NCBI RefSeq assembly: GCF_010587385.1
Contig: NZ_CP047476.1
Location: 744,001-808,000 of the forward strand
Source of the DNA: Vibrio astriarenae
Lineage (GTDB): Bacteria; Pseudomonadota; Gammaproteobacteria; Enterobacterales; Vibrionaceae
Length of the DNA stretch: 64,000 bases
Direction of reading: 5' to 3'
Made by a program: the position numbers and the translations under genes. Below the pieces are notes generated by a model that saw only the letters and a list, made by a program, of their open reading frames with translations, did no database searches and was not told where the DNA came from. Of the stretch, positions 1 to 64,000 are shown piece by piece (position 1 is the stretch's first letter; each line of letters starts with the position of its first letter).

Positions 1-93
1 CATAACTCTGTATGCCTACGAATGGCGGTTGTGTAAGGCTTTTGAAAGAACAAAGTCGAAAAGTGAGCAAAGAAGCACTTAGCTCCCTCACCC

Positions 94-558
94 TCATCGA
101 TTAGTGAAGCACTTTGAAGATACTCTTTTTCCGCTTTTAATGACTTCAATCTCTTTGTCATTTGGTTCACCAAGGACATCACTTGTCATTATTCTTGTGT
201 TTCCAATCTTTATTAATTTATTTCTAAACCGATTAGAAATCTCTCGGGCATACGTAGACATAAACGCAAAAAACCATGCAATAATTGCTGCTCCAGCACC
301 AGAAGCGAAGTTGTAGTCACTCAGATTCTCAAGGACGATGTATTGCAAACCTGCTATCACTAATAAGGTTAACGGTAGGACAATTAAGATCATCACCTTC
401 ATAATAAGCATCTCACAATCACTCCTATACCGAAGTTTATAGAAGTTAAATTTCCTTAAGATGAACCGAGTCAAGAAAAACTGGAATCCGAAGAGCACGC
501 CAAAATTCAAGAGACCGAAAAAAATTACCACAATAATTACTTTAACAATTGCAAACAT
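94..558 (-). CDS. Small membrane protein, unknown function
   Basis: A 154-residue protein of no family I recognise. The first half is very hydrophobic. I see a membrane segment at about residues 3-28, a second at about 50-72 and a third at about 85-100, followed by a charged cytoplasmic-looking tail of about 50 residues. I chose the ATG at 558 over an upstream in-frame start at 585 because AGGAGA lies just before it and the first membrane helix starts at once. It stands alone, downstream of the repeated-domain array, and has no copy of the island promoter in front. It resembles the other small membrane proteins of this island only in general character. Confidence 0.6.
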   Translation of the reverse strand: MFAIVKVIIVVIFFGLLNFGVLFGFQFFLTRFILRKFNFYKLRYRSDCEMLIMKVMILIVLPLTLLVIAGLQYIVLENLSDYNFASGAGAAIIAWFFAFMSTYAREISNRFRNKLIKIGNTRIMTSDVLGEPNDKEIEVIKSGKRVSSKCFTNR

Positions 559-630
559 AACTCTCCTTCCAGTAATTATTATCATCTAAGTACATAATGG
601 GTAATACCCCGAACGTACGACTTGCAATCT

Positions 631-1722
631 CTAGTTTGGTTTTTGCCTTGTTCTTTGAAGTCTCCGCTTCAATAAGTCCAGAAGTCCACCTTCAATACGA
701 ACAAACCCATTATTCTCTAAAGTGCCGCGAGTGTAGTGACCAATTAAATCGTCAAAACACTTGTTAAGTTCATCTAATGTGCCGTCAAACTCAAAAAACA
801 TGTCGATAGAAGGACTTAAAAGGCCTGAATCATCAACATAGTAATAGTCAATGACGGAGTAATGTGTATCCTCTACAGTTACAGCATAGTGAGCCACAAC
901 CATGCGCTTGCAATAACGTTCGAATTCACCCGTCTGCCTATTTTTGATACTTCCGTAATGACGGAATCCACATACCCCAATACGAAAATTAATATCTGGT
1001 TTATAACTAAGAACCAAAACAAACTGCTCTTCAGCACCAATCAACTTCCGCTCTTCTTCAGACAGGATGATTTCGTACTTGGAATGTTGCGTCAGTATCT
1101 CTTCATGTGATGGGTCATTAAATCTAACGGGAACTACTCCAAAAAAGCGATTGCAAATTTCTAGTTCCCTTTTAGGCTCAACACGCTTGAATCTCTCTTC
1201 ATCGCGAACAAACCCATTACCAATAAATGTACCACTGGCATAGCGAGTAAATAATTCCTTGAAGCACAGCGATAAATTATTCAGGCTGCCGTCAAATGTG
1301 CACAGGACATCTATAGAGGGATTTAATAAACCAGAGTCCTCAACATAGAAATAGTCAATGACTGAGTAGTAAGTACCACCAACTGTAACCGCATAGTGAG
1401 CCACAACCATGTCTTTACAGTATCTCTCAACCTCACGAGTTTCTTTATTCATTTTACTTCCGTAATGACGAAAACCGACCACCATAACAGGGAAAGTAAA
1501 ATCAGGCTTATAACTAAGAATCAGTTGCTTTTGACCTTGAGCATTAATTAAACCTTGCTCTCTCCTTGAAAGGTCTAACCTGAAGTTAGAATGCTGACTC
1601 AGCAAATCTGCATGAGAAGGATCAGAAAAATTAACTGGAACCACACCAAAACTTGTATTAGTAACCTCTAGCTTGCCCCCCCGTTTAGAAAAAATATAAA
1701 AAAGTGTTTTGAATAAACCCAT
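631..1722 (-). CDS. Two-domain member of a tandem unknown family
   Basis: A 363-residue protein made of two copies of the domain that forms each of the next three genes (about residues 18-180 and 188-350). Shared landmarks in both halves are FGVVPV near the start, LSYKPD, FRHYGS, ERYCK, VVAHYAV, HYSVIDY or its variant, SGLL.PSID, FDG and NGFVR near the end. No signal peptide or membrane segment is seen. The fusion most likely arose when two adjacent copies joined in frame. It begins 6 bp after the stop of the preceding copy, so the array is probably one mRNA. Function unknown. A tandem array of diverged small soluble proteins is a pattern seen for immunity proteins, but nothing here proves that. 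Confidence 0.75.
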   Translation of the reverse strand: MGLFKTLFYIFSKRGGKLEVTNTSFGVVPVNFSDPSHADLLSQHSNFRLDLSRREQGLINAQGQKQLILSYKPDFTFPVMVVGFRHYGSKMNKETREVERYCKDMVVAHYAVTVGGTYYSVIDYFYVEDSGLLNPSIDVLCTFDGSLNNLSLCFKELFTRYASGTFIGNGFVRDEERFKRVEPKRELEICNRFFGVVPVRFNDPSHEEILTQHSKYEIILSEEERKLIGAEEQFVLVLSYKPDINFRIGVCGFRHYGSIKNRQTGEFERYCKRMVVAHYAVTVEDTHYSVIDYYYVDDSGLLSPSIDMFFEFDGTLDELNKCFDDLIGHYTRGTLENNGFVRIEGGLLDLLKRRLQRTRQKPN

Positions 1723-1728
1723 CGTCCA

Positions 1729-2220
1729 TCACCAATCACATTCATGTCGTTCAATCGCGTTACCCTTAAGGTAGCCGTCTGTGTATTTCATAAACAATTT
1801 GTTGAAAGCATTTGAGTAGTCATCTTGAGTTCCATCAAAATTCATAACACCGTCAAGCATAGGGTCCGCAAAACCTTTATCACCAAGGTGGTAGTAGTCA
1901 AACACAATGCAGTCTTCTCCATTGTGCTTGATAGCATAATAGGCAATCGCCATATCTACCATCTTACTCTTATCACCACCGAGCTCATGATATTTAAACT
2001 TAACAACCATCAAAGGAAGTTTTTTATTGGGGGTAAAACTCAAAGCTACCGCACTCTCTTTCTTGCGAGGGGTGAGAACTTGGATTTCTTCTTTATTCAA
2101 TGAAAATGTAAAACAATCATTGTCCCCAAAGAGCTCTGGAAAACGTGGAGATGATAATGTTTTAAGATGCCTTCCGAAGGTACGCTGAGTGACTTCTAGG
2201 AGTCTTTTTCTACTGGACAT
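1729..2220 (-). CDS. Divergent member of the tandem unknown family
   Basis: A 163-residue protein and the most diverged copy in the array. It keeps the overall layout: FGRHLKT in place of FGVVPV, then LSFTPNK, AIAYYAI, FDYYHLGDKGF and FDGT. It has lost the ERYCK and RHYGS motifs. I chose the ATG at 2220; a TTG start further upstream would overlap the preceding gene's stop codon. It follows the upstream copy by 5 bp and precedes the two-domain copy by 6 bp, consistent with one operon driven from the island promoter near 3.48 kb. No known function. Confidence 0.7.
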   Translation of the reverse strand: MSSRKRLLEVTQRTFGRHLKTLSSPRFPELFGDNDCFTFSLNKEEIQVLTPRKKESAVALSFTPNKKLPLMVVKFKYHELGGDKSKMVDMAIAYYAIKHNGEDCIVFDYYHLGDKGFADPMLDGVMNFDGTQDDYSNAFNKLFMKYTDGYLKGNAIERHECDW

Positions 2221-2225
2221 AAGTT

Positions 2226-2762
2226 TTAATTCCAATCTGAGTGGTTACGAATAAACCCATTATCGATAAAAGAACCTTTGGCATAATCAGCGAACAACCT
2301 ATCAAAACACTCCAAATGGCCATCTAGCGAGCCATCAAATCTACAAATATAATCAATAGATGGGCATAAAAGACCATCACCATCAACATAGTAATAGTTA
2401 AAAATTGAATAATGCATCTCTCCCGCAGTGACCGAATAGTGAGCCAAAATCATACTCTCAGTACAAACTGTAAGATCACCAGTGTGCTCGTCCTTATTGC
2501 AGTAGTAACGACGGAACCTCACCACTGTCATAGGAAAAAAACGATCTGGTCTGTAACTAAGGAGCATATGAGACTGCCCATCTATACCGATCAGCTTTTG
2601 CTCTTTCTTAGATAGATCTAACTTGTATGATGAATACTGACTCAGTTGTTCAGCATGAGACGGCTCAGGATATCGAACCGGAACGACTCCAAAGGATCGG
2701 TTGTGAACCTCTAATTCCACTTTAGGCTCACTCTTAAATAAAAATTTCGTTAACCGCTTCAA
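2226..2762 (-). CDS. Member of the tandem unknown family (TTG start)
   Basis: A 178-residue copy of the array domain. It has FGVVPVR, LSYRPD, FRRYYC, ILAHYSV, HYSIFNYYYVDG, SGLL-like GDGLLCPSID, FDGSLD and NGFIRN. No ATG is available near the start. The TTG at 2762 is preferred because GGAG lies about 9 bases upstream, inside the last codons of the preceding gene, which gives translational coupling. The N-terminus (LKRLTKFLFK) is short, basic and hydrophobic like the N-termini of the sister copies. Function unknown. Confidence 0.7.
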   Translation of the reverse strand: MKRLTKFLFKSEPKVELEVHNRSFGVVPVRYPEPSHAEQLSQYSSYKLDLSKKEQKLIGIDGQSHMLLSYRPDRFFPMTVVRFRRYYCNKDEHTGDLTVCTESMILAHYSVTAGEMHYSIFNYYYVDGDGLLCPSIDYICRFDGSLDGHLECFDRLFADYAKGSFIDNGFIRNHSDWN

Positions 2763-2767
2763 AACTA

Positions 2768-3298
2768 TTAACTCCAATCCGATGGATCGCGAATAAACAC
2801 ATTATCCACAAAAGAACCTCTCGCATAGCGGGTAAAAAAAGTCCTAAAGCAGGATAACAGCTCATCTAGAGTCCCATCAAACTTACAAACGATATCAATT
2901 GAGGGACTTGATAGACCAGAATTATCAACGTAAAAATAATCAATAACCGAGTAATGAGTGCCATCCACAACGACAGCATAGTGTACAACCACCATATCCT
3001 TGCAGTATCGCTCTACCTCCCCAGTCTTGCTATTATGTGAACTTCCATAATGACTGAAACCCACTACTGTGACAGGTAAAGTGAAGTCAGGCTTGTAACT
3101 AAGCACAATATTAAATTGCCCATTAGCACCAAGCAACTCCTGCTCTTTCTCTGAGAGAGCTAATTTATACCCTGAGTGCTTACTTAGCTCATCTACGTGT
3201 GAAGAATTGGTAAAAATAACAGGAGCCACCCCAAAAGAGCGATTGGTAATCTCTAACTTCGTTTTATTCTTTGAAAAAATACGCTTGAATACGTTCAT
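2768..3298 (-). CDS. First member of the tandem unknown family
   Basis: A 176-residue protein that opens the array. It carries the full motif set: FGVAPV, LSYKPD, GFSHYGS, TGEVERYCKDMVV, HYSVIDYFYVD, SGLSSPSID, FDGTLDEL and the terminal DPSDW. AGAGG lies upstream of its ATG. A copy of the island promoter sits about 170-200 bp upstream, so the four genes 3298-631 probably form one unit with a leader of about 160 nt. No catalytic signature is seen. Conserved aromatic (HY, DYYY) and acidic residues suggest a binding fold rather than an enzyme, but this is a guess. Confidence 0.75.
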   Translation of the reverse strand: MNVFKRIFSKNKTKLEITNRSFGVAPVIFTNSSHVDELSKHSGYKLALSEKEQELLGANGQFNIVLSYKPDFTLPVTVVGFSHYGSSHNSKTGEVERYCKDMVVVHYAVVVDGTHYSVIDYFYVDNSGLSSPSIDIVCKFDGTLDELLSCFRTFFTRYARGSFVDNVFIRDPSDWS

Positions 3299-3466
3299 TG
3301 GTACCTCTGAATATTCTTAGTATTTGGCGGATACGTTAGACTATTTACGAGACCAGCCGCCGCACACTTTCCCGTCGTTTAGTCACTTGTCTTTTATGTT
3401 TAACACCTAAACAGCGTAGGCTTTTCATAGTTAGACACTCTCATACAACGTTGAACCAGTGTCATC

Positions 3467-3497
3467 ACTATATCGCTTAGATCGGACGAAATACGTC
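3467..3497 (-). promoter_or_regulatory. Island promoter: palindrome plus -10
   Basis: The palindrome GACGTATTTCGTC (minus strand, 3485-3497) is followed 12 bp later by TATAGT (3472-3467), a good -10 hexamer. There is no recognisable TTGACA; the palindrome sits where a -35 would be. It is one of 12 such promoters in the island and drives the array at 631-3298. Confidence 0.7.
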
Positions 3498-3545
3498 TAT
3501 ATGGCTACTATCTCTAATAAAAGCATCACATTTAAATTTCATTCA

Positions 3546-3576
3546 GACGAATTTCATCGACTTATGTTGCTATAGT
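3546..3576 (+). promoter_or_regulatory. Island promoter for the HD gene
   Basis: GACGAATTTCATC (3546-3558) is followed by exactly 12 bp and then TATAGT (3571-3576), giving a predicted start of transcription about 48 nt before the HD-domain gene. The palindrome is weaker than the other copies (CATC for CGTC), yet spacing and -10 match exactly. It reads on the plus strand, opposite to most copies. Confidence 0.65.
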
Positions 3577-3630
3577 CTTCACATCACGCCCAGAGCTGAC
3601 CTCAAGCAATCTTATGCACAACAGGTAGAG

Positions 3631-4242
3631 ATGATGCGCTATCCAAATTCCATCAATAAAGTACTTATTCAACGTATTGTTAAACAGTTCCCGTTTAACC
3701 ATAAACATTCTGAGCATGGCATGGGCCACTGGTTAAGAGTAATCAATAATGGTTTGCAGCTAGCCCAAGATAACCCCTTGATCGATATTGACGTGGTTTT
3801 TTGGTTTGGCTTGTTTCATGACTGTTGCCGACTCAATGAGCATCGCGACCCACATCATGGAGAACGAGCACGCCATTTCATTGAACAACTGCGTGACCAC
3901 CTACCATTAAACCACGCACAACTGGAACAACTTAAAGAGGCATGTGCAATTCATACCAAACATTTTTTGCACGATGACCCCACGATTGCCGCATGCCTAG
4001 ATGCTGACCGCCTCGACCTACCGAGAGTCAATGTTGATATTAACCCTGTTTATTTGTCACTTGAGGCAGCAAAGTGTCCTCAGTTAATCGCCAAATGCAC
4101 TCAAAAAGCTCGATCTTGGGCTGTCGATGAAGAGCTTGCCTCACAACTTGGCGTAGCGCACTTATTTGATATTGAGCAGCATATCCTAGACTTCTTCGAT
4201 AAATACGCACTAGACAGCTCGACACAGGGTATCAACGAATGA
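3631..4242 (+). CDS. HD-domain phosphohydrolase
   Basis: A 203-residue member of the metal-dependent HD superfamily, which hydrolyses phosphate esters, often of nucleotides. Visible metal ligands are the early histidines (HKHSEHGMGHW, about residues 25-36), the HD pair in LFHDCCRLNEH (about 67-77) and the later DADRLDLPR (about 130-138). AGGTAG precedes the ATG. It is soluble. Its stop overlaps the start of a small zinc-ribbon gene (ATGA), so the two are coupled. The gene sits behind an island promoter. The substrate cannot be told from sequence; the order of motifs resembles small stand-alone HD hydrolases rather than dGTPases or SpoT. Confidence 0.8.
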   Translation: MMRYPNSINKVLIQRIVKQFPFNHKHSEHGMGHWLRVINNGLQLAQDNPLIDIDVVFWFGLFHDCCRLNEHRDPHHGERARHFIEQLRDHLPLNHAQLEQLKEACAIHTKHFLHDDPTIAACLDADRLDLPRVNVDINPVYLSLEAAKCPQLIAKCTQKARSWAVDEELASQLGVAHLFDIEQHILDFFDKYALDSSTQGINE

Positions 4243-4418
4243 ACTACGACATCTACTACTGTCACTTCTGTAAAAAACTAACCGAGCACATGAGTGGTGA
4301 GTATATGGACGTAGAGCATGATGAGAATGGCACTCCACTCTACTTCCTTGCTATTGAACAAATCTGTCTAGAGTGCCATCACCGAGATTGTGAAGAGCTG
4401 ACAAAACCAAAGCCTTAA
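4239..4418 (+). CDS. Tiny zinc-ribbon protein
   Basis: A 59-residue protein. It carries YCHFCKK near the N-terminus and CLECHHRDC near the C-terminus, two CxxC knuckles that should bind one zinc ion. The middle is acidic. Its start codon overlaps the stop of the HD-hydrolase gene (ATGA), which implies translational coupling and a shared role, perhaps as an accessory or regulator of the hydrolase. A 14-nt perfect palindrome, GTGCTAATTAGCAC, follows the stop at 4420-4433. Function not known. Confidence 0.65.
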   Translation: MNYDIYYCHFCKKLTEHMSGEYMDVEHDENGTPLYFLAIEQICLECHHRDCEELTKPKP

Positions 4419-4454
4419 AGTGCTAATTAGCACACTTAACGACAGGCGTGGTCC

Positions 4455-5252
4455 CTACATTAACCCTACCAACCATTGCAAATATTTTGGTGGACTGTCT
4501 GGAATCCACAGCAAGCCATAAAGAACCGAATAAGGTATGAGCGCCAATACATAACAGGCAGCGCCATACAAATAACTGAGACCAATAGCGACACCGGGCA
4601 TCCCTGTTCTTTCTTGAATTAAAGGAGATTCAAGCTTGGTCAACCAATCTGTTTGTAACAATAGCCACACAAGGGCGACCTGGAAACAACAGCATATAGT
4701 CAAAAACACAGCACCCAATACAAACTGCTGTGGGAGTTGTGTGAGTGCGATGAACATTGCGAACAATGGAAGAAACAGGGGCATAAAGAAACAAACGAGT
4801 ATTTGCCAAACATTTTGTATCATGAACAGCCGCTTGCGCTTCTTTTCTATTTGTGTTGCTGCTTGGGCAGCGATTTGTTTCCTACTCTGTTCATTTCGAT
4901 AGATTGTCTCTACAACATCAAGAAAATCTCGAACATTGGTCATCTGAGGATGCCCTTTATCGCACTCCTTTGCCTCAAGCTCACCATGACAAAAAGCAAG
5001 TAAATTCTCTCTTACTACCTTGATACCGAACTCATACACTTGCCCGACCGCAAACGCCAACGCTTCGAGCATAGGTTGCGAAAAGCAACCCATACAGCGT
5101 TGTTGTCCTTGAAAATCCTCTTTTTCAAGGAATGGTATCCACACTGGGGTGTATTCTCTATTCAACTTGGAAGAGATAAAGCAGTAGGGGCATTGTTTAC
5201 TTTGGGCCGTATCCTTATTGTGACAAACGATACATTCACATTCCTTGTCCAT
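4455..5252 (-). CDS. Zinc-finger membrane protein, unknown
   Basis: A 265-residue protein. The N-terminal part holds several cysteine pairs (CECIVCHNK, CPYC, CMGC), pointing to one or two zinc knuckles. A charged helix follows (about residues 130-150). The C-terminal half has three or four hydrophobic segments ending in LLWIPDSPPKYLQW. I chose the ATG at 5252, two bases after the stop of the upstream gene and preceded by AAGGG, over an in-frame codon 87 bases earlier that would overlap that gene. It is the second gene of an operon with 5255-6043 behind an island promoter. No homologue recognised. Confidence 0.65.
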   Translation of the reverse strand: MDKECECIVCHNKDTAQSKQCPYCFISSKLNREYTPVWIPFLEKEDFQGQQRCMGCFSQPMLEALAFAVGQVYEFGIKVVRENLLAFCHGELEAKECDKGHPQMTNVRDFLDVVETIYRNEQSRKQIAAQAATQIEKKRKRLFMIQNVWQILVCFFMPLFLPLFAMFIALTQLPQQFVLGAVFLTICCCFQVALVWLLLQTDWLTKLESPLIQERTGMPGVAIGLSYLYGAACYVLALIPYSVLYGLLWIPDSPPKYLQWLVGLM

Positions 5253-5254
5253 GA

Positions 5255-6043
5255 TTACAGCCCTTGATTTAAACACCTTTCTTTGTGCACACGCACAACC
5301 ACACTGACCAGAGTATCCAATAGCGCTGGCGTTTCGCACTGCATCGACTCGATATCTCGAACTAAGTGCTTAGGTCGAACGTTACGCATGGTTTGATGAT
5401 TAGCCAGAACGAAATGTACCTCTGGCAACTGACCTTTTGTTTGATTTTCAATTACACATGTCATTAAGCCGATAGCTTCTAACTCAGACTCCAAAAAAGT
5501 TTGACGTTCGTTGGCATTGTCATGCCATGCGAGATTAATGGCCCTTTGGTTGTGTGGACGCGATGCTGCCCACTCATTGATCAGGCTGGTTGCTTGTTTT
5601 TCAATGTAGTGCAATCCACTGCTTAATAGGCCGTTATGCAGCACGTCTTTGTAGATCAGTTGAACTTCCGTTTCGCAGTATTCACTGCGATAGCCCTTGG
5701 GAATTTCGCTAATATATCTAGGGTTACGAGTTTGCTCTTCAAGTTTGAGTGCATACTCATCCCACGGTTCAACCGCTAGGTGAGATTGAACACGCCATTG
5801 AGGAATGTCGTGACTCAAAAGATCAGGCCAAGCAATAAATTCTCCACCTTCTCGCGCAAGGCAAAGTAAAGAAATAGCGTCATCCCCCGCCCCACGAAAC
5901 TTCTGTAATTCAGTGAGCAATGCTGTGATAACTTCATCTGTCGCATTCCACCACTGCTCGTTTCTAATATCGTTGTTTTTTTCGTGAAAATACCCTGGTA
6001 GAAAATGTTCGTACACGGCTTCTTCATTGGTAAAGGTCATCAT
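5255..6043 (-). CDS. Hypothetical soluble protein
   Basis: A 262-residue soluble protein, rich in acidic residues and tryptophan (NEQWWNATDEV, about residues 28-38). No membrane segment or clear catalytic motif is seen, and I do not recognise the family. It is the first gene of a two-gene unit with the zinc-finger membrane protein downstream (2 bp gap). Transcription is predicted to start about 30 nt upstream, from the island promoter at 6081-6111. Confidence 0.65.
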   Translation of the reverse strand: MMTFTNEEAVYEHFLPGYFHEKNNDIRNEQWWNATDEVITALLTELQKFRGAGDDAISLLCLAREGGEFIAWPDLLSHDIPQWRVQSHLAVEPWDEYALKLEEQTRNPRYISEIPKGYRSEYCETEVQLIYKDVLHNGLLSSGLHYIEKQATSLINEWAASRPHNQRAINLAWHDNANERQTFLESELEAIGLMTCVIENQTKGQLPEVHFVLANHQTMRNVRPKHLVRDIESMQCETPALLDTLVSVVVRVHKERCLNQGL

Positions 6044-6080
6044 CGCGCGCCTCTAGTGCTTAATGGAAATTGACACACTC

Positions 6081-6111
6081 ACTCTAACAAACGTAACCGA
6101 CGTTTTTCGTC
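6081..6111 (-). promoter_or_regulatory. Island promoter
   Basis: On the minus strand GACGAAAAACGTC (6111-6099) is followed by 12 bp and TAGAGT (6086-6081). The predicted transcript starts about 30 nt before the gene at 6043. The 12-bp spacer ends in TTTGT as in the copy near 8.0 kb. Confidence 0.7.
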
Positions 6112-6202
6112 TACGTGTTAAAGTCAGTGAAATGATAATTTTGGAATGACTAAGCCAACTGCATTGCTTAGTTCCTGTTAGAAATTGAAACTTGCAGTGA
6201 CA

Positions 6203-6224
6203 GCTCTGTGTCAAGAGACAGAGC
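6203..6224 (-). terminator. Possible terminator hairpin
   Basis: GCTCTGT and ACAGAGC face each other across an 8-nt loop just downstream of the GIY-YIG gene's stop. There is no strong U tract, so it may be a weak or Rho-assisted stop. Confidence 0.35.
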
Positions 6225-6238
6225 CGTCTCTGAATGAC

Positions 6239-7768
6239 TCAAAGTAACTCAGCCATTAACTCTTTTATTGTCGCTACATCATCTTCATTGAAATCAAAAA
6301 GTTCCGTGTAGCCATCCATGATCGAACCATCGATGTCTTTAATGTTTCTATCTTCCATCATGTCGTGGATACTCTGCTCTAACTTGTAGCACTCCAACAG
6401 CGTAGCACGACCAATCGCGACCTCCTCCCATTGGAACTTTCTATAGCCAGACATTCGCTCAGCAAGAGTGCTGGTTGTTATTCCTACTTTGTAGACGACA
6501 CGTTCATCTATCGTCATTTTAACGAAGTAAAGTAGGCTTGGTTTGGTCGCTAGCGCCTCATCTCTTGTGAGGATAGTCATATTGTAGCGACCAGTACCAA
6601 CAAGCTTTTGGTCACCTAACTTAACAGCCTCCTCCAACGACATTCTGTTGAGCCGACTTGACATTAAACCTTTGGGAATACCAAAGTAATCAGAGATTTC
6701 GTTAATAGATGTAAACTCCATCCCGTTCCACGTGTACACCGTTGTATTAGGCGCAGGGTCGAGACCGACAATCTGGCGTGGTGTCCAATTATTAGCTCTC
6801 CTATTTCTCAACGTCTCTATTTGGATACCGAATTCATCAGCAGCCTCTTGTAAGGTTGCGAACCTTTTATCATCAACAACAAATGTTTTATTTCTGCCTT
6901 CCATCATCACGGCTTCTTCAGGCGACCAACCTAAATCGACAATCCTCTGGCGTATTACATGTTGTTTGATTCCAAAATCATCACCAAGTGCCTGATAAGA
7001 CGAATAAGCCTTTCCATCAACAATCATCGTCGGCACGTTAGCGTAGTTGCTGTTTCTTTCAATCTCCGCTTCGGGAAGTAAAGTCCCATTATCCAGGCGG
7101 TGTTTAGATAAAGCTTGGGAGAGTGAAGCTCCCTTTTTTAGGCGTTCACGCAATGTGCCAACCGGAACACCAAACATTTTGGATAACTGTGGTGCTGTGT
7201 AGTGTTTGCCGTCTAACTCATAGTGTTTCACTTTGGCAGCGACGGTACGGCCGTCTACTATTGGTTCTTGCCCTAAACACTGGCCAATCGTTAGACCTTT
7301 CTTTCGCCGCTTGCGGAAAGTTCCACGGTCAACCCCATATTCACGACATATCTCCTTCACAGAGGTATAAACAATCCCCCCGTATTCGATCGTTTCAGCG
7401 CTGGCTGGCACATACTTTTTCTTCGGTTCCTGCATTGCTGGAGGAGTGTAGTCTTTTCTCTCTTTTGGCAGTATCAGTTCATCACCTCTGCGACCACGAT
7501 TATACCTTTGATACATCGTATTATGATTAACACCGTATTCAGTCGCTATTTCAGGGATAGATAAATACTGTTTACCTTCGATAACCTGCGGTTCAATTTT
7601 GATTGACCCACGTCGTTTTTTTTCTGCAACCATTGCTTGGTCAATTTCTAGCCCTTCATTAATACGGTTTTTAAAGGTCGGGAGAGAGCAGTTAATTTCG
7701 CTTTGATGAATTCGAAAAAAACTTGCAATACTTGAGTATTTGACGCCATTAAATGTAAAGTTTTTCAT
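6239..7768 (-). CDS. GIY-YIG-like protein with repeated helix-turn-helix modules
   Basis: A 509-residue protein with two parts. Residues about 1-390 carry at least six repeats of a 40-60 residue unit of the form Y-x-S/T-x-x-E/A-I/A-x-x-Y/F-G-V...TxxxR, for example FGVPVGTLRERLKKG and YGVDRGTFRKRRKKG. These look like the small helix-turn-helix (NUMOD-type) modules of homing endonucleases. The C-terminus (about 410-509) has LLYFVKM...YKVGITTSTLAERM, the start of a GIY-YIG domain of the T5orf172/MUG113 type, then a conserved E in LEQSIHDMM. Such proteins bind and may cut DNA. It stands as a single gene behind an island promoter with a leader of about 220 nt. Whether it is an active nuclease or a regulator is open. 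Confidence 0.65.
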   Translation of the reverse strand: MKNFTFNGVKYSSIASFFRIHQSEINCSLPTFKNRINEGLEIDQAMVAEKKRRGSIKIEPQVIEGKQYLSIPEIATEYGVNHNTMYQRYNRGRRGDELILPKERKDYTPPAMQEPKKKYVPASAETIEYGGIVYTSVKEICREYGVDRGTFRKRRKKGLTIGQCLGQEPIVDGRTVAAKVKHYELDGKHYTAPQLSKMFGVPVGTLRERLKKGASLSQALSKHRLDNGTLLPEAEIERNSNYANVPTMIVDGKAYSSYQALGDDFGIKQHVIRQRIVDLGWSPEEAVMMEGRNKTFVVDDKRFATLQEAADEFGIQIETLRNRRANNWTPRQIVGLDPAPNTTVYTWNGMEFTSINEISDYFGIPKGLMSSRLNRMSLEEAVKLGDQKLVGTGRYNMTILTRDEALATKPSLLYFVKMTIDERVVYKVGITTSTLAERMSGYRKFQWEEVAIGRATLLECYKLEQSIHDMMEDRNIKDIDGSIMDGYTELFDFNEDDVATIKELMAELL

Positions 7769-8237
7769 TATTATGTTTACTACTTTGTAGTCACTCTGTT
7801 ATCGTTATTGAATGCATTTGTGAAATGCAGTCTAATTCTTGTTCTTTCATTGACTATTCCGCAAGCTTTATAGTTTAACCTAACGTTCGATTTTATTGTG
7901 TCACTTCATAGACTTAAAATGTTACATGAGATGACACATCTATACTACACATACACCAGTACGCTATTCGCTTTGATTTTGTGTCCATACGCTCAATCTA
8001 ACAAAAAATATGGACGTTTTCCGTCTGTCACCACTTTAAACATTATCCCATTGACTTTAATGTTTTGGGTAAAATCATCTTATAGGTTTGCTGTGTCAAA
8101 ACGACAATTTGACCGAGATTGGTTTTCGGTTTCCAATCATATCCATTAATATTAATCTGACACATGAAACAGAAAAAACACATCAACCAACACATTCATA
8201 GCATGCAGCAACCAAATCACAACATAAAATCACACAC
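7769..8237. other. Intergenic region, 469 bp
   Basis: It holds the island promoter for the GIY-YIG gene (7995-8025) and its long leader. Open frames here have no ribosome site or recognisable protein. The part next to 8237 is AT-rich and without obvious structure. Confidence 0.5.
7995..8025 (-). promoter_or_regulatory. Island promoter
   Basis: Minus strand: GACGGAAAACGTC (8025-8013), 12-bp spacer, TAGATT (8000-7995). It shares the TTTGTTAGA sequence around the -10 with the copy near 6.1 kb, so the two may be a duplicated pair. It drives the gene ending at 6239 with a leader of about 220 nt. Confidence 0.7.
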
Positions 8238-8768
8238 CTACAGTGATTCGTCAAAATAAAACTCATTCCTCTTTATCAAGACCTGAAACATGCCATAAAA
8301 AACAAAGATGACAAAAGTGACCACTAACAGTATTGCTGGAATAACAAAGTAAAGACCGCAAGACAAAATGGCCTTGTATACACCAACTGGGTTGAAATAA
8401 ATGAACATCGTAAATCCAATAGCAAACGCAACTGGCGTCATTATGACTAATAGAAAATACCGCAAACAAAGATTAAATTTACCCCCTGTAAATGTGAGCA
8501 TGTGACAGTATGCCCCAGACAACATATAAAAACATAGAAAAAAAATAACCAGGAATCCCATCAAATCCACCATCCCTGATGCATACCTATATGAAAAACC
8601 AAGCATTGTATTATTGATAATATAATTTGCAGTTTCGCCAAAGCCGAAAATTAGCAAAACAATAAACATAAGAGCCAGGACAATAAACAGACTAATAAAC
8701 ACACCAGCAATCTTTCCTAAAATAAAGCTAACTCCATCTACAAAACTCTTCACACAATCACCTATCAT
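8238..8768 (-). CDS. Polytopic membrane protein, unknown
   Basis: A 176-residue protein with four strongly hydrophobic stretches (about residues 20-45, 65-90, 105-128 and 135-165) and short charged links, ending in a soluble acidic tail. No family recognised. It stands alone and has no island promoter directly upstream; the 250 bp before it show no clear promoter that I can defend. It is one of a group of small membrane proteins between 8 and 17 kb. Confidence 0.6.
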   Translation of the reverse strand: MIGDCVKSFVDGVSFILGKIAGVFISLFIVLALMFIVLLIFGFGETANYIINNTMLGFSYRYASGMVDLMGFLVIFFLCFYMLSGAYCHMLTFTGGKFNLCLRYFLLVIMTPVAFAIGFTMFIYFNPVGVYKAILSCGLYFVIPAILLVVTFVIFVFYGMFQVLIKRNEFYFDESL

Positions 8769-9017
8769 TCCCTATTAAACAAACATTTGAAATCACCAAC
8801 CTCGATATAGAGCCAATTGAATCTATCTCTACCCCGCCCTACTAACAACTAAGAAAAACAACCTTCTAAAACAAGCCAAACACCTTGATAAAATTTCATT
8901 TTAACGCAGTAAAACGTATACCAAGCACCATCTATTGCAGCGGCTAATAAATACAGACTCAGTCAAAACAAAATTATCATCTAGCGACTACTTCTCTATT
9001 GTTGCCTCTTTTCTTGC

Positions 9018-9338
9018 CTATGCCTCTTCCGATATCGGCCCTCCCAAAATTATTAAAGTGAGAAACATAAAATAAACAAGAACAAGTTTTTGATCTAAGG
9101 CATACTCCATACCTTGCTGGAATGTAATTCCAGAATTAAAGAAAATATGAGTAGAAACGGAATAATACGTTGCCAAGAAGCAAGGGGGTACTAGAAACGT
9201 ACATATGATGACCATGGGCCAGCGCAACTTTCTTGTCCAATGGACTGCATATATTGATAGTGCGAAGGATATGTAATACCACAAAGCCAACAAACCAAAA
9301 AACAATAACCCGTGCGACAGACATATTATAATCGACAT
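9018..9338 (-). CDS. Small membrane protein
   Basis: A 106-residue protein with three predicted membrane segments (about residues 5-30, 40-60 and 82-100) and a basic WTRKLRW loop after the first. It shares a single island-promoter palindrome with the divergent gene at 9467, which also encodes a membrane protein. The predicted leader is about 35 nt. Function unknown. Confidence 0.6.
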   Translation of the reverse strand: MSIIICLSHGLLFFGLLALWYYISFALSIYAVHWTRKLRWPMVIICTFLVPPCFLATYYSVSTHIFFNSGITFQQGMEYALDQKLVLVYFMFLTLIILGGPISEEA

Positions 9339-9379
9339 GAATTTTGTACCTCTCTCAGAATACTACTCATATGACAGGT

Positions 9380-9428
9380 ACTATATCTATTCATACAGAC
9401 GAAATATGTCTAATTTAAATGGTACTAT
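9380..9428. promoter_or_regulatory. Divergent island promoter from one palindrome
   Basis: The palindrome at 9398-9410 reads GACGAAATATGTC on plus and GACATATTTCGTC on minus. A -10 lies 12 bp away on both sides: TATAGT on minus (9385-9380) and TACTAT on plus (9423-9428). Predicted leaders are about 35 nt (minus gene) and 32 nt (plus gene). One bound dimer could therefore control both genes. Confidence 0.7.
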
Positions 9429-9466
9429 ATCTAATACATTAGATCGAACACTAAAGGTTAGTTAAC

Positions 9467-10003
9467 ATGGATTACAGCAACTATGTCACTTATTATGCCA
9501 TTATTATTGGTTTTTTCTTTAACTATATTTTTACTGTCACCCCAACGTATCTGTTGACATTCGGGTTCGCTAATATTGTAAGTGAAAGACTAGCAAACTG
9601 GATGGATGGCAATGTAAAGATGATCTGTGGGATAATCAACATTATTCCAATATTCATATTCTGGCAAGAATATAAACTGATATCACTAATAGTACTTGAT
9701 ATTACCTCTTCTATAGAATTTATTAATCACGAATCTGTAGATGTAATAATGAGTGCACCTGATATACTGAAACAAAAGAGTAGTGCTTTATTTGTATTAT
9801 CACACATACTTTCCTTCGTTTACATTACAGCAGTAATCTTAATCTTCTTTGTCTTCGGAGGGATAACCTGGGCTTCAATGAGTAGGCTTATCATACCTCT
9901 CATCTTTGTTGCATTGATGTATGTAATTTACTACGCCTATATCATTGGCTATAAGGCCATCTTTACTGCATTTTGCACTGTTATACTCAAACATTTCATT
10001 TAA
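9467..10003 (+). CDS. Polytopic membrane protein, unknown
   Basis: A 178-residue protein with about five hydrophobic segments (near residues 8-35, 48-70, 70-82, 110-135 and 140-170) and almost no soluble part. It is transcribed opposite to its neighbours from the shared palindrome at 9398. No recognised family. Its base composition is AT-rich like the other membrane genes around it. Confidence 0.6.
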   Translation: MDYSNYVTYYAIIIGFFFNYIFTVTPTYLLTFGFANIVSERLANWMDGNVKMICGIINIIPIFIFWQEYKLISLIVLDITSSIEFINHESVDVIMSAPDILKQKSSALFVLSHILSFVYITAVILIFFVFGGITWASMSRLIIPLIFVALMYVIYYAYIIGYKAIFTAFCTVILKHFI

Positions 10004-10661
10004 CTGACGTTGCCACACCATATTGTCACCACTAAGAAAGAGCCTATGCGCACGCACATGACGCTGCTTTTTGCATCGGCTCACATCACTGGCTTTAAAG
10101 TGTTACGTACAGATAGTTTGTGAAGATATCCTGAAAAACGAATGATGCTGCAGTTCTAGAGCGAGCAACTTACTGGACAGGGGCTCACAGTGATTATGAA
10201 TCCTATGATTACAATTTCGTCTGGACGAAGGCGGAAAGTTCCATCTCTAAACAAACTTTCTTAAGGCTCGAGGTGTCTAGCAGAAACTGCAACTCAAGAA
10301 TTTTCAAGAGGCAAGGCTATTATTGAAGTAGATCAAGAGACTGATGTAGTTAGAAATCCAAAAGACCATTCTGTTGGTTGTACCTTTTTGTGGTAGAGGC
10401 GCACGCTTGGTGGGCGCAGGGTACGTCACCCCCTCTAGTTAACAAGATTCCAGCCCATTAAGGAATCAGAAAAAAACCATACAAGCCAGAAATAAACAAC
10501 GAGAAAATATGAAAATTTTATAATTAACGTAAAAACAACAAATATTACATCAAGTAAATTTCTCATATCGGTCCCCATTACTACCTCATCAAATTATGAC
10601 TAAACCTCTCACCACCTTCCCCATGCCTGATGACGTCACCAAGCATGGAAAGAGTTTATGC
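10004..10661. other. Intergenic region, 658 bp, possibly decayed gene
   Basis: No gene can be supported. An open frame without a start codon runs from about 10,132 to 10,324 on the plus strand and reads like protein (ERATYWTGAHSDYESYDYN), so part of the stretch may be a gene remnant. No copy of the island palindrome is present. Confidence 0.4.
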
Positions 10662-11129
10662 TCATTCCTTACCAAAATAAGCTTCATTCCATTCTTGACG
10701 TCTCCTCCTGTAACTGCCCTTGTTGGACTTCCACTCGTACCCGCCATCATTGAGAACATCTGACTTCATGAACATTCTTTCTAGCTTAACGATTTCTCTA
10801 TTATTGTTATATCCATAGTAACAACCCAAGAGACAAAACAAACTAGATATTGTTAACACTCCACCACCTATTGTTAACACTCCACCACGTAAAATTAAAT
10901 ATAGACATTTAAAAAAGGCGAATGTAAAAATTGACCATACAGAAAAAGCTATAATCAAATCCATATAGAATAACTTGGTGTCATTTGATGGCCACAACCT
11001 ATTGACTCTAAAAAGACGCTCACCAAAGTCAATCAACAATTGGACAATCTCTTCAGATAAAATTTGAACTAGGCACAAAACATAATAGATTATAATGAGA
11101 ATTATGAGATATAGAAAGAAATCAAACAT
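10662..11129 (-). CDS. Small membrane protein with basic tail
   Basis: A 155-residue protein. Hydrophobic segments lie at about residues 2-28, 55-82 and 84-105, and a charged tail (about 110-155) is rich in arginine and lysine. A 21-bp tandem repeat inside the gene duplicates the seven residues around GGVLTI. It lies about 32 nt downstream of the predicted start from the island promoter at 11168-11198. No family recognised. Confidence 0.6.
   Translation of the reverse strand: MFDFFLYLIILIIIYYVLCLVQILSEEIVQLLIDFGERLFRVNRLWPSNDTKLFYMDLIIAFSVWSIFTFAFFKCLYLILRGGVLTIGGGVLTISSLFCLLGCYYGYNNNREIVKLERMFMKSDVLNDGGYEWKSNKGSYRRRRQEWNEAYFGKE
10848..10889. repeat. In-frame 21-bp tandem duplication
   Basis: Two head-to-tail 21-bp copies (10848-10868 and 10869-10889) differ only in the last base. 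They add seven residues to the third membrane segment of the gene 10662-11129. This looks like a recent slippage event. Confidence 0.8.
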
Positions 11130-11167
11130 GATACCCCTATTAAATTAAACTTTATTTCAATAAAGCT

Positions 11168-11198
11168 ACAATAGATTACTGTTCGGACGAAATCAGTC
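11168..11198 (-). promoter_or_regulatory. Island promoter
   Basis: Minus strand: GACTGATTTCGTC (11198-11186), 12-bp spacer, TATTGT (11173-11168). The gene begins at 11129, so the predicted leader is about 32 nt. Confidence 0.7.
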
Positions 11199-11258
11199 TA
11201 AACTGAACCTTATTACCAATGTAAGTAATGACGAGAACCTTGTTCTATGTTACCAGCA

Positions 11259-11582
11259 TTACAACGTACCAAAATAATAAACAAGAGTTATGAGACTCAC
11301 GAGCCATAATGAATAGGTGAACAAATGGCAATTCCTATCATAAGCTGGCAACATAGAACTTATGCTAATCTTCTTCCCTATTCCAAATAAAGCCGCCAGT
11401 TCGCAAGGAAATATATACACTACAACTACAATCAAGAAAAATGTATATAAGATCAAGTAAAATAAAGTCATCAGCAAAAATGGCACTAATAGTAATAGTA
11501 CGTAACATGAAGCTGAAATCACTTGAACTGTATGCTCAAGTACAAACCTCAAGCGAGTTATACAATAAGAAAGTGTTTTCAT
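11259..11582 (-). CDS. Small membrane protein, coupled to upstream gene
   Basis: A 107-residue protein. I chose the ATG at 11582 because it overlaps the stop of the preceding gene as ATGA; a longer version starting at 11660 would overlap that gene by 82 bp. Two or three hydrophobic segments (about residues 20-55 and 82-103) flank a short loop. It is translationally coupled to the membrane protein at 11579-12097. Function unknown. Confidence 0.55.
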   Translation of the reverse strand: MKTLSYCITRLRFVLEHTVQVISASCYVLLLLVPFLLMTLFYLILYTFFLIVVVVYIFPCELAALFGIGKKISISSMLPAYDRNCHLFTYSLWLVSLITLVYYFGTL

Positions 11583-12097
11583 TTTATTATCTCCGTTCGC
11601 AGTTCTGCCTTTCGCATCAAATCGAACACAATCGATACTAGAGTCAGTAAATAGCCACAAGTAACTAAGAGACTTGCAGGCACAGTAAAGTAGTACCCAA
11701 AAGAAGAAACAAGCGAATTACCCCGACAAAAATATGACGGTATTAGTATGTAGTAACAAGTACTAACGATACTAGGTAACAATATAAAGCATTCGAAATT
11801 GTTAAGGATCTTTCCAAACCATCCTTTGCTGAGCTTTGTGATACTTGATGTCAATACACTAATAAAGTAACAGCCAAAAAATATCACCATCATCGTTATT
11901 GACATCAATAGCATTCGATTAAAGTAGGAAAACACCAATGCTATATTACCGTCTACGAGTGGATGAAGTAATTCTATATCTAAGCCAAGAATTACTACGA
12001 TACCCATACCGCAATAGATCCCAACCCATAATGAGAATACACAGCCTAGAGCCCTTACCAACATACCCTTCTTCCTTGCTGTAACCAAGTTGACCAC
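11579..12097 (-). CDS. Polytopic membrane protein, unknown
   Basis: A 172-residue protein with four hydrophobic segments (about residues 14-38, 56-84, 100-128 and 134-160). No known motif. Its stop overlaps the start of the next small membrane gene. No island palindrome lies in the 91 bp before it, so it may be read from the operon upstream (12.2-14.3 kb). Confidence 0.6.
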   Translation of the reverse strand: MVNLVTARKKGMLVRALGCVFSLWVGIYCGMGIVVILGLDIELLHPLVDGNIALVFSYFNRMLLMSITMMVIFFGCYFISVLTSSITKLSKGWFGKILNNFECFILLPSIVSTCYYILIPSYFCRGNSLVSSFGYYFTVPASLLVTCGYLLTLVSIVFDLMRKAELRTEIIK

Positions 12098-12188
12098 TTA
12101 AATATACAAACGTACTCAAATAATATTATTAACCACAAGATTAATTTATTTATTCAAAGTGATATGATGCCATATCACTCCGCTGCTT

Positions 12189-12554
12189 TTATTTTTTGTG
12201 CAACTTTTCTTCTAAAACCTTAGAGAAAGCCATCATTAATCGAACTTTCTCTGCAAATAAATACTTTTTTCTAATTTTTCGGATTGATAGTCCCACTAAA
12301 GCCACATTCGCCACTAAAAGTGGCACTTCAAGAATGTTTAGTGCCCCAAAATAGCAAAGTGATATAAAGATAAAAGTGGGACTAATGACGCCATAAAAGA
12401 GATACAGTTTCCACAACCCTACCCTAGGCGATAAAAGCTGTAACCCTTTTTCGACAAGGGCTCGACATTTAATATGTATTAGAATCGTATTCAAACCAAG
12501 ACTAGATATTGCAGCAACAAAAAGACTGATATTCTCGAATGTAAAAAAGCTCAT
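12189..12554 (-). CDS. Small membrane protein, basic C-terminus
   Basis: A 121-residue protein with an N-terminal hydrophobic segment (about residues 8-28), two more in the middle (about 48-92) and a very basic tail (IRKIRKKYLF, then EEKLHKK). It follows the 159-residue gene by 5 bp and belongs to the operon 14341-12189. Function unknown. Confidence 0.6.
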   Translation of the reverse strand: MSFFTFENISLFVAAISSLGLNTILIHIKCRALVEKGLQLLSPRVGLWKLYLFYGVISPTFIFISLCYFGALNILEVPLLVANVALVGLSIRKIRKKYLFAEKVRLMMAFSKVLEEKLHKK

Positions 12555-12559
12555 TATCG

Positions 12560-13039
12560 TTAGTGCCTTGTCTGATAAGCGTTTTGCATGTCTAGCCGCA
12601 CCACGTCTACTCGTCCGAAGTATAGCGACTCGAAGTCACTGAACAATCGGTTCGGCTCTGAACTGCACATATCAATAGCCACAAATAGAATCTCTTGTAG
12701 TAATTGAATATTGTCACACATCAACATCTTTGGGTTTGCAGATAAGGGTCTTAATGCCAATTCAATCGTTGATTCATGCAGGTGGCGAACATTCCCTCTG
12801 TTTTCTCTTTCGATGTAGGCTAGCTCATCTTTAAAACGCTCAAGTGTCTGTTTACTTGCCTCACAACTAAACACGTACTTTTCCAACAAAACAAATAGTT
12901 GCTCATTGGTGAGGTGCTTTATTGCTATCCTAATCGCCAAGATCAAAAGATCTTTGATGTCATAATCGTTACCCTCTACATCGTGGGGCGCTTGCTCTAG
13001 ATCTCGAGCAACGTTTTGTTTGAGTTGGTTTAGTGGCAT
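12560..13039 (-). CDS. Hypothetical soluble helical protein
   Basis: A 159-residue soluble protein, predicted mainly helical, with no cysteine or metal pattern and no membrane segment. Its start overlaps the end of the upstream membrane gene by 10 bp, so the two are translationally coupled. I do not recognise the family. It is the one soluble member between two membrane proteins of the operon, so it may be a cytoplasmic partner of them; this is inference. Confidence 0.6.
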   Translation of the reverse strand: MPLNQLKQNVARDLEQAPHDVEGNDYDIKDLLILAIRIAIKHLTNEQLFVLLEKYVFSCEASKQTLERFKDELAYIERENRGNVRHLHESTIELALRPLSANPKMLMCDNIQLLQEILFVAIDMCSSEPNRLFSDFESLYFGRVDVVRLDMQNAYQTRH

Positions 13040-13716
13040 CTGTCGATGTCTCCTCCATTTTGTTTATTCAGTTCATTTGTAATGATGGCAACTCCATAAC
13101 TCACAACAAACGTGATGGGGATTACTTTTAGGCAAATGATTAACGCCCATAGCAACTTGTAGTTGTTAACATCGGTTGCAGTCAGTAAGACAACGAAATG
13201 AATGGCAAAATCACAGGCGATAGATATGCAAATGACCAGTCCAATATTTACTATCGATGCTATTGGCATTGACAGTGCCACCTCGCTGACCGTTTTAGCA
13301 AAACCTATACTGCTACCCCATATCCCTGCAAACTGACTCTTCATAGTGTTCGCTTGCAGGCAAACCAAGTAAGTAAGGCAAACGCTTAAAACGTGAATCA
13401 CCCCACTAACACCAACTGGATAGCCTTGTGGCATAAAACCGGTGGTACTTTGCCACAAACAGAGCGCTACGAATGGCAGGTATTGCCCCAGTACTGCTCT
13501 TTTGAATCTCTGCCTGGCCTCTTCTTCTGCACTAGGTGCTTGTTTTAACCCTATGTACACTAAACCTAAAAGCCCCAGGTATCCGGTTGGCGAAAGGGCT
13601 ATAACAAAACTAGTGATTAAACTGATAGCGAAGTACTGGGGGTTAGTGAGTAGCGTTAGGGCCTCGTATGGTATTTTGAAGCTTATCGCTGGGCACTTGA
13701 CGGGCACACTCATCAT
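13030..13716 (-). CDS. Polytopic membrane protein, unknown
   Basis: A 228-residue protein with about five membrane segments (near residues 28-58, 73-92, 100-120, 150-180 and 188-215). A loop after the first (APSAEEEARQRFKRAV) is charged. A second in-frame ATG lies at 13713. It follows the helical-repeat gene 13721-14341 by 4 bp and overlaps the next gene. No family recognised. Confidence 0.6.
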   Translation of the reverse strand: MMSVPVKCPAISFKIPYEALTLLTNPQYFAISLITSFVIALSPTGYLGLLGLVYIGLKQAPSAEEEARQRFKRAVLGQYLPFVALCLWQSTTGFMPQGYPVGVSGVIHVLSVCLTYLVCLQANTMKSQFAGIWGSSIGFAKTVSEVALSMPIASIVNIGLVICISIACDFAIHFVVLLTATDVNNYKLLWALIICLKVIPITFVVSYGVAIITNELNKQNGGDIDRCH

Positions 13717-13720
13717 AAAC

Positions 13721-14341
13721 TTACCCGTGCTGCTCTATAAATTTATCTAGGCAATCATTCAGTTCCTGCTCTAATTGGTATGGAAATACACAGGCATGAT
13801 CAATCAATATAATTAACCAAAAAGTCAATTGTTCCGAGTATTGGCTCGATTCTCTTGCGATTAGATTTTTAACATGGGTCGTCACTTTTTCGTTTAGTGA
13901 AACCTCTTCGATACTTCTAACTAGCGCAAGATATGTGCAGCCAAGTTGGCCTATCGTTATATCATTGACATGCTTCAATACGGTGTTAATTAACGGGTCA
14001 AGCACCTGTAGTGGTAAACCTTTCATATTATCTTTGTTTATAACGGTAAATATAGATTCAATTAGATCGCATCTCTTGGTTGAGAAACTATCGTAATCTT
14101 CCCTACTCCCGTACAAGTGGAGTACGTCATCAAGATTTGAGCAGCCAGTGACTAACACTTTGATCCAAGCATAAATATCACTGTCACTTAGCGTTAACAA
14201 ATGTTCCTTTTCTGGGTGCTCTCCAAAATATGTGAGTGTCTTAGCCAATTCATCAATAAAGGCTTCAGGCTCTTTTCGGCGATGTGGTAAAGTATCCGTA
14301 ATCGAGTGCCAAACTGTCAGTAGTCTTAGGTCATTTTTCAA
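13721..14341 (-). CDS. Soluble protein, short paralogue of 15041-16036
   Basis: A 206-residue, all-helical soluble protein. It aligns along its whole length to the C-terminal part (from about residue 140) of the 331-residue protein at 15041-16036. Shared points are LPHRRKEP/LPLRHKEP, LTYFGE/LTYLGE, LSDSDI.AW, LIESI, then LIILI.HAC..P.QLE.E.NDCL. It lacks that protein's N-terminal 140 residues. Both genes lie behind closely similar island promoters, and each is followed by a membrane-protein gene, so a gene-plus-promoter unit seems to have been duplicated. Function unknown. Confidence 0.65.
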   Translation of the reverse strand: MKNDLRLLTVWHSITDTLPHRRKEPEAFIDELAKTLTYFGEHPEKEHLLTLSDSDIYAWIKVLVTGCSNLDDVLHLYGSREDYDSFSTKRCDLIESIFTVINKDNMKGLPLQVLDPLINTVLKHVNDITIGQLGCTYLALVRSIEEVSLNEKVTTHVKNLIARESSQYSEQLTFWLIILIDHACVFPYQLEQELNDCLDKFIEQHG

Positions 14342-14412
14342 AGTATGGATTCCTAGGAGTGATAGTTCGCCAATTCACTCATTGCAGTGTAATTAATCAA
14401 AGTATGTTCTTT

Positions 14413-14443
14413 AGGTTACTAGCTTGCTTAGACGAAATCTGTC
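14413..14443 (-). promoter_or_regulatory. Island promoter
   Basis: Minus strand: GACAGATTTCGTC (14443-14431), 12-bp spacer ending CTAG, TAACCT (14418-14413). The palindrome and CTAGTAAC around the -10 are the same as in the promoter at 16.25 kb. Leader about 65 nt. Confidence 0.7.
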
Positions 14444-14534
14444 CGTGTGCAAATTGACTGAAGGTCGCTACTTTAAATCATCATTGCTTGAAATTGATTC
14501 ACAACGACTGAACTTTTTTGTCTAGGTTAGAGAC

Positions 14535-15008
14535 TCACAACTTTGAGTTTTCGTCGCCCCCTCGATCCTCTCTCATTCTCATTTGTTCGTGTTCTTGAAG
14601 GCGCTCCCTAGTAGTGGCTTCACCTTCAATAAAAGCGGTAATAAGAAGAATATGAAAAACCATAAACGGTATCAATATCCACCCCTCCCACATCGTCAAC
14701 GCATCATAAAACGGTAGTATTCGACCAGCTATCATAGAATTGGATATGTACATATAGCTTATAAAGACTGGAGCAGAGACTGCTGTAGACAGCGTATAAG
14801 CTATTGCCAGTGGCAGTCTAATCTTACGAATGTAATGCTTTCGCACGTACTCAGCTAAGAGGTATCCCCCCCGCATTGAATGTTTCACTGCCGCAATAAA
14901 AACAATTAACACCCCTATAGGAATTATTACACTATCACTCCCAGCTATTAGCTCCCTCATTGCCATATAACCACATATAAACGCACATATAATAAATAGA
15001 CTATTCAT
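14535..15008 (-). CDS. Small membrane protein
   Basis: A 157-residue protein with four membrane segments (about residues 3-18, 25-42, 62-90 and 98-125) and a charged C-terminal tail rich in Glu and Arg. I chose the ATG at 15008 (AGGTGG upstream). An upstream TTG start at 15050 would overlap the preceding gene's stop. It forms an operon with the soluble protein 15041-16036. Function unknown. Confidence 0.55.
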   Translation of the reverse strand: MNSLFIICAFICGYMAMRELIAGSDSVIIPIGVLIVFIAAVKHSMRGGYLLAEYVRKHYIRKIRLPLAIAYTLSTAVSAPVFISYMYISNSMIAGRILPFYDALTMWEGWILIPFMVFHILLITAFIEGEATTRERLQEHEQMRMREDRGGDENSKL

Positions 15009-15040
15009 AGCAATACCACCTAAACTCCTCCTTCTACCTC

Positions 15041-16036
15041 TCAGAGACAATCATTGAATTCCTTCTCTAACTGGTGCGGCTGTACACAAGCGTGTTCAAT
15101 CAATATAATTAACCACTGGGTCAGCGTTTCCGAACGCTCTTTCGTTTCTTTCTCAATAAGGTTATCAACATAGCGAACAACGTTGCTACCTAATGAAGCG
15201 AAATGAATAATACTTTTTTTCGTAGGGTCATAAGCTATGATTTCCCCTAAAGTTAAATCATAAACATGCCTTGACGCCGCTTTAATGAGCGGCAACAGTA
15301 CTGAAACTGGAAGACTACCTTCATCATTGCTTGCCACTTGCATGATGCTCTCAATCAAAAAAAACTTTTGACTCGAATAGCGTAGATAACGTCGTTTTGT
15401 TCCGTGTAAATAGAGTAATTCTGCAAGGTCGGAATAACCAGCAATTGCGCCTTTTAACCATGCAATAATGTCACTGTCACTAAGCGCTGTTAAAGATGTG
15501 TTGTCTGCGTCTTCTCCTAAATAGGTTAGAATTTCAACCACTTTGTCAACAAAGAGTTGAGGTTCCTTATGGCGAAGAGGCAAAGCAGCTACTACCAGGT
15601 TCCAAACCATCAAAGGTGTTAGGTTCTTTTGTAAAGGATACCAAGAGAGTTGTTGGCAAAGTAACCCATGTAACCCTTCAGCACTCGACTCTGACTGCTT
15701 GATCACAGTCGATAAAATTAAGCTAGGCTCCTGTGCATATCGAACTTCATGACTGTTTTTTGTTGCTTGTTTCACCCGTTCGATCATCACTTCATACATA
15801 ACACGCTTAGGGTTTGACCCTATATTAAGTATCCCTACATAAGATAGCTCGTACACTTTTGCAAAGCTATCCTGTGGAATTGTATCAATTAAAAGATGTA
15901 TTACTTCTGAACAACGCTCATAAAATAAAGATTTAGAACCACGGGGAAAAACAATCGTAGGTTCGTAAGAGAGGGCTAGCAGTTCAACTAGGTCATTACA
16001 TATAGACACTTGTGATAGTGATGCATTATTAACCAT
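15041..16036 (-). CDS. Soluble helical protein, long paralogue of 13721-14341
   Basis: A 331-residue protein, predicted all-helical and soluble. The last 190 residues match the gene at 13721-14341. The first 140 are unique to this copy. It ends abruptly at EFNDCL, where the paralogue goes on for eight more residues, so this copy may be slightly truncated. The membrane protein 14535-15008 follows within the same operon. The leader from the island promoter at 16.25 kb is about 190 nt. No catalytic signature is visible. Confidence 0.65.
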   Translation of the reverse strand: MVNNASLSQVSICNDLVELLALSYEPTIVFPRGSKSLFYERCSEVIHLLIDTIPQDSFAKVYELSYVGILNIGSNPKRVMYEVMIERVKQATKNSHEVRYAQEPSLILSTVIKQSESSAEGLHGLLCQQLSWYPLQKNLTPLMVWNLVVAALPLRHKEPQLFVDKVVEILTYLGEDADNTSLTALSDSDIIAWLKGAIAGYSDLAELLYLHGTKRRYLRYSSQKFFLIESIMQVASNDEGSLPVSVLLPLIKAASRHVYDLTLGEIIAYDPTKKSIIHFASLGSNVVRYVDNLIEKETKERSETLTQWLIILIEHACVQPHQLEKEFNDCL

Positions 16037-16233
16037 AATGTCTTTTGTACCCCATTGTTATCATAGCCATGTAAAATGACATTTTTTATCGTTATAAGTT
16101 TAATAAAAGCACCTTTCATTAGGCCATCGGGTTGGTTAATCCCGAGGGGTGCTGAACCTATCAGCAAATGAAGAAGATTAAGGAGACATCTTCACTCGCT
16201 CATTCGTGTATGCTCATTTGAAGCGGTATGTGT

Positions 16234-16264
16234 AAGTTACTAGGATGTTCAGACGAAATCTGTC
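16234..16264 (-). promoter_or_regulatory. Island promoter
   Basis: Minus strand: GACAGATTTCGTC (16264-16252), 12-bp spacer, TAACTT (16239-16234). It is nearly the same as the promoter at 14.43 kb in front of the paralogous gene. A GC-rich inverted repeat (CTCGGGATTAACCAACCCGA on minus) lies in the leader at about 16.13-16.15 kb. Confidence 0.7.
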
Positions 16265-16292
16265 CAGCCATAAATTAAATCTTAATCTCCAA

Positions 16293-16670
16293 CTAAGCAC
16301 ATCTCGTTGTATGCCAAGAGCAAACCTCGTCGATAAAAATCTCCAACACTTGGTTGTTCTCTATCGGGCACTCTTGTGTTGATGTCAGTCCGTTAACCCT
16401 CAAGCTATCTAAGGCATCAATACCATTAAATATAATGGCTCCCCCTTCCTCGTCCTCAACAACAAAGAGCATCGCAGGTAAGCTATTAACTATCTCAACG
16501 ACACGTTCTGCGTAATCCTCATAGCAATGGGATAGTGAAACGCACCCGCTAACTCCTTGTTCTGTTATGGCGTTATCATCAAGTTTTTTTATCGCTGTAG
16601 ATAGAATGTAGTCTTTGGCTGGTATAACGCGATTTACGTCAATTATCTGTAAGTTATTCTTGTAGTACAT
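16293..16670 (-). CDS. Hypothetical small soluble protein
   Basis: A 125-residue acidic soluble protein. It has AMLFVVEDEEGGAIIFNGIDAL in the middle (a strand-turn-strand pattern) and several cysteines that do not form CxxC pairs. I took the ATG at 16670; a TTG two codons earlier is possible. It is a single gene behind an island promoter with a leader of only about 17-25 nt. Not recognised. Confidence 0.55.
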   Translation of the reverse strand: MYYKNNLQIIDVNRVIPAKDYILSTAIKKLDDNAITEQGVSGCVSLSHCYEDYAERVVEIVNSLPAMLFVVEDEEGGAIIFNGIDALDSLRVNGLTSTQECPIENNQVLEIFIDEVCSWHTTRCA

Positions 16671-16699
16671 ATTCAACTCGTCTTGTTATTTTAAATAGT

Positions 16700-16730
16700 A
16701 CTTTAACGAGTTACAGAGACGAATTTTGTC
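16700..16730 (-). promoter_or_regulatory. Island promoter
   Basis: Minus strand: GACAAAATTCGTC (16730-16718), 12-bp spacer, TAAAGT (16705-16700). It gives the shortest predicted leader of the set. Confidence 0.7.
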
Positions 16731-16933
16731 TAAATTTAACTTTGTAACTTGTAAATATTCCCTCTTAAATGTCGGCGAGAAAATAATCAATAATATGAGT
16801 CGGTTTTTATACCTTGCGATCAACAACAATTCATAGCTGATAAAGTACATCAATACTGTAGATTATTAGTACATGCTTCCCTTACTTCCTCTTTTCTTGT
16901 CTTCACGGATTGCGCCAACTTTTTTGTACGAAG

Positions 16934-17299
16934 TCACTTACTCTCTTCTGACTCAAACAATGATATGATTCTTATAAAAGCGAAGTAACAGTACAGTGCA
17001 GTAAACACTAGGCTCTCGGTGCGATAGCTTAACTGTGGGTAAATTTGCTCTTGATACATAACAAAGCTATACACAACAGGAAGTAACATTACCCCAATAG
17101 GCGCTAGCACTAGGGTAAAGAAAAAAATCATAAAAAACTTATTAATATTGAAGTTTTTGATCACTTTTAACGACAATGCATTTATCAGAGCTAGATAGCC
17201 TACAAGCCAGATAAAATAAATGAAAGCAGTCAATAAAAGTTTAAAAGCAAAGGAAAGCAAGATCAATACAAAGTTAAAAGCAAAGGAAAGCAAGGTCAT
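16934..17299 (-). CDS. Small membrane protein
   Basis: A 121-residue protein with three hydrophobic segments (about residues 2-40, 55-80 and 95-113). The first 15 residues contain a near-repeat (LLSFAFNFVLI, LLSFAFKLLLT) that reflects a short duplication in the DNA. It lies downstream of the hairpin terminator that closes the helicase-nuclease operon. No island palindrome is seen in front. Function unknown. Confidence 0.55.
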   Translation of the reverse strand: MTLLSFAFNFVLILLSFAFKLLLTAFIYFIWLVGYLALINALSLKVIKNFNINKFFMIFFFTLVLAPIGVMLLPVVYSFVMYQEQIYPQLSYRTESLVFTALYCYFAFIRIISLFESEESK

Positions 17300-17337
17300 T
17301 GTGTCCTGTTCATAATCACGATACTAAAAGGTGTTAA

Positions 17338-17368
17338 AAGGCACACCTACACACATTAGGTGCGCCTT
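17338..17368 (-). terminator. Hairpin terminator after helicase-nuclease operon
   Basis: A 12-bp stem with one mismatch (AAGGCRCACCTA against its complement) and a 7-nt loop lies 30 bp after the stop of the helicase gene. On the minus strand it is followed by TTTTAACACC. Confidence 0.6.
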
Positions 17369-17397
17369 AGTCATTTTTCAGTGGCTTGTCTTATAGA

Positions 17398-20300
17398 TCA
17401 TGCTTTGTCCAGAGCATAAGGATCGATGCCATCAAGAAGATACTGGAACACACCTTCGTTATCTTCGTCGATGGCAAAATTACAAATCAGCTCAGCTAAA
17501 AGTGCTTCATCTTCATAATCATTGTATCCAGGATTATCTCTCTGATGACCAAATTCCTCTAAAAGTAAATTCGAGTTAGTGGCCAAATCTTGCAAGCGAT
17601 ATCCACTGTTTTTGTTTTCAACAAATACCAGCTGTTTTCCTGCACGAAATCTAACAGAACTGTGCGATAAGCACTCATCTAGTCGCGCCTGCAACACCTC
17701 GACATCAACTTCAATAAGACTCGCAAGCTCCTCGAAAGAATACTCGTTCTTACGGTGATCTAATGCCATTATTTTCGTTGATTCTTCTTTTAAGCTATCA
17801 GTAACCTGTTGTTGTAGAGAAAACGACTGGTTGCCTAGTAGCCAAATCTGACCTTCACGTAACCAATTGACACCAATAGCGACAACGGGTTTTGTATACC
17901 CTAAATACTTGGCGTAGGTGGTTAACTGATGACAGTGGTGTTCAAATGCCTCTGCTGACATGACTTCATCCGATTTGTGGTCAATGATGATTAAGCCATC
18001 CTCTGTCTCAACTAAACAGTCCACTACGCCACTCACTACTGCACCGCTTTCATGCTTGGCTAGAAATGGAACTTCTGATTGAATATCTCGCGCGCCAAAT
18101 TGCAGTTGAGCCATCTCTTTAAAACTCGATATTTGCGCGGTGATCTCTGCACACAAGATTTCTTGCTGGGCAATAGCCGGTAACTTGTTCCAAAGTCTCG
18201 TTGCGTATTCTGGTTTGCTTAGTAAGACTTGATAACATTGATGCAGCCAAGTACCTACCTCAGCCGAGGAATAGTTTTCTCGGATCGGATTTAGATCCAT
18301 CGCTGCATTCAGATTTATCTTGTGTTCACGATTAAACTGTTGATTTTGTTTATCAGCTTGCAAGCTATTGGATGCGATTGTTGACGGATTAATCTCGGCT
18401 TCCAGTGACTGTGATTGTTCATGCTTGTCCCATGATTTGATGGATTTTGGAATTGGCTCAGGTTCAACACTTGCCGTGTCAACCGGATCTTGTGGCATCG
18501 GTGCTTTGGTTACCAATGCGTTCGAGTAATCTAAATCACGAATTAAGCTCAGCATATTATTGGAGCGATTCGGCAGGTCACACCAAGGCAGGATGATCTG
18601 CTCTCTTGCTCTTGTTAGTGCCACATAGCAAAGGTTCTTGAGTTGTTTGTCTAAGTCGTCAGCTTGGTCATTATCGAACTTCTCAACAGTCTTGCTGTGT
18701 GCAAATTTCGGTACAATGTTGATCCAGGCATCATCAAGCATCGAATCTGCCTGCGTTGATTGCTTGTTATATCTCAACTTAGAGGTTGGATATTTCGCTT
18801 CTAGGTCTTCATCAAGCTGCGCGACTACCACAATTGGCCATTCCAGGCCTTTTGACTTATGCCATGTCACTAAATTCACGGCATTCTTATTATCATTGTC
18901 CACGTTGGGCAGTACCGATAAACTTTCTTTGTTTACCGTCAGCCAAAGTAGGAAACTCGATAGACTGCGGCCATATACTCCCTGAGATTGCAGTGTCTCG
19001 GAGTGCGTTTGTTCAAACTCTTCTGCCAGTCCAGCCAGTTTTAGAATATTCGCGTGTCGCTGTTTTTCTTGGTGAGCTCCCGCCGCAACTGTCCCAATCA
19101 AACCTAGTGTCTGAGCGCACTGTGTTACTAATTGACACGTTGAAGCATGTCGAAATTGATCTTGTACTTCAATCAAACGATCTAACGCATCAGATTGTAA
19201 ACCAGTGTTATTTTCTTCACGCTCAATCACATCTTGTAGCGATTTCTCTAAACTTGCTTCCTTACTATAAACTTTGAGGCTGAGTTTAGCTTCTCGATCA
19301 TTAGGGTTCGCAAGGTAATTGAGTGCGCTCATCAAGTAACGCACTTCCCATTGACTGAACCAGTCGTTGTCACCACTCTTTCCTTGTTGATCTCGCTTGT
19401 AAAGAAGACCACGCGAGTCTAGAGCATTCGCAAACTTATCCAGATGTGCATGCGTTTTTGCCAACACAGCAATATCGCTTGGTCGAATCGCTCTTGGTTG
19501 TTTTGTATACCGGTCTATCACTTCAACCTGGTTATCTAGCAGCTCTTTGATGTGGTCGGCTACGGCATTTGGGTAATGCTTCTGAAACTTCTGTTGGCTA
19601 AGCTCTCCCTTAGCTGTGCACCACTCAGAGGAACTAAACTCTAACTTATGTACCCCCTTGAGCGACGACTGAAGGCCCGATTTTGCAGTTAATGAATGAT
19701 ACTGATCTGGAAAAAGTGTATGACCAAGTTGATTTACAAACGTCATCACATCTGATGCACTCCGCCAGTTGTTGGTCAACTCCTTTACGCAATTTGGATA
19801 CTGCTCTAGAAGTGAGGCGTATAGATGACTATCCGAACCCTGAAAGCCCATGATCGATTGCTTCAAATCGCCAACAATTAAGGTGTGTAGCCCCGCTTTG
19901 CTCACTTTCCAAAGGAGGTCAAATTGCTGCGGATTGGTATCTTGAAATTCATCGATAATCAAGCAATCGTACTTATTTGCGATTTCTTCAAGCCACTGCT
20001 TATCAGATAGTAGTGTGTTAGCAGTGCTTACCATGTCAGTATAATCAATCAAGCTACTTTGCGCTTTGAGGGACTGATAGTTTTGCAATGCTTCATTCGC
20101 ACCGTTAAGCAAAATTTCCACCGTTTCCAATGCCGTTCTCAGTGGCCCTTTGTGATACGCCAACTTATCGACTGCCGACCACACATCAAAAGCAAGCTGA
20201 CCATCATTTTTCTCATTCGGTTGATAGTCTCCGCCTGCTTTCTTCATAATTTTTGATGCAGATGATAAACGCTCAAGCTTTAGCCAGAACTTCCAATCGC

Positions 20301-21057
20301 GACTAATTAACTCCGGTGTTGCTTGGTATAACGCTTCAACAAATAGTGAAACTTTTTGTGTTGCTCCCCAAAGAGCAAGCAGTTCCTTTTTCTCGTACTT
20401 GCTTGTAATTGCACGCACTGAATCCAAAAGTCCTTGGTTAAGTACATCCTCTTTAGTGGATTGCGCTTGGTAAACGTCACTTAGCCCACTCGATGCCTGC
20501 TCAATTAGGCGTTGAACCAGCGCCTCATTTTTCTCTTGCGGCAGCCTCTGAAGTAAATCAAACACCGCTTTAACGTGCTCTTGCAACTTGCGAACACGAA
20601 CATCACCCTCAGCGTTTCCGCTCCACCCTGCTTCATACCCACGCAACTCAAGGCTATCAAGGATTGGATCAATCACTCGAACATCATTTAACGCTAAGCT
20701 AATCAGGACTTTCTGTTCGTTCTCTGAAAGCTGCCTCGGTTTTGCCGATAAGCCCTGCTCATAACTAAATCGCTCCAATATGCTCAGACCGAAACTATGA
20801 ATTGTCGAAATCTGCGCCTGTTCGATTTGATCTGCCGCGGCGTATAACCCTTTCTCAATCAGGGCTTGCTTAATTCGGTCCTTCATCTCTTGGGCTGCTG
20901 CTTCGGTAAACGTAACGGCCAAAATTTTGTTAGGCTGTACATGACCTTGCTCGATCCACTCCACCAATGTTTGTTGGATCTGGTAGGTTTTTCCTGCCCC
21001 TGCTCCCGCTTTAATCAGCGTTAGCGGTGCAAAATCTGTCATAGCGTTATTGGTCAT
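17398..21057 (-). CDS. AddA-like UvrD-family helicase-nuclease
   Basis: A protein of about 1219 residues of the UvrD/RecB/AddA superfamily 1A. It has Walker A (GAGAGKT, near residue 20), Walker B with DEFQD (about 370), GDLKQSIMGFQG (motif III), NNWRS (motif IV), WHKSKGLEWPIV (motif V) and YVALTRARE (motif VI). A C-terminal RecB-type nuclease has GVVDCLVE...IIDHKSDE. It should unwind and degrade linear DNA with the partner encoded upstream, which overlaps its start. Start codons are possible at 21069 (GTG), 21057 and 21042; none has a strong ribosome site. Vibrio normally uses RecBCD, so a second end-processing enzyme in an island suggests anti-phage or anti-plasmid work; this is inference. 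Confidence 0.8.
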   Translation of the reverse strand: MTNNAMTDFAPLTLIKAGAGAGKTYQIQQTLVEWIEQGHVQPNKILAVTFTEAAAQEMKDRIKQALIEKGLYAAADQIEQAQISTIHSFGLSILERFSYEQGLSAKPRQLSENEQKVLISLALNDVRVIDPILDSLELRGYEAGWSGNAEGDVRVRKLQEHVKAVFDLLQRLPQEKNEALVQRLIEQASSGLSDVYQAQSTKEDVLNQGLLDSVRAITSKYEKKELLALWGATQKVSLFVEALYQATPELISRDWKFWLKLERLSSASKIMKKAGGDYQPNEKNDGQLAFDVWSAVDKLAYHKGPLRTALETVEILLNGANEALQNYQSLKAQSSLIDYTDMVSTANTLLSDKQWLEEIANKYDCLIIDEFQDTNPQQFDLLWKVSKAGLHTLIVGDLKQSIMGFQGSDSHLYASLLEQYPNCVKELTNNWRSASDVMTFVNQLGHTLFPDQYHSLTAKSGLQSSLKGVHKLEFSSSEWCTAKGELSQQKFQKHYPNAVADHIKELLDNQVEVIDRYTKQPRAIRPSDIAVLAKTHAHLDKFANALDSRGLLYKRDQQGKSGDNDWFSQWEVRYLMSALNYLANPNDREAKLSLKVYSKEASLEKSLQDVIEREENNTGLQSDALDRLIEVQDQFRHASTCQLVTQCAQTLGLIGTVAAGAHQEKQRHANILKLAGLAEEFEQTHSETLQSQGVYGRSLSSFLLWLTVNKESLSVLPNVDNDNKNAVNLVTWHKSKGLEWPIVVVAQLDEDLEAKYPTSKLRYNKQSTQADSMLDDAWINIVPKFAHSKTVEKFDNDQADDLDKQLKNLCYVALTRAREQIILPWCDLPNRSNNMLSLIRDLDYSNALVTKAPMPQDPVDTASVEPEPIPKSIKSWDKHEQSQSLEAEINPSTIASNSLQADKQNQQFNREHKINLNAAMDLNPIRENYSSAEVGTWLHQCYQVLLSKPEYATRLWNKLPAIAQQEILCAEITAQISSFKEMAQLQFGARDIQSEVPFLAKHESGAVVSGVVDCLVETEDGLIIIDHKSDEVMSAEAFEHHCHQLTTYAKYLGYTKPVVAIGVNWLREGQIWLLGNQSFSLQQQVTDSLKEESTKIMALDHRKNEYSFEELASLIEVDVEVLQARLDECLSHSSVRFRAGKQLVFVENKNSGYRLQDLATNSNLLLEEFGHQRDNPGYNDYEDEALLAELICNFAIDEDNEGVFQYLLDGIDPYALDKA

Positions 21058-23851
21058 GTGTTTGTTCACCCGAGTCTTGTTGTTTTAGTATGTGCGCTTT
21101 GAGTAGTGGTTTTTCTTCCAGCCAATAGTTGAGATCTTTGTGTCCTCGTACACCCCAAAGCTTGATATCACCCTCTTGGTTTAAGCTGACAGTTCCTTCT
21201 TTGAGTTCGCCAATACGAGAGCTAATCATTTCCTCTGCCTTTTGAGTGGAGGACGCAATACCATCTTTGTACTTTGGTTCTATGTTCGACAGCAAAGCAG
21301 ACTTGCTTTCAACAGGATAGTTAGACACTATTTTTTGTGCTTTTGATGAATAGTAACCACTAACGTATTTACCAACGTTATTCTTTGATGTCTGCTTTAC
21401 CATCTCTGTATACAGTTGGGTTTGAATGTCATAGCCAGTATTGATACGTTCTGAGATCCCATCGGGGCCGCTGGTTTTATAATCCAAAATTAGCGTGGTA
21501 TCACCCTTAGCAAACAACGCATCAACAGTGCCTTTAATCGGCAGGTCAAAATACTGCCCGGTTAGTTTCTGTTCCTGAGCAATACTTTGCCAACCCTCCA
21601 CATCACACCAATCGACCAATGCCTCAAGAGCACGTCTGGTGTCCGATTTAAGTGAGGCTTTTTCGAGGCGCCATTGAGAACGATTTAGAAAAGGAGCTTC
21701 AAGTTCAACAGCACGATCAAAGAGGGCTTCAAAATGTTGTAAGTTGAAGGGTGAATCAGGATCAAAGTGATGCTCAAAAACACTATGCACAACGAGTCCT
21801 TTAATACGTGGCGTAAACTGCTCCGACTCCCAAGCTAAAGAGCGAATGTTTTGCTTATCAAGTAACCAAGCGAGCGGAGAAACCATCATTCGTATCAAAC
21901 TGGTTGGTGATTCAGGTCTAAGTTCTCCGTACTTATCCGTATGAATAGATAGCAAGTCCTTACCAAATTGGAACGCTTCTGGTAGTACTTCGTTTGTTGT
22001 CTTGCACTGTTCAACAGCCACTGCTTGATAGGTAAGAAAAGGAACAGTTGTAGGCTGATGCTTTATAGCCTGAATCAGGCGGTCAGGTTCGATATTACTC
22101 CCACCTTGTAGCAAGATAGCCAACTCAAACAGCGTCGAACTTGGCTGCATTAGGTCACCAACAAGAGTTTGCTCTGAGAGACTAATGTGAACGCCACCAG
22201 AAACACCAACAAACAGCCGTTTCAGTCTCTCGGTTGCCTGAACATTTTTTAATAATGGTGTGAATAAGTCTAATGTTGGTTGAGAAAGTCGATATGAATC
22301 TGATGTATCGATGCTCGGTACAATCGCTTGCGAAATATTGAACCACTGATCAAGTTGGAACACACCAGGAACTTGGGGTTTAACCTCAAAAGCCCCTTTG
22401 TTAAAGCCTAGTACGAATAAGTGTTCAACTGGCTTTATGAGCATATCTTGCTCTGACAACAACAGGACGCTATTTAGAAGCCAACGACTCTCGCACTCAA
22501 CTTGTACCACCTGTGGGTCGAGATGTTTAGAAACACTGGCAATCTGTTCATCATTAACTGCGCCTGAGACCGACAATTTGATTGAGTCCAATTGCTTGTT
22601 GAATGTGCTTTGATTGTAGTGTCCTCTCACACGGAGTAATGACGAGATAGTCTCCAACCACTCAACAAGATTTATCGAGTGGCTAAGTGGTGAAAACACT
22701 AGCTTTAGCAGCTCAAGAACATTGTCATCGACATGTTGATTGTACTCTGGGTTATCAAGATATTTCTTGTTCGACAAGTACGAACGATACTGTTTCTGAC
22801 CAAAAGCAACCGACCACGGCATCACAGGGTTAACTAACAGGCTTGCATATTGAATAGCAGCGACCTGCCCTTCTGATTGCTTCTTAGCTAGATACAGTTC
22901 AATCAACTCTTTTAACAGTAATACATCCCACTGATATTCATACTTCGCAGCACTCAAGCTTGAGAAAGGGATGCCAGAATCCACCAGCATACTTTGCAGC
23001 AATTGACGGTGGTGGCTGTTTTTTGGCAGCACTACAGCGATATCACTTTGTGCGGTAGGATTTTCATCTAAGACCGCATGTAATCGCGAGATTAACACTT
23101 GGCACTCTTCAAGCTCATCACGTGCACTGATGATGGAAAGATCATCGTTAGAGAGTGCCAAATGCTCTTGGCTCGATGAGCTATATAGACTTTCACCGAG
23201 ACGCTTAATAGCCTGATTTTGTGATGATTGATTATATAAATCATCTATACGCTGCTGAACTTTAGACAATACTTGTTGCTCAGTTGGGCAATGATTTTTT
23301 GCGTTACAGAGGTGAATCGCATCCTGTAGCCATGGTTCTAGAAGCATACCCTGAGGGACAATAATATTAAATGCAGTGAGTGATTCATGCTTCTCAAGCT
23401 CACTCAACCACGCTTTAGCAAACTGTTGATCATTGGGACGGATATGACCCATTACCTCACAAAGCGTATTTAAGTCTCTCCAGTACTTGGTCGTTCTATC
23501 GCAAAGACTCTGGGCTATTTGGTCACCAAATGAAATGTTTTCAAAATGCGAAGTTACCGGCAATTGCCTATAAACATGCCTTAACGTTTCACTAAGATCT
23601 CGCACCGTTGTAACTTCATCGACAACGAGACTTTTCGCCCAAAATGCATCTTCAACTTGATAAGCGGCATTTTTAACCGCCTCATCAAATTGATCACGAG
23701 CATCATGTTCAAAATCCAACAACCATAACTCTGCAACCTGCTCAAAAAGCGCAACACTGGTACCAACTTTGACGTTGACGCATCCATCTTCAGCCAAATA
23801 CTGACGACATTGACGGCTGCTTAATGCGTCAGGCATTAATACAAAATACAT
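21047..23851 (-). CDS. AddB-like PD-(D/E)XK nuclease subunit
   Basis: A 934-residue partner of the AddA-like helicase, overlapping its start. The C-terminal quarter has the RecB-family nuclease fold: GLVVHSVFEHHFD, then GTVDALFAKGDTTLILDYKTSG (the D...DYK core) and TQLYTEM. The large N-terminal part resembles the inactivated-helicase scaffold of AddB in layout, but I see no Walker A motif, so it probably does not bind ATP. The four cysteines of an AddB iron-sulfur cluster are not evident. No island palindrome lies before it; it may be read through from the signal-peptidase operon 106 bp upstream. Confidence 0.7.
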   Translation of the reverse strand: MYFVLMPDALSSRQCRQYLAEDGCVNVKVGTSVALFEQVAELWLLDFEHDARDQFDEAVKNAAYQVEDAFWAKSLVVDEVTTVRDLSETLRHVYRQLPVTSHFENISFGDQIAQSLCDRTTKYWRDLNTLCEVMGHIRPNDQQFAKAWLSELEKHESLTAFNIIVPQGMLLEPWLQDAIHLCNAKNHCPTEQQVLSKVQQRIDDLYNQSSQNQAIKRLGESLYSSSSQEHLALSNDDLSIISARDELEECQVLISRLHAVLDENPTAQSDIAVVLPKNSHHRQLLQSMLVDSGIPFSSLSAAKYEYQWDVLLLKELIELYLAKKQSEGQVAAIQYASLLVNPVMPWSVAFGQKQYRSYLSNKKYLDNPEYNQHVDDNVLELLKLVFSPLSHSINLVEWLETISSLLRVRGHYNQSTFNKQLDSIKLSVSGAVNDEQIASVSKHLDPQVVQVECESRWLLNSVLLLSEQDMLIKPVEHLFVLGFNKGAFEVKPQVPGVFQLDQWFNISQAIVPSIDTSDSYRLSQPTLDLFTPLLKNVQATERLKRLFVGVSGGVHISLSEQTLVGDLMQPSSTLFELAILLQGGSNIEPDRLIQAIKHQPTTVPFLTYQAVAVEQCKTTNEVLPEAFQFGKDLLSIHTDKYGELRPESPTSLIRMMVSPLAWLLDKQNIRSLAWESEQFTPRIKGLVVHSVFEHHFDPDSPFNLQHFEALFDRAVELEAPFLNRSQWRLEKASLKSDTRRALEALVDWCDVEGWQSIAQEQKLTGQYFDLPIKGTVDALFAKGDTTLILDYKTSGPDGISERINTGYDIQTQLYTEMVKQTSKNNVGKYVSGYYSSKAQKIVSNYPVESKSALLSNIEPKYKDGIASSTQKAEEMISSRIGELKEGTVSLNQEGDIKLWGVRGHKDLNYWLEEKPLLKAHILKQQDSGEQTHDQ

Positions 23852-23957
23852 CCTAACCTTCTAATTATATTAATATTTTTAGGCTACTATACTATGATTA
23901 CATAACAACATAACCAATAGAAATAAACTGTTACACCTTGTACGTTTGCTTAACCAA

Positions 23958-24620
23958 CTAGCATCTACTTGTATACGGTGTATTTTCAGTCACGCTATAT
24001 ACAGAGCACTTAAATTGACGTCCACCTTCTGCCGACACCAAGTTAAAAAGAACTTCTTTTGTTTTTAAATAAACACCGTCAATAGGGACGTAGCCATGAT
24101 TCGGATCCATTGAATCTAATGCGTAACCTCTGTTGTCTCCGAGCGTAAAGAGGTGGTTCTCAGGGACGAGCCACTCTGGATAGGAGTTCATTAATAACGG
24201 ACTATCTTTTCGGTATTGCACATGATATTCGACATCTTCGAACTTCTCTCTAAAAAACACATAAGTATCGTTCTCGCCAACAACTTTATCAAATACCGGA
24301 TTACCGTTGATGAATAACTTCCCTTTATCAAGAAGAACAGTGTCACCAGGCAAACCAACGACTCTTTTGGTGTTGCCTTCTATCTCTTGTTCATCGACGA
24401 CAACTTGATAAGCAACAACATCACCATATTTCGGCAGATAAGTCCCCCTGTCGATCATTTGATCTTTTGTAAATGAGGTATTTTTAATCGTTGGCGCCAT
24501 GCTCTCTCCCACGCCTTTTCGTACTGTTTCGTTTGATTTAAAGTGCACAAATAACAAACACAGCCACAATGGAATAGAGGTTAAGAGTGTCATTGCTAGT
24601 CTAACAAATTTACTATTCAT
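23958..24620 (-). CDS. S26-family signal peptidase (type I)
   Basis: A 220-residue membrane-anchored serine protease of the LepB/TraF type, which removes signal peptides outside the inner membrane. It has one N-terminal membrane anchor (about residues 10-28). The catalytic serine is Ser40 in GESMAPT and the general-base lysine is Lys85 in NTKRVVGLPGD; the third conserved box is LGDNRGYALDSM. It is shorter than housekeeping LepB (one anchor, small beta domain), as usual for accessory copies. It follows two tiny membrane-protein genes in an operon behind an island promoter. Its substrate may be one of those small proteins or a protein of the island. Confidence 0.85.
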   Translation of the reverse strand: MNSKFVRLAMTLLTSIPLWLCLLFVHFKSNETVRKGVGESMAPTIKNTSFTKDQMIDRGTYLPKYGDVVAYQVVVDEQEIEGNTKRVVGLPGDTVLLDKGKLFINGNPVFDKVVGENDTYVFFREKFEDVEYHVQYRKDSPLLMNSYPEWLVPENHLFTLGDNRGYALDSMDPNHGYVPIDGVYLKTKEVLFNLVSAEGGRQFKCSVYSVTENTPYTSRC

Positions 24621-24632
24621 TTTTTTCCCTTA

Positions 24633-24848
24633 CTAATCATGATACTCATCTGCCAAAACGACAAAACAGACATTGGCCGCCAAAAAACTAATGTAGACCT
24701 TCCCAAGACCGAAAATTACACCCCAATAGCCACTAACTTCGCCCGAAAGAATACTTGAAACAAGACCCCCGTATTGAAATAATCCTGTCGTGAAAAGTCC
24801 CAATACCGCTAATAGAATTAGCATTAGGAAACCATCATAATTTTCCAT
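24633..24848 (-). CDS. Tiny two-helix membrane protein
   Basis: A 71-residue protein with two membrane helices (about residues 6-25 and 42-65) joined by a glycine-rich loop. It ends with DEYHD. It lies between the 49-residue gene (7 bp upstream) and the signal peptidase (12 bp downstream), clearly in one operon. No recognised family; it could be a substrate or partner of the peptidase. Confidence 0.55.
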   Translation of the reverse strand: MENYDGFLMLILLAVLGLFTTGLFQYGGLVSSILSGEVSGYWGVIFGLGKVYISFLAANVCFVVLADEYHD

Positions 24849-24855
24849 TCAAACC

Positions 24856-25005
24856 TCAACTTAGAAAAAGAAACACAATAGGAAGAATCAAAACCAGGCT
24901 AGTAATCTTGATTAGTCTCGACCAAGGAAAAAAACAATCTGCCACCCGCCTTTTTTCTTGCACGTAATACAACTCGCTCTGTAGCAATTTTTTAAGTAAC
25001 TTCAT
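24856..25005 (-). CDS. Tiny single-helix membrane protein
   Basis: A 49-residue open frame with a good ribosome site (AAAGGA, 6 bases before ATG). It has a basic and amphipathic first half and a C-terminal membrane helix (LIKITSLVLILPIVFLFLS). It is the first gene after the island promoter (predicted leader about 28 nt) and lies 7 bp before the 71-residue gene. The N-in, C-terminal helix pattern recalls phage-type or toxin-like small membrane proteins, but that is only a resemblance. Confidence 0.5.
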   Translation of the reverse strand: MKLLKKLLQSELYYVQEKRRVADCFFPWSRLIKITSLVLILPIVFLFLS

Positions 25006-25039
25006 ACATTGTCCTTTAGTAGTTTTTTATTTTTCTTCC

Positions 25040-25070
25040 ACTATAAATAATCTCATCGACATTTTCCGTC
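25040..25070 (-). promoter_or_regulatory. Island promoter
   Basis: Minus strand: GACGGAAAATGTC (25070-25058), 12-bp spacer, TATAGT (25045-25040). It drives the two tiny membrane genes, the signal peptidase and possibly the helicase-nuclease pair. Confidence 0.7.
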
Positions 25071-25198
25071 CGATATCAATTTCATCAACTCTTTATTACG
25101 TCACTTGACCACCGAATATCATCTGATAATTTCGGCTAAGTGATTAGTTGCCTGTTCGGGCCAACGCAGTAACCTATTTATAGCGTTTAGTGTGTCAC

Positions 25199-26272
25199 TT
25201 ACGCGGCGTAAGTTGACATTGAACGCTGAAGTGAACGGATCACATCATCACGAATATGCTGAGGAGATAAAATTTCGACATGACTTGCGTTTGTCATTAG
25301 CCACTCTTTAAACGCTAAGCAATCACGTGCTTTTGCCTTCAACACATAGTGACTCTGATCTTCTGACTCGACCCATTGGCACGCACTCAGTTTGTACTCG
25401 TCAACAAACTTGTTTAAGCCTTGATAGTTCTTTTTCATTTTCAAAGTCACTTCGGACTCTAACCCACCATTAAAATACTTGCCTGCAGAGGATGCGAGGT
25501 AATCTTCTAATACGAACTCCTCTGTTGCCTTCATTGCAAAGTGTTGTTTGTTGTGAACTTCAGAATGACTCATTCTGTGTACAGCATAAGTGCGGTACTC
25601 ATCGGTCATACCTTTAGTAGCAGCGCCCGATTTTAGACGTTCATACCCCACTAAGAAGAAAGTCTTTCCGTACACAAACAGGCCATAAGGATCTACTTTG
25701 CGCTTTGCGCCAGAGTATTCAAAAGTGATTGGTTTACCTGATTCCAATGCAGTTTCAACGTTTTTCAACACCGTCTTGTCGATTTCTGGTGCGATAGTTT
25801 GATATCCAGCATCTTTTAGAGCGTAAAGTGTTTGTACCTGTCTAGGCTTTGATTCAGAGAATAGCGGGAAAACGTCCAAAAGAATTTGTTGCTTGCTTGG
25901 TGGCATTTTGTCTTTCAGGTTTTCGCTAGCCAGCATAATCACTTCTCTTGAATCACTAAGTGATGCGCTGAGAGGCAGTTGCTTTTGGTCTTTTACTTTG
26001 TAAACCGCATCCATACCTGTACCACTACGCACCATAATATCCACTTGGTCTCTTGGGGCGTCACCACAGTCACCATGATAATGATAGATCCCTTCTAGGA
26101 TTCGCTGGGCCCATTTGAAATCACTTTCTTTACTTGATCCATCGCGATTATAAAATGCTTGCTCTTTCACATTAGCTAAAAACTCACGAGGGGTTAGTCC
26201 CTCTTTCCGTTCTGTTAGCAAATTAATGCAGTGTTGATGACAGTAATAGTTTTCAATAGATTTTGCAGACAT
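25199..26272 (-). CDS. WYL-domain transcriptional regulator
   Basis: A 357-residue regulator. An N-terminal winged helix (about residues 1-110, with LTPREFLANVKEQ) is followed by a WYL domain (about 165-240: ITFEYSG, RKVDPYGLFVYGKTFFLVGY, RTYAVHRMS). A WCX-type tail (about 265-345: EVTLKMKK, VEILSPQHIRDDV) completes it. WYL proteins sense nucleotides or DNA damage products and often repress defence islands (BrxR, CapW). AGGAG precedes the ATG. It is divergent from a second WYL gene. It is a prime candidate for the protein that reads the island palindrome, but neither WYL gene has that palindrome in front. Confidence 0.85.
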   Translation of the reverse strand: MSAKSIENYYCHQHCINLLTERKEGLTPREFLANVKEQAFYNRDGSSKESDFKWAQRILEGIYHYHGDCGDAPRDQVDIMVRSGTGMDAVYKVKDQKQLPLSASLSDSREVIMLASENLKDKMPPSKQQILLDVFPLFSESKPRQVQTLYALKDAGYQTIAPEIDKTVLKNVETALESGKPITFEYSGAKRKVDPYGLFVYGKTFFLVGYERLKSGAATKGMTDEYRTYAVHRMSHSEVHNKQHFAMKATEEFVLEDYLASSAGKYFNGGLESEVTLKMKKNYQGLNKFVDEYKLSACQWVESEDQSHYVLKAKARDCLAFKEWLMTNASHVEILSPQHIRDDVIRSLQRSMSTYAA

Positions 26273-26450
26273 AGCCGACTCCTACGTTGTTAGTTTGCCT
26301 CTCAGTTTCTTTGCTCTGAGTGCTTTTTATCTGTGTTATTCGATAAGGAAATTGCTTTATCAATGGATTATTCATTGTTAGGATATCTAGCAATTTCAAT
26401 CACATGTCGCTCGATGTGTTCCATCATACCTAGGTCGTACTAACCAACCT

Positions 26451-26467
26451 TTCGCACCCTGTACGAA
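26451..26467. promoter_or_regulatory. Candidate operator between WYL genes
   Basis: TTCGCAC-CCT-GTACGAA is a 7-3-7 inverted repeat with one mismatch, 47 bp before the plus-strand WYL gene. Its position between two divergent regulator genes suggests autoregulation. The arms differ from the island palindrome. Confidence 0.4.
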
Positions 26468-26513
26468 AAACGAGCAATCAACCATATTTACAGAATTTTC
26501 TAACCTCAGACCC

Positions 26514-27533
26514 ATGACTACTAAAATTGCGCGCTACCACAAACTACTAGAAAGTATCCCTTGTCATCCCAAAGAGATAACGACAACCAGGCTACGTCAG
26601 ATCCTTGAAGAGCATATGCTCTTCAACGACAACGATAACGAAAAATCGAACACTCGGACTATCCAGGGTTTACTCAAAGAGATTGTGAACATGCATTCCG
26701 ACGTAGAAGTCGTAGAACTGCCACAAGGTAACGTTTATAAGATTAGGGAGGGTCAAGCACACCCCTTCTGTGTTGACAATTTCTCATCTACTTTGGTACT
26801 ACAACTAATCGAAGAGCATATTCAAACTATGCTTCCCCCAACGTTGCACAAAGAAACAATAGGACTCTTCAATCAAGTCAATAACAAGAAGAACATCCGA
26901 TATGACTTGTGGAAAAAGCACTTTTGCTTTGCCTCAACAGAGTTTCAACTTGTCCCTTCACTCATAGACAGTGATATGTTTTCTAAGATCGAAGATGCCA
27001 TTCAGCGCGATCGTGATCTTACTATTGAGTATATGCCTAACAGAGAACGGCAACTTAAACAGTACCACTTAACTCCTAAAGGTATTGTTCTCAACGGGTC
27101 TGATACTTATGTTGTGGGCTATAGCCACACCTCTGGAGGCTATCGCAATTTCGCGTTTCATAGAATTAACTCAATCGATAGCCATTTCCGCACTCCTGGC
27201 TCTTATCAAAATGATCAATTCTGTTTACGTACCTATGTAGAAAATGACCGCCTCTTCGGTGGTGATGAGGTTGAGCTGACACTTAAAATCAACCGCGCTA
27301 ATGGCTTTCATTTTTTGCAAAACAAACAAATTGGTGAAAACCAACGCATCATTGAGGAACATGACGAGCATGTCATTATTAAAGTTAAAGTGAGGAACAG
27401 CTTCGACCTCTCACGCTGGTTGACTAAGCATGCCGATGTTATTCAAGTTCTGGCACCCGAGAGCATTAGAAGGCGCGTAGTTTATTCTCTAAACTCTGCC
27501 CTAAAGCAATATGAAGAGCTAGAGGCTGTATAA
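26514..27533 (+). CDS. WYL-domain transcriptional regulator
   Basis: A 339-residue regulator with the same layout as its divergent neighbour. An N-terminal winged helix (about residues 1-85, TTTRLRQILEEHMLF) is followed by a WYL core (about 165-225: LTIEYMPNRERQLKQYHLTPKGIVLNG is split over two strands, then TYVVGYSHTSGGYRNFAFHRIN). A WCX-like tail follows (VELTLKINR, IIKVKVRN, IQVLAPESIRRRVV). The usual Phe-His-Arg of the WYL site is kept (FAFHRI). The two proteins are diverged paralogues. No clear ribosome site precedes the ATG. It is terminated by a strong hairpin. Confidence 0.85.
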   Translation: MTTKIARYHKLLESIPCHPKEITTTRLRQILEEHMLFNDNDNEKSNTRTIQGLLKEIVNMHSDVEVVELPQGNVYKIREGQAHPFCVDNFSSTLVLQLIEEHIQTMLPPTLHKETIGLFNQVNNKKNIRYDLWKKHFCFASTEFQLVPSLIDSDMFSKIEDAIQRDRDLTIEYMPNRERQLKQYHLTPKGIVLNGSDTYVVGYSHTSGGYRNFAFHRINSIDSHFRTPGSYQNDQFCLRTYVENDRLFGGDEVELTLKINRANGFHFLQNKQIGENQRIIEEHDEHVIIKVKVRNSFDLSRWLTKHADVIQVLAPESIRRRVVYSLNSALKQYEELEAV

Positions 27534-27546
27534 GTCATCACAGTAG

Positions 27547-27583
27547 GTCAGTTAGAAGACGATTTGATTTCCTTCTAACTGAC
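27547..27583. terminator. Strong hairpin between convergent genes
   Basis: GTCAGTTAGAAG pairs perfectly with CTTCTAACTGAC across a 13-nt loop. It lies between the convergent WYL gene and the membrane protein 27626-29047, and probably serves both. Confidence 0.6.
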
Positions 27584-27625
27584 TTCCGTCACATCACAAC
27601 ATTTCCTATCCGAATTTAACTTCGA

Positions 27626-29047
27626 CTAAAACATCCGGAAGTATGCCCCTCCAAATAGGGACTGAATCAAAACAGATGCACTACCCGTGTATGCTAAAGC
27701 GAATTGCTGTAGTACAGGTAAAGCCTCAATTTGCTTTTCAATAGAGGGGGTGTCGATGAATATGGTCTGTGCTAATACAAGAGGTGCACAGATAACCACC
27801 ACCCACAAACCAACATCAATCCATCTAAACGTTTTGCTGCTCTTGTTGTTAAAACAGAATACTTTGATCAAGGAAGCTAATAATGATCGCGTATTTAACA
27901 CAATACAAATAGCTGAAAAAAACAAAGCCACAAAAGGAATGATAAAAATGCGCCCAACAGTCTCCATCAGTTCTGGGTCCCGGTTACTGTACCCTGCCGA
28001 GTACTTTGTTTTGAGATTATTGGGTACAACATCCTTATAGTGGCGATAGAATGACTCTATCGTGAGATTCAGACGCAATGGTTTTTCACTCGCAAAGATA
28101 TCGATCTCTTCGTTGATCTTCTTAATCACATCTGGACTGCTTAAAGGAGAGTCAAGGTGCTTCACTGCGACAGAAACGCCATATAGTGACCTTATCCTTT
28201 TTTGTTTTTCTCTATTCAACTCGCTTTGGTACTTTGCCATCAACTTATCGGTAAACTCTTTTCGCCCTTTTGTTGGATGCCATTGAGCTGACATACGGAC
28301 GCCTGATTTCTTGAAAATCTCTTCTTTGATTCGTTCGGTGATCTTTGCATGCCCCAACCTTCTCACGTAGCGGTTATAGTTCGAGACCACTTTTCTATAC
28401 TCGGCATCCACTTTGTTTTTAAATGGTCTTTCCGCATTTCGAGCATATCGATTATATTGTTCTAGAACAGAAAGGACTGAGCTGCTGACCTTGCGGTAGT
28501 TGTCATAATAGAAAGGTAGGTTGGATCTAAACTCACTTTCATAAATTGGCAACCAATAGTCAGTTTTGAGTCTAGCATTGTCATTGTATTGCTTTGCTTG
28601 ATTGATCACGATAGGCGTAAGCAACGCTATCTGAACATTCGTTACCTTATCATCAACGCTATTGGTTTTTAAAAAGCGTACATTGTTGGCATAGGATTTT
28701 TGGATCATATAGGCACGATAATGACGAGCTTGTTCAGCTTCCCCTCTTGAGTCGAGGTAGGTATCGACAAAGATTTTCTGACCATAGTAAGTCGCACTGA
28801 AAACACACATGATGAGTAGGCATACCTGCCATTTCCCACGTTCTTTTCTTCCTAGTGCAAATTGCTTAAACGCCAGGATAGACATGCCAATACCAGATAG
28901 CGTCCTTCCGTAAAACTCTATGTCTTCTATAGTATGCACACCATCAAAGCGAATCGCGTGCAGCAAGCTTAAAAAGAAGCTCGTTTCTAATGCTAAATAA
29001 GCACCGGAAATAATAAGCATTGAATACGCGATGGACTGTCTCGACAT
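27626..29047 (-). CDS. Membrane protein with large soluble middle domain
   Basis: A 473-residue protein. Two membrane helices stand at the N-terminus (about residues 8-30 and 45-65), possibly a third at 75-90. A charged, helical middle of about 260 residues, rich in Lys, Arg and Tyr (about 95-360), is followed by three C-terminal helices (about 370-395, 415-440 and 445-468). The layout suggests an anchored periplasmic or cytoplasmic coiled region held between two membrane bundles. AGAGG precedes the ATG. It has its own island promoter about 70 nt upstream. I do not recognise the family. Confidence 0.65.
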   Translation of the reverse strand: MSRQSIAYSMLIISGAYLALETSFFLSLLHAIRFDGVHTIEDIEFYGRTLSGIGMSILAFKQFALGRKERGKWQVCLLIMCVFSATYYGQKIFVDTYLDSRGEAEQARHYRAYMIQKSYANNVRFLKTNSVDDKVTNVQIALLTPIVINQAKQYNDNARLKTDYWLPIYESEFRSNLPFYYDNYRKVSSSVLSVLEQYNRYARNAERPFKNKVDAEYRKVVSNYNRYVRRLGHAKITERIKEEIFKKSGVRMSAQWHPTKGRKEFTDKLMAKYQSELNREKQKRIRSLYGVSVAVKHLDSPLSSPDVIKKINEEIDIFASEKPLRLNLTIESFYRHYKDVVPNNLKTKYSAGYSNRDPELMETVGRIFIIPFVALFFSAICIVLNTRSLLASLIKVFCFNNKSSKTFRWIDVGLWVVVICAPLVLAQTIFIDTPSIEKQIEALPVLQQFALAYTGSASVLIQSLFGGAYFRMF

Positions 29048-29414
29048 GTGACCTCTCTAACAATTGGAATCAAGAACCATGTGAAGCCTATTTATCAAAA
29101 GTAAAAAGCTTCTTCTTGATTCATATCGTAATTGGAGATGCAAGACGAAATCCGTCCGAGTGACAAGACAGAAAATAAGATCTAGACAAAAACTAAGACA
29201 CAGTACTGAGGCCGATTGGAACACCAATATTAAGTAAATATTTGAATGTGATCTGAAAAATGAATGGCACTATTTTGTTCACCTATTACAAGCCAGACGA
29301 TGCCTTTCCACTGTCAAAAAAGGCCATTCGCTGCTATTAAGTTTTCCTAAAATCACGCGGAGCATACACCCTGTAAACTGTCGAACAATACGCTCAAATT
29401 TCGATGCACTACAG
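29048..29414. other. Intergenic region, 367 bp
   Basis: The left part holds the last copy of the island promoter. The part from about 29,200 to 29,414 lies after the stop of the GHKL gene; no gene or clear terminator is seen there. This gap marks the border between the regulon island and the defence block. Confidence 0.5.
29125..29156 (-). promoter_or_regulatory. Island promoter (13-bp spacer)
   Basis: Minus strand: GACGGATTTCGTC (29156-29144), then 13 bp and TACGAT (29130-29125). It is the only copy whose spacer is 13 rather than 12 bp. Leader about 70 nt. Confidence 0.6.
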
Positions 29415-31742
29415 CTATTCCAAATTTTCGAGGTCTCCAAGTGTACGGATCATAGGGAGCAAAATTGGTGATATGGAGCGAGTCGCGTTGTATAACACCT
29501 CTTCAACATTTGATTGACTCTCATTTTCCGCACTTTTTAATAGTGCTACTCCGATCAAAGCAAGTGCCGACTGATACTGCATCTCTATTAATCTCTCTTT
29601 ACCACTCGGACAATGTTTTTGCTCATATTTTAGATACAAGTTATCAGCATTATAGAAAAAGTCGTAGGAATCAGCATCATAAACAGCTCTAAGAGCACTA
29701 TGTTCATCAAAATCATGCTGAGACCAGTTTTCTTTCTTTACAGGTTTAGGGATTGGTATACCTAAAGAAGGTTGAGTTTGAGCGCTTTCACCCTTTTTTT
29801 CATCTCTTGATAGTTTCCTAGGTGAGCTTGAACCGCCGCTAGTTTCTTCTATTTCCGATGTTATGATGAGGTATATTGAATGATTAAAGGTAGCATGTCT
29901 CGAGGCATCGGATACTTCGACAGTTAAGAAAAGCCTCTGACCAATGGATACAGTATCAGAAGTATTCAAAAATAACGTGGCTACACCATTCCATAAATTT
30001 ACAGAATAATTGATCTTAGTATCATCACAAGTAACCATGAGAGAGCCAGGATCGTTACTGCGACTAAAGTATTCATTTTCAGCATCTGTGTGAAATCTTA
30101 TCTTACACCCAGAGTTGTGGCCACATAGCTTTGGGCTTTCCGCAGGAAACTCCTTATCTAAAGTGAAAAATGTGGGAAATTTCAGGCCTTGGTATGCTTG
30201 AACTTGCCCCTCTTTCACATCAGAGAAAGGGTCCGTTAACTGCTCACCAAACCTAAATACTTTTGACAGCATTGGATTTGCGTTGAATAAGCTACGTAAA
30301 ATTTTGTTAATCGGTTTGCTGTCAGCTATCTGGTCTTCTATAGCTTGTTTCTTGCGCTTTTCTTGTAATCGTTTCAAGCCGCTATGATTTGAAATAAGAT
30401 ATTCGAGTTGACTCTCCAATCGCGCTTTAACATTACCAGCACGCAGCCTATCTCGACTATTCATAAATAGAAGCTCTCTCAAACGACTACTTGCAATGCT
30501 AGAACAGTCAACAACAACCAATATGTCTTTCACTAAATAGCCTAGGCCGATACTTTTCCGTTTGAAAAAATCACTTTTCAAAGCGCCATGAGTTTGCCCA
30601 TTTATCGTCATGACGATCCCTTCATTCTTGGCATAGTTTTCCTTCTTTCCGGCCTTAAAAGCGAAGATAGAGACGGGCAAAACTATATCATCTATTGTGA
30701 TTTCACCTGAGGATGGATATCCAGTCTCTAAGTTGTTCTTTCTATCATTAGCCAACCGAGACAGCAAACCCATTAGGTTTACTTCCATGCTATGACCAAC
30801 ATAACCATCCCTTCGCTCATAAAGCCGTATAGGTAGCGTTGCATTCGGCATGAGAAAAGAGAGCCGATAATTCAGATCAAACAAAATGTTTGTACGATAT
30901 GATGCACCGATATTGTAATCATAAACCTTAATATATGTGCCATAAGCCATTGATCTAGCGTAATTGTCGGGATACCTAACTCCTGGAAGAATCCGTAAAC
31001 TTTCTGCATCAAAGGTGATAATCTCTCCATTCGGAGCCAAGTATTGGTAGGATGAGGACTTCATATCGTCATGTGGGTCTTCTCTTCGTACGATAGTAAC
31101 ACCCCACCTCTCTCCATCAGTGAGTCCATTTCGGGCTGCTGGGTGCTTTCTACTGACAATGAGTTGTAAGTTTCTGTTTCCACTGAACTCCAACACACCT
31201 GTAGAGCCCATGTTAAATCGACCTTGCACACAATGAATTCGAATTTTATTTGACGCAGTTAATGAGAGAAAAGTATCTGGGAATTGAGATGGAGACTGAC
31301 CAATTCCAAGATCAAAGAACGAGTAACATGGGTTGCTTCGACTTCCTGACGCAACCATTCCGATTTTATCAGCCAAAAGCTGCCTATTTTTTTTGGATAG
31401 AGTATTTAGATCGCCATTTTTTATGCCAAAAAATCGTTCTTGTGCCTGACATACTGTCTTGGGCGCACAGGGCCCTTCTGGATCAACACCATATTCTGCA
31501 CACTTAGCTAAAAGCATAGCATCACCGCAATTTACGAGTTTTTCAACAATAGCAGCATCAGGTGAGTCCTGCTGATTACCTATATCTGAATAGTTACTTT
31601 CTTTACCACCGTAATACCTCCAGGAAGATGAATCGCTCCAAAGACCTGCTTCAGTCAATACCGTAATAACTTCCTCTTCACTTTCTGAGCCGACTAGTGC
31701 CAAGCACAGTTCGCGATGGGTATCATTATCTAAAGTACTCAT
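29415..31742 (-). CDS. GHKL-type ATPase, probable defence protein
   Basis: A 775-residue protein with a Bergerat (GHKL/Hsp90-like) ATP site: the N box IVEKLVNCGDAML (Glu67, Asn71), the first glycine box FFDLGIGQS (Asp144, Gly146, Gly148) and the second GRFNMGSTG (about residues 174-182). A linker region with basic helices (about 425-475) and a beta-rich C-terminal part follow. MutL and Hsp90 relatives use such sites to drive shape changes. It lies 3 bp after a 77-residue gene and is clearly cotranscribed with it. It sits beside a Zorya operon, but hairpins at 32,019-32,175 separate the two. It could be an extra Zorya component or an independent two-gene system. Confidence 0.75.
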   Translation of the reverse strand: MSTLDNDTHRELCLALVGSESEEEVITVLTEAGLWSDSSSWRYYGGKESNYSDIGNQQDSPDAAIVEKLVNCGDAMLLAKCAEYGVDPEGPCAPKTVCQAQERFFGIKNGDLNTLSKKNRQLLADKIGMVASGSRSNPCYSFFDLGIGQSPSQFPDTFLSLTASNKIRIHCVQGRFNMGSTGVLEFSGNRNLQLIVSRKHPAARNGLTDGERWGVTIVRREDPHDDMKSSSYQYLAPNGEIITFDAESLRILPGVRYPDNYARSMAYGTYIKVYDYNIGASYRTNILFDLNYRLSFLMPNATLPIRLYERRDGYVGHSMEVNLMGLLSRLANDRKNNLETGYPSSGEITIDDIVLPVSIFAFKAGKKENYAKNEGIVMTINGQTHGALKSDFFKRKSIGLGYLVKDILVVVDCSSIASSRLRELLFMNSRDRLRAGNVKARLESQLEYLISNHSGLKRLQEKRKKQAIEDQIADSKPINKILRSLFNANPMLSKVFRFGEQLTDPFSDVKEGQVQAYQGLKFPTFFTLDKEFPAESPKLCGHNSGCKIRFHTDAENEYFSRSNDPGSLMVTCDDTKINYSVNLWNGVATLFLNTSDTVSIGQRLFLTVEVSDASRHATFNHSIYLIITSEIEETSGGSSSPRKLSRDEKKGESAQTQPSLGIPIPKPVKKENWSQHDFDEHSALRAVYDADSYDFFYNADNLYLKYEQKHCPSGKERLIEMQYQSALALIGVALLKSAENESQSNVEEVLYNATRSISPILLPMIRTLGDLENLE

Positions 31743-31745
31743 AAC

Positions 31746-31979
31746 TCAATCCTTCAATGAAAAATGAGCTCTATCAGACTTCATCCCTGCTCTAAATTTG
31801 GCCTTTAACTCTCTGAGTTCTCCTTCTAACACTTTGATAATTTTGTCTACATCTTCTGGTGTATATGCATAGTTGTTTTTGTTAGAAAGATTACCAATGA
31901 GTTGTAAGTCTTTGATTGCTCTAGTCACTCTTTTCTCAGCAAGCTCCACAAACTTATCTTTTTTGTCTCTATTTACCAT
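31746..31979 (-). CDS. Small helical partner of the GHKL ATPase
   Basis: A 77-residue basic protein, predicted as two helices with a loop (RVTRAIKDLQLIGNLSNKNN, then a helix from PEDVDKIIKVLEGEL to about residue 62). The GHKL gene starts 3 bp after its stop, so the two proteins are probably made in fixed ratio and act together. I recall similar small proteins beside such ATPases in defence islands, but cannot name a family. A perfect hairpin lies 40 bp upstream of its start. Confidence 0.6.
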   Translation of the reverse strand: MVNRDKKDKFVELAEKRVTRAIKDLQLIGNLSNKNNYAYTPEDVDKIIKVLEGELRELKAKFRAGMKSDRAHFSLKD

Positions 31980-32018
31980 AACTGTCGAAATTAGACTGTT
32001 TGATTAAAAAATAGAAAC

Positions 32019-32047
32019 AAGAACTACATTTGTCAAATGTAGTTCTT
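32019..32047. terminator. Perfect 13-bp hairpin before the 77-residue gene
   Basis: AAGAACTACATTT and its exact complement flank a GTC loop. On the minus strand it is followed by GTTTCTATTTTTT, a usable terminator tail. It lies only 40 bp before a start codon, so it may also act as an attenuator. Confidence 0.55.
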
Positions 32048-32145
32048 TATTTCAAAAAATTGTACTACACACACATATTAAAATCAGTAAAATCAGTTGA
32101 TTATGATTAATTTATAGCACATAGACATTCAAAAGAATAAATCAG

Positions 32146-32175
32146 ACTCTTAGCCTATTAAAATAGGCCAAGAGT
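32146..32175 (-). terminator. Terminator after the Zorya operon
   Basis: ACTCTTGGCCTAT and ATAGGCTAAGAGT (minus strand, one mismatch) form a hairpin 32 bp after the HNH gene's stop, followed by a U-rich stretch (TTTATTCTTTTG). It probably ends the ZorA-ZorB-HNH transcript. Confidence 0.55.
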
Positions 32176-32206
32176 TAACAAAATTAAATTGTTTATATTC
32201 AACATT

Positions 32207-33043
32207 TTATCTCATCCGTGACTTTTCCAGATACTTTAATACCTCTATATTAGGTTTTAAGTGACCATGTTTTGGCTGTTTACTATGACAATCGACACAA
32301 AGTGACATCAGATTAGCCGGGTGATTATTAGATTTCACCCCATCAATATGATGAGTGTGAAGTAACTCCTTCCTATGTTTGAGCTGCACTCCACACTCTT
32401 CACAACAGTGATCTTTGCTTAGTTTGTAAATTTCACTGATAGTCTTCCAGTCATCTGAGTATGAAAAATTACTAACGTCAGCATGCCTAAGCGGCAAGTA
32501 CTCATCAGGGAAGCAATGTTGCTCTTTTAGAAACTGAGTAAGGTCAAATTCAATTTGGACTCGTTTCTTTTCCTCTTTGGTGCCTGCTTTAATATATGGA
32601 GTATACTTGAGTTTACGGAGACAGTTACCACACACAATCAAGGCACTATACCCCTCGTTGCCTTGATCATCGCATACAGGCATCTTTCCTTCTACGTATC
32701 GCATTGCAACAAAGCGCCCAAATCGCTTATCAGTCTTTTCATCTTGAAGAGTTTTACAATCTGTCAAATGGTACTTTGTCGCTCCATTGACTGGAGCGTA
32801 TATAGCTAAAGACAAATCGGCTTGCTCCTTGATGTAAACAATTACACCATGCCCATCATAGCTTAGAAGGCTATTATTGAGCGAGACTTCTTGTTCAAAA
32901 TCCATTACCAAATTTGGCGTCTCTCGATACCTTTTATATCTACCATAGTCTAATTCTCTTAAGACAATTTCAATTACTCGCTCTCGTTTTGATACATATC
33001 TTTCAATCAAACCATTAAACTTTGTCAAATCCACATTAAGCAT
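32207..33043 (-). CDS. zorE: HNH nuclease, ZorE-like Zorya effector
   Basis: A 278-residue protein with a C-terminal HNH nuclease domain: CCEECGVQL (zinc pair), HTHHIDGVKSNN (catalytic His and Asp), NLMSLCVDCHSK (Asn and second zinc pair) and final HGHLKP. The middle has another likely zinc knuckle (LTDCKTL and VCGNCLRKL, about residues 94 and 138). In type II Zorya the effector ZorE is an HNH-type nickase that degrades incoming phage DNA after the ZorAB motor senses injection. Its start overlaps the ZorB stop. The type II label rests on gene order and the HNH domain; I have not aligned it. Confidence 0.75.
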   Translation of the reverse strand: MLNVDLTKFNGLIERYVSKRERVIEIVLRELDYGRYKRYRETPNLVMDFEQEVSLNNSLLSYDGHGVIVYIKEQADLSLAIYAPVNGATKYHLTDCKTLQDEKTDKRFGRFVAMRYVEGKMPVCDDQGNEGYSALIVCGNCLRKLKYTPYIKAGTKEEKKRVQIEFDLTQFLKEQHCFPDEYLPLRHADVSNFSYSDDWKTISEIYKLSKDHCCEECGVQLKHRKELLHTHHIDGVKSNNHPANLMSLCVDCHSKQPKHGHLKPNIEVLKYLEKSRMR

Positions 33044-33762
33044 TAATTCGATTCCAAAATGTCTTTCATGATTATTTCCGAGTCTGCTATCACTCGAAAA
33101 GAAATTCTTCTAGAACGTTCTTTATCCTCTTTATCTTTATCTATATCAAAATAAATTAGCTTAGAGGGTCCATAACCTATTGCTGCTAGCTTTTCTTTAA
33201 ACCAATAAAGGTGACGTTCTAAAACTAATTCTAACTTCATAACGTGACTAAAAAGGTTATTAGCTCGTCTTTGAGATAGAGCCATGTTCATTTTATAAGC
33301 ATACAACTCGGAGTCACCATCATTCCATTCTGTCGATGTGTGGCCCTCGATTTGAATTGCTTGGATATCTCTCTCATACTGCTCTAAAACATTCAAGTAA
33401 CGTGGGAAAAAGTCATTTAGAACATCTCTGAGTGTCTCTGGTAGTTCTGATTTGCCTGTTTCAAACTTGTATATGTTCGCATTAAAATCAATGACGAGCG
33501 GCCTTTTTTCATCAAAACTAACATGCCAACGTTCAAAGTCAGATAGAAATTCCTCAGCTAACGCACGATGAATCTCTAGCTGTTTTTCACTAACTTTAAC
33601 TGCAAGGCGTTCAATTGCGCGCTTCTCCATATCAGTCCGGTTCATCAAAGCGACACTAATCAATAAAAAAATCACCATCAAACCGGCCATCAGATCGGTT
33701 ACAGAAAGCCAATGCCCCTCTTCTGAAGTTGTTGCTTGGTTTTGAAACAATTGCCCATGCAT
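33043..33762 (-). CDS. zorB: ZorB, MotB/OmpA-like stator subunit
   Basis: A 239-residue MotB-like protein. One membrane helix (about residues 20-40) carries the key aspartate, Asp23 in SVTDLMAGLMVIF, expected to bind the driving ion. A linker and a C-terminal OmpA-like peptidoglycan-binding domain follow (IQIEGHTSTEW, NMALSQRRANNLFSH, then RRISFRV). In Zorya, ZorB dimers plug a ring of five ZorA subunits and anchor it to the cell wall. It lies 2 bp after ZorA and overlaps the HNH gene. The fit with Zorya is good. Confidence 0.85.
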   Translation of the reverse strand: MHGQLFQNQATTSEEGHWLSVTDLMAGLMVIFLLISVALMNRTDMEKRAIERLAVKVSEKQLEIHRALAEEFLSDFERWHVSFDEKRPLVIDFNANIYKFETGKSELPETLRDVLNDFFPRYLNVLEQYERDIQAIQIEGHTSTEWNDGDSELYAYKMNMALSQRRANNLFSHVMKLELVLERHLYWFKEKLAAIGYGPSKLIYFDIDKDKEDKERSRRISFRVIADSEIIMKDILESN

Positions 33763-33764
33763 TA

Positions 33765-35369
33765 CTAGCTCGCCTTATCCAAACTGTCTGAAATTTCTAT
33801 TCGTTCCATTTCCTCGGCTAAACGACTGTAAATAGTGCAAAACTCTTCCGTTATTTGCACTAAACCACTCCCTAGATCATTGAGAACTCCCTCCAATTCT
33901 GTCTTAATGTTCTGCTGAAAAACACTAGAACTCTCAATAAGCTTGCTTTCAATTGTTTTTTGAATTTGGAGTGAGCCTTTCATCTGTAGGTTCATACTAT
34001 CTTCCATTCGCTTATCAATGACATCATGTGCTTGAGTGAGCAGAGCACTACTTTTGTCAATTTGCTCTTGATGCTTCTCAATTAGGTTTTTGTTTACCTG
34101 TTGCAAAGTTGTCGAGATATCATTGACCTCATCTTTTGTTCCGTTTAGCAAGCTGTTTAATCGAGCTTCTAACTGACCAATGGAGTCTTCCAAAGTTGTC
34201 TTAATCTTGTCCGAAGATGCCGCCAAATGGTTAGTCATAGATTCAATTTGACCGGAAGCATTGCTTAAATCACCTCCTATACCATCCGTTGCTTCAACCA
34301 ACTTATCACTTAGCACCAAAGCTTTTTCTTGGAGTTCAGATGATACTTTGAGAACTCCTTTTTCTAAGCTTTCACAGGTATTAAGAATCGATTTATCAAC
34401 GCGTTGACAAAGAGCATCAAGTTGATTCTGAATTTCTGGCATTGCATTTACGGCCTGATCTCGCATACGACTGAAAGCCTCTAGCCGTTGATCCAGGTCA
34501 TCAACCTGCTGCTTCCAGGAATCAGTTGTACTACTAAGTTTACCCATTGCATTTGGTATAGCCTCAGTGTGTAAGCTAATAATACCTAAGCTCTGTTCTG
34601 TCGCTGTCACACTCTCAACAGCATGTTCGAACGCATTGGTCAGCTGTTCAACTTGAAGCATATATTGCTTCTGCCAATCCAGCATCTTGGCCACCGATTT
34701 ATCCAAACGTTGGAAATTTGAACCGAACTGTCCCATTAAGCCTTGATTGAACCCTTCGATAGAGCTTCGCAGCGATTCTGCGATCTGATGGGACGTCTGT
34801 GATGAGACGGAAGATGCAAATTGATGTATTTCTTGTGTTAGATTCTCGATATTTTCATTGCTTTGGCTATTGCCTGCTGAAGTTACCATTCCCACTGCTT
34901 TAACTTCCTCAATGAGAGCATCAAATAGTTCTTTATTTTCTTTACGCTGGCAGCTCGCTTGGCTGTTGAGCCTTTCCAAATTGTACTTTTGTGAGGATAA
35001 AACCGTTAACATCTGTCCCGGTGTTACGCTTGAAAGCGTTTTTTGATGCTCTGGAAGCCACTTTAGCCTGAATATGATAGAAAAAGCCATACCAAAAATA
35101 CTTGACCAGAATGCCAATGTTAAACCACTCAGTAGGGTTGATATGCTATTGTTTAAATCATTTGGATCAAAGTTTAAGAGTCCCAACGCTATACCAAGAA
35201 AGGTAAAAAGCACACCGCCAGAGGTTAGTAAACTCGGTATCGCTGCAATTTTGTTTGATCTGGGTTCTTTGTTACACAAAAAAATCCCGGCCCCCAGACC
35301 AATTGCTAAGGCTAATACTGAAAGTATTAAAATTAAATAGTTCAAGCTTGAGCTAGTTATAAGTCCCAT
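33765..35369 (-). CDS. zorA: ZorA, MotA-like motor with long coiled-coil tail
   Basis: A 534-residue protein. The N-terminal part holds three membrane segments (about residues 8-32, 45-65 and 75-100: GGVLFTFLGIALGLL, TLAFWSSIFGMAFSIIF) typical of the MotA/ExbB fold. A very long coiled coil (about 150-520) forms the cytoplasmic tail that in Zorya carries the signal of phage infection from the motor to the effectors. The length suits the shorter-tailed type II ZorA. I took the ATG at 35369 over a TTG four codons earlier. It heads the operon; its promoter region is only about 230 bp long before the inserted IS element. Confidence 0.85.
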   Translation of the reverse strand: MGLITSSSLNYLILILSVLALAIGLGAGIFLCNKEPRSNKIAAIPSLLTSGGVLFTFLGIALGLLNFDPNDLNNSISTLLSGLTLAFWSSIFGMAFSIIFRLKWLPEHQKTLSSVTPGQMLTVLSSQKYNLERLNSQASCQRKENKELFDALIEEVKAVGMVTSAGNSQSNENIENLTQEIHQFASSVSSQTSHQIAESLRSSIEGFNQGLMGQFGSNFQRLDKSVAKMLDWQKQYMLQVEQLTNAFEHAVESVTATEQSLGIISLHTEAIPNAMGKLSSTTDSWKQQVDDLDQRLEAFSRMRDQAVNAMPEIQNQLDALCQRVDKSILNTCESLEKGVLKVSSELQEKALVLSDKLVEATDGIGGDLSNASGQIESMTNHLAASSDKIKTTLEDSIGQLEARLNSLLNGTKDEVNDISTTLQQVNKNLIEKHQEQIDKSSALLTQAHDVIDKRMEDSMNLQMKGSLQIQKTIESKLIESSSVFQQNIKTELEGVLNDLGSGLVQITEEFCTIYSRLAEEMERIEISDSLDKAS

Positions 35370-35632
35370 ATATACCAACAAATTTGTTAAAAATTATAGT
35401 TTCGTTATGTAATTGGTCTACTTTTAAGTCATGATCAGTTTTTTCAAACATAACGCATCAACAGATCGGAAATCTATGTAGTAAACAGCTATTGATTTTA
35501 GCTCTAAAGGAGGGGGAAAGTTATTGTAAATAGTCAATTCATCTAACCAAGCGAATAAAAAATGACCTTTTAATACGATATATTTGTATTGGAACCCTGA
35601 ACTGACCCAAGAACCATGGACACTTCCTAGCC

Positions 35633-36490
35633 TCATTTTGAGGCTGATTCAAACGCCTCGGGACTCATACCATTGAGGTGCGAATGACGCCTGACTCGAT
35701 TGTAGAACATTTCGATATAGTCAAACACATCGGCACGCGCCATTTCGCGGGTTTTATAGATTCGTTTCTTTATTTTTTCCTTCTTTAAGCTGCTAAAGAA
35801 TGATTCGGCAACGGCATTATCCCAACAGTTACCGCGGCGACTCATGCTTGGCTCCAGGTGGTGCTTCATACAGAACTTTTGCCAGTCACTACTGCTGTAC
35901 TGTGAGCCTTGATCTGAGTGTATTATCACGGAATTTTGGGGCTTTCGTCGCCAGACGGCCATTAATAGAGCATCTAGGACGATTTCTTTAGCAAGGGTCG
36001 GCTTCATTGACCACCCGACAACTTTTCTTGAATACAAGTCAAGAACGACTGCAAGGTAAAGCCAGCCTTGCCAGGTACGGATATAGGTAATGTCGGTAAC
36101 CCAAGCCTTATCGGGTTGGGTGGTCGTGAATTCTCGGTTGAGGTGATTCGGTACAACAATAGAAGGGCGACCATAGCCACCATTTCTGTGTTGCTTATAG
36201 CCTCGAACTGCCGCTATCCCTTGGGATTTCATGATCCTATAGACCCGATTTTTTCCGCAGGATTCACCAAGTTCTTTTAGATCAAGAGTGATACGACGAT
36301 ATCCATAAATACCAAAGCTCGCATCATAAGAAGAGCGGATGAGTTTGAGGAGACGTTTATCTTCCTTATCTCTTCGAGACTCAGGTTCGTGCAACCAAGC
36401 GTAGTAGCCTGAACGTTCGATCTGAAGTACTCTGCACATGGTTTTGATCTTGAAGGTACGACAATACTCTAGAATGAATTGGTACTTCAC
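35633..36490 (-). CDS. IS3-family transposase OrfB
   Basis: A 285-residue protein with the HTH-like N-terminal part (about residues 1-90, IYGYRRITLDL) and the DDE catalytic core (rve). Asp is in WVTDITYI (about 135), Asp in HSDQGSQYSS (about 195) and Glu in NAVAESFFSSLKKE (about 230). It overlaps OrfA by 4 bp (ATGA). In IS3 elements a -1 ribosomal shift joins the two into OrfAB, the active transposase; OrfA alone represses. Confidence 0.9.
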   Translation of the reverse strand: MKYQFILEYCRTFKIKTMCRVLQIERSGYYAWLHEPESRRDKEDKRLLKLIRSSYDASFGIYGYRRITLDLKELGESCGKNRVYRIMKSQGIAAVRGYKQHRNGGYGRPSIVVPNHLNREFTTTQPDKAWVTDITYIRTWQGWLYLAVVLDLYSRKVVGWSMKPTLAKEIVLDALLMAVWRRKPQNSVIIHSDQGSQYSSSDWQKFCMKHHLEPSMSRRGNCWDNAVAESFFSSLKKEKIKKRIYKTREMARADVFDYIEMFYNRVRRHSHLNGMSPEAFESASK

Positions 36491-36771
36491 TCGGGCAGGC
36501 TTGCAAAGTACCTTGCGGCCTTTTTTAAAATATCCCTCTCTTCTTCTGTCTGCCTTAGCTTTCCTTTAAGGCGCAATATTTCCTTCTTAGCCTCGATCAG
36601 TTCACTTTCACTTTGGGTATGACTGGTTGGTTTAACCGCTTTGACCCACTTATAAATACTATGTTGAGAGACCCCGAGTCTGTCAGATACTTCAGTTACG
36701 GAATACCCTCGTTCAGTCACTAGCTTTACTGCTTCATCTTTAAATTCAGGTGAAAATCTTTGTCTACTCAT
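36487..36771 (-). CDS. IS3-family transposase OrfA
   Basis: A 94-residue DNA-binding protein. A helix-turn-helix (YSVTEVSDRLGVSQHSIYKW, about residues 21-40) is followed by a leucine zipper (EAKKEILRLKGKLRQTEEE). I took the ATG at 36771, which has AGGAG seven bases upstream. Confidence 0.85.
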   Translation of the reverse strand: MSRQRFSPEFKDEAVKLVTERGYSVTEVSDRLGVSQHSIYKWVKAVKPTSHTQSESELIEAKKEILRLKGKLRQTEEERDILKKAARYFASLPE

Positions 36772-36831
36772 AATCATTCTCCTATGCAAAAAGAATAGGC
36801 AGAAAATGTCTATTGGAGTCGGGTCAGTTCA

Positions 36832-36963
36832 CCCAACGATCGGTATCTATTTGCATGACGAGGCAGCAAAGCGAGTAAGGTTAGAAGTTAATGATACTTT
36901 GTGTCGTTACTTTGATATTACCGTGGCAGAGCTAGGTGAAAGGACCTTTGAAGAAACGGGTTA
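36832..36963 (+). pseudogene. C-terminal gene remnant beside the IS element
   Basis: An open frame enters from the IS right end and ends at 36963: GIYLHDEAAKRVRLEVNDTL and onward to EETG-stop. Joined across the 3-bp duplication to the left flank it stays open only for about ten codons before a stop, with no start codon. It is thus the tail of an older, already broken gene. Not recognised. Confidence 0.45.
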
Positions 36964-37140
36964 GAGAAAGTAATGTTTATCTAGCGACTTACTAAGGACT
37001 AACACAATTTAGCCTTCTAAACAGTCATGGACACCGAAATGGGAGCCCCTAGGCCAAAGAACATTAACTTGAAGATATGCTAGCAAACTAAAGATACGAA
37101 AAAAACGCAATAAAGCGCTTATTATGATTTTATGGGAAAT

Positions 37141-37185
37141 TGGAGCGTACACCGGGAATCGAACCCGGATCATCAGCTTGGAAGC
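37141..37185 (-). pseudogene. 3' half of a tRNA-Gly(TCC) gene, likely attachment-site scar
   Basis: The minus strand reads CTTCCAAGCTGATGAT (anticodon loop and 3' anticodon stem), then CCGGGTTCGATTCCCGG (a perfect T arm) and TGTACGCTCCA (acceptor strand with encoded CCA). The 5' half, with D arm and matching acceptor strand, is absent; the homology stops at the anticodon loop. Such 3' halves are left by integrases that target tRNA genes. The anticodon TCC marks glycine. Confidence 0.75.
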
Positions 37186-37323
37186 ATTACACCCACTCAA
37201 GTTTTTACAGGCCCTAATTTTCAAATTATTGGTATTTCAATAGCTTAAACAACCAACCCCTATCAAACTTCAATCCCATTTTTCACCATTTTTGATCTAT
37301 TTTTTTAACTTTGAGCCTCAATT

Positions 37324-37344
37324 AATGTACACTTATTGTACATT
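37324..37344. promoter_or_regulatory. Perfect inverted repeat upstream of recombinase genes
   Basis: AATGTAC-ACTTATT-GTACATT is a perfect 7-7-7 inverted repeat 25 bp before the first gene of the recombinase module. Its position suggests an operator, perhaps bound by the small first protein. Confidence 0.55.
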
Positions 37345-37368
37345 TTATGACTTAAACGAGTGTTTGAA

Positions 37369-37947
37369 ATGTCTCATATTTTGTCGAATCGTTCAAAAAA
37401 TCGATTAGAATTTTCGATTCATAGAGCTGCCCTAACCGCCTTTTCGTTCTTCCATTCTCGTCACTTTTGGGTGGACAAAGCGGTTATTCAGCAGCCGTCA
37501 TTGGATGAGATTAATGTCGGTCTCACGCTTCAGGCCATACGCATATCACACAACAAAATCGCCATTATATCCGGATTTGAATCATTCAGTTTTTCATTAA
37601 CAACGCTGAAGCTCATTGACTGCGAAGTGCTGATTCACGATAAGATGAGTGATGTTGAAGTCGAGAAAAGAGCATGGTTGGCCGTGTTGCGCACAATGCT
37701 TTCCTCAATCGACAACAAATCAGCAGAAGACTTTCGTCGAGCACTTAATCAAGAGGCGCCAAACACAATCATTAAATCTCTTTTTAATAAGAATAAATTA
37801 AGCCAAAGACAGCTCTCCGCCATAACACACTCTTCGAGAAGTTCTCTCGCTCAGCAAAACGCAAAAGCACAACCCCAAAAAACGCTCTCTGATGAAGAGC
37901 CTTCCATTTTTGAGCGACTGTTACAGGAGAAAAAACGCGATGCTTGA
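37369..37947 (+). CDS. Small protein of the recombinase module, possible DNA binder
   Basis: A 192-residue soluble protein. The C-terminal part has a helix-turn-helix-like stretch (LSQRQLSAITHSSRSSL, about residues 144-160) and a basic, glutamine-rich tail. The rest is not recognised. I prefer the ATG at 37369 to a GTG three codons earlier. Its end overlaps the start of the first large recombinase gene, so it belongs to the module. It may be the regulator that binds the inverted repeat upstream, or an excision factor. Confidence 0.6.
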   Translation: MSHILSNRSKNRLEFSIHRAALTAFSFFHSRHFWVDKAVIQQPSLDEINVGLTLQAIRISHNKIAIISGFESFSFSLTTLKLIDCEVLIHDKMSDVEVEKRAWLAVLRTMLSSIDNKSAEDFRRALNQEAPNTIIKSLFNKNKLSQRQLSAITHSSRSSLAQQNAKAQPQKTLSDEEPSIFERLLQEKKRDA

Positions 37948-40162
37948 AGGTGTAAAAGAGCGATTTAAACATAAGAATATCGAGCGTTTTTTGAGGAAAC
38001 TCTTCCCATTCGACGAAAGTCACAATGCCCTTATTGCGACCGAAGTCATTCGGCTATGTGCAATCATCAGAGAAGAATACCGAGGCGAGTTCTCTGAAAT
38101 ACCCTTTCTTGTTTCAGAAGCTAAAAAAGTACAGCGCCCTCCGGCTTCGGCAAGTTTACACGACATTGTCATTTCAATTTCGAATAGTAAAAAGCTCGGT
38201 GTCCACTATCTACCCGCGTTCTTGTCATCTAACCTGTTACTGACCTCCTATGACCACAACAAATTCGACCAATATAAAGCCCTGACTTTTTTGTCCGTGG
38301 CGCGCCTTTCATTTATTGGCACACATCAATCTAAAGTCGAAGCAATCTGTCATGACGTAAGGTTATTTGCCAATGGTAAACGAGAAACAATGGCTGCTTA
38401 CTTGCCAGACATTCAGCAGCTCAATTTTCACCAGCTTGTAGAAGCGTTTCAAACTCTTGTTGATGAAGATAATGAAGATCGTCCCCCGAAACAAATGGTC
38501 GACAAACTTAATCACTATCGCCGACCTTATGAATCTACTTTAAACTACTCGGACGGCTACACCCGTAATGCAACGGGTAGTGAGTTCAAAAAGAGTGGTC
38601 GACTTGAACGAGGTGAACTCAAAACACTCGATGACGATGGAGAGGACGGATTATTTGAGCTAACACAGTTCAACGAACGCCCTAAATCAACAAATCATAG
38701 TTGGCAAAAAGAAGACCACCACGGTGAAAGTAGTCGATCAACAAGTATCGTTAGCAGCTATACCCATACTCAACCGGACTATGCAGCTGGGGCCTTGCAT
38801 GCTCGCGCCATTCAAGCTCGTATTGAAAAGAAAGACATGAGTCTTGCTTGCGACATAGACAGCGCGACAACTTATGAAATAGGTGCATTGGTTCGCTATT
38901 GCACGCATCAAATCAGCACCAAATCAGAAACCTTGACGGAAGCCAAATTACTGCTTGTTATGCTATTTAGCGGCAGTACCTGCAGCCAAGCAAAAAAGCT
39001 GAAAAGCAAGCGTATCTCAGGCCGAACGCCTGTCGGTTTTTGCCGAAAGCACAAGCTGCCCTCTCAAAAACAGCGTGCGGAACTGCTCTCCCTTCTTACA
39101 AAAACCACGGAAGAGTTTTGGTTACCTTTACCACAATTTGTGTGTCAAAAGTTAAATAGCCTTACTTTCAATGGTGTGGAAGAAGCACAGTTAAAGGAGT
39201 TTCTCAGTCACATCAATAAGCATCATGGTACGTATTTGACACTGAGGAAAATTTCATCCTATCTTAGACAGAAGCTGTCGCATGATAATGTTGACTCGAC
39301 CATTATTGCTTTGCTCGCAGGTGAACCGATTAACACCACACCTGCTGTTTTTTATCTCCACCTTTCTAATGAATACCTACTTGAAACATACAACCGTTAT
39401 TTGGACTTTCTATCACGCTTAGCCCTAGATCCCTCCGCGTTAACTCTGTTCGATGAGATCCCCAGCTCTTCATCGCTTGGCTCACCCCTATTTATTGAAG
39501 CGGACGTCTTGTCTTCATTATTTTCGTACCTTAAGCCAAAGCTGAACTCCAAGCGGCAAAAGGATGAAAGCTTCCACAACGACATCACGATTTACACCCA
39601 GCTTGTTCTAGCAATTGCATCAGGCTATCGCCCTGTCACTGGTTGGTTTGGAAAAATTACGCACCTTTCAATGCAAACTGGAGATTATTGGATTTCAGAC
39701 AAAGAGTCTGGTATCGGTGATAATAGCCGCATCATCAAGCTTCCAGAAATCGCGATTAAAATCCTCGACTACTATTTGAGCTATTGCAAGCGACGAGTGT
39801 TACAGCTTGCCAACACTCAACCGGAACTTTCGCTCGAATATAAACGTCTACTCACAGGTGAGACGCATCTCTTTTTCTACTTAAGAGAAGGCCATTATGA
39901 ACCGTGTACACCATCAAACTACGCTTTTTTTATTGACTCAATCTTCCCTCTCCAAGCTAACTGGGCACGACATCACGTTCGATCACTATTAACTCAAAAG
40001 GGCGTTGACCCCTCGGTAATTAACGCCTGGATGGGGCATATGAATCAGTCTAAGCGCAGTTTTCACGAGTTTAGTACGCTCACCAGGAAACATATGGTGA
40101 CGGTTTCAAATATCCTTAACGAACATCTGTTAGATATTGGCGTGGAGGCTAAATATGACTGA
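37940..40162 (+). CDS. Tyrosine-recombinase-fold protein lacking the usual Tyr
   Basis: A 740-residue protein. The last 200 residues carry the phage-integrase fold: Arg in ASGYRPVTGW (about 555), His-x-x-Arg in RHHVRSLLTQKG (about 680) and His in AWMGHMNQSKRS (about 700). Where the nucleophilic tyrosine should follow, I read RSFHEFSTL with no Tyr, so this subunit may be unable to cut DNA and may instead support its partner. The long N-terminal part is not recognised. AGGAG lies upstream of the ATG at 37940. It overlaps both neighbours, showing a tightly coupled three-gene operon. Confidence 0.7.
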   Translation: MLEGVKERFKHKNIERFLRKLFPFDESHNALIATEVIRLCAIIREEYRGEFSEIPFLVSEAKKVQRPPASASLHDIVISISNSKKLGVHYLPAFLSSNLLLTSYDHNKFDQYKALTFLSVARLSFIGTHQSKVEAICHDVRLFANGKRETMAAYLPDIQQLNFHQLVEAFQTLVDEDNEDRPPKQMVDKLNHYRRPYESTLNYSDGYTRNATGSEFKKSGRLERGELKTLDDDGEDGLFELTQFNERPKSTNHSWQKEDHHGESSRSTSIVSSYTHTQPDYAAGALHARAIQARIEKKDMSLACDIDSATTYEIGALVRYCTHQISTKSETLTEAKLLLVMLFSGSTCSQAKKLKSKRISGRTPVGFCRKHKLPSQKQRAELLSLLTKTTEEFWLPLPQFVCQKLNSLTFNGVEEAQLKEFLSHINKHHGTYLTLRKISSYLRQKLSHDNVDSTIIALLAGEPINTTPAVFYLHLSNEYLLETYNRYLDFLSRLALDPSALTLFDEIPSSSSLGSPLFIEADVLSSLFSYLKPKLNSKRQKDESFHNDITIYTQLVLAIASGYRPVTGWFGKITHLSMQTGDYWISDKESGIGDNSRIIKLPEIAIKILDYYLSYCKRRVLQLANTQPELSLEYKRLLTGETHLFFYLREGHYEPCTPSNYAFFIDSIFPLQANWARHHVRSLLTQKGVDPSVINAWMGHMNQSKRSFHEFSTLTRKHMVTVSNILNEHLLDIGVEAKYD

Positions 40163-43151
40163 GATTGGCGTCGAGGCTCGCCGTAAAAATCGACTTAACC
40201 AAATAGAGCGAGTCAATCAAAAAGCACAACAAGTATTCGACAAATATTTCCCGAACCCAGTCATAGCCCCGAAGCCAGAGCGCTTTTATGAAAAATGGGC
40301 AAAGTTCATTGATGAAATCACCAACACATTTGGACGAATTGGCGATTACCGATACGCTTTTAACGTCGGTGTAAAAAACGTCCTCAGTAATCAAAAACTC
40401 CACAATTGGAAGGTTTCCCCTCCAAGTTACATTGTCACTAAAAAATCACCCAAGCCACAACGTACGCTTGACTGGATGCAGAATGCTTGGAAAAACTATG
40501 AATTTTATCAACATTGGTACTTCGGCGAGCTACTGAAGTCTCCCGCTCAATCTAAAGAACACGCTTTTCGGAATTTAATCCTTTCGCTCATCTATCATAG
40601 TGGTCAAGCGAATCCGGAAGTTGTTGACGCCTTCCAACGATCAATTGCCAGCTCAAACGTCAAAGTGCATCATTGGAATAGCTTGCCTTTTACTAGCGTG
40701 ATCATTGACTCGAAACGGTTTAACACCAATGTTGATATCGCGGGAAATAAAGTCACCCAATTTCATTGCTACCTTCACCCTATTACACTTGGTTTACTGC
40801 GTTTGTGGAAACGGTGGCGGCGTCATAGCTGGCAGGCGCCTAAAGATAGAGGCGAGTTGGGCACCATATTGACAAGAAATCAATGTGACCTGACTTTCAG
40901 TCAGCTTTGCCAAACCTCGGTGTACGTGGCAGAAAACCAATCTGATTTAACAATCAGCCAGGCACTCATTGAATACCAAGTGAGCAAAACAAAATCTTAT
41001 GGACTTCCGACGAGCAATCTTGCCCGTTTGATTCACCCGTTAGTCTATCCATTGACAGATATTGAATTTTCATCAGACTCGGCCGCCTCAGATGCAGAGC
41101 TTAGAACGAATAATGCGAAGCAAAAGTCACAACACATTGAACTTTTTGACAAACTAAAAACTTGTTTGCGCCCCGATGGAACACTCAAATCAGTGAGCAA
41201 AGCAACACTCAAGCAAAGCTTAGAGACATTAATAGCGGAAGTATCGAGTGATGAAGCAATAAACCAACGCTTACTCATCCAATGGTATCGCCATAAGCTA
41301 GACACTTGCAGTGTCGGCACCTTAAAAGCATACCATTCAAGCCTGACACGCAAGTGGCTTTACCTCTGCGAAAGATATCAGCTGGATTCACTAAACGGTG
41401 AAGAACTAGAACAAATCTATAAGCAAACCATCGACAACCACACGACAGACAAGTCGAAGAAGTACTTTGCAGGTCGGCTTAAAGACTTACACGCCTTTGC
41501 TGTGGAAGCCAATGTGCTTATGCCTATTTCGAGTGACTATTTACACACAGACCCTACTCAAGCCCATACTCGCGCCGCGTATATCGATGAAGCACTATTC
41601 ACAGGCCTACTTGACGGTATATCTTCTTATGGGGGGCTAAATGAAGCCGATGAGCTGTGCCTTCAATCTATGTGTATCCTCTCCTATCGATGTGGTCTAA
41701 GACTTAATGAAATGACCAAGTTACGAATCAAGGACATTGAGCCTTCCAAAATTGGCTGGCTCTCGATTCGAGATAATCACCTTGGCCAAAACAAAACCGC
41801 AGCGAGTTTGCGCAAAGTACCGCTCTACCCAATGTTGCTTGAACACGAAACGCAAATCCTCAACGATTATTATCATATCAAGAAGGCTCAACTACTTGGA
41901 CAAAACCACCCCTTCTTTTCGCTCGGTGCCGATGCAAAGTTACCAATCGATAGCTTTCGAGTGTCTATGGTCGTTGGGGAACTACTCAAGTCACTGTCCC
42001 AGTTGGACTACTTTGTGTTTCACCACCTTCGACATAGCTGCTTGAGCAGACTGCAACTTATCATGGAAATAGATGACTTAAGCTCACTTCCCAAACAGTT
42101 ATCCCCATACGATATAAGTCAGATCGAGAAAATCAAAGACATCGTGTTCGGACGATCTGCTATGAATGGATACGATGTCATTGCCGCTATGGCGGGCCAT
42201 GAGTCACCAGGGATGACATTTGAGTATTATTTCCATTTTTCTGACTGGATCGTTGCTCAAAAACTGAAAGATATCGACTTTTCTCTTCCTCAAGCTGCGA
42301 TGAGCCAAGTGGGGTTGCTACCTCAAAGGGTCCCTCTAGAGAAAAGACATAAACGATATGCCCTACCCTACTTGATGAAAACGCTCGCTATTCAAGAGCT
42401 ATCAACAAACATAGATAATGGTATTGTACCCACGCTCTATATTGAAGAACATAAAGAAGTCCATTCCTTTCCGATTTGCCAAAGTGCTTTAGAGCTTTAT
42501 CAGCAAGGTTTTAGTCATGAAGATGTTTGTTCGAGGTTAAGAATCACCGAGGCAACACTCAATAAATGGATCAGCAATGCCAAACACATTAAAGCATTAT
42601 CCACTGAGTCGGCTGGTCAACAATACTCCCGTCATTTCTCTAATGCCCGCTCGACGAAACTTCTGCCCTCAGCACTCAAAACTGAAATTGAAATCAAAAC
42701 GCAAAATCAATACATAAAAGATCTAAAAGAACACCACCAGCAACACCATGAAGCTATCGTAGATACCGTTGCGTATGCCCTTAAGCACGCTAGTGTTTCT
42801 CGCTCAGGCATCCATTTCAATTCACCCATAGAGTTGAGTAAATTTCTGGAGACAACCCACTTATTTATCCCTAAGTCGCACTGGCGCGCGGCAACGCAGT
42901 ACCTCGATAGCAGCATAAATAAAGCGGAGTGGCTCGATGCCCTCAAAGGTATTAAAACGTACAAGGAGAGGAAACCATTAGGTCGTAGTAAAAAAGCACA
43001 GGGGGCGGTTAGATTGGAATTAATACACCCTAGCTCACGAATAAACAACAAGCGAAATACTAAACAATCATCCCCACTTTTGCTGCATTTGTTCCATATG
43101 ATGGGTATTATGATGATGAATCTAAATAGTGGGGATAAGTCTACAAATTAA
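40155..43151 (+). CDS. Large tyrosine recombinase with C-terminal HTH
   Basis: A 998-residue site-specific recombinase. An N-terminal region of unknown type is followed by a SAM-like core-binding part (about residues 360-480). The catalytic domain (about 490-720) shows Arg in RCGLRLNEM, Lys in LRKVPL, His-x-x-Arg in FHHLRHSCLS, His in MAGHESPG and Tyr in FEYYFHF, so it looks active. After it comes a helix-turn-helix (FSHEDVCSRLRITEATLNKW, about 790-810). GGAGG precedes the ATG at 40155. It is much larger than phage integrases. The trio resembles multi-recombinase mobile elements such as the gamma-mobile-trio or strand-biased circularising elements in plan; membership is untested. Confidence 0.75.
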   Translation: MTEIGVEARRKNRLNQIERVNQKAQQVFDKYFPNPVIAPKPERFYEKWAKFIDEITNTFGRIGDYRYAFNVGVKNVLSNQKLHNWKVSPPSYIVTKKSPKPQRTLDWMQNAWKNYEFYQHWYFGELLKSPAQSKEHAFRNLILSLIYHSGQANPEVVDAFQRSIASSNVKVHHWNSLPFTSVIIDSKRFNTNVDIAGNKVTQFHCYLHPITLGLLRLWKRWRRHSWQAPKDRGELGTILTRNQCDLTFSQLCQTSVYVAENQSDLTISQALIEYQVSKTKSYGLPTSNLARLIHPLVYPLTDIEFSSDSAASDAELRTNNAKQKSQHIELFDKLKTCLRPDGTLKSVSKATLKQSLETLIAEVSSDEAINQRLLIQWYRHKLDTCSVGTLKAYHSSLTRKWLYLCERYQLDSLNGEELEQIYKQTIDNHTTDKSKKYFAGRLKDLHAFAVEANVLMPISSDYLHTDPTQAHTRAAYIDEALFTGLLDGISSYGGLNEADELCLQSMCILSYRCGLRLNEMTKLRIKDIEPSKIGWLSIRDNHLGQNKTAASLRKVPLYPMLLEHETQILNDYYHIKKAQLLGQNHPFFSLGADAKLPIDSFRVSMVVGELLKSLSQLDYFVFHHLRHSCLSRLQLIMEIDDLSSLPKQLSPYDISQIEKIKDIVFGRSAMNGYDVIAAMAGHESPGMTFEYYFHFSDWIVAQKLKDIDFSLPQAAMSQVGLLPQRVPLEKRHKRYALPYLMKTLAIQELSTNIDNGIVPTLYIEEHKEVHSFPICQSALELYQQGFSHEDVCSRLRITEATLNKWISNAKHIKALSTESAGQQYSRHFSNARSTKLLPSALKTEIEIKTQNQYIKDLKEHHQQHHEAIVDTVAYALKHASVSRSGIHFNSPIELSKFLETTHLFIPKSHWRAATQYLDSSINKAEWLDALKGIKTYKERKPLGRSKKAQGAVRLELIHPSSRINNKRNTKQSSPLLLHLFHMMGIMMMNLNSGDKSTN

Positions 43152-43601
43152 ACACTAAAGATTAAACAATCTCTGAAACATTTTTGGACATTCATCAGTT
43201 ACGAATCGAGTGCGATTAATGAACAAACATTACCTGAATTTTGGCATGTTAATGTCTACTTCAAGGCACATACCCACCCAAAAGTTCATAGGTATTTTTT
43301 GATGGTTTATTCCTAGTCACTTAATTTTTGTACTGGGATTGTTTGTACTACAGTTTGAAGTTCTTCCCCTGACTCAATAGTTGAGAGGCTGTATGTCTAT
43401 GGCTCAACTCCTTCAGGCTGAGAAGTAACTTAATACTAACTCAGCCTAAACGCATACCTAACGTCAGAAGTGCAACTACAGTAAGTGCTTCCACTAATAA
43501 GTTATAGATTCAAGACCACCAGAATTGGCAAACATGAAAGCACTAGCGCTCTTCAGGAAAAACTTATCTGCAAACTTTCACTTAGTCTTCGGTAATAAAC
43601 T
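43152..43601. other. Convergent intergenic region, 450 bp, island edge
   Basis: It lies between the recombinase operon (plus) and the lyase gene (minus). AGGCTGAG and CTCAGCCT (43415-43422, 43440-43447) form a long imperfect hairpin that could be a terminator or a recombination site. No gene is seen. The right end of the mobile element, if it lies here, should be in this stretch. Confidence 0.5.
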
Positions 43602-45563
43602 CTACGTTCTCACCACCAAGTCACAATTAGACAATGTATATTCGAAATGGTGTTCCCTTTCATTCCTTAGAATGCAAACTTTGATAGTGTCCCCTACCCA
43701 ATTAGCACTCTCAAGTAAGGCCGTCTGCTTTGAACTCAAGTCATGTAAAACGACTGCTCTAAGCTTTGTGCTATTCGAACGGATCAGAGAATATGCAAGG
43801 TCCGAGGTTGCGGGATTATCTGGCGCATACCCAGTCAACACATCCACATCACCATCAGTGATCACGTGCTGATGATAGTCCGCTTGCCCTTCGATCTCAT
43901 AGCCTTGTGTAAAACTGCGTTGAGCTTCAACCAAGTGTGTCTCTGTCATGCGGGCTAATGCACCTTCAAGAGGGTTATCAATGGCAACACGCTGTTCATT
44001 ATCTTTATGCTTGCCACGGACATGATAGGTCAAATCTAACTGCTGTTGGTGAGGGTTACCAATCACATTAAGCTCAAGTGCTAAATCGCCAAGCCACAAC
44101 ATAGTGCGACGGAACGTAACCTCTTTGTAAGCCGCAGAATCCCACTGAACAATGGTATGGCTATCGACCGTAGCTTCAGGTTGCGACCAATCAGCGAGTG
44201 TATCCACCAAGGTAAAATCGTCTCCTTGTTGATAGCTCAACAACGTTGGGTCGATCGGTGATTGGTTTTGCTGATTCACAACCAACGTATTGTGTGTCGC
44301 GGTATTCTTGTAGTAGCCGTAATGCAGCTCGGCACCGTAGCCTGTCGTACCCAAGTCAGGCAGGATCTCTTGACCATCACGAGTTAAAATAAGCCCTAGG
44401 CGATCGTAATGATCGTGCTCACCACCATATGGGGCGTGTTTAAGCAGCATGGCATTATCGCGAGCCTTATCGAGTTCAATCGTGACACCCACTTCTGGGC
44501 AATGGGTTGACTGGCATTTAAGTGGCTGCGCATGAGGCAACTCATCGACACCATAAAGCAGCGCATCGATATTGTCTCGACTGATATTTTGATAAATGCT
44601 TGCTAGAGCGCTTGCAAACTCATCACAAGGATGCTGCTTGTAGGCGAACTCAAACAGATGTGCATGAGTCAGCTTCTCTTGCCCCGCGATGCAGTCATTC
44701 AAGCGTGGGAAATCCCCCGTGTTAAGTACCAGCTGTAGCGGGTACTTCATCATTTTCAGATAATTAGGATTCGATGCCACCGAGTATGGCGTGTTACACG
44801 CCATTTTTTCGAAGTTTTGTAGTGCTTGCAGTGCGTAGTAGTGGTAGTGAATTGAGCCCTCAAACCACATGCCATCACCAATTGCGCCATGATTAAGTTG
44901 GTAGTGAATACCGTAATCTGTGTTTAGGGCAAAATCTAAATACTGCTGCTCATCCAAAATCAAACCGATCACACCAATAGTCGCATTGATCTTCATTTCA
45001 TGGTTATGTAACTGGTCGGTACGGTGTTCAATAAGGAAATCTGCCCCTTCACGCAATAGGCGTACCTCGATTTTTTCTTGCTCTTCCGCTGTGAGTGCTG
45101 ATTTGATGAAATCGTAGCCACGAGCGAGATCGATATGGCAATTAGCCTCACACAGCGTCTGAGCATTTGCTTTACCCGGGCCATTGTAAGGAATGCCGCC
45201 ATGCACTTCATAGTCAGGGTAGTAAGTGGCGTAAGCTAACAGGATCTCACGAACTTTTTCGAGATAAACAGGTTCATCCGTCAAGTGCCAAAGCAGACCA
45301 AGGTCATAACACGCTTTTGCGTTAAGACCATTCAACCAGCGCCACCAAGCACCGTCATACGGCTCTCCAGTGAACTCTTTTCCATCAATCGGGCAGCAAT
45401 GAGATTCTGGTTTGTTTCTATCCCAAGTCAAACGCACGCCGTGCTCTGGGCAGAAGTAATAAAGGTTCCACGTCGCTCGCCCATCAACAGGAACCAACAC
45501 GTCGTTGTTTAGGACCACTTCGTTATTCTTTATGAGTGCTTCAATGGTTGACGCGGTTTGCAT
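43602..45563 (-). CDS. Heparinase-II/III-type polyuronate lyase
   Basis: A 653-residue lyase with an N-terminal (alpha/alpha) barrel (about residues 40-370) and a C-terminal beta domain of the heparinase II/III type (about 380-650). Likely catalytic residues are HNHEMKINATIG (Asn and His, about 188-199) and HYHYYALQAL (about 235). A later HDHYDRLG (about 390) resembles the metal-binding region. There is no signal peptide, so it acts in the cytoplasm on oligomers taken up by the symporters. The plan fits PL15/PL17-type oligo-alginate lyases, but other uronan substrates are possible. A good start 44 bases upstream is out of frame by one base (see findings). Confidence 0.75.
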   Translation of the reverse strand: MQTASTIEALIKNNEVVLNNDVLVPVDGRATWNLYYFCPEHGVRLTWDRNKPESHCCPIDGKEFTGEPYDGAWWRWLNGLNAKACYDLGLLWHLTDEPVYLEKVREILLAYATYYPDYEVHGGIPYNGPGKANAQTLCEANCHIDLARGYDFIKSALTAEEQEKIEVRLLREGADFLIEHRTDQLHNHEMKINATIGVIGLILDEQQYLDFALNTDYGIHYQLNHGAIGDGMWFEGSIHYHYYALQALQNFEKMACNTPYSVASNPNYLKMMKYPLQLVLNTGDFPRLNDCIAGQEKLTHAHLFEFAYKQHPCDEFASALASIYQNISRDNIDALLYGVDELPHAQPLKCQSTHCPEVGVTIELDKARDNAMLLKHAPYGGEHDHYDRLGLILTRDGQEILPDLGTTGYGAELHYGYYKNTATHNTLVVNQQNQSPIDPTLLSYQQGDDFTLVDTLADWSQPEATVDSHTIVQWDSAAYKEVTFRRTMLWLGDLALELNVIGNPHQQQLDLTYHVRGKHKDNEQRVAIDNPLEGALARMTETHLVEAQRSFTQGYEIEGQADYHQHVITDGDVDVLTGYAPDNPATSDLAYSLIRSNSTKLRAVVLHDLSSKQTALLESANWVGDTIKVCILRNEREHHFEYTLSNCDLVVRT

Positions 45564-45625
45564 TTTTGTTTAATCGCCGCCATTTCTTGGGCTGTAAACT
45601 GTAACATCTTGATTAACTCCCCTAA

Positions 45626-47047
45626 TTAGGCGATTTGATTGAAGTTGAAATAGCGCTCTGCATTTTTGTAGCAGATGTTCTCAATGGTTTGCTTGAGTAG
45701 GGTTTCATCGTGCGGGATTTCACCCTCTTCCACCCATTTGGCCAACAAGTTACATAGCACTCGACGGAAATACTCATGACGACTGAATGAAAAGACATTG
45801 CGTGAGTCTGTTAGCATGCCGACAAAACGGCCCAACGCACCCAAGTTTTTCAGCGTGGTCAATTGCGCTTCCATGCCATCCTTGTGATCGTTAAACCACC
45901 ATGCTGCGCCAAATTGGATTTTACCCGCGGAGCTATCACTATCTTGGAACGCGCCGGCCATACAGCTTAAGATGGCATTATGGTTCGGATTTAAGTTATA
46001 TAGCACTGTATTTGGCAGGGCTTCTTGCTTATCTAAGGCACTGAGTAGCTGAGCTAAGTTCTCTGCAATTCGACGATCATTGATAACACTGAAACCTGTG
46101 CCTCCTCCCAAGGTTTGTTTACGGCGTTCATTGACATTGACCAGCACACCAATATGAATTTGCATGCTCCAACCGTACTTGTGGTAACAACGGCCTAGTT
46201 CAACAAATAGGCGAGTTTTAAGTTGCGTAACTTCACGCTCAGTCAAAGGCTCGCCTTGTAGTGCTTTGAAAAACAGGCGTTCAGCCTCTTGTTCGTCGCA
46301 CGCAGCAAAATCAACGGTAGTAAGGCCAAGGTCGGATAATCGACACCCTAAACGATGGAAGTTCTCAATGCGCGCTTCGATAGCCGCAACAAAGTTTTTA
46401 AAGGTTGTGGAAGGTATTGTCGTTACGGTATGTAATCTATCAATCAACTCATTGAGTGCGCGTGAATCATTGAACACAAACAACTCATCAGCACGAAATG
46501 TCGGCAACACTTGCACATCAAAATCAGATTCAGCCAAAGCTGCATGATACTGAAGGTGACTCAATGGTGAGTCAGTTGTGCATAGAGTCTTAACTTTTAA
46601 GTCTTTGAGAACTTCACGAGTGCTGTTCTTTCCTTCCTGAAGCTGAGAATTACAGTGCTGCCAAATCTCTTTGCAATTCTCTGGGTTTAGCAATAAATCG
46701 CAATCAAAGAAACGCTTCAATTCTAAATGTGACCATTGATAAAGCGGATTACCCAGTAAGTAAGGCATCGACTCACACCACTGAGCAAACTTGTCATTGT
46801 CTGGGGCATTACCAGTAATAAAGTGCTCATTGATACCATTACTACGCATTGCTCGCCAAACATAGTGGTCACTGTGCAGCCAAGCTTCTGCGAGATTTGC
46901 ATGCTGAGTATCTTGCCAAATATCTTTTGCATCTAAATGATTGTGATAGTCAATAATTGGTAGATCTGCAGCGTATGTATGAAACAGCTTCTGTGCTAAA
47001 TCAGAGTTCAGTAAGAAGTTGTCGTGAATATAACTTTTTTGTTCCAT
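45626..47047 (-). CDS. uxaC: Glucuronate isomerase (uronate isomerase)
   Basis: A 473-residue member of the uronate isomerase family (usual length about 470). It has the metal-site start PIIDYHNHLDAKDI (about residues 30-43), LCTTDSPLSHL, and the C-terminal GMLTDSRNVFSFSRHEYFRR with the conserved Asp, Ser and Arg. It turns D-glucuronate into D-fructuronate (or galacturonate into tagaturonate). Its presence means saturated glucuronate or galacturonate ends are expected from the substrate, yet the usual next enzymes (UxaA/B or UxuA/B) are not in the window. It sits between the lyase and a symporter on the same strand. Confidence 0.93.
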   Translation of the reverse strand: MEQKSYIHDNFLLNSDLAQKLFHTYAADLPIIDYHNHLDAKDIWQDTQHANLAEAWLHSDHYVWRAMRSNGINEHFITGNAPDNDKFAQWCESMPYLLGNPLYQWSHLELKRFFDCDLLLNPENCKEIWQHCNSQLQEGKNSTREVLKDLKVKTLCTTDSPLSHLQYHAALAESDFDVQVLPTFRADELFVFNDSRALNELIDRLHTVTTIPSTTFKNFVAAIEARIENFHRLGCRLSDLGLTTVDFAACDEQEAERLFFKALQGEPLTEREVTQLKTRLFVELGRCYHKYGWSMQIHIGVLVNVNERRKQTLGGGTGFSVINDRRIAENLAQLLSALDKQEALPNTVLYNLNPNHNAILSCMAGAFQDSDSSAGKIQFGAAWWFNDHKDGMEAQLTTLKNLGALGRFVGMLTDSRNVFSFSRHEYFRRVLCNLLAKWVEEGEIPHDETLLKQTIENICYKNAERYFNFNQIA

Positions 47048-47115
47048 TGCGCGTTTCTCGAGAGTACTTAGGCAGACGTTAATCTCGCCTGACTAATCAC
47101 TCTATTTGATACAAA

Positions 47116-47137
47116 GGCCACCCAAAACTGAGTGGCC
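47116..47137 (-). terminator. Hairpin after the first symporter gene
   Basis: GGCCAC and GTGGCC flank a 10-nt loop, followed by TTTG on the minus strand. It lies between the symporter stop and the uxaC start, so it may reduce read-through into uxaC. Confidence 0.45.
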
Positions 47138-47157
47138 AAATTCATCGTTAATCGTGG

Positions 47158-48924
47158 TTAGCTTTGAGCTTGTGCTTTAAGCTGAGGAGTCACATTTGCA
47201 CTCTTAAGAAGTAGAGCTCCAACTGTTAGAACAACGCCGCCACAGAATACGAAGGCCATACGTCCCCAGAATGGGTTAGGAATAAGAACCATTGCCATAA
47301 CAAGCGCACCGAAGACAAGGATCAAGCGCCCGAGCATACTGCGTTGTTGACGATCGAACTCATCTTGACCTTCTTCTTCAATAACTGGAGTCGCAACATC
47401 TGACCAAAATTCAGTGATCTCTTCAGCGCGCTCACCTTGCGGCTCTTTGTAGAATTTCGTGGTTAGACAGAAGAAACCACCCGTAATAAATAAGTGACCA
47501 ATAATGCCGTTCATTACAAGAAGGTCTGAGGCCTCACGAGAAGTAAACCCACCCTCTAGGCCAATCATATTCGCAATGACATCTGGAGTGATGACGAAAC
47601 TCACCAAGTAAGAAACACCAATACCAACAACTAGCGTTGCCCAAGCAGCCCAATCCGGTGTCTTTTTAACAAACATACCGAAGAATAGTGGAACCAAGAT
47701 AGGCATCTGCAGAAGAGTACTTACGAACATCATCGCATCGAACAGGCTCAAATCACGTAGTGAGTTAATGAACAACGCCACCATAATAATAAGTATGCCG
47801 AATACAGAGGTAACGAGTTGACTCACACGCATCAGTTTTTTCTCTGATGCATTCTTGTTAATGATCGGGCTATAGAAGTTGCGAACAAAAACACCAGCGT
47901 TACGGTTCAGGCCTGAGTCCATCGATGACATCGTTGCTGCAAACACAGCAGACATAAGTAGACCTACCATACCTACTGGCATCGCACGCTCTACAAACAC
48001 GAGATATACTGCATCCGCTGCTTTACCACCCAAAGCGTCTGCGTGCGCAGAGATTGCATCTGGGTAAATGATTGCAGATACCCAAGGTGGCGCAAACCAA
48101 ATGGCAGGGCCAATTAACATAAGTGCAAATGCTAATAGTGCCGCCTTACGCGCGTTTACAGAATCTTTAGCCGTCAGGAATCGGTAAGAGTCCTGCATGT
48201 TGTTGATATTTTGTAGCTGCTTAACAAACATGAAGATGAACCATGCTACAAACAGTAACGGATAATTCATCTCTGGACCCATAATTGAGTCTGCTGGGAA
48301 CTGCTCAATAAGGTTGCTCGGACCACCAATTTTTACGATAGCAGCAACAGCACACACAACCGTAACCGCCATAATCACAACCATCTGAACGAAGTCTGAA
48401 GCAACAACGCCCCACGAACCACCAATAACAGAGATGAACAGAACGATAAGACCCGTCACCACGATCGTCAATTCGATATCAATCTTAAAAACAGCACTTA
48501 CAAATAGTGCTAATCCGTTTAGCCAAATACCGGTATAAACGATACTGGTTGGCATGGTTGCCCAAGTAAACACCTGTTCATTCGTCGCTCCAAAACGTCG
48601 GCGCACACCTTCAACGGGTGTGACTACACGCATTTGGCGGAAGCGGTACGAGAAGAACAACCAAGAAAGTAGGAAGCCAAACGCATTTGCTACAAAAATG
48701 GTCATAATGGGAAAACCATCCGTGAAAGCTTTACCAGCAGCACCAGTAAACGTCCATGCACTGAACTGTGTCATGAATGCTGTTGCACCCACCATCCACC
48801 AAAGCATCTTACCGCCGCCACGGAAATAGTCGCTAGTAGAGTTTCCAGCAAAACGTTTGAATATCAATCCAACCGCGATCATGAAAACAAAATAGACTCC
48901 AACTACGAGTATATCTATGTTCAT
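47158..48924 (-). CDS. Sodium:solute symporter for oligo- or monouronates
   Basis: A 588-residue member of the SSS family with about 13-14 membrane segments. It opens MNIDILVVGVYFVFMI. The GATAFMTQFSAWTFTGAAGKAF stretch and the SMDSGLNRNAGVFVRNFY sodium-site stretch are conserved. It is about 85 percent identical by eye to the symporter at 55950-57719. SSS relatives (ToaA/B/C) in alginate-degrading Vibrio import unsaturated uronates and oligomers with sodium. A KdgR-type palindrome lies 112 bp before the start. Confidence 0.88.
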   Translation of the reverse strand: MNIDILVVGVYFVFMIAVGLIFKRFAGNSTSDYFRGGGKMLWWMVGATAFMTQFSAWTFTGAAGKAFTDGFPIMTIFVANAFGFLLSWLFFSYRFRQMRVVTPVEGVRRRFGATNEQVFTWATMPTSIVYTGIWLNGLALFVSAVFKIDIELTIVVTGLIVLFISVIGGSWGVVASDFVQMVVIMAVTVVCAVAAIVKIGGPSNLIEQFPADSIMGPEMNYPLLFVAWFIFMFVKQLQNINNMQDSYRFLTAKDSVNARKAALLAFALMLIGPAIWFAPPWVSAIIYPDAISAHADALGGKAADAVYLVFVERAMPVGMVGLLMSAVFAATMSSMDSGLNRNAGVFVRNFYSPIINKNASEKKLMRVSQLVTSVFGILIIMVALFINSLRDLSLFDAMMFVSTLLQMPILVPLFFGMFVKKTPDWAAWATLVVGIGVSYLVSFVITPDVIANMIGLEGGFTSREASDLLVMNGIIGHLFITGGFFCLTTKFYKEPQGERAEEITEFWSDVATPVIEEEGQDEFDRQQRSMLGRLILVFGALVMAMVLIPNPFWGRMAFVFCGGVVLTVGALLLKSANVTPQLKAQAQS

Positions 48925-49035
48925 TATGTTACCTCAGGCATATTTAAAATGATAATTAGGTTTTTATAAACCAATGGTTCAATAATAATTTGATAGTACA
49001 AAAATACCAGCCACTGACACGTAAAATGTGATCAA

Positions 49036-49050
49036 TGAAACGATGTTTTA
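49036..49050. promoter_or_regulatory. KdgR-type operator
   Basis: TGAAAC-GAT-GTTTTA, one of five like it in the right region. It lies in the promoter region of the symporter 47158-48924. Confidence 0.65.
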
Positions 49051-49120
49051 GATATTTTTATTTGAATTTTAAGCTTGTATGACTGATGCACTTCCCGAGC
49101 ATCTAGCGGAATTTAGGCCC

Positions 49121-49150
49121 AAAAAAAGCACCAACCTAAAAGGAAGGTGC
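49121..49150 (-). terminator. Terminator of the isomerase-KdgF-dehydrogenase operon
   Basis: On the minus strand GCACCTTCC and GGTTGGTGC pair (two mismatches), followed by seven T. It lies 78 bp after the DhuI-like gene's stop. Confidence 0.7.
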
Positions 49151-49227
49151 AAATCAGTTTCCCAATAAACTGTAGAGCCAAACCTCGTAGCAATGAAGCC
49201 ATTAACACTGCTACAAGGTGTAGTAAA

Positions 49228-49863
49228 TTAGTCGATTAGTGACTTAACATACTCAGCAATTTCACTCACTTGGCAGTTAGCGAAGAAACATTCTTGGAAT
49301 TGTGCACCACCAACTGCTTGCTTAACTAGCTCTTGATCAATTGCCTGTAGAGAAGCAACTACATCTTTACATACACCAGCTTTTACTTCATTTAGGATCT
49401 TAGCGTTAGCTTGCTGAGGAACAACACGCTCAACTGGGTAGCCTTCACCACGATTACCAGTAAATGCTTTTTCGAAGATGTAACGAACGTTGAGTTCACC
49501 TGCCCAACCAAAGCCTTTAGCAAACGCTAGAGACAATGCGTTACCGTTGTTGATTTGGTTAAATAGGAACGCATCAGATGGCTCAAGGCAGTAACCACAA
49601 ACTACACCAGGGTGAAGGTTGCTTGCCATTAGCGCACCTTGACCTGTACCACAACCCGTCACAATGAAATCAACGGCTTTAGAGTTAAGTAGAAGACTTG
49701 CCTGGATACCAAGGTGGATGTACGTTAGATGGTGATCATTCTCATCAGTCATACCAACGTTGAAAACTTCGTGGCCAAGGCCACCTGCAACTGTATTTAG
49801 TTCTGCTGCAACCATTGCATTTTTCGCTGCTTGGCTGTTTTCCATAGTTAGTGCAATTTTCAT
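49228..49863 (-). CDS. RpiB/LacAB-family uronate isomerase (DhuI-like)
   Basis: A 211-residue member of the RpiB/LacA/LacB isomerase family. It has MKIALTMENSQ at the start, then DFIVTGCGTGQGALMASN (about residues 64-81; the cysteine is the usual catalytic base region) and HPGVVCGYC. A long C-terminal extension (about 145-211) is not seen in RpiB. Streptococcal DhuI of this family converts the 5-keto form of unsaturated uronates (DHU) to the 2,5-diketo acid. Next to KdgF and a KduD-like dehydrogenase this role fits better than ribose-phosphate isomerisation. AGGAG precedes the ATG. Confidence 0.75.
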   Translation of the reverse strand: MKIALTMENSQAAKNAMVAAELNTVAGGLGHEVFNVGMTDENDHHLTYIHLGIQASLLLNSKAVDFIVTGCGTGQGALMASNLHPGVVCGYCLEPSDAFLFNQINNGNALSLAFAKGFGWAGELNVRYIFEKAFTGNRGEGYPVERVVPQQANAKILNEVKAGVCKDVVASLQAIDQELVKQAVGGAQFQECFFANCQVSEIAEYVKSLID

Positions 49864-49913
49864 TTGATACTCCTGCGGTTTCCCGCAATTAGTTGATTCT
49901 TCGATAAATAATT

Positions 49914-50234
49914 TTAAACAAAGTCTTTACGCATTGGCGTAAAGTTGTCAATTAGTGTGCCCGCTTCTAAACAGACGCATCCATGTTCAATATTTGGCTC
50001 TTTATACATGGTGTCGCCAGCTTCAACGACTTTTGTTTCATCACCGATAGTGAATTCAAACTTACCCGACAGTACATAAGTCAATTGCTCATGCGGATGG
50101 CTGTGCATCGCGCCAATGGCACCAGACTCAAAATGCACTTCTACTGCCATCATGTTGTCATTGTGAGCCAAAACTTTACGTGAAATACCTTCACCCAAGT
50201 CCTCTAGTGTGATGTCTTTGTTGTATACAAACAT
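49914..50234 (-). CDS. kdgF: KdgF-like cupin, linearises unsaturated uronates
   Basis: A 106-residue single-domain cupin. The metal ligands are visible in HSHPHEQLTYVLSG (His, His, Gln) and PNIEHGC (His), with the conserved PMRKDF at the C-terminus. KdgF turns 4,5-unsaturated monouronates from pectin or alginate into linear keto-uronates. Its start overlaps the end of the upstream membrane-protein gene by 31 bp. It is followed by the DhuI-like isomerase (50 bp). Confidence 0.88.
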   Translation of the reverse strand: MFVYNKDITLEDLGEGISRKVLAHNDNMMAVEVHFESGAIGAMHSHPHEQLTYVLSGKFEFTIGDETKVVEAGDTMYKEPNIEHGCVCLEAGTLIDNFTPMRKDFV

Positions 50235-50767
50235 GGTTCGTTATTCTCTTGTTTATCCGTTGTAGCTCGCGCTTTTCGTTGATCAGCAATTAATCGGAAC
50301 GTGGTGGTCAAGTTAACGCTGATTAACGTCATTTCAAGCAGAGTACCACCAATAGATCCTACAATAATGTTATTGACCAACCAGCAAAATGCGCCAACCA
50401 AAAAGCCCAATCTCATTTTGATACCTTTTAGACAGAACACACTATAGGTGCCTATCGCGGTACCCAAAAAGGGCCAAATGTCATGGTAGGACTCTATTAG
50501 GTAAAATCCACCCAACGCACTCAAAGCGATAAATCCAAAGGCGACCACTAGTGACGATACATAAATCGCCGTCGCTGTCCTCAACACTGATAAAGCGGAG
50601 CTAGCGACTGAGACTAGTGAGCCTAATAGGAAATAGTGAATAAGGTGGTTAATGTGGAATACCATCATCAGGATCTTTAACTTACGATCATCCTTTTGAT
50701 AAAAAGTCGTCACACCCAAAGCTAGGCTAACAAAACCCAGTACTTGAGCGATGAACATATTCTCCAT
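50204..50767 (-). CDS. YgjV-family inner-membrane protein
   Basis: A 187-residue protein with about six membrane helices and a charged C-terminal tail. The QKDDRKLKILMM loop, FHINHLIHYFLLGS and FCWLVNNIIVGS are typical of the YgjV/YtcA-type group (LIV- or sugar-linked inner membrane proteins of unknown role). I chose the ATG at 50767 (AGAGGTGG upstream). It lies between the dehydrogenase and kdgF in the same operon; it may help move a pathway intermediate, but this is not shown. Confidence 0.65.
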   Translation of the reverse strand: MENMFIAQVLGFVSLALGVTTFYQKDDRKLKILMMVFHINHLIHYFLLGSLVSVASSALSVLRTATAIYVSSLVVAFGFIALSALGGFYLIESYHDIWPFLGTAIGTYSVFCLKGIKMRLGFLVGAFCWLVNNIIVGSIGGTLLEMTLISVNLTTTFRLIADQRKARATTDKQENNEPCLYTTKTSH

Positions 50768-50797
50768 AACCACCTCTTAGAAACTTCTTAAGAAGGA

Positions 50798-51559
50798 TTA
50801 ACGTGACAACCAACCACCATCAACAGCTACTGTGTAACCGTTGATGTAGTTTGATGCATTTGATGCTAGGAATACACAAGGACCCGCTAGATCTTCAGGT
50901 GTGCCCCAACGTGCTGCTGGAATACGGTCTAGAATCTCTTTGTTACGTTGCTCATCAGCACGCAATGCCGCTGTGTTATTTGTTGCCATGTAACCTGGTG
51001 CAATCGCATTCACGTTAATACCGTGGCTTGCCCACTCGTTCGCCATTAGACGAGTCACACCCATTACACCACTCTTAGAAGCAGTATAAGAAGGTACACG
51101 GATACCACCTTGGAATGAAAGCATAGATGCGATGTTGATGATCTTACCACCTTCACCCTGAGCAATCATTTGCTTTGCAACTGCTTGAGACATGAAAAAC
51201 ACAGACTTAACGTTGATGTTCATTACGTCATCCCAGTCTTGCTCAGAGAAATCAATTGCATCGTTACGACGAATGATACCTGCATTGTTAACAAGAACGT
51301 CGATACGACCTAGTTCAGTCACTGCTTGATCAACAATTGAAGGGATGTCGTCAAGTTGCATTAGGTTTGCACGGATATCGACAAACTTGCGACCTGTTTC
51401 TTTCATTTTTTCAATCGTTTCTGTTGGCTCTACGATGTTTACACCAACAATATCACAACCTGCATTAGCAAGGCCTAGCGCCATGCCTTGACCAAGACCA
51501 GTGTCACAACCAGTCACAATCGCAACTTTACCTTCTAGATTAAATGAATCAAGAATCAT
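50798..51559 (-). CDS. kduD: KduD/DhuD-like short-chain dehydrogenase
   Basis: A 253-residue SDR enzyme. It has the coenzyme site VTGCDTGLGQGMALGL (about residues 12-27), NNAGII, the catalytic Ser in INIASMLSFQGG (about 140), Tyr-x-x-x-Lys in PSYTASKSG (about 155) and PGYMATNNT. KduD reduces the 2,5-diketo acid to 2-keto-3-deoxygluconate. The ATG at 51559 (AAAGGA upstream) gives the usual length; a version starting at 51652 would add 31 residues unlike the family. It is the first gene of the operon with the YgjV, KdgF and DhuI-like genes. Confidence 0.9.
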   Translation of the reverse strand: MILDSFNLEGKVAIVTGCDTGLGQGMALGLANAGCDIVGVNIVEPTETIEKMKETGRKFVDIRANLMQLDDIPSIVDQAVTELGRIDVLVNNAGIIRRNDAIDFSEQDWDDVMNINVKSVFFMSQAVAKQMIAQGEGGKIINIASMLSFQGGIRVPSYTASKSGVMGVTRLMANEWASHGINVNAIAPGYMATNNTAALRADEQRNKEILDRIPAARWGTPEDLAGPCVFLASNASNYINGYTVAVDGGWLSR

Positions 51560-51659
51560 GTTCGTTCCTTTAAAAGCTAATATTTCGTGTTTGCTTATGA
51601 TGGCAACCCATCGGATGAAACAAACTATATGTTTTTTAAAACCACATTTCAATTATTTT

Positions 51660-51674
51660 TAAAACGACCTTTCA
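51660..51674. promoter_or_regulatory. KdgR-type operator in the kduD-kdgR gap
   Basis: TGAAAG-GTC-GTTTTA (minus strand), 101 bp before kduD and 141 bp before the regulator gene. It probably controls both divergent units. Confidence 0.65.
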
Positions 51675-51814
51675 TTTTATTGATCGAGATCTCTCTTTTG
51701 TACGACAAGAGCGGGATGGGTTTCAAATTTTTAAAATCCTTTTTTAAAATACGTGGAAGCGCACAATCTGATGGGTATAATACTCATATCGCGAATTTGA
51801 ATAATGGTAATTTA

Positions 51815-52600
51815 ATGGAAAAATCTACGCAGCCAGAAGCGGTTTCATCGGTTCTTAAGGTCTTCAACATTCTGCAAGCTCTTGGTGAACAAAAGGAAAT
51901 TGGTGTATCTGATCTTTCTCAGCGCCTGATGATGTCTAAAGCTACGACGTACCGTTTTCTGCAAACAATGAAAACGTTAGGTTATGTCACACAGGAAGGC
52001 GAAGCAGATAAGTACTCCCTCACCCTCAAACTATTTGAGCTCGGTGCTAAATCTTTAGAGTATGTCGATCTGATTGAACTAGCAGATAAAGAAATGAAAA
52101 TCATTTCTGAGCTAACGAATGAAACAGTTCACCTGGGTGCGCTTGATGAAGACTCGATCATTTATATCCACAAAATAGATTCAAGCTATAACCTTCGTAT
52201 GCATTCAAGAGTCGGTCGTCGTAATCCTCTTCACACAACAGCAATTGGCAAAGTACTACTTGCTGAACGAGAAGACTCTTTTGTACGAAACACTCTATCT
52301 CGTATAGAGTTTGTAAAGAGTACTGATCGCACTCATGAAAATGCTGAGCAATTAATTGCAGAACTAAAATTGGTTAAAGACCAACACTTTGGGGAAGACA
52401 ACGAAGAGCAAGAACCAGGGCTAAGATGTCTGGCAGCACCAGTTTATGACCGTTTTGGTACGGTGATAGCGGGAGTCTCAATCTCATTTCCGACAGTTCG
52501 CTTTGATGAAAAGCGTATGTCTTACTACATTGATCTTCTTCATAAAGCAGGGCGCAACATCTCTGAACAGTTGGGATACAAAAACTACCCTGTTCAATAA
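51815..52600 (+). CDS. kdgR: IclR-family regulator, KdgR-like
   Basis: A 261-residue regulator. The N-terminal winged helix (about residues 5-75: SVLKVFNILQALG, SDLSQRLMMSKATTYRFLQ, LGYV) is followed by the IclR ligand-binding domain (about 90-255), with HLGALDEDSIIYIHKI, LHTTAIGKVLLAE and GLRCLAAPV.D...VIAGVSIS. KdgR represses uronate genes until KDG binds. The ATG at 51815 gives the family's usual length; the frame extends 76 codons further up, unlike IclR proteins. It is divergent from kduD with a KdgR-type box between. A hairpin terminator follows. Confidence 0.88.
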   Translation: MEKSTQPEAVSSVLKVFNILQALGEQKEIGVSDLSQRLMMSKATTYRFLQTMKTLGYVTQEGEADKYSLTLKLFELGAKSLEYVDLIELADKEMKIISELTNETVHLGALDEDSIIYIHKIDSSYNLRMHSRVGRRNPLHTTAIGKVLLAEREDSFVRNTLSRIEFVKSTDRTHENAEQLIAELKLVKDQHFGEDNEEQEPGLRCLAAPVYDRFGTVIAGVSISFPTVRFDEKRMSYYIDLLHKAGRNISEQLGYKNYPVQ

Positions 52601-52616
52601 ATACACCATTTTTAAG

Positions 52617-52641
52617 AGCAGCATTCTGTGCTGCTTTTTTT
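52617..52641 (+). terminator. Terminator after kdgR
   Basis: AGCAGCA-TTCTG-TGCTGCT followed by TTTTTT. A standard intrinsic terminator. Confidence 0.85.
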
Positions 52642-52658
52642 GGAACCAAATTCATTAG

Positions 52659-52673
52659 TGAAACATCGTTTTA
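52659..52673. promoter_or_regulatory. KdgR-type operator next to the DUF294 gene
   Basis: TGAAAC-ATC-GTTTTA, ending 13 bp before the ATG of the DUF294 gene and overlapping the place where its ribosome site (CTGGAG) begins. Such a site would block transcription from a promoter just upstream. Confidence 0.5.
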
Positions 52674-52686
52674 TTCTGGAGTCTAT

Positions 52687-54555
52687 ATGGGTTCTTCTAT
52701 CACCCCCAATATTCGCGACTTTCTCACCAGGCTAGATCCATTTGATAAGCTCCCTTTGTCACTAGTCGAATCCCTATCAAACTCCGTGGTTGTAAAATAC
52801 CTAGCTAAGGATGAAGTCATCACATTCAGTGCTTTATGTACAAAACGTTATCTATATATTGTTAGAACGGGAGCCATTGAGCAGCGCAGTCGTAATGGTT
52901 CACTTCGGGCCCGCTTAGGCATAGATGACCAATTTGGTTTTACCTTTTTAGCTCCGCTAGAAAAAGCGGAAGATGGGTACGAAGCACAAGCCATCGAAGA
53001 TTCTCTTCTGTATTTAGTCCCTCACCATGAACTCACTAGGATCTGTCAGCAACACCCAGAGTTTGCCGACTACTTCGCTTCTCAAGCAACCAGACGTTTA
53101 TCCACAGCAGTAAAGCATGCTGTACGAAAAGAAGATAAAGGACTATTCTTTCGTCAAATCAGTGAGATAGCAAGTAAGAACATTGCAATTGTCGATCACA
53201 CCGATTCCATAAAGTCTGTTGCCAAAATAATGTGTGGAGATCAAAGAAGCTCTTGTGCTGTTGTCATGCAAGAAGAGGATATTGTTGGAATGGTAACAGA
53301 TCGGGATATGACGAGAAGTGTTGTGGCGGAAGAAATATCGACTGAACTTCCTATATCCTGTGTCATGAACACTAAACCTATTCTGGTCAATAGTGAAGAT
53401 AAGGTGATACAAGCTATCTCGCTAATGCTCCAATATAATGTTCGTTGTTTACCAGTTGTCAAAGAGGGTAAAGTATCAGGCCTTCTTACCACGACCCATC
53501 TTGTACATAACCACAAAACACAATCGCTATTTCTGATAGAAAAAATTAAGTATGCCGACTCCATTGACGCCCTATCAGCCCTGAGAGAAGAAAAACAGAC
53601 GATATTCCAAGCGCTCGTTGAAAGCGGAATTAGCGCTGAAATCCAAGGGCAAGTGATGTCTATGATTATGGATGCTTTTACGCGCAGAATTATTCAACTC
53701 ACAGAAAAGTCACTCGGTGCTCCTCCTTGTGACTATGCATGGTTAGTTGCTGGCTCACACGCTCGCAATGAAGTCCACATGCTATCGGATCAAGATAGTG
53801 CCATTGTGCTTTCTGATGATGCGAAAGACGAAGACTATCACTACTTTAACTACCTTGCGATGAGAGTTTGTAATGGACTTGCTGCCTGCGGCTATCCCCT
53901 CTGCGACGGAAAGTATATGGCGGCAAATAAAAAGTGGTGCCAACCAATATCTCGCTGGAAAGAGTACTACCACAAGTGGGTATTGAGTCCTGAATACAAC
54001 AAATTGCTGAGCGTCAGTGTATTCCTAGAAGTTCGAGCTATCTATGGTAACGCGGACTTGATTGACACTGTTCAAGCACATATGCATCAATGCATCCAAA
54101 AGAATCCTCGTTTCATTCCAGCACTCACTCGAGACGCTATAGAGACTCAACCACCACTTGGTATCTTTAATAGTCTTGTCTTAGAAAAGGGGGGAAAGAA
54201 CAGCAATACTCTCAATATCAAAAAGTACGCGCTCAATCTAATCATTGATCTTGCACGTATTTTCAGTCTGGCAGCAGGAGGCTCATTAACTGGAACGGAA
54301 GAGCGTTTTCGTTATGCTGCTGAGCATGGCACGATGTCATTAGACACATGTGAAAACATCATTGGCGCATTTCGCTTTATCACTCATGTTCGTTTTCGCC
54401 ACCAGCTTAATGCCATTTTGAATGGCAAAACACCAGATAATCACATTGCGCCTGACCAATTCAGCAGTTTTGAGCGCAAACACCTCAAGGAAGCATTTAA
54501 AATCATTAGCGAGCTACAGGACGTAGCCAAACTTCGTTTTGTAAAAGGCAGTTAA
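52687..54555 (+). CDS. cNMP-binding, CBS and DUF294 nucleotidyltransferase protein
   Basis: A 622-residue cytoplasmic protein. In order: a cyclic-nucleotide-binding-like domain (about residues 15-145), two CBS domains (about 165-280, DRDMTRSVV and VRCLPVVKEGKVSGLL), a DUF294 nucleotidyltransferase domain (about 330-460, with LVAGSHARNEVHMLSDQDSA) and a DUF294 C-terminal helical domain (about 490-620). These proteins are thought to be nucleotide-controlled transferases acting on a signalling partner. It is followed at 2 bp by the DnaQ-like exonuclease; the same pair stands next to acetate-permease genes in other Vibrio as I recall. The start has CTGGAG upstream. Confidence 0.85.
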   Translation: MGSSITPNIRDFLTRLDPFDKLPLSLVESLSNSVVVKYLAKDEVITFSALCTKRYLYIVRTGAIEQRSRNGSLRARLGIDDQFGFTFLAPLEKAEDGYEAQAIEDSLLYLVPHHELTRICQQHPEFADYFASQATRRLSTAVKHAVRKEDKGLFFRQISEIASKNIAIVDHTDSIKSVAKIMCGDQRSSCAVVMQEEDIVGMVTDRDMTRSVVAEEISTELPISCVMNTKPILVNSEDKVIQAISLMLQYNVRCLPVVKEGKVSGLLTTTHLVHNHKTQSLFLIEKIKYADSIDALSALREEKQTIFQALVESGISAEIQGQVMSMIMDAFTRRIIQLTEKSLGAPPCDYAWLVAGSHARNEVHMLSDQDSAIVLSDDAKDEDYHYFNYLAMRVCNGLAACGYPLCDGKYMAANKKWCQPISRWKEYYHKWVLSPEYNKLLSVSVFLEVRAIYGNADLIDTVQAHMHQCIQKNPRFIPALTRDAIETQPPLGIFNSLVLEKGGKNSNTLNIKKYALNLIIDLARIFSLAAGGSLTGTEERFRYAAEHGTMSLDTCENIIGAFRFITHVRFRHQLNAILNGKTPDNHIAPDQFSSFERKHLKEAFKIISELQDVAKLRFVKGS

Positions 54556-54557
54556 TC

Positions 54558-55268
54558 ATGTTCAATCGTTGGTTTGGAAAGTCCTCTACACAGTGTCAAG
54601 AGGCGTTAAGACAATCTATCGCACCCAACTCGTCATACAGTTCTGCGTTAGATAGCTATCTACGCCACCCACAACCCTCCCTTTCTGAAGACCTAATTAG
54701 CCAACAATTTGTCGCACTAGACTTCGAAATGACCGGGCTTGAAGCTAAGCGTGACAAAATACTCTCTATCGGCCTCGTCCACTTAAATTGCTATGAAATC
54801 AATCTATGCAGTAGCCATGAAATTTATCTCGACCACGGAGACTATGTTAAAAAAGAAAGTGCCGAGATAAATGAAATTGTTCCACAACAATTACTCAATG
54901 CTACTGCACCCACTGCAGCACTTGACGAACTGCTAACGCATTTAGAAGGTAAAATCGTTGTCGCCCATAGTGCATGTATTGAGCGTAGCTTTCTCAATGC
55001 GCAAGTCAAAGCGACCTATGGATTAGAGCGCCTCCCTTGCCATTTTGTTGACACTCTACAGCTGGAAAAAAAATACAGCTATGCTGGACTGTCCAAGATT
55101 CATCAAAGCTATCAACTCAACGACCTTCGTCGTCACTATAATTTACCTGACTACTACGCTCACTCAGCGGCCAGTGATGCTCTAGCTTGTGCCGAGCTGT
55201 TTATCGTGCAACTTAGCAAGTTAAAACTGAAGTTTGAGAGCAAAATATCTGACGTCATCATCAGCTAA
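54558..55268 (+). CDS. DnaQ-like 3'-5' exonuclease
   Basis: A 236-residue member of the DEDDh exonuclease family (DNA polymerase III epsilon-like). The acidic residues are in FVALDFEMTGLE (about residues 51-62), VAHSACIERSFL (Asp site replaced by Glu-like ACIE; about 130-142) and YYAHSAASDALA (His and Asp, about 195-206). It is coupled to the DUF294 gene (2-bp gap). It might degrade RNA or DNA in a signalling role rather than in replication. A strong hairpin terminator follows. Confidence 0.82.
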   Translation: MFNRWFGKSSTQCQEALRQSIAPNSSYSSALDSYLRHPQPSLSEDLISQQFVALDFEMTGLEAKRDKILSIGLVHLNCYEINLCSSHEIYLDHGDYVKKESAEINEIVPQQLLNATAPTAALDELLTHLEGKIVVAHSACIERSFLNAQVKATYGLERLPCHFVDTLQLEKKYSYAGLSKIHQSYQLNDLRRHYNLPDYYAHSAASDALACAELFIVQLSKLKLKFESKISDVIIS

Positions 55269-55286
55269 CTGTAAATCTAACTTTGA

Positions 55287-55314
55287 GCCATGCAACTCAC
55301 ATTGCATGGCTTTT
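55287..55314 (+). terminator. Terminator after the exonuclease gene
   Basis: GCCATGCAA-CTCACA-TTGCATGGC followed by TTTT. Confidence 0.85.
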
Positions 55315-55653
55315 CTATACTTGCATATCAACACTTCGTGCCATCGCTCTCATATGACTTGCAAACGGTCCAGATTCACAGAAATGAGAAGTCGATATCA
55401 AAGTTACCAGTAACGTTATATCGATGTAGAATCTAACAGGCGTTTGAGAAGTCTAAATACCGCCCACCCGCAACGCAATTAAGTAATACAATAACCTCAG
55501 AGATAAATAGACAGCCCTTTTGAAACAACAACTTAAGCACATAATACCAGTCCAATCTAAGTTAAAATGTATTATATGAGTAATATTCGACCTTCTCGCC
55601 GATACGTTTTCTTTTGAGCCACACCACAAAAGTCGACATCAGTCATAAAAATA

Positions 55654-55668
55654 TAAAACACCCTTTCA
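55654..55668. promoter_or_regulatory. KdgR-type operator
   Basis: TGAAAG-GGT-GTTTTA (minus strand), about 280 bp before the second symporter gene. Confidence 0.55.
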
Positions 55669-55949
55669 TAAAACTGCGAATGTGATTTTGATCTTATATT
55701 TTTGTCTTTGTTCCGACTAAATTACTCATCAAGCAAATGTGAGCAAAAAGCATCCACTAGAGAACGCTGCTCAGCTGGCAATATTTATTGGGAAGTCTAT
55801 TTACCGACAAATATCAGCCATCATCAATATTGGTTGCCCACAGAGTTATAAGTTCACAGGAAGTTGTAATGTTCAGCGAGAAGGTTGCTGTCATTCAACT
55901 GAATAATTTCAAATTACAAAATGCTGTCAAAGTATCAAAGGAGTTCAGG

Positions 55950-57719
55950 ATGAATATCGATATGCTCGTGGTGGGCGTTTACTTTATCTTTATGATCGCA
56001 ATTGGTGTGATCTTCAAACGATTTTCTGGTAGCAGTACCAGTGACTATTTCCGAGGTGGAGGCAAGATGTTGTGGTGGATGGTAGGTGCAACGGCCTTCA
56101 TGACCCAGTTCAGTGCATGGACCTTTACAGGCGCTGCAGGTAAAGCCTTCACCGATGGCTTCCCTATCATGGTTGTCTTTATGGCCAATGCTTTTGGCTT
56201 CCTAATATCATGGGTATTTTTTTCGTACCGCTTCCGTCAAATGCGTGTCGTCACTCCAATTGAGGGTGTCAAACGCCGGTTCGGCGCCACAAACGAACAG
56301 GTGTTTACATGGGCGACTATGCCAACAAGTATTGTCTACACCGGGATTTGGTTGAATGGCCTTGCGCTGTTTGTGAGTGCCGTATTCAAAGTAGACATCG
56401 AAACAACGATTGTTGTCACAGGTCTAATTGTCCTTTTCATTTCCATTATTGGGGGCGCTTGGGGAGTGGTAGCTTCGGACTTTGTCCAGATGGTAGTGAT
56501 CATGGCTGTGACCGTCGTGTGTGCAGTCGTGGCATTATTTAAAATTGGCGGACCGAGCAACCTAATTGAACAATTCCCTGCCGAATCAATCATGGGTTCT
56601 AATATGAACTACCCTTTGCTGTTCGTTGCGTGGTTCATCTTCATGTTTGTTAAACAGCTGCAAAATATTAACAACATGCAGGACTCTTACCGTTTCTTAA
56701 CAGCAAAAGATTCGACCAATGCGCGAAAGGCCGCACTACTCGCTTTCGTACTCATGCTGATTGGCCCTGTAATCTGGTTCCTACCACCATGGGTTACAGC
56801 CGTCATGTACCCAGAAGCCGCAACCGTGCACAGTGCTGAGCTTGGCAAAAAAGCAGCCGATGCTGTTTACCTTGTTTTTGTTGAGAAAGCCATGCCGGTT
56901 GGTATGGTTGGGTTACTCATGTCTGCAGTCTTTGCGGCGACAATGTCTTCCATGGACTCTGGGCTGAATAGAAACTCCGGCATTTTTGTCCGCAACTTCT
57001 ACGCGCCTATCATTGATAAAAAGGCTGATGACAAAAAGCTTTTGCGTGTAAGCCAAATCGTGACCGGATGTTTTGGTATTTTGATTATCTTAGTCGCTCT
57101 ATTCATTAATTCGCTCAGAGGCCTGAGTCTTTTTGATGCGATGATGTATGTCAGTACGCTGCTTCAAATGCCTATTCTCGTACCTCTATTCTTTGGTGTC
57201 TTCATCAAGAAAACACCGGACTGGGCTGCATGGGCAACACTGCTTGTTGGTGTATTTGTCTCTTACATGGTGAGCTTTGTAATTACGGCAGATGTAATCG
57301 CAAACTGGCTAAACCTAGACACCCCTTTCACTGGGCGTGAAGCGAGTGATCTTAAAGTACTACTCGGTATCGTTGGTCATCTCTTTATTACTGGTGGTTT
57401 CTTCTGCCTAACAACCAAATTCTACAAAGAGCCTGCTAAAGCTCGAAGTGAAGAGTTACAAGCATTTTGGACAGATGTCGATACACCAGTGGTTGAAGAG
57501 CCTGGACAAGATGAATATGACCGCCAACAACGCTTAATGCTTGGAAAGCTAATTCTGGTATTTGGCGTGCTCGTCACTCTAATGGTCCTTATACCAAACC
57601 CAATGCTTGGCCGTTTAGCCTTTGTCTTCTGTGGAGCCGTCATTGTGACTGTTGGTGGCCTGTTGCTTAAGAGTGCCAAAGAGAACGAAACCTTCAATAC
57701 CACCATGTCTGCTGGATGA
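55950..57719 (+). CDS. Second sodium:solute symporter for uronates
   Basis: A 589-residue SSS-family protein, nearly the same as the one at 47158-48924 over its whole length. Differences are spread out and mostly conservative, and heavier in the loop around residue 280 and in the final 20 residues. I chose the ATG at 55950 (AAGGAG six bases upstream) because its first residues (MNIDMLVVGVYF) match the start of the sister protein. It leads the unit with the secreted lyase and porin. Two close copies may differ in oligomer size taken up. Confidence 0.88.
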   Translation: MNIDMLVVGVYFIFMIAIGVIFKRFSGSSTSDYFRGGGKMLWWMVGATAFMTQFSAWTFTGAAGKAFTDGFPIMVVFMANAFGFLISWVFFSYRFRQMRVVTPIEGVKRRFGATNEQVFTWATMPTSIVYTGIWLNGLALFVSAVFKVDIETTIVVTGLIVLFISIIGGAWGVVASDFVQMVVIMAVTVVCAVVALFKIGGPSNLIEQFPAESIMGSNMNYPLLFVAWFIFMFVKQLQNINNMQDSYRFLTAKDSTNARKAALLAFVLMLIGPVIWFLPPWVTAVMYPEAATVHSAELGKKAADAVYLVFVEKAMPVGMVGLLMSAVFAATMSSMDSGLNRNSGIFVRNFYAPIIDKKADDKKLLRVSQIVTGCFGILIILVALFINSLRGLSLFDAMMYVSTLLQMPILVPLFFGVFIKKTPDWAAWATLLVGVFVSYMVSFVITADVIANWLNLDTPFTGREASDLKVLLGIVGHLFITGGFFCLTTKFYKEPAKARSEELQAFWTDVDTPVVEEPGQDEYDRQQRLMLGKLILVFGVLVTLMVLIPNPMLGRLAFVFCGAVIVTVGGLLLKSAKENETFNTTMSAG

Positions 57720-57889
57720 TGTTTTGATTCTTAAACACCAAAAATGTTGAGTTAATTCAAATTCACTAGAGCAAAGCCAGTTCTCCAACGCTATTCGCAC
57801 ATGCTGATAGTGCTGGTTTTGCTCGGCCTTAAAAAACACAAACAAGCTAAATACTTTAAATTCGCTGTTAATTTACTGAAGGAAATACA

Positions 57890-59074
57890 ATGAGAATAAC
57901 AAAGGTTTGTACTGCTATTTCTTTAGCCTTGCTGATTTCTACAAGTGCTCATGCAACGATTGATTTTATCTCTTACGACAAAGACGCACTCTCTTTCAAT
58001 AAATCGGAGATCAGCAGTAAACAAGGGGCTTATGATGCTTTAATTAAAAAAGCAGATAAAGCGCTTAAAGCTGAGATTGATCCTGTCACAAACAAAACAC
58101 TGCTACCTGCTAGTGGTGATATTCATGACTACTTTAGCTTTGGCCCCTACTGGTGGCCAAACCCTGATACTGAAGATGGTCTTCCATATGTGCGCCGTGA
58201 TGGTGAGTACAATATGGCAACTAAAACAAAGGCAACGGACAAGCAACGCTTCATTCGCTTCGCCAATGACGTAAAAGATCTCGGTCTTGCCTACTACTTT
58301 AGCGACAACCAAGACTACGCAGATAAAGCTATCGCTCAGCTTGATGCCTGGTTTGTTAACCCTAAAACTCGCATGAACCCGAACCTTAATCATGCTCAAG
58401 CCATCCCTGGAGCTGTTGATGGTCGTGGTATTGGCATCATAGAAAGCCGCCTACTCATTCCTGTGTTGGACAGCGTCAATATTCTCAAAGAAAAAATGAC
58501 AAGCGAGCAATATGACGCTGTCGTTGGTTGGGTCGATGAGTTTAATCACTGGATGCTAACCAGCCAAAATGGTTTTGAAGAAGACAACTGGCATAACAAT
58601 CATGGTACGTGGTACGACGCACAAGTTGTCGCGTTTTCGCTGTTTGTTGGTAAACCAGAGATTGCCCAAAAGCGTCTTCAGATCACTCAGATGCGCCGAA
58701 TTGGTAGTCAGTTCAATATCGAAGGTGCACAGCATGGCGAACTGGAACGAACGAGACCGTGGCACTACTCAAACTTTAATTTAGAAGCCTACAGCCTACT
58801 GGGCCATTTTGGCGAAAAAGTAGATGTGGATGTTTGGAATTATGAAGTCGACAAACATGCGCTATCTAACGGGTATCGCTTCGTTGCTAAATACGTCAAC
58901 AGCCCAGAACAGTGGCAATACAACGACCTCAAAGGCTTCGATAGTTCGAAAGCCTACTCCAATATTCTTTATGCCAACCGTGCCTACGATGACGCTCAAA
59001 TCAAGCAAGCACTGGCGACGTTGCAAAATGATGAATCCAACAAAAACAAAGTAGAAAACCTACTCTTTAAATAA
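57890..59074 (+). CDS. Secreted lyase of the alginate-lyase superfamily
   Basis: A 394-residue exported protein with a signal peptide (cut after about residue 22, TSAHA). The Alginate_lyase (alpha/alpha) fold shows YFSFGPYWWPNPD (about residues 82-94), NHAQAIPGAVDGRGIGIIES (about 162-181), NNHGTWYDAQVVA (Asn-His site, about 239-251) and RPWHYSNFNLEAY (Tyr base region, about 288-300). The pattern matches PL5/PL38-type lyases, which cut alginate or glucuronan outside the inner membrane. It is followed immediately by a KdgM-type porin (TAATG overlap). The true substrate needs testing. GAAGGA precedes the ATG. Confidence 0.8.
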   Translation: MRITKVCTAISLALLISTSAHATIDFISYDKDALSFNKSEISSKQGAYDALIKKADKALKAEIDPVTNKTLLPASGDIHDYFSFGPYWWPNPDTEDGLPYVRRDGEYNMATKTKATDKQRFIRFANDVKDLGLAYYFSDNQDYADKAIAQLDAWFVNPKTRMNPNLNHAQAIPGAVDGRGIGIIESRLLIPVLDSVNILKEKMTSEQYDAVVGWVDEFNHWMLTSQNGFEEDNWHNNHGTWYDAQVVAFSLFVGKPEIAQKRLQITQMRRIGSQFNIEGAQHGELERTRPWHYSNFNLEAYSLLGHFGEKVDVDVWNYEVDKHALSNGYRFVAKYVNSPEQWQYNDLKGFDSSKAYSNILYANRAYDDAQIKQALATLQNDESNKNKVENLLFK

Positions 59075-59085
59075 TGGTAATTAAG

Positions 59086-59760
59086 ATGAAAAAACTAAAC
59101 AAAAACCTTTTAACTGCTGCATTGGTCATGTGTGCCAGTGCTTCTGTTTCTGCTGCTTCTCTCGACTTCAGACAAGAATACAAACATGACAGCAAAACCT
59201 ATGCAAGTAGGGTAAAAATTGGTGGTGGTGTAGGTAACTACTACTTCGGTGTTGAAGCCATGCAAGAAGGCAAGCCATTCTCAGAGTGGGAGTCTAAAGG
59301 CAATGAATTTGATTTTGGTTACAGACATAAAATTGATGACCATTGGTCAATTATCCCAGGTATGCCAATTACTTTCCTCAAGGGTCATGTAACTTACAAA
59401 CCCCAAGTGCGTGTGCAATATAAGTTCGATTCTGGTCTAACCGCTAAACTACGCTACCGTCATGAATTTAGAGATTTTTCGGATGACCGTTCTAGTGAAC
59501 AAAAGAGCAAAGTAACGGCAAACCTCGACTATAACTATAACTACTTCCAATTTGGCTTGGAGGGTAACTATGAGAAGGGGCTCGATGACCAGGTATTCTT
59601 TGACAACGGTGATTCAAACTGGGATGCCGTGTTTAAACTAGGCTACAAAGGTCAAGATTGGAGCTGGAGACCTTATGTTGAGTTTGCCAATGTTTCAGTA
59701 TCAAGCAAAAGTAGTGACCGACAACTGAGAAGTCGTGTCGGTATCACGTACAGCTGGTAA
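59086..59760 (+). CDS. KdgM-family oligouronate porin
   Basis: A 224-residue outer-membrane protein. It has a signal peptide (MKKLNKNLL to about residue 23, SVSAAS), then alternating beta strands rich in aromatic and charged residues (RVQYKF, LRYRHEFRDF, WSWRPYVEFANV) and a C-terminal ITYSW with final aromatic residue, typical of beta-barrel insertion. KdgM-type 12-strand porins admit acidic oligosaccharides. I prefer the ATG at 59086 to one four codons earlier because it begins a normal signal peptide. Confidence 0.85.
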   Translation: MKKLNKNLLTAALVMCASASVSAASLDFRQEYKHDSKTYASRVKIGGGVGNYYFGVEAMQEGKPFSEWESKGNEFDFGYRHKIDDHWSIIPGMPITFLKGHVTYKPQVRVQYKFDSGLTAKLRYRHEFRDFSDDRSSEQKSKVTANLDYNYNYFQFGLEGNYEKGLDDQVFFDNGDSNWDAVFKLGYKGQDWSWRPYVEFANVSVSSKSSDRQLRSRVGITYSW

Positions 59761-59777
59761 ACATACTTCTAATAATC

Positions 59778-59813
59778 AAAAGCTAAGACGCGTTTTGCGC
59801 TCTTAGCTTTTTT
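59778..59813 (+). terminator. Terminator after the porin gene
   Basis: AAAAGCTAAGA and TCTTAGCTTTT pair around a short loop and end in six T. Confidence 0.9.
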
Positions 59814-59893
59814 GTCTCATTACCCTATGTGCTGGATAGACAATGAGTTTAACTGCAAAACGCTATAGACATCCCATCAAACACAAATTAAAA

Positions 59894-59908
59894 TGAAACG
59901 AGGTTTTA
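59894..59908. promoter_or_regulatory. KdgR-type operator
   Basis: TGAAAC-GAG-GTTTTA, about 225 bp before the kdgK start. Confidence 0.6.
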
Positions 59909-60133
59909 TTAATTTCAATTAAAGCATTCGAATTAGATGACATTGCAGTGTGAGTGAAAGGGTTCTACTCAAAATGACTTATCTTGGTTAATGCGGTAAA
60001 TGGAGGAGTAGCCTTCCCCCCTTTGGCTACTCCTTCATTTGCACCATTAAGGTAACTCAACAGCAATAGACAAAAAATCAGAATATTGCACACGTAATCT
60101 GAAACTTAAAGAGTGCAAACAAGAGTAAATACA

Positions 60134-61060
60134 ATGATTCAATACAAAATTGCCGTGTTAGGCGAATGCATGGTTGAGCTGCAAAACCGCGATGGTGAGC
60201 TCAAGCAAACTTTTGGTGGTGATACCCTCAATTCGGCACTTTATCTTTCTCGACTTACCAAAGCACACGACATCAGTGTAAGTTATGTCACCGCGCTTGG
60301 TCGTGACCCATTCAGTATGGAGATGCTTCAAGCATGGCAGGAAGAGGGTATTGATACCGAGACTGTGCTCCAGATTACTGACAAAACACCGGGCATCTAT
60401 TACATCGAGACTGATGACACCGGCGAGCGCAGCTTCCATTACTGGCGCAGCGATTCAGCGGCAAAGTTTGTTTTTGACCAGCCAGAATCGGATACGCTTA
60501 TCTGCAAGCTTTTTGCTTATGACGCTATCTACATGAGTGGCATTACACTAGCTATTCTTACTGAGAATGGTCGTCAAAACCTCCTGTCTTTCCTCGACGC
60601 TTACAGAGCACAGGGAGGCAAAGTGATTTTCGATAATAACTACCGACCGAAACTTTGGAGCAACGCTGACGAAGCTCAATCTTGGTATCTAAAAGTCCTC
60701 AAGTACACCGATATCGCTTTGCTCACTTACGATGATGACCAACTTCTGTTCGGTGATACTCAACTTGAGCAATGTGTTGAGCGCACTTCAGCCTTGGGTG
60801 TTAAAGAGATCATCATTAAACGTGGTAGTGATGCGTGCTTAGTGGTCGAAGACAGCGAACAAAATTACGTTTCAGCCAACAAAATCACTAATGTTGTTGA
60901 TACAACAGCGGCAGGTGATTCATTCAGCGCTGGTTTCATGGCTAAACGTTTCACTGGGGGCTCAGCCCAAGAGGCGGCATCAACTGGTCACCTCGTTGCC
61001 GGTACCGTGATCCAGCACAAAGGTGCGATTATCCCCCGCGATGTCATGCCAGAACTATAA
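60134..61060 (+). CDS. kdgK: 2-keto-3-deoxygluconate kinase
   Basis: A 308-residue member of the PfkB/ribokinase family. It has GECMVELQ near the start, FGGDTLNSALYLSRL (substrate site, about residues 28-42), RPKLWS, IKRGSDACLVV and the anion-hole and base motif TTAAGDSFSAGFMA (Asp as base, about 254-267). It phosphorylates KDG to KDPG. The ATG at 60134 is preferred to a GTG seven codons earlier. It is followed at 26 bp by eda, and the two convert KDG to pyruvate and glyceraldehyde-3-phosphate. Confidence 0.93.
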   Translation: MIQYKIAVLGECMVELQNRDGELKQTFGGDTLNSALYLSRLTKAHDISVSYVTALGRDPFSMEMLQAWQEEGIDTETVLQITDKTPGIYYIETDDTGERSFHYWRSDSAAKFVFDQPESDTLICKLFAYDAIYMSGITLAILTENGRQNLLSFLDAYRAQGGKVIFDNNYRPKLWSNADEAQSWYLKVLKYTDIALLTYDDDQLLFGDTQLEQCVERTSALGVKEIIIKRGSDACLVVEDSEQNYVSANKITNVVDTTAAGDSFSAGFMAKRFTGGSAQEAASTGHLVAGTVIQHKGAIIPRDVMPEL

Positions 61061-61086
61061 GCCCATAATTTAGAGAGAAAATTTCA

Positions 61087-61710
61087 ATGGCAACACTAAA
61101 CGAACAACTTGCAAACCTTAAAGTTATTCCTGTTATTGCGATCAACAAAGTGGAACATGCAATTCCATTAGGTCGTGCTCTAGTTGAAAACGGCATGCCT
61201 TGCGCAGAAATCACGCTGCGTACTGAGTGTGCAATCGAAGCAATCCGTGCAATGCGTAAAGAGTTCCCAGAGATGCTGATTGGCTCAGGTACTGTTCTAA
61301 CAAACGAGCAAGTTGACGCTTCAATCGATGCTGGTGTTGACTTCATTGTAAGTCCTGGGTTTAACCCACGTACAGTTCAGTACTGTCTAGATAAAGGCGT
61401 TGCGATCGTTCCTGGCGTAAACAACCCAAGCCTAGTTGAGCAAGCGATGGAAATGGGTCTTCGTACTCTTAAATTCTTCCCCGCAGAACCTTCTGGCGGC
61501 GTGCCTATGCTTAAAGCACTTACTGCAGTGTATCCAATAAACTTTATGCCTACAGGTGGCGTAAGCCTTAAAAATGTTGATGATTACTTGTCTATACCTT
61601 CAGTAGTGGCATGTGGTGGTACTTGGATGGTTCCGACCAACCTAATGGACGAGGGAAAATGGGATGAACTGGGCAAACTAGTGCGTGACGCCGTAACTCA
61701 CGTAGCCTAA
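61087..61710 (+). CDS. eda: KDPG/KHG aldolase
   Basis: A 207-residue class I aldolase of the Entner-Doudoroff pathway. It has the acid-base glutamate in CAEITLRTE (about residue 44) and the Schiff-base lysine in LKFFPAEPSGG (about 131). GSGTVL and SPGFNP line the phosphate and carboxylate sites. It splits KDPG into pyruvate and glyceraldehyde-3-phosphate, the last step of uronate breakdown here. It shares the operon with kdgK and is followed by a strong terminator. Confidence 0.95.
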   Translation: MATLNEQLANLKVIPVIAINKVEHAIPLGRALVENGMPCAEITLRTECAIEAIRAMRKEFPEMLIGSGTVLTNEQVDASIDAGVDFIVSPGFNPRTVQYCLDKGVAIVPGVNNPSLVEQAMEMGLRTLKFFPAEPSGGVPMLKALTAVYPINFMPTGGVSLKNVDDYLSIPSVVACGGTWMVPTNLMDEGKWDELGKLVRDAVTHVA

Positions 61711-61729
61711 CACTCCACTATCGATAATG

Positions 61730-61764
61730 CGTGGCCTACTCTGTTATCAGGCCACGTTTATTTT
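61730..61764 (+). terminator. Terminator after eda
   Basis: CGTGGCCT and AGGCCACG around an 11-nt loop, followed by TTTATTTT. Confidence 0.9.
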
Positions 61765-61784
61765 GGTGTATACGTCACTGTCTT

Positions 61785-62894
61785 TCAGTAGGTATTAACT
61801 AACCTCACTTTAACTCCTAGATCTTGCCCTACTTTCTCAATGTATTCATACGTATACTTAGATATCAATACACTCATTGCGAGAATGAGCAAAACTCCCA
61901 TGTTATTCGCTAAAGTAGAGCCAAAATTCATATACTTCACATTATCTACCACCGGCATAAGTTCTATCAAAGTAAACTCATCCATTACTGTAAGAAATGC
62001 TCGAAAATATAGTAGTAAAACCCCATGAGTGAGGTAAACAGAGTACGACAGAACACCTAGGGTTTGCATCGAACTTTTCATTAGCAGGGATGAAAAAAAA
62101 CCACTCTCAAACGCTAATAATAGTACGGCTAGCATAAACAAGACGGACACACCTATTGAGCGATACTCATATTTTGATTGAATCGCAATGACTATCGTGC
62201 TCAACAAAACCAACTCAAGAATTGTAGCCACTTTGTATGACAATCTGATTCGGCTCATTTTTTGATACACGCTGTAAAAAAACGCACCGCCAAAGAAGCA
62301 AGACAATCCCCTTAACACCTCACCTGGTACTGTTACTGATTTTGTGAACAAAAGATAGAAAGACAACAGAGATACAGCGATCCAAATAAAAACTCGCTTC
62401 ATTCGGAAAGCAAAGATTGAGAAAAACAGCAATGCATACATGTAGAACTCGATACTGATGCTCCAAGATGAACCATTGAAGCTGACGCTATTGAAGTTCG
62501 AAGACCAGGATTGTATGAGTAAAAGATGAGGAGCTATTTCACTAACTGCATATTTCGCGGTGAATGGCTCAATACCAAAACTAATTCCCCAATTATTGAC
62601 GGCAAACATATGAAAAAACTGGTAAAACACAACCAACATGAACATGGCAAAGTGCAGCGGATACAACCTAAAAAATCGCCCTTTCATAAAGCTAGCGAAA
62701 CGAGAGGTACCTTTAACCGCAAAACGATGTGCTAGCACAAAGCCACTCAACACAAAGAAAAATTCGACAAACAGGAAGCTACCTCGGAAGAAATCAAGGC
62801 TGGTCACTGAATCTAGCCAGTCCATGTGAAAAACTACCACAGCTAATGCACATACACCCCGAAGTCCATCTAGAGCAAAAAATCTTTCTTTCAT
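61785..62894 (-). CDS. Acyltransferase-3 family membrane protein
   Basis: A 369-residue protein with about ten membrane segments. It has the family start FFALDGLRGVCALAVVVFH (catalytic His near residue 24), then EFFFVLSGFVLAHRF (about 50-65) and WSISIEFYMYALLF (about 145). Such proteins transfer acetyl or other acyl groups to surface sugars. I took the ATG at 62894; an upstream TTG frame lacks support. It is not clearly part of the uronate pathway, but could modify lipopolysaccharide or capsule. Confidence 0.8.
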   Translation of the reverse strand: MKERFFALDGLRGVCALAVVVFHMDWLDSVTSLDFFRGSFLFVEFFFVLSGFVLAHRFAVKGTSRFASFMKGRFFRLYPLHFAMFMLVVFYQFFHMFAVNNWGISFGIEPFTAKYAVSEIAPHLLLIQSWSSNFNSVSFNGSSWSISIEFYMYALLFFSIFAFRMKRVFIWIAVSLLSFYLLFTKSVTVPGEVLRGLSCFFGGAFFYSVYQKMSRIRLSYKVATILELVLLSTIVIAIQSKYEYRSIGVSVLFMLAVLLLAFESGFFSSLLMKSSMQTLGVLSYSVYLTHGVLLLYFRAFLTVMDEFTLIELMPVVDNVKYMNFGSTLANNMGVLLILAMSVLISKYTYEYIEKVGQDLGVKVRLVNTY

Positions 62895-63038
62895 AAAGAG
62901 TTTGATAACGACAAAAAGTAATACAAAATGATATTTCAATTGAATGTATGGGTAAATCTCAATGCTAAAAAGTGTGGTTTAGCTCTAAGCGAGTTTTGAT
63001 GACACTTGAGCTAATAACTTGGCTTTGTATAGAAATAC

Positions 63039-63587
63039 TCATATCGCTGTTTCGACTATTTCACGGCTTGGGTTAGCAATAACACACTGATTCACTAAAA
63101 CGCCCTTTTCTTTTACTCGCTCACACGCTAGTTCTATTGCAGACTGCACTGCTGACACGTCACCGCTCAGCGTAACGACGCCTTTGCCACCAATTGCCAT
63201 CGCTAATTGGATATCCATCAACACCACATCACTTGCCTTGACTGCAGCATCGGCCGCTTCGATGACAGCAGCCATCGAGTAGGTCTCTATCACCCCAAAG
63301 GCGCCATGTTTTGTAACATCTGTTGTTCCAGATATGGCCGAGAATACATCGGAATGAATATTTGAGATAATCACATGGTCAATCACTTCGCCTCGCCCTG
63401 CAACAAGACCATGCTCCACTGATGCACTGACAGCACCGATGTCACCATTAACAACGATTACAAACTTTCCCGGACAAGTGGTGCGGTGAAAAAGTATTTT
63501 TACATTTGCAGATTTAACCATTGCATCCGCAACCTCGTACCCTCTTGCGATCGAACTCAGCTCTACACAGCCGATTGCGTTATCCAT
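63039..63587 (-). CDS. Tandem-BMC shell protein (PduT-like)
   Basis: A 182-residue protein made of two BMC domains (about residues 4-85 and 95-178), with AIGCVELSSIARGYEVADAM and AFGVIETYSMAAVIEAADAA as the two starts. Tandem BMC proteins form trimers in the shell of bacterial microcompartments; PduT carries a central iron-sulfur cluster. GGGAG precedes the ATG. It follows a PduS-like gene by 24 bp, the pairing known from Pdu-type and sugar-using microcompartments. Confidence 0.88.
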   Translation of the reverse strand: MDNAIGCVELSSIARGYEVADAMVKSANVKILFHRTTCPGKFVIVVNGDIGAVSASVEHGLVAGRGEVIDHVIISNIHSDVFSAISGTTDVTKHGAFGVIETYSMAAVIEAADAAVKASDVVLMDIQLAMAIGGKGVVTLSGDVSAVQSAIELACERVKEKGVLVNQCVIANPSREIVETAI

Positions 63588-63611
63588 AAACACTCCCTTT
63601 TGATTCTATCC

Positions 63612-64000
63612 TTAACAAAGGCTCTCAATCACAACCTGATGGTCAACCTTTACCACCTTGCCACTGACACTCGCATGCATAGCGACACTCAAACTATCTG
63701 AACAAGCCTGCGCTACAACATCCCCCTTGTTAACATTTTGCCCAACGGAGACGATGGCCTGCGCGGCCCGACCTATATGTTGCTGTAGCGGAATCGCCAC
63801 GTGTTTAGGCATGACGATATCGGCTTTATATTCGACCGTTCTGCCGTAGTAATCTAGCACCTCAAGTCGGCGCATCAGACGAGAAGTAGATACTCCACGA
63901 TAGGGTTTGAGAGGATGAACCTCTTTGGTTTGAGCCTGTAATTGCTCTGCAGTACGGGACAACTTTTGCTCTGCAAGCCCGCGTTTGGCAAGACTGCAAA
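63612..64000 (-). CDS. PduS-like electron-transfer protein, C-terminal part
   Basis: The last 128 residues of a gene that runs off the window end (no stop upstream to 64000). The visible part has MRRLEVLDYYGRTVEYKADI and a C-terminal beta-rich SLBB/RnfC-like hammerhead region (VPLQQHIGRAAQAIVSVGQNVNKGD-type sequence is seen as PLQQHIG and GDVVAQA). PduS is a flavin and iron-sulfur enzyme that reduces cobalamin and docks on PduT. The gene order PduS-PduT supports this. Confidence 0.75.
   Translation of the reverse strand, partial: CSLAKRGLAEQKLSRTAEQLQAQTKEVHPLKPYRGVSTSRLMRRLEVLDYYGRTVEYKADIVMPKHVAIPLQQHIGRAAQAIVSVGQNVNKGDVVAQACSDSLSVAMHASVSGKVVKVDHQVVIESLC

What the first reader, a model, noticed from the sequence alone, without database searches (positions are those of the whole stretch)
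3467..29156. Island-wide promoter: palindrome fixed 12 bp upstream of the -10
Eleven copies of a 13-bp palindrome (consensus GACNNAWTTCGTC, start positions 3485, 3546, 6099, 8013, 9398, 11186, 14431, 16252, 16718, 25058, 29144) lie before nearly every transcription unit of the island. Read toward the gene, a TANNNT hexamer follows at exactly 12 bp in 11 of 12 promoters and at 13 bp in one. TATAGT recurs four times. None has a good TTGACA; the palindrome covers about -37 to -25, where a -35 would be. Such strict spacing points to an activator that replaces the -35, or a repressor that covers it. The units served encode an HD hydrolase, a GIY-YIG protein, membrane proteins and a signal peptidase, so this looks like one undescribed regulon. 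I know of no regulator with this box.
Basis: partly seen in the sequence, partly recalled or inferred. Interest (0 to 1): 0.92.

Follow-up and report, generated by a model that had tools for sequence, protein, structure and literature searches.

The report
Island-wide DriD-type activator promoters
A Vibrio genomic island drives most of its left half from promoters in which a 13-letter palindrome sits where a normal promoter signal should be, and the palindrome, its spacing and the island's own regulator resemble DriD, a protein that in another bacterium switches genes on when DNA is damaged.

Summary
All 11 palindromes are at the stated places; two more lie just left of the window. TANNNT follows at exactly 12 bp in 13 of 14 promoters. 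In the 4.8-Mb genome box-N12-TANNNT occurs 13 times, all in the island. "No regulator with this box" is wrong: the core GAC-N7-GTC is that of Caulobacter DriD, an ssDNA-activated WYL activator whose sites overlap the -35 at a fixed distance from the -10. In its three printed promoters I read the same 12-bp gap and G at -14 (one site weak). The island's WYL1 (25199-26272) has a predicted fold nearest DriD. All five close relatives in the genus have the box beside the gene; one lies in a related island that repeats the regulon on homologous genes with the same gap. Best reading: WYL1 activates the island by a DriD-like mechanism, perhaps on DNA damage or phage attack. Binding, activation and signal are untested. 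The mechanism is known; the island-wide regulon (AddAB, signal peptidase, membrane proteins) looks new.

The parts
3485..3497 (-). box GACGTATTTCGTC, N12, TATAGT; serves 2768-3298 and the paralogue genes after it
3546..3558 (+). box GACGAATTTCATC, N12, TATAGT; serves HD-domain gene 3631-4242
6099..6111 (-). box, N12, TAGAGT; serves 5255-6043 and 4455-5339. The homologous gene in G163 has box-N12-TACATT
8013..8025 (-). box, N12, TAGATT; serves GIY-YIG-type/HTH-repeat gene 6239-7768
9398..9410 (.). one box with two divergent promoters, N12-TATAGT (-) and N12-TACTAT (+); membrane-protein-like genes 9018-9338 and 9467-10003
11186..11198 (-). box, N12, TATTGT; serves 10662-11129
14431..14443 (-). 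box, N12, TAACCT; serves the run of genes from 14341 down to 11259
16252..16264 (-). box, N12, TAACTT; serves 15041-16036 and 14535-15050. The homologous gene in G163 has box-N12-TATTAT
16718..16730 (-). box, N12, TAAAGT; serves 16293-16676
25058..25070 (-). box GACGGAAAATGTC, N12, TATAGT; heads the S26 peptidase - AddB - AddA run; the S26 gene has a box-N12 promoter in five other genomes (TAAGAT in G163, CACAAT in four)
29144..29156 (-). box GACGGATTTCGTC, N13, TACGAT; serves membrane-protein-like gene 27626-29047. In G163 the homologue has N12-TAGATT
25199..26272 (-). WYL1: winged-HTH (predicted) - helical bundle - WYL - WCX protein, proposed activator of the regulon
26514..27533 (+). WYL2: second, divergent WYL protein; no orthologue seen in the five other box genomes, role unknown
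23958..24620 (-). S26 signal-peptidase-like protein, target conserved in five other genomes
21047..23851 (-). AddB-like PD-(D/E)XK protein; in 227 genus genomes matched (E <= 1e-30) only in G000 and G163
17398..21069 (-). AddA/RecB-like UvrD helicase-nuclease (below the NCBIfam cut-offs)
24856..25005 (-). small ORF (49 aa) right after the 25058 promoter; a 47-aa ORF, alike by eye, follows the S26-gene box in G163

Best explanation
The boxes are the operators of WYL1 (25199-26272), a WYL activator of the DriD type, presumably a homodimer. One winged-helix domain is proposed to sit on GAC and the other on GTC of the -37 to -25 palindrome, one helical turn apart, around the place where sigma region 4 would read a -35. 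From there WYL1 would anchor RNA polymerase on promoters that have a -10 (often with G at -14) but no -35, and all box promoters would be switched on together. By analogy with DriD and PafBC the trigger is probably single-stranded DNA from DNA damage, phage replication or nuclease action. Shown: box, register, restriction to the island, absence of a -35, conservation of box, register and several targets in a second species' island, box beside WYL1 relatives. Inferred: that WYL1 binds the box, that it activates, the ssDNA signal, and the purpose of the island.
Against: WYL1 alone finds nothing in the PDB by sequence; its identity to DriD in the structure alignments is 16-22%, the profile match covers only WYL-WCX, and the model is moderate (mean pLDDT 76.5, pTM 0.43) with large rmsd, so domain placement is not matched. 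The outer DriD flanks ATAC/GTAT are not kept. DriD has R-S-W-R-L-D-R where WYL1 has R-T-Y-A-V-H-R: the middle arginine is missing, and the last one is also replaced in the four S26-only relatives, so the ligand may differ. One window promoter is at N13. The G163 box before WYL1 itself has TATTAT at 11, not 12. In the four S26-only genomes the loose pattern as a whole is no commoner than its reversed control (24 against 31). In the distant WYL-rmuC pairs the gap toward rmuC is 11 and those boxes could be repressor operators of the WYL gene. Counted anywhere in a locus, control triplets reach 3 of 5 and 9 of 15 in the close and distant groups, so position, not mere presence, carries the argument. 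Known island-associated WYL proteins BrxR and CapW are repressors. No start site, binding or expression was measured.
Confidence: 0.77

Rival explanations
1. WYL1 is a repressor of the BrxR/CapW kind: it sits on the box, blocks sigma region 4, and lets go when a phage or DNA-damage ligand binds.
For: BrxR of Acinetobacter binds about -51 to -27 over a -35; BrxR of E. fergusonii represses; CapW binds palindromes over the -10 and represses. The window also holds Zorya type II genes. In the distant WYL-rmuC loci the box lies downstream of a possible -10 of the WYL gene.
Against: The BrxR promoter is described with canonical -35 and -10; here no -35 is left. A repressor does not need a gap fixed to one base in 13 of 14 promoters and, at homologous genes, across species. 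Operator core and register are those of the activator DriD.
Confidence: 0.15
2. The box belongs to another regulator: WYL2, the HTH-repeat GIY-YIG-type protein 6239-7768, or a host protein.
For: WYL2 is adjacent and shares WYL and WCX domains; 6239-7768 has several HTH-like matches.
Against: No orthologue of WYL2 showed up in the five other genomes that have the box. A host regulator would be expected to have sites elsewhere, but all 13 hits are in the island. Boxes lie beside WYL1 relatives.
Confidence: 0.07
3. Repeated copying of one promoter cassette, with no present regulator.
For: The boxes are alike and clustered.
Against: Spacer and upstream flanks have diverged while box and -10 have not. 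Homologous genes in G163 have box and gap although the box has drifted from GACG..CGTC to GACA..TGTC.
Confidence: 0.03

Closest known systems
DriD of Caulobacter crescentus (homodimeric, ssDNA-activated WYL activator)
   Same: GAC-N7-GTC core, site over the -35, poor -35, one distance to the -10 (12 bp by my reading of the printed sequences), G-14, wHTH - helical bundle - WYL - WCX order.
   Different: 16-22% identity in structure alignments; outer flanks ATAC/GTAT absent; TAnnnT -10s; at least 14 promoters packed in one island against the five DriD promoters aligned in that paper; targets AddAB-like, S26-like and membrane proteins; ligand unknown.
PafBC of mycobacteria (heterodimeric WYL sigma adapter)
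   Same: Consensus tTGTCRgtg-8 nt-TannnT puts GTC exactly 12 nt before TannnT, the register seen here; activated by ssDNA; inserts between promoter DNA and sigma domain 4.
   Different: Heterodimer with a non-palindromic motif; here one WYL gene goes with the box and the site is a palindrome.
BrxR / CapW WYL repressors of defence islands
   Same: WYL dimer fold, palindromic operators, defence setting.
   Different: Operators of about 19-27 bp over promoters with -35 and/or -10 elements, one or two described per locus, repression.
T4 MotA/AsiA middle promoters
   Same: Box centred at -30/-31 that replaces the -35, plus a -10 element.
   Different: Geometry only; phage proteins MotA and AsiA were not searched for here.

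Membership tests
DriD-type WYL activator | wHTH - helical bundle - WYL - WCX architecture | tested here: met
   Pfam WYL and WCX, no Pfam wHTH; model helices 3-66 with strands 80-93, helices 104-150, then WYL and WCX; DriD top match in both structure comparisons
DriD-type WYL activator | operator core GAC-N7-GTC | tested here: met
   GAC at the left in 14 of 14 promoters, GTC at the right in 13, ATC in one; DriD consensus
DriD-type WYL activator | outer flanks ATAC / GTAT of the DriD site | tested here: not met
   base before GAC is A (9) or G (5), never C; I take this as specificity of one protein, not a family-defining trait
DriD-type WYL activator | site over the -35, fixed distance to the -10, weak -35, G-14 | tested here: met
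   N12 in 13 of 14, -35 below random; G-14 in 8 of 13; DriD promoters N12 in 3 of 3, bapE chosen among tied weak sites
DriD-type WYL activator | ssDNA ligand in the WYL domain | tested here: inconclusive
   two of the three arginines of the DriD stretch RSWRLDR are present in WYL1 (RTYAVHR), the middle one is not
DriD-type WYL activator | homodimer that activates transcription through RNA polymerase contacts | not testable with these tools
   needs protein
PafBC sigma adapter | heterodimer with a non-palindromic motif | tested here: not met
   palindromic box; only WYL1, not WYL2, goes with the box in other genomes
PafBC sigma adapter | GTC 12 nt before TAnnnT | tested here: met
BrxR/CapW repressor | operator over a promoter with recognisable -35 and -10 | tested here: not met
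   no -35; BrxR promoter described with both
BrxR/CapW repressor | represses in vivo | not testable with these tools
   needs reporter assays

The most novel reading that the evidence does not exclude
Homodimeric (DriD-like) and heterodimeric (PafBC) WYL activators share one promoter register: GTC at -27 to -25, twelve bases before the -10. In Vibrio this register has been used to put a whole genomic island (recombination nuclease AddAB, a private signal peptidase, small membrane proteins and probably defence functions) under one ssDNA-sensing switch, so that the island fires as a unit when DNA is damaged or a phage replicates. The Vibrio WYL-rmuC gene pairs would be a chromosomal form of the same switch.
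Probability: 0.4. Interest if true: 0.8.

Novelty: new variant of a known kind. Interest (0 to 1): 0.66.

Why it matters
In the passages I read, WYL proteins of defence loci (BrxR, CapW) are repressors; an activator that turns on a whole island at once would be a different logic. The fixed register gives a simple search rule (GAC-N7-GTC-N12-nAnnnT beside a WYL gene) for finding such regulons, and the island offers at least 14 promoters for testing how WYL activators do without a -35. It also suggests WYL control of AddAB-like and RmuC-like recombination proteins in Vibrio.

Tried and rejected
Two WYL proteins as a PafBC-like heterodimer: not preferred, because in the five box genomes the WYL2 query finds only the WYL1 orthologue and, in G204 and G206, one other WYL protein at 29%. 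The WYL1-WYL2 intergenic stretch has no box; one inverted repeat of 9 bp with 32 bp between the arms was found there. The 5255 family in phages: none. AddB on plasmids: 10 records, all under 60% identity (22-28% in the 8 listed). The strict pattern in 227 genus genomes hits 9 genomes besides G000, 10 places, against 21 reversed-control hits by my count of the listing, so it shows nothing elsewhere. Of these places several are alike in different genomes and may be coding; G197:C2:471112 (21.0 bits) stands alone, with no WYL1-like gene noted in the 19 kb read, where ORFs were only compared with the window's proteins. Several hits in the four S26-only genomes look to me like PhoB boxes (recalled, not tested). 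The box-N11-CATAAT pattern of the rmuC loci has 6 reversed-control hits against 15. Pfam named nothing in 8 of 10 further island and G163 proteins. Passages on two other defence-island repressors, RptR (PMC12255303) and CapS (PMC13373217), show other sites (TAGCTA; TTAA half-sites). The outer half-site, the palindrome count alone and the Rfam tool were not pursued.
Full report
OBSERVATION. The 11 palindromes are present at the given coordinates. A palindromic weight matrix from them scores the 11 at 14.6-20.1 bits and, in 104 kb around them, finds two more at -814 and -200 (18.1 and 20.5 bits; G000:C2:743186 and 743800), just outside the window; the next hit scores 12.8. The two were not used to build the matrix, yet both have TANNNT at exactly 12 bp. 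Over 13 boxes and 14 promoters (9398 works both ways) TANNNT stands at gap 12 in 13 of 14 and at gap 13 in one; no other gap between 0 and 39 holds more than 2. The full design, GACNNAWWWYRTC-N12-TANNNT, occurs 13 times in the 4.8-Mb genome and all 13 lie between C2:743168 and 769070; the reversed pattern gives 2. A stricter form gives 6 hits, all in the island, with 0 in the control. In 227 genomes of the genus the strict form shows no other cluster: 10 places in 9 other genomes, against 21 reversed-control hits by my count. The palindrome alone, without the -10, is not impressive in a 64-kb window (45 against 29 expected); it is the fixed gap that makes the case.

PROMOTER ANATOMY. With the -10 at -12 to -7 the box covers -37 to -25 (centre -31). 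GAC and the central A are invariant in 14 of 14; the right end is GTC in 13 and ATC in one; YR is preferred before GAC. The 12-bp spacer is otherwise not conserved, but -14 is G in 8 of the 13 N12 promoters. The best -35 hexamer at spacings of 15-19 is worse than in random sequence (mean -1.54 against +0.51), so these promoters have no -35 to speak of. At least two of the long apparent leaders hold a small ORF right after the promoter: 49 codons from -870 after the -814 box, and 49 codons from 25005 before the S26 gene; a 47-codon ORF, alike by eye, follows the S26-gene box in G163.

WHAT BINDS IT. The island has two adjacent WYL proteins. WYL1 (25199-26272) has close relatives in 5 of the other 226 genus genomes at 40-54% identity; 14 more genomes have 15 distant ones. 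All 5 close loci have a GAC-N7-GTC box next to the gene. The window's 25058 box serves the S26 gene as well. Taken over these four whole genomes the loose pattern is no commoner than its reversed control (24 against 31), so only the placed sites count. Of the 15 distant loci 13 have GAC-N7-GTC at the 5' end of the WYL gene (12 after a palindrome filter, plus L039). In 11 of the 15 the neighbour is a divergent gene that by eye is rmuC-like; one was tested and matches the RmuC model, below its cut-off on a partial sequence. Toward rmuC the box is followed by N11 and CATAAT; a pattern search finds this at 10 such loci and 5 other places in 227 genomes, with 6 reversed-control hits. As a control, the 30 best-scoring WYL loci drawn from 148 genomes of the order by Pfam show the box at background (4 of 30; eight control triplets give 1 to 10). 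Counted anywhere in the locus, control triplets also reach 3 of 5 and 9 of 15 in the close and distant groups, so the argument rests on the position at the WYL or S26 gene. No orthologue of WYL2 showed up in the five box genomes.

A SECOND ISLAND. A genome-wide pattern finds 9 places in G163, 7 of them at this island and the start of the other contig (C8:88686-99999 and C11:2036-2084); the reversed control gives 4. The homologues of 27626, S26, 15041 and 5255 each have box-N12-TANNNT there. The box letters have drifted (GACA..TGTC instead of GACG..CGTC) while the gap has not. One G163 box, before WYL1, is an exception (TATTAT at 11). An AddB relative (E <= 1e-30) was found only in G000 and G163 of 227 genomes. 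Twelve of 329 family genomes have a 5255 relative, and only G000 and G163 have the box before it; one other locus (L113) has a weak hit elsewhere, pointing away.

MECHANISM. The match came after the sequence work, from the text of a 2025 preprint on DriD (PMC12340889; passages by term search, and section 11 read whole). DriD of Caulobacter is a homodimeric WYL activator with the consensus ATACGAC-N7-GTCGTAT; arginines contact the guanines. [quoted passage not shown] The methods print three promoter sequences. In them I find the site followed by N12 and CAAGGT (didA), CAATCT (the operon divergent from driD, the direction the paper reports) and CAAGCC (bapE, where the site is weak and I chose it among ties because it aligns with didA), each with G at -14. 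Read the other way the didA site has no such hexamer and the driD one runs off the sequence. The hexamers are my assignment; the paper's figure was not seen. PafBC's consensus, tTGTCRgtg-8 nt-TannnT (PMC5656591, passage), also puts GTC 12 nt before the -10. So the GTC half-site is in the same place in all three. The WYL1 model (mean pLDDT 76.5, pTM 0.43) has DriD as best match, then PafBC, then BrxR and CapW (PafBC and BrxR are tied by Z), and an 18-sequence profile finds the DriD C-domain at 8.8e-14, over WYL-WCX only; WYL1 alone finds no PDB sequence. DriD does not control its own gene; here too the WYL1-WYL2 intergenic region has no box.

I therefore take WYL1 to be a DriD-type activator that does the work of the -35 across the island. 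The signal is inferred: DriD and PafBC are switched on by ssDNA, a WYL1 relative is fused to an exonuclease domain (P0010), and targets include AddAB-like proteins. Against a simple transfer, one of the three arginines of the DriD stretch is missing.

RIVALS. A BrxR/CapW-like repressor is the serious one: those also bind palindromes in promoters (PMC9122601, PMC9122589, PMC9122588, passages). It does not explain a gap fixed to the base or the absence of a -35. SiwR of mycobacteria, a WYL activator by the paper's title with a 19-bp palindrome from the -10 to the -35 region (PMC10693628, passages), supports the activator side.

NOVELTY. Searches for WYL regulators with palindromes, or in Vibrio, or with rmuC or DriD list no paper whose title or visible abstract describes this regulon; only open-access papers are held and most hits were not read. 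The mechanism is known from DriD; the island-wide use, its targets and the register shared with PafBC I did not see stated in the passages I read.

Noticed in passing
window 32207-35381 (-): ZorA2, ZorB2 and ZorE2 models of Zorya type II match three genes right of the box regulon; no box-N12-TANNNT lies there.
   Followed up: partly
window 631-3298 (-): Four ORFs with about five related repeats by eye, in line behind the 3485 box; the two tested have no Pfam match. Could be immunity-like paralogues.
   Followed up: no
P0010 (Vibrio sp. 1F255): A WYL1 relative (55%) carries a C-terminal exonuclease domain, PF00929.
   Followed up: no
L025-L031, L034, L037-L039: Chromosomal WYL genes divergent from rmuC-like genes with GAC-N7-GTC between; box-N11-CATAAT toward rmuC in most.
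   Followed up: partly
L071:2036-2084 (G163:C11): Box with the same 12-bp spacer on both sides, so that one long palindrome has N12-TATATT one way and N12-CATTTT the other; a phage-type integrase gene is nearby.
   Followed up: no
window 6239-7768 (-): T5orf172 (GIY-YIG-type) protein preceded by several HTH/NUMOD-like matches, resembling DNA-binding repeats of homing endonucleases.
   Followed up: no
L045:9131 (G197:C2:471112): A perfect palindrome with N12-TATTGT (21.0 bits), pointing away from the 420-aa gene beside it; no WYL1-like gene noted in the 19 kb.
   Followed up: no
G151, G015, G204, G206: Several TGTCACT-containing hits with a -10-like hexamer at 12 bp look like PhoB boxes (recalled).
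   Followed up: no
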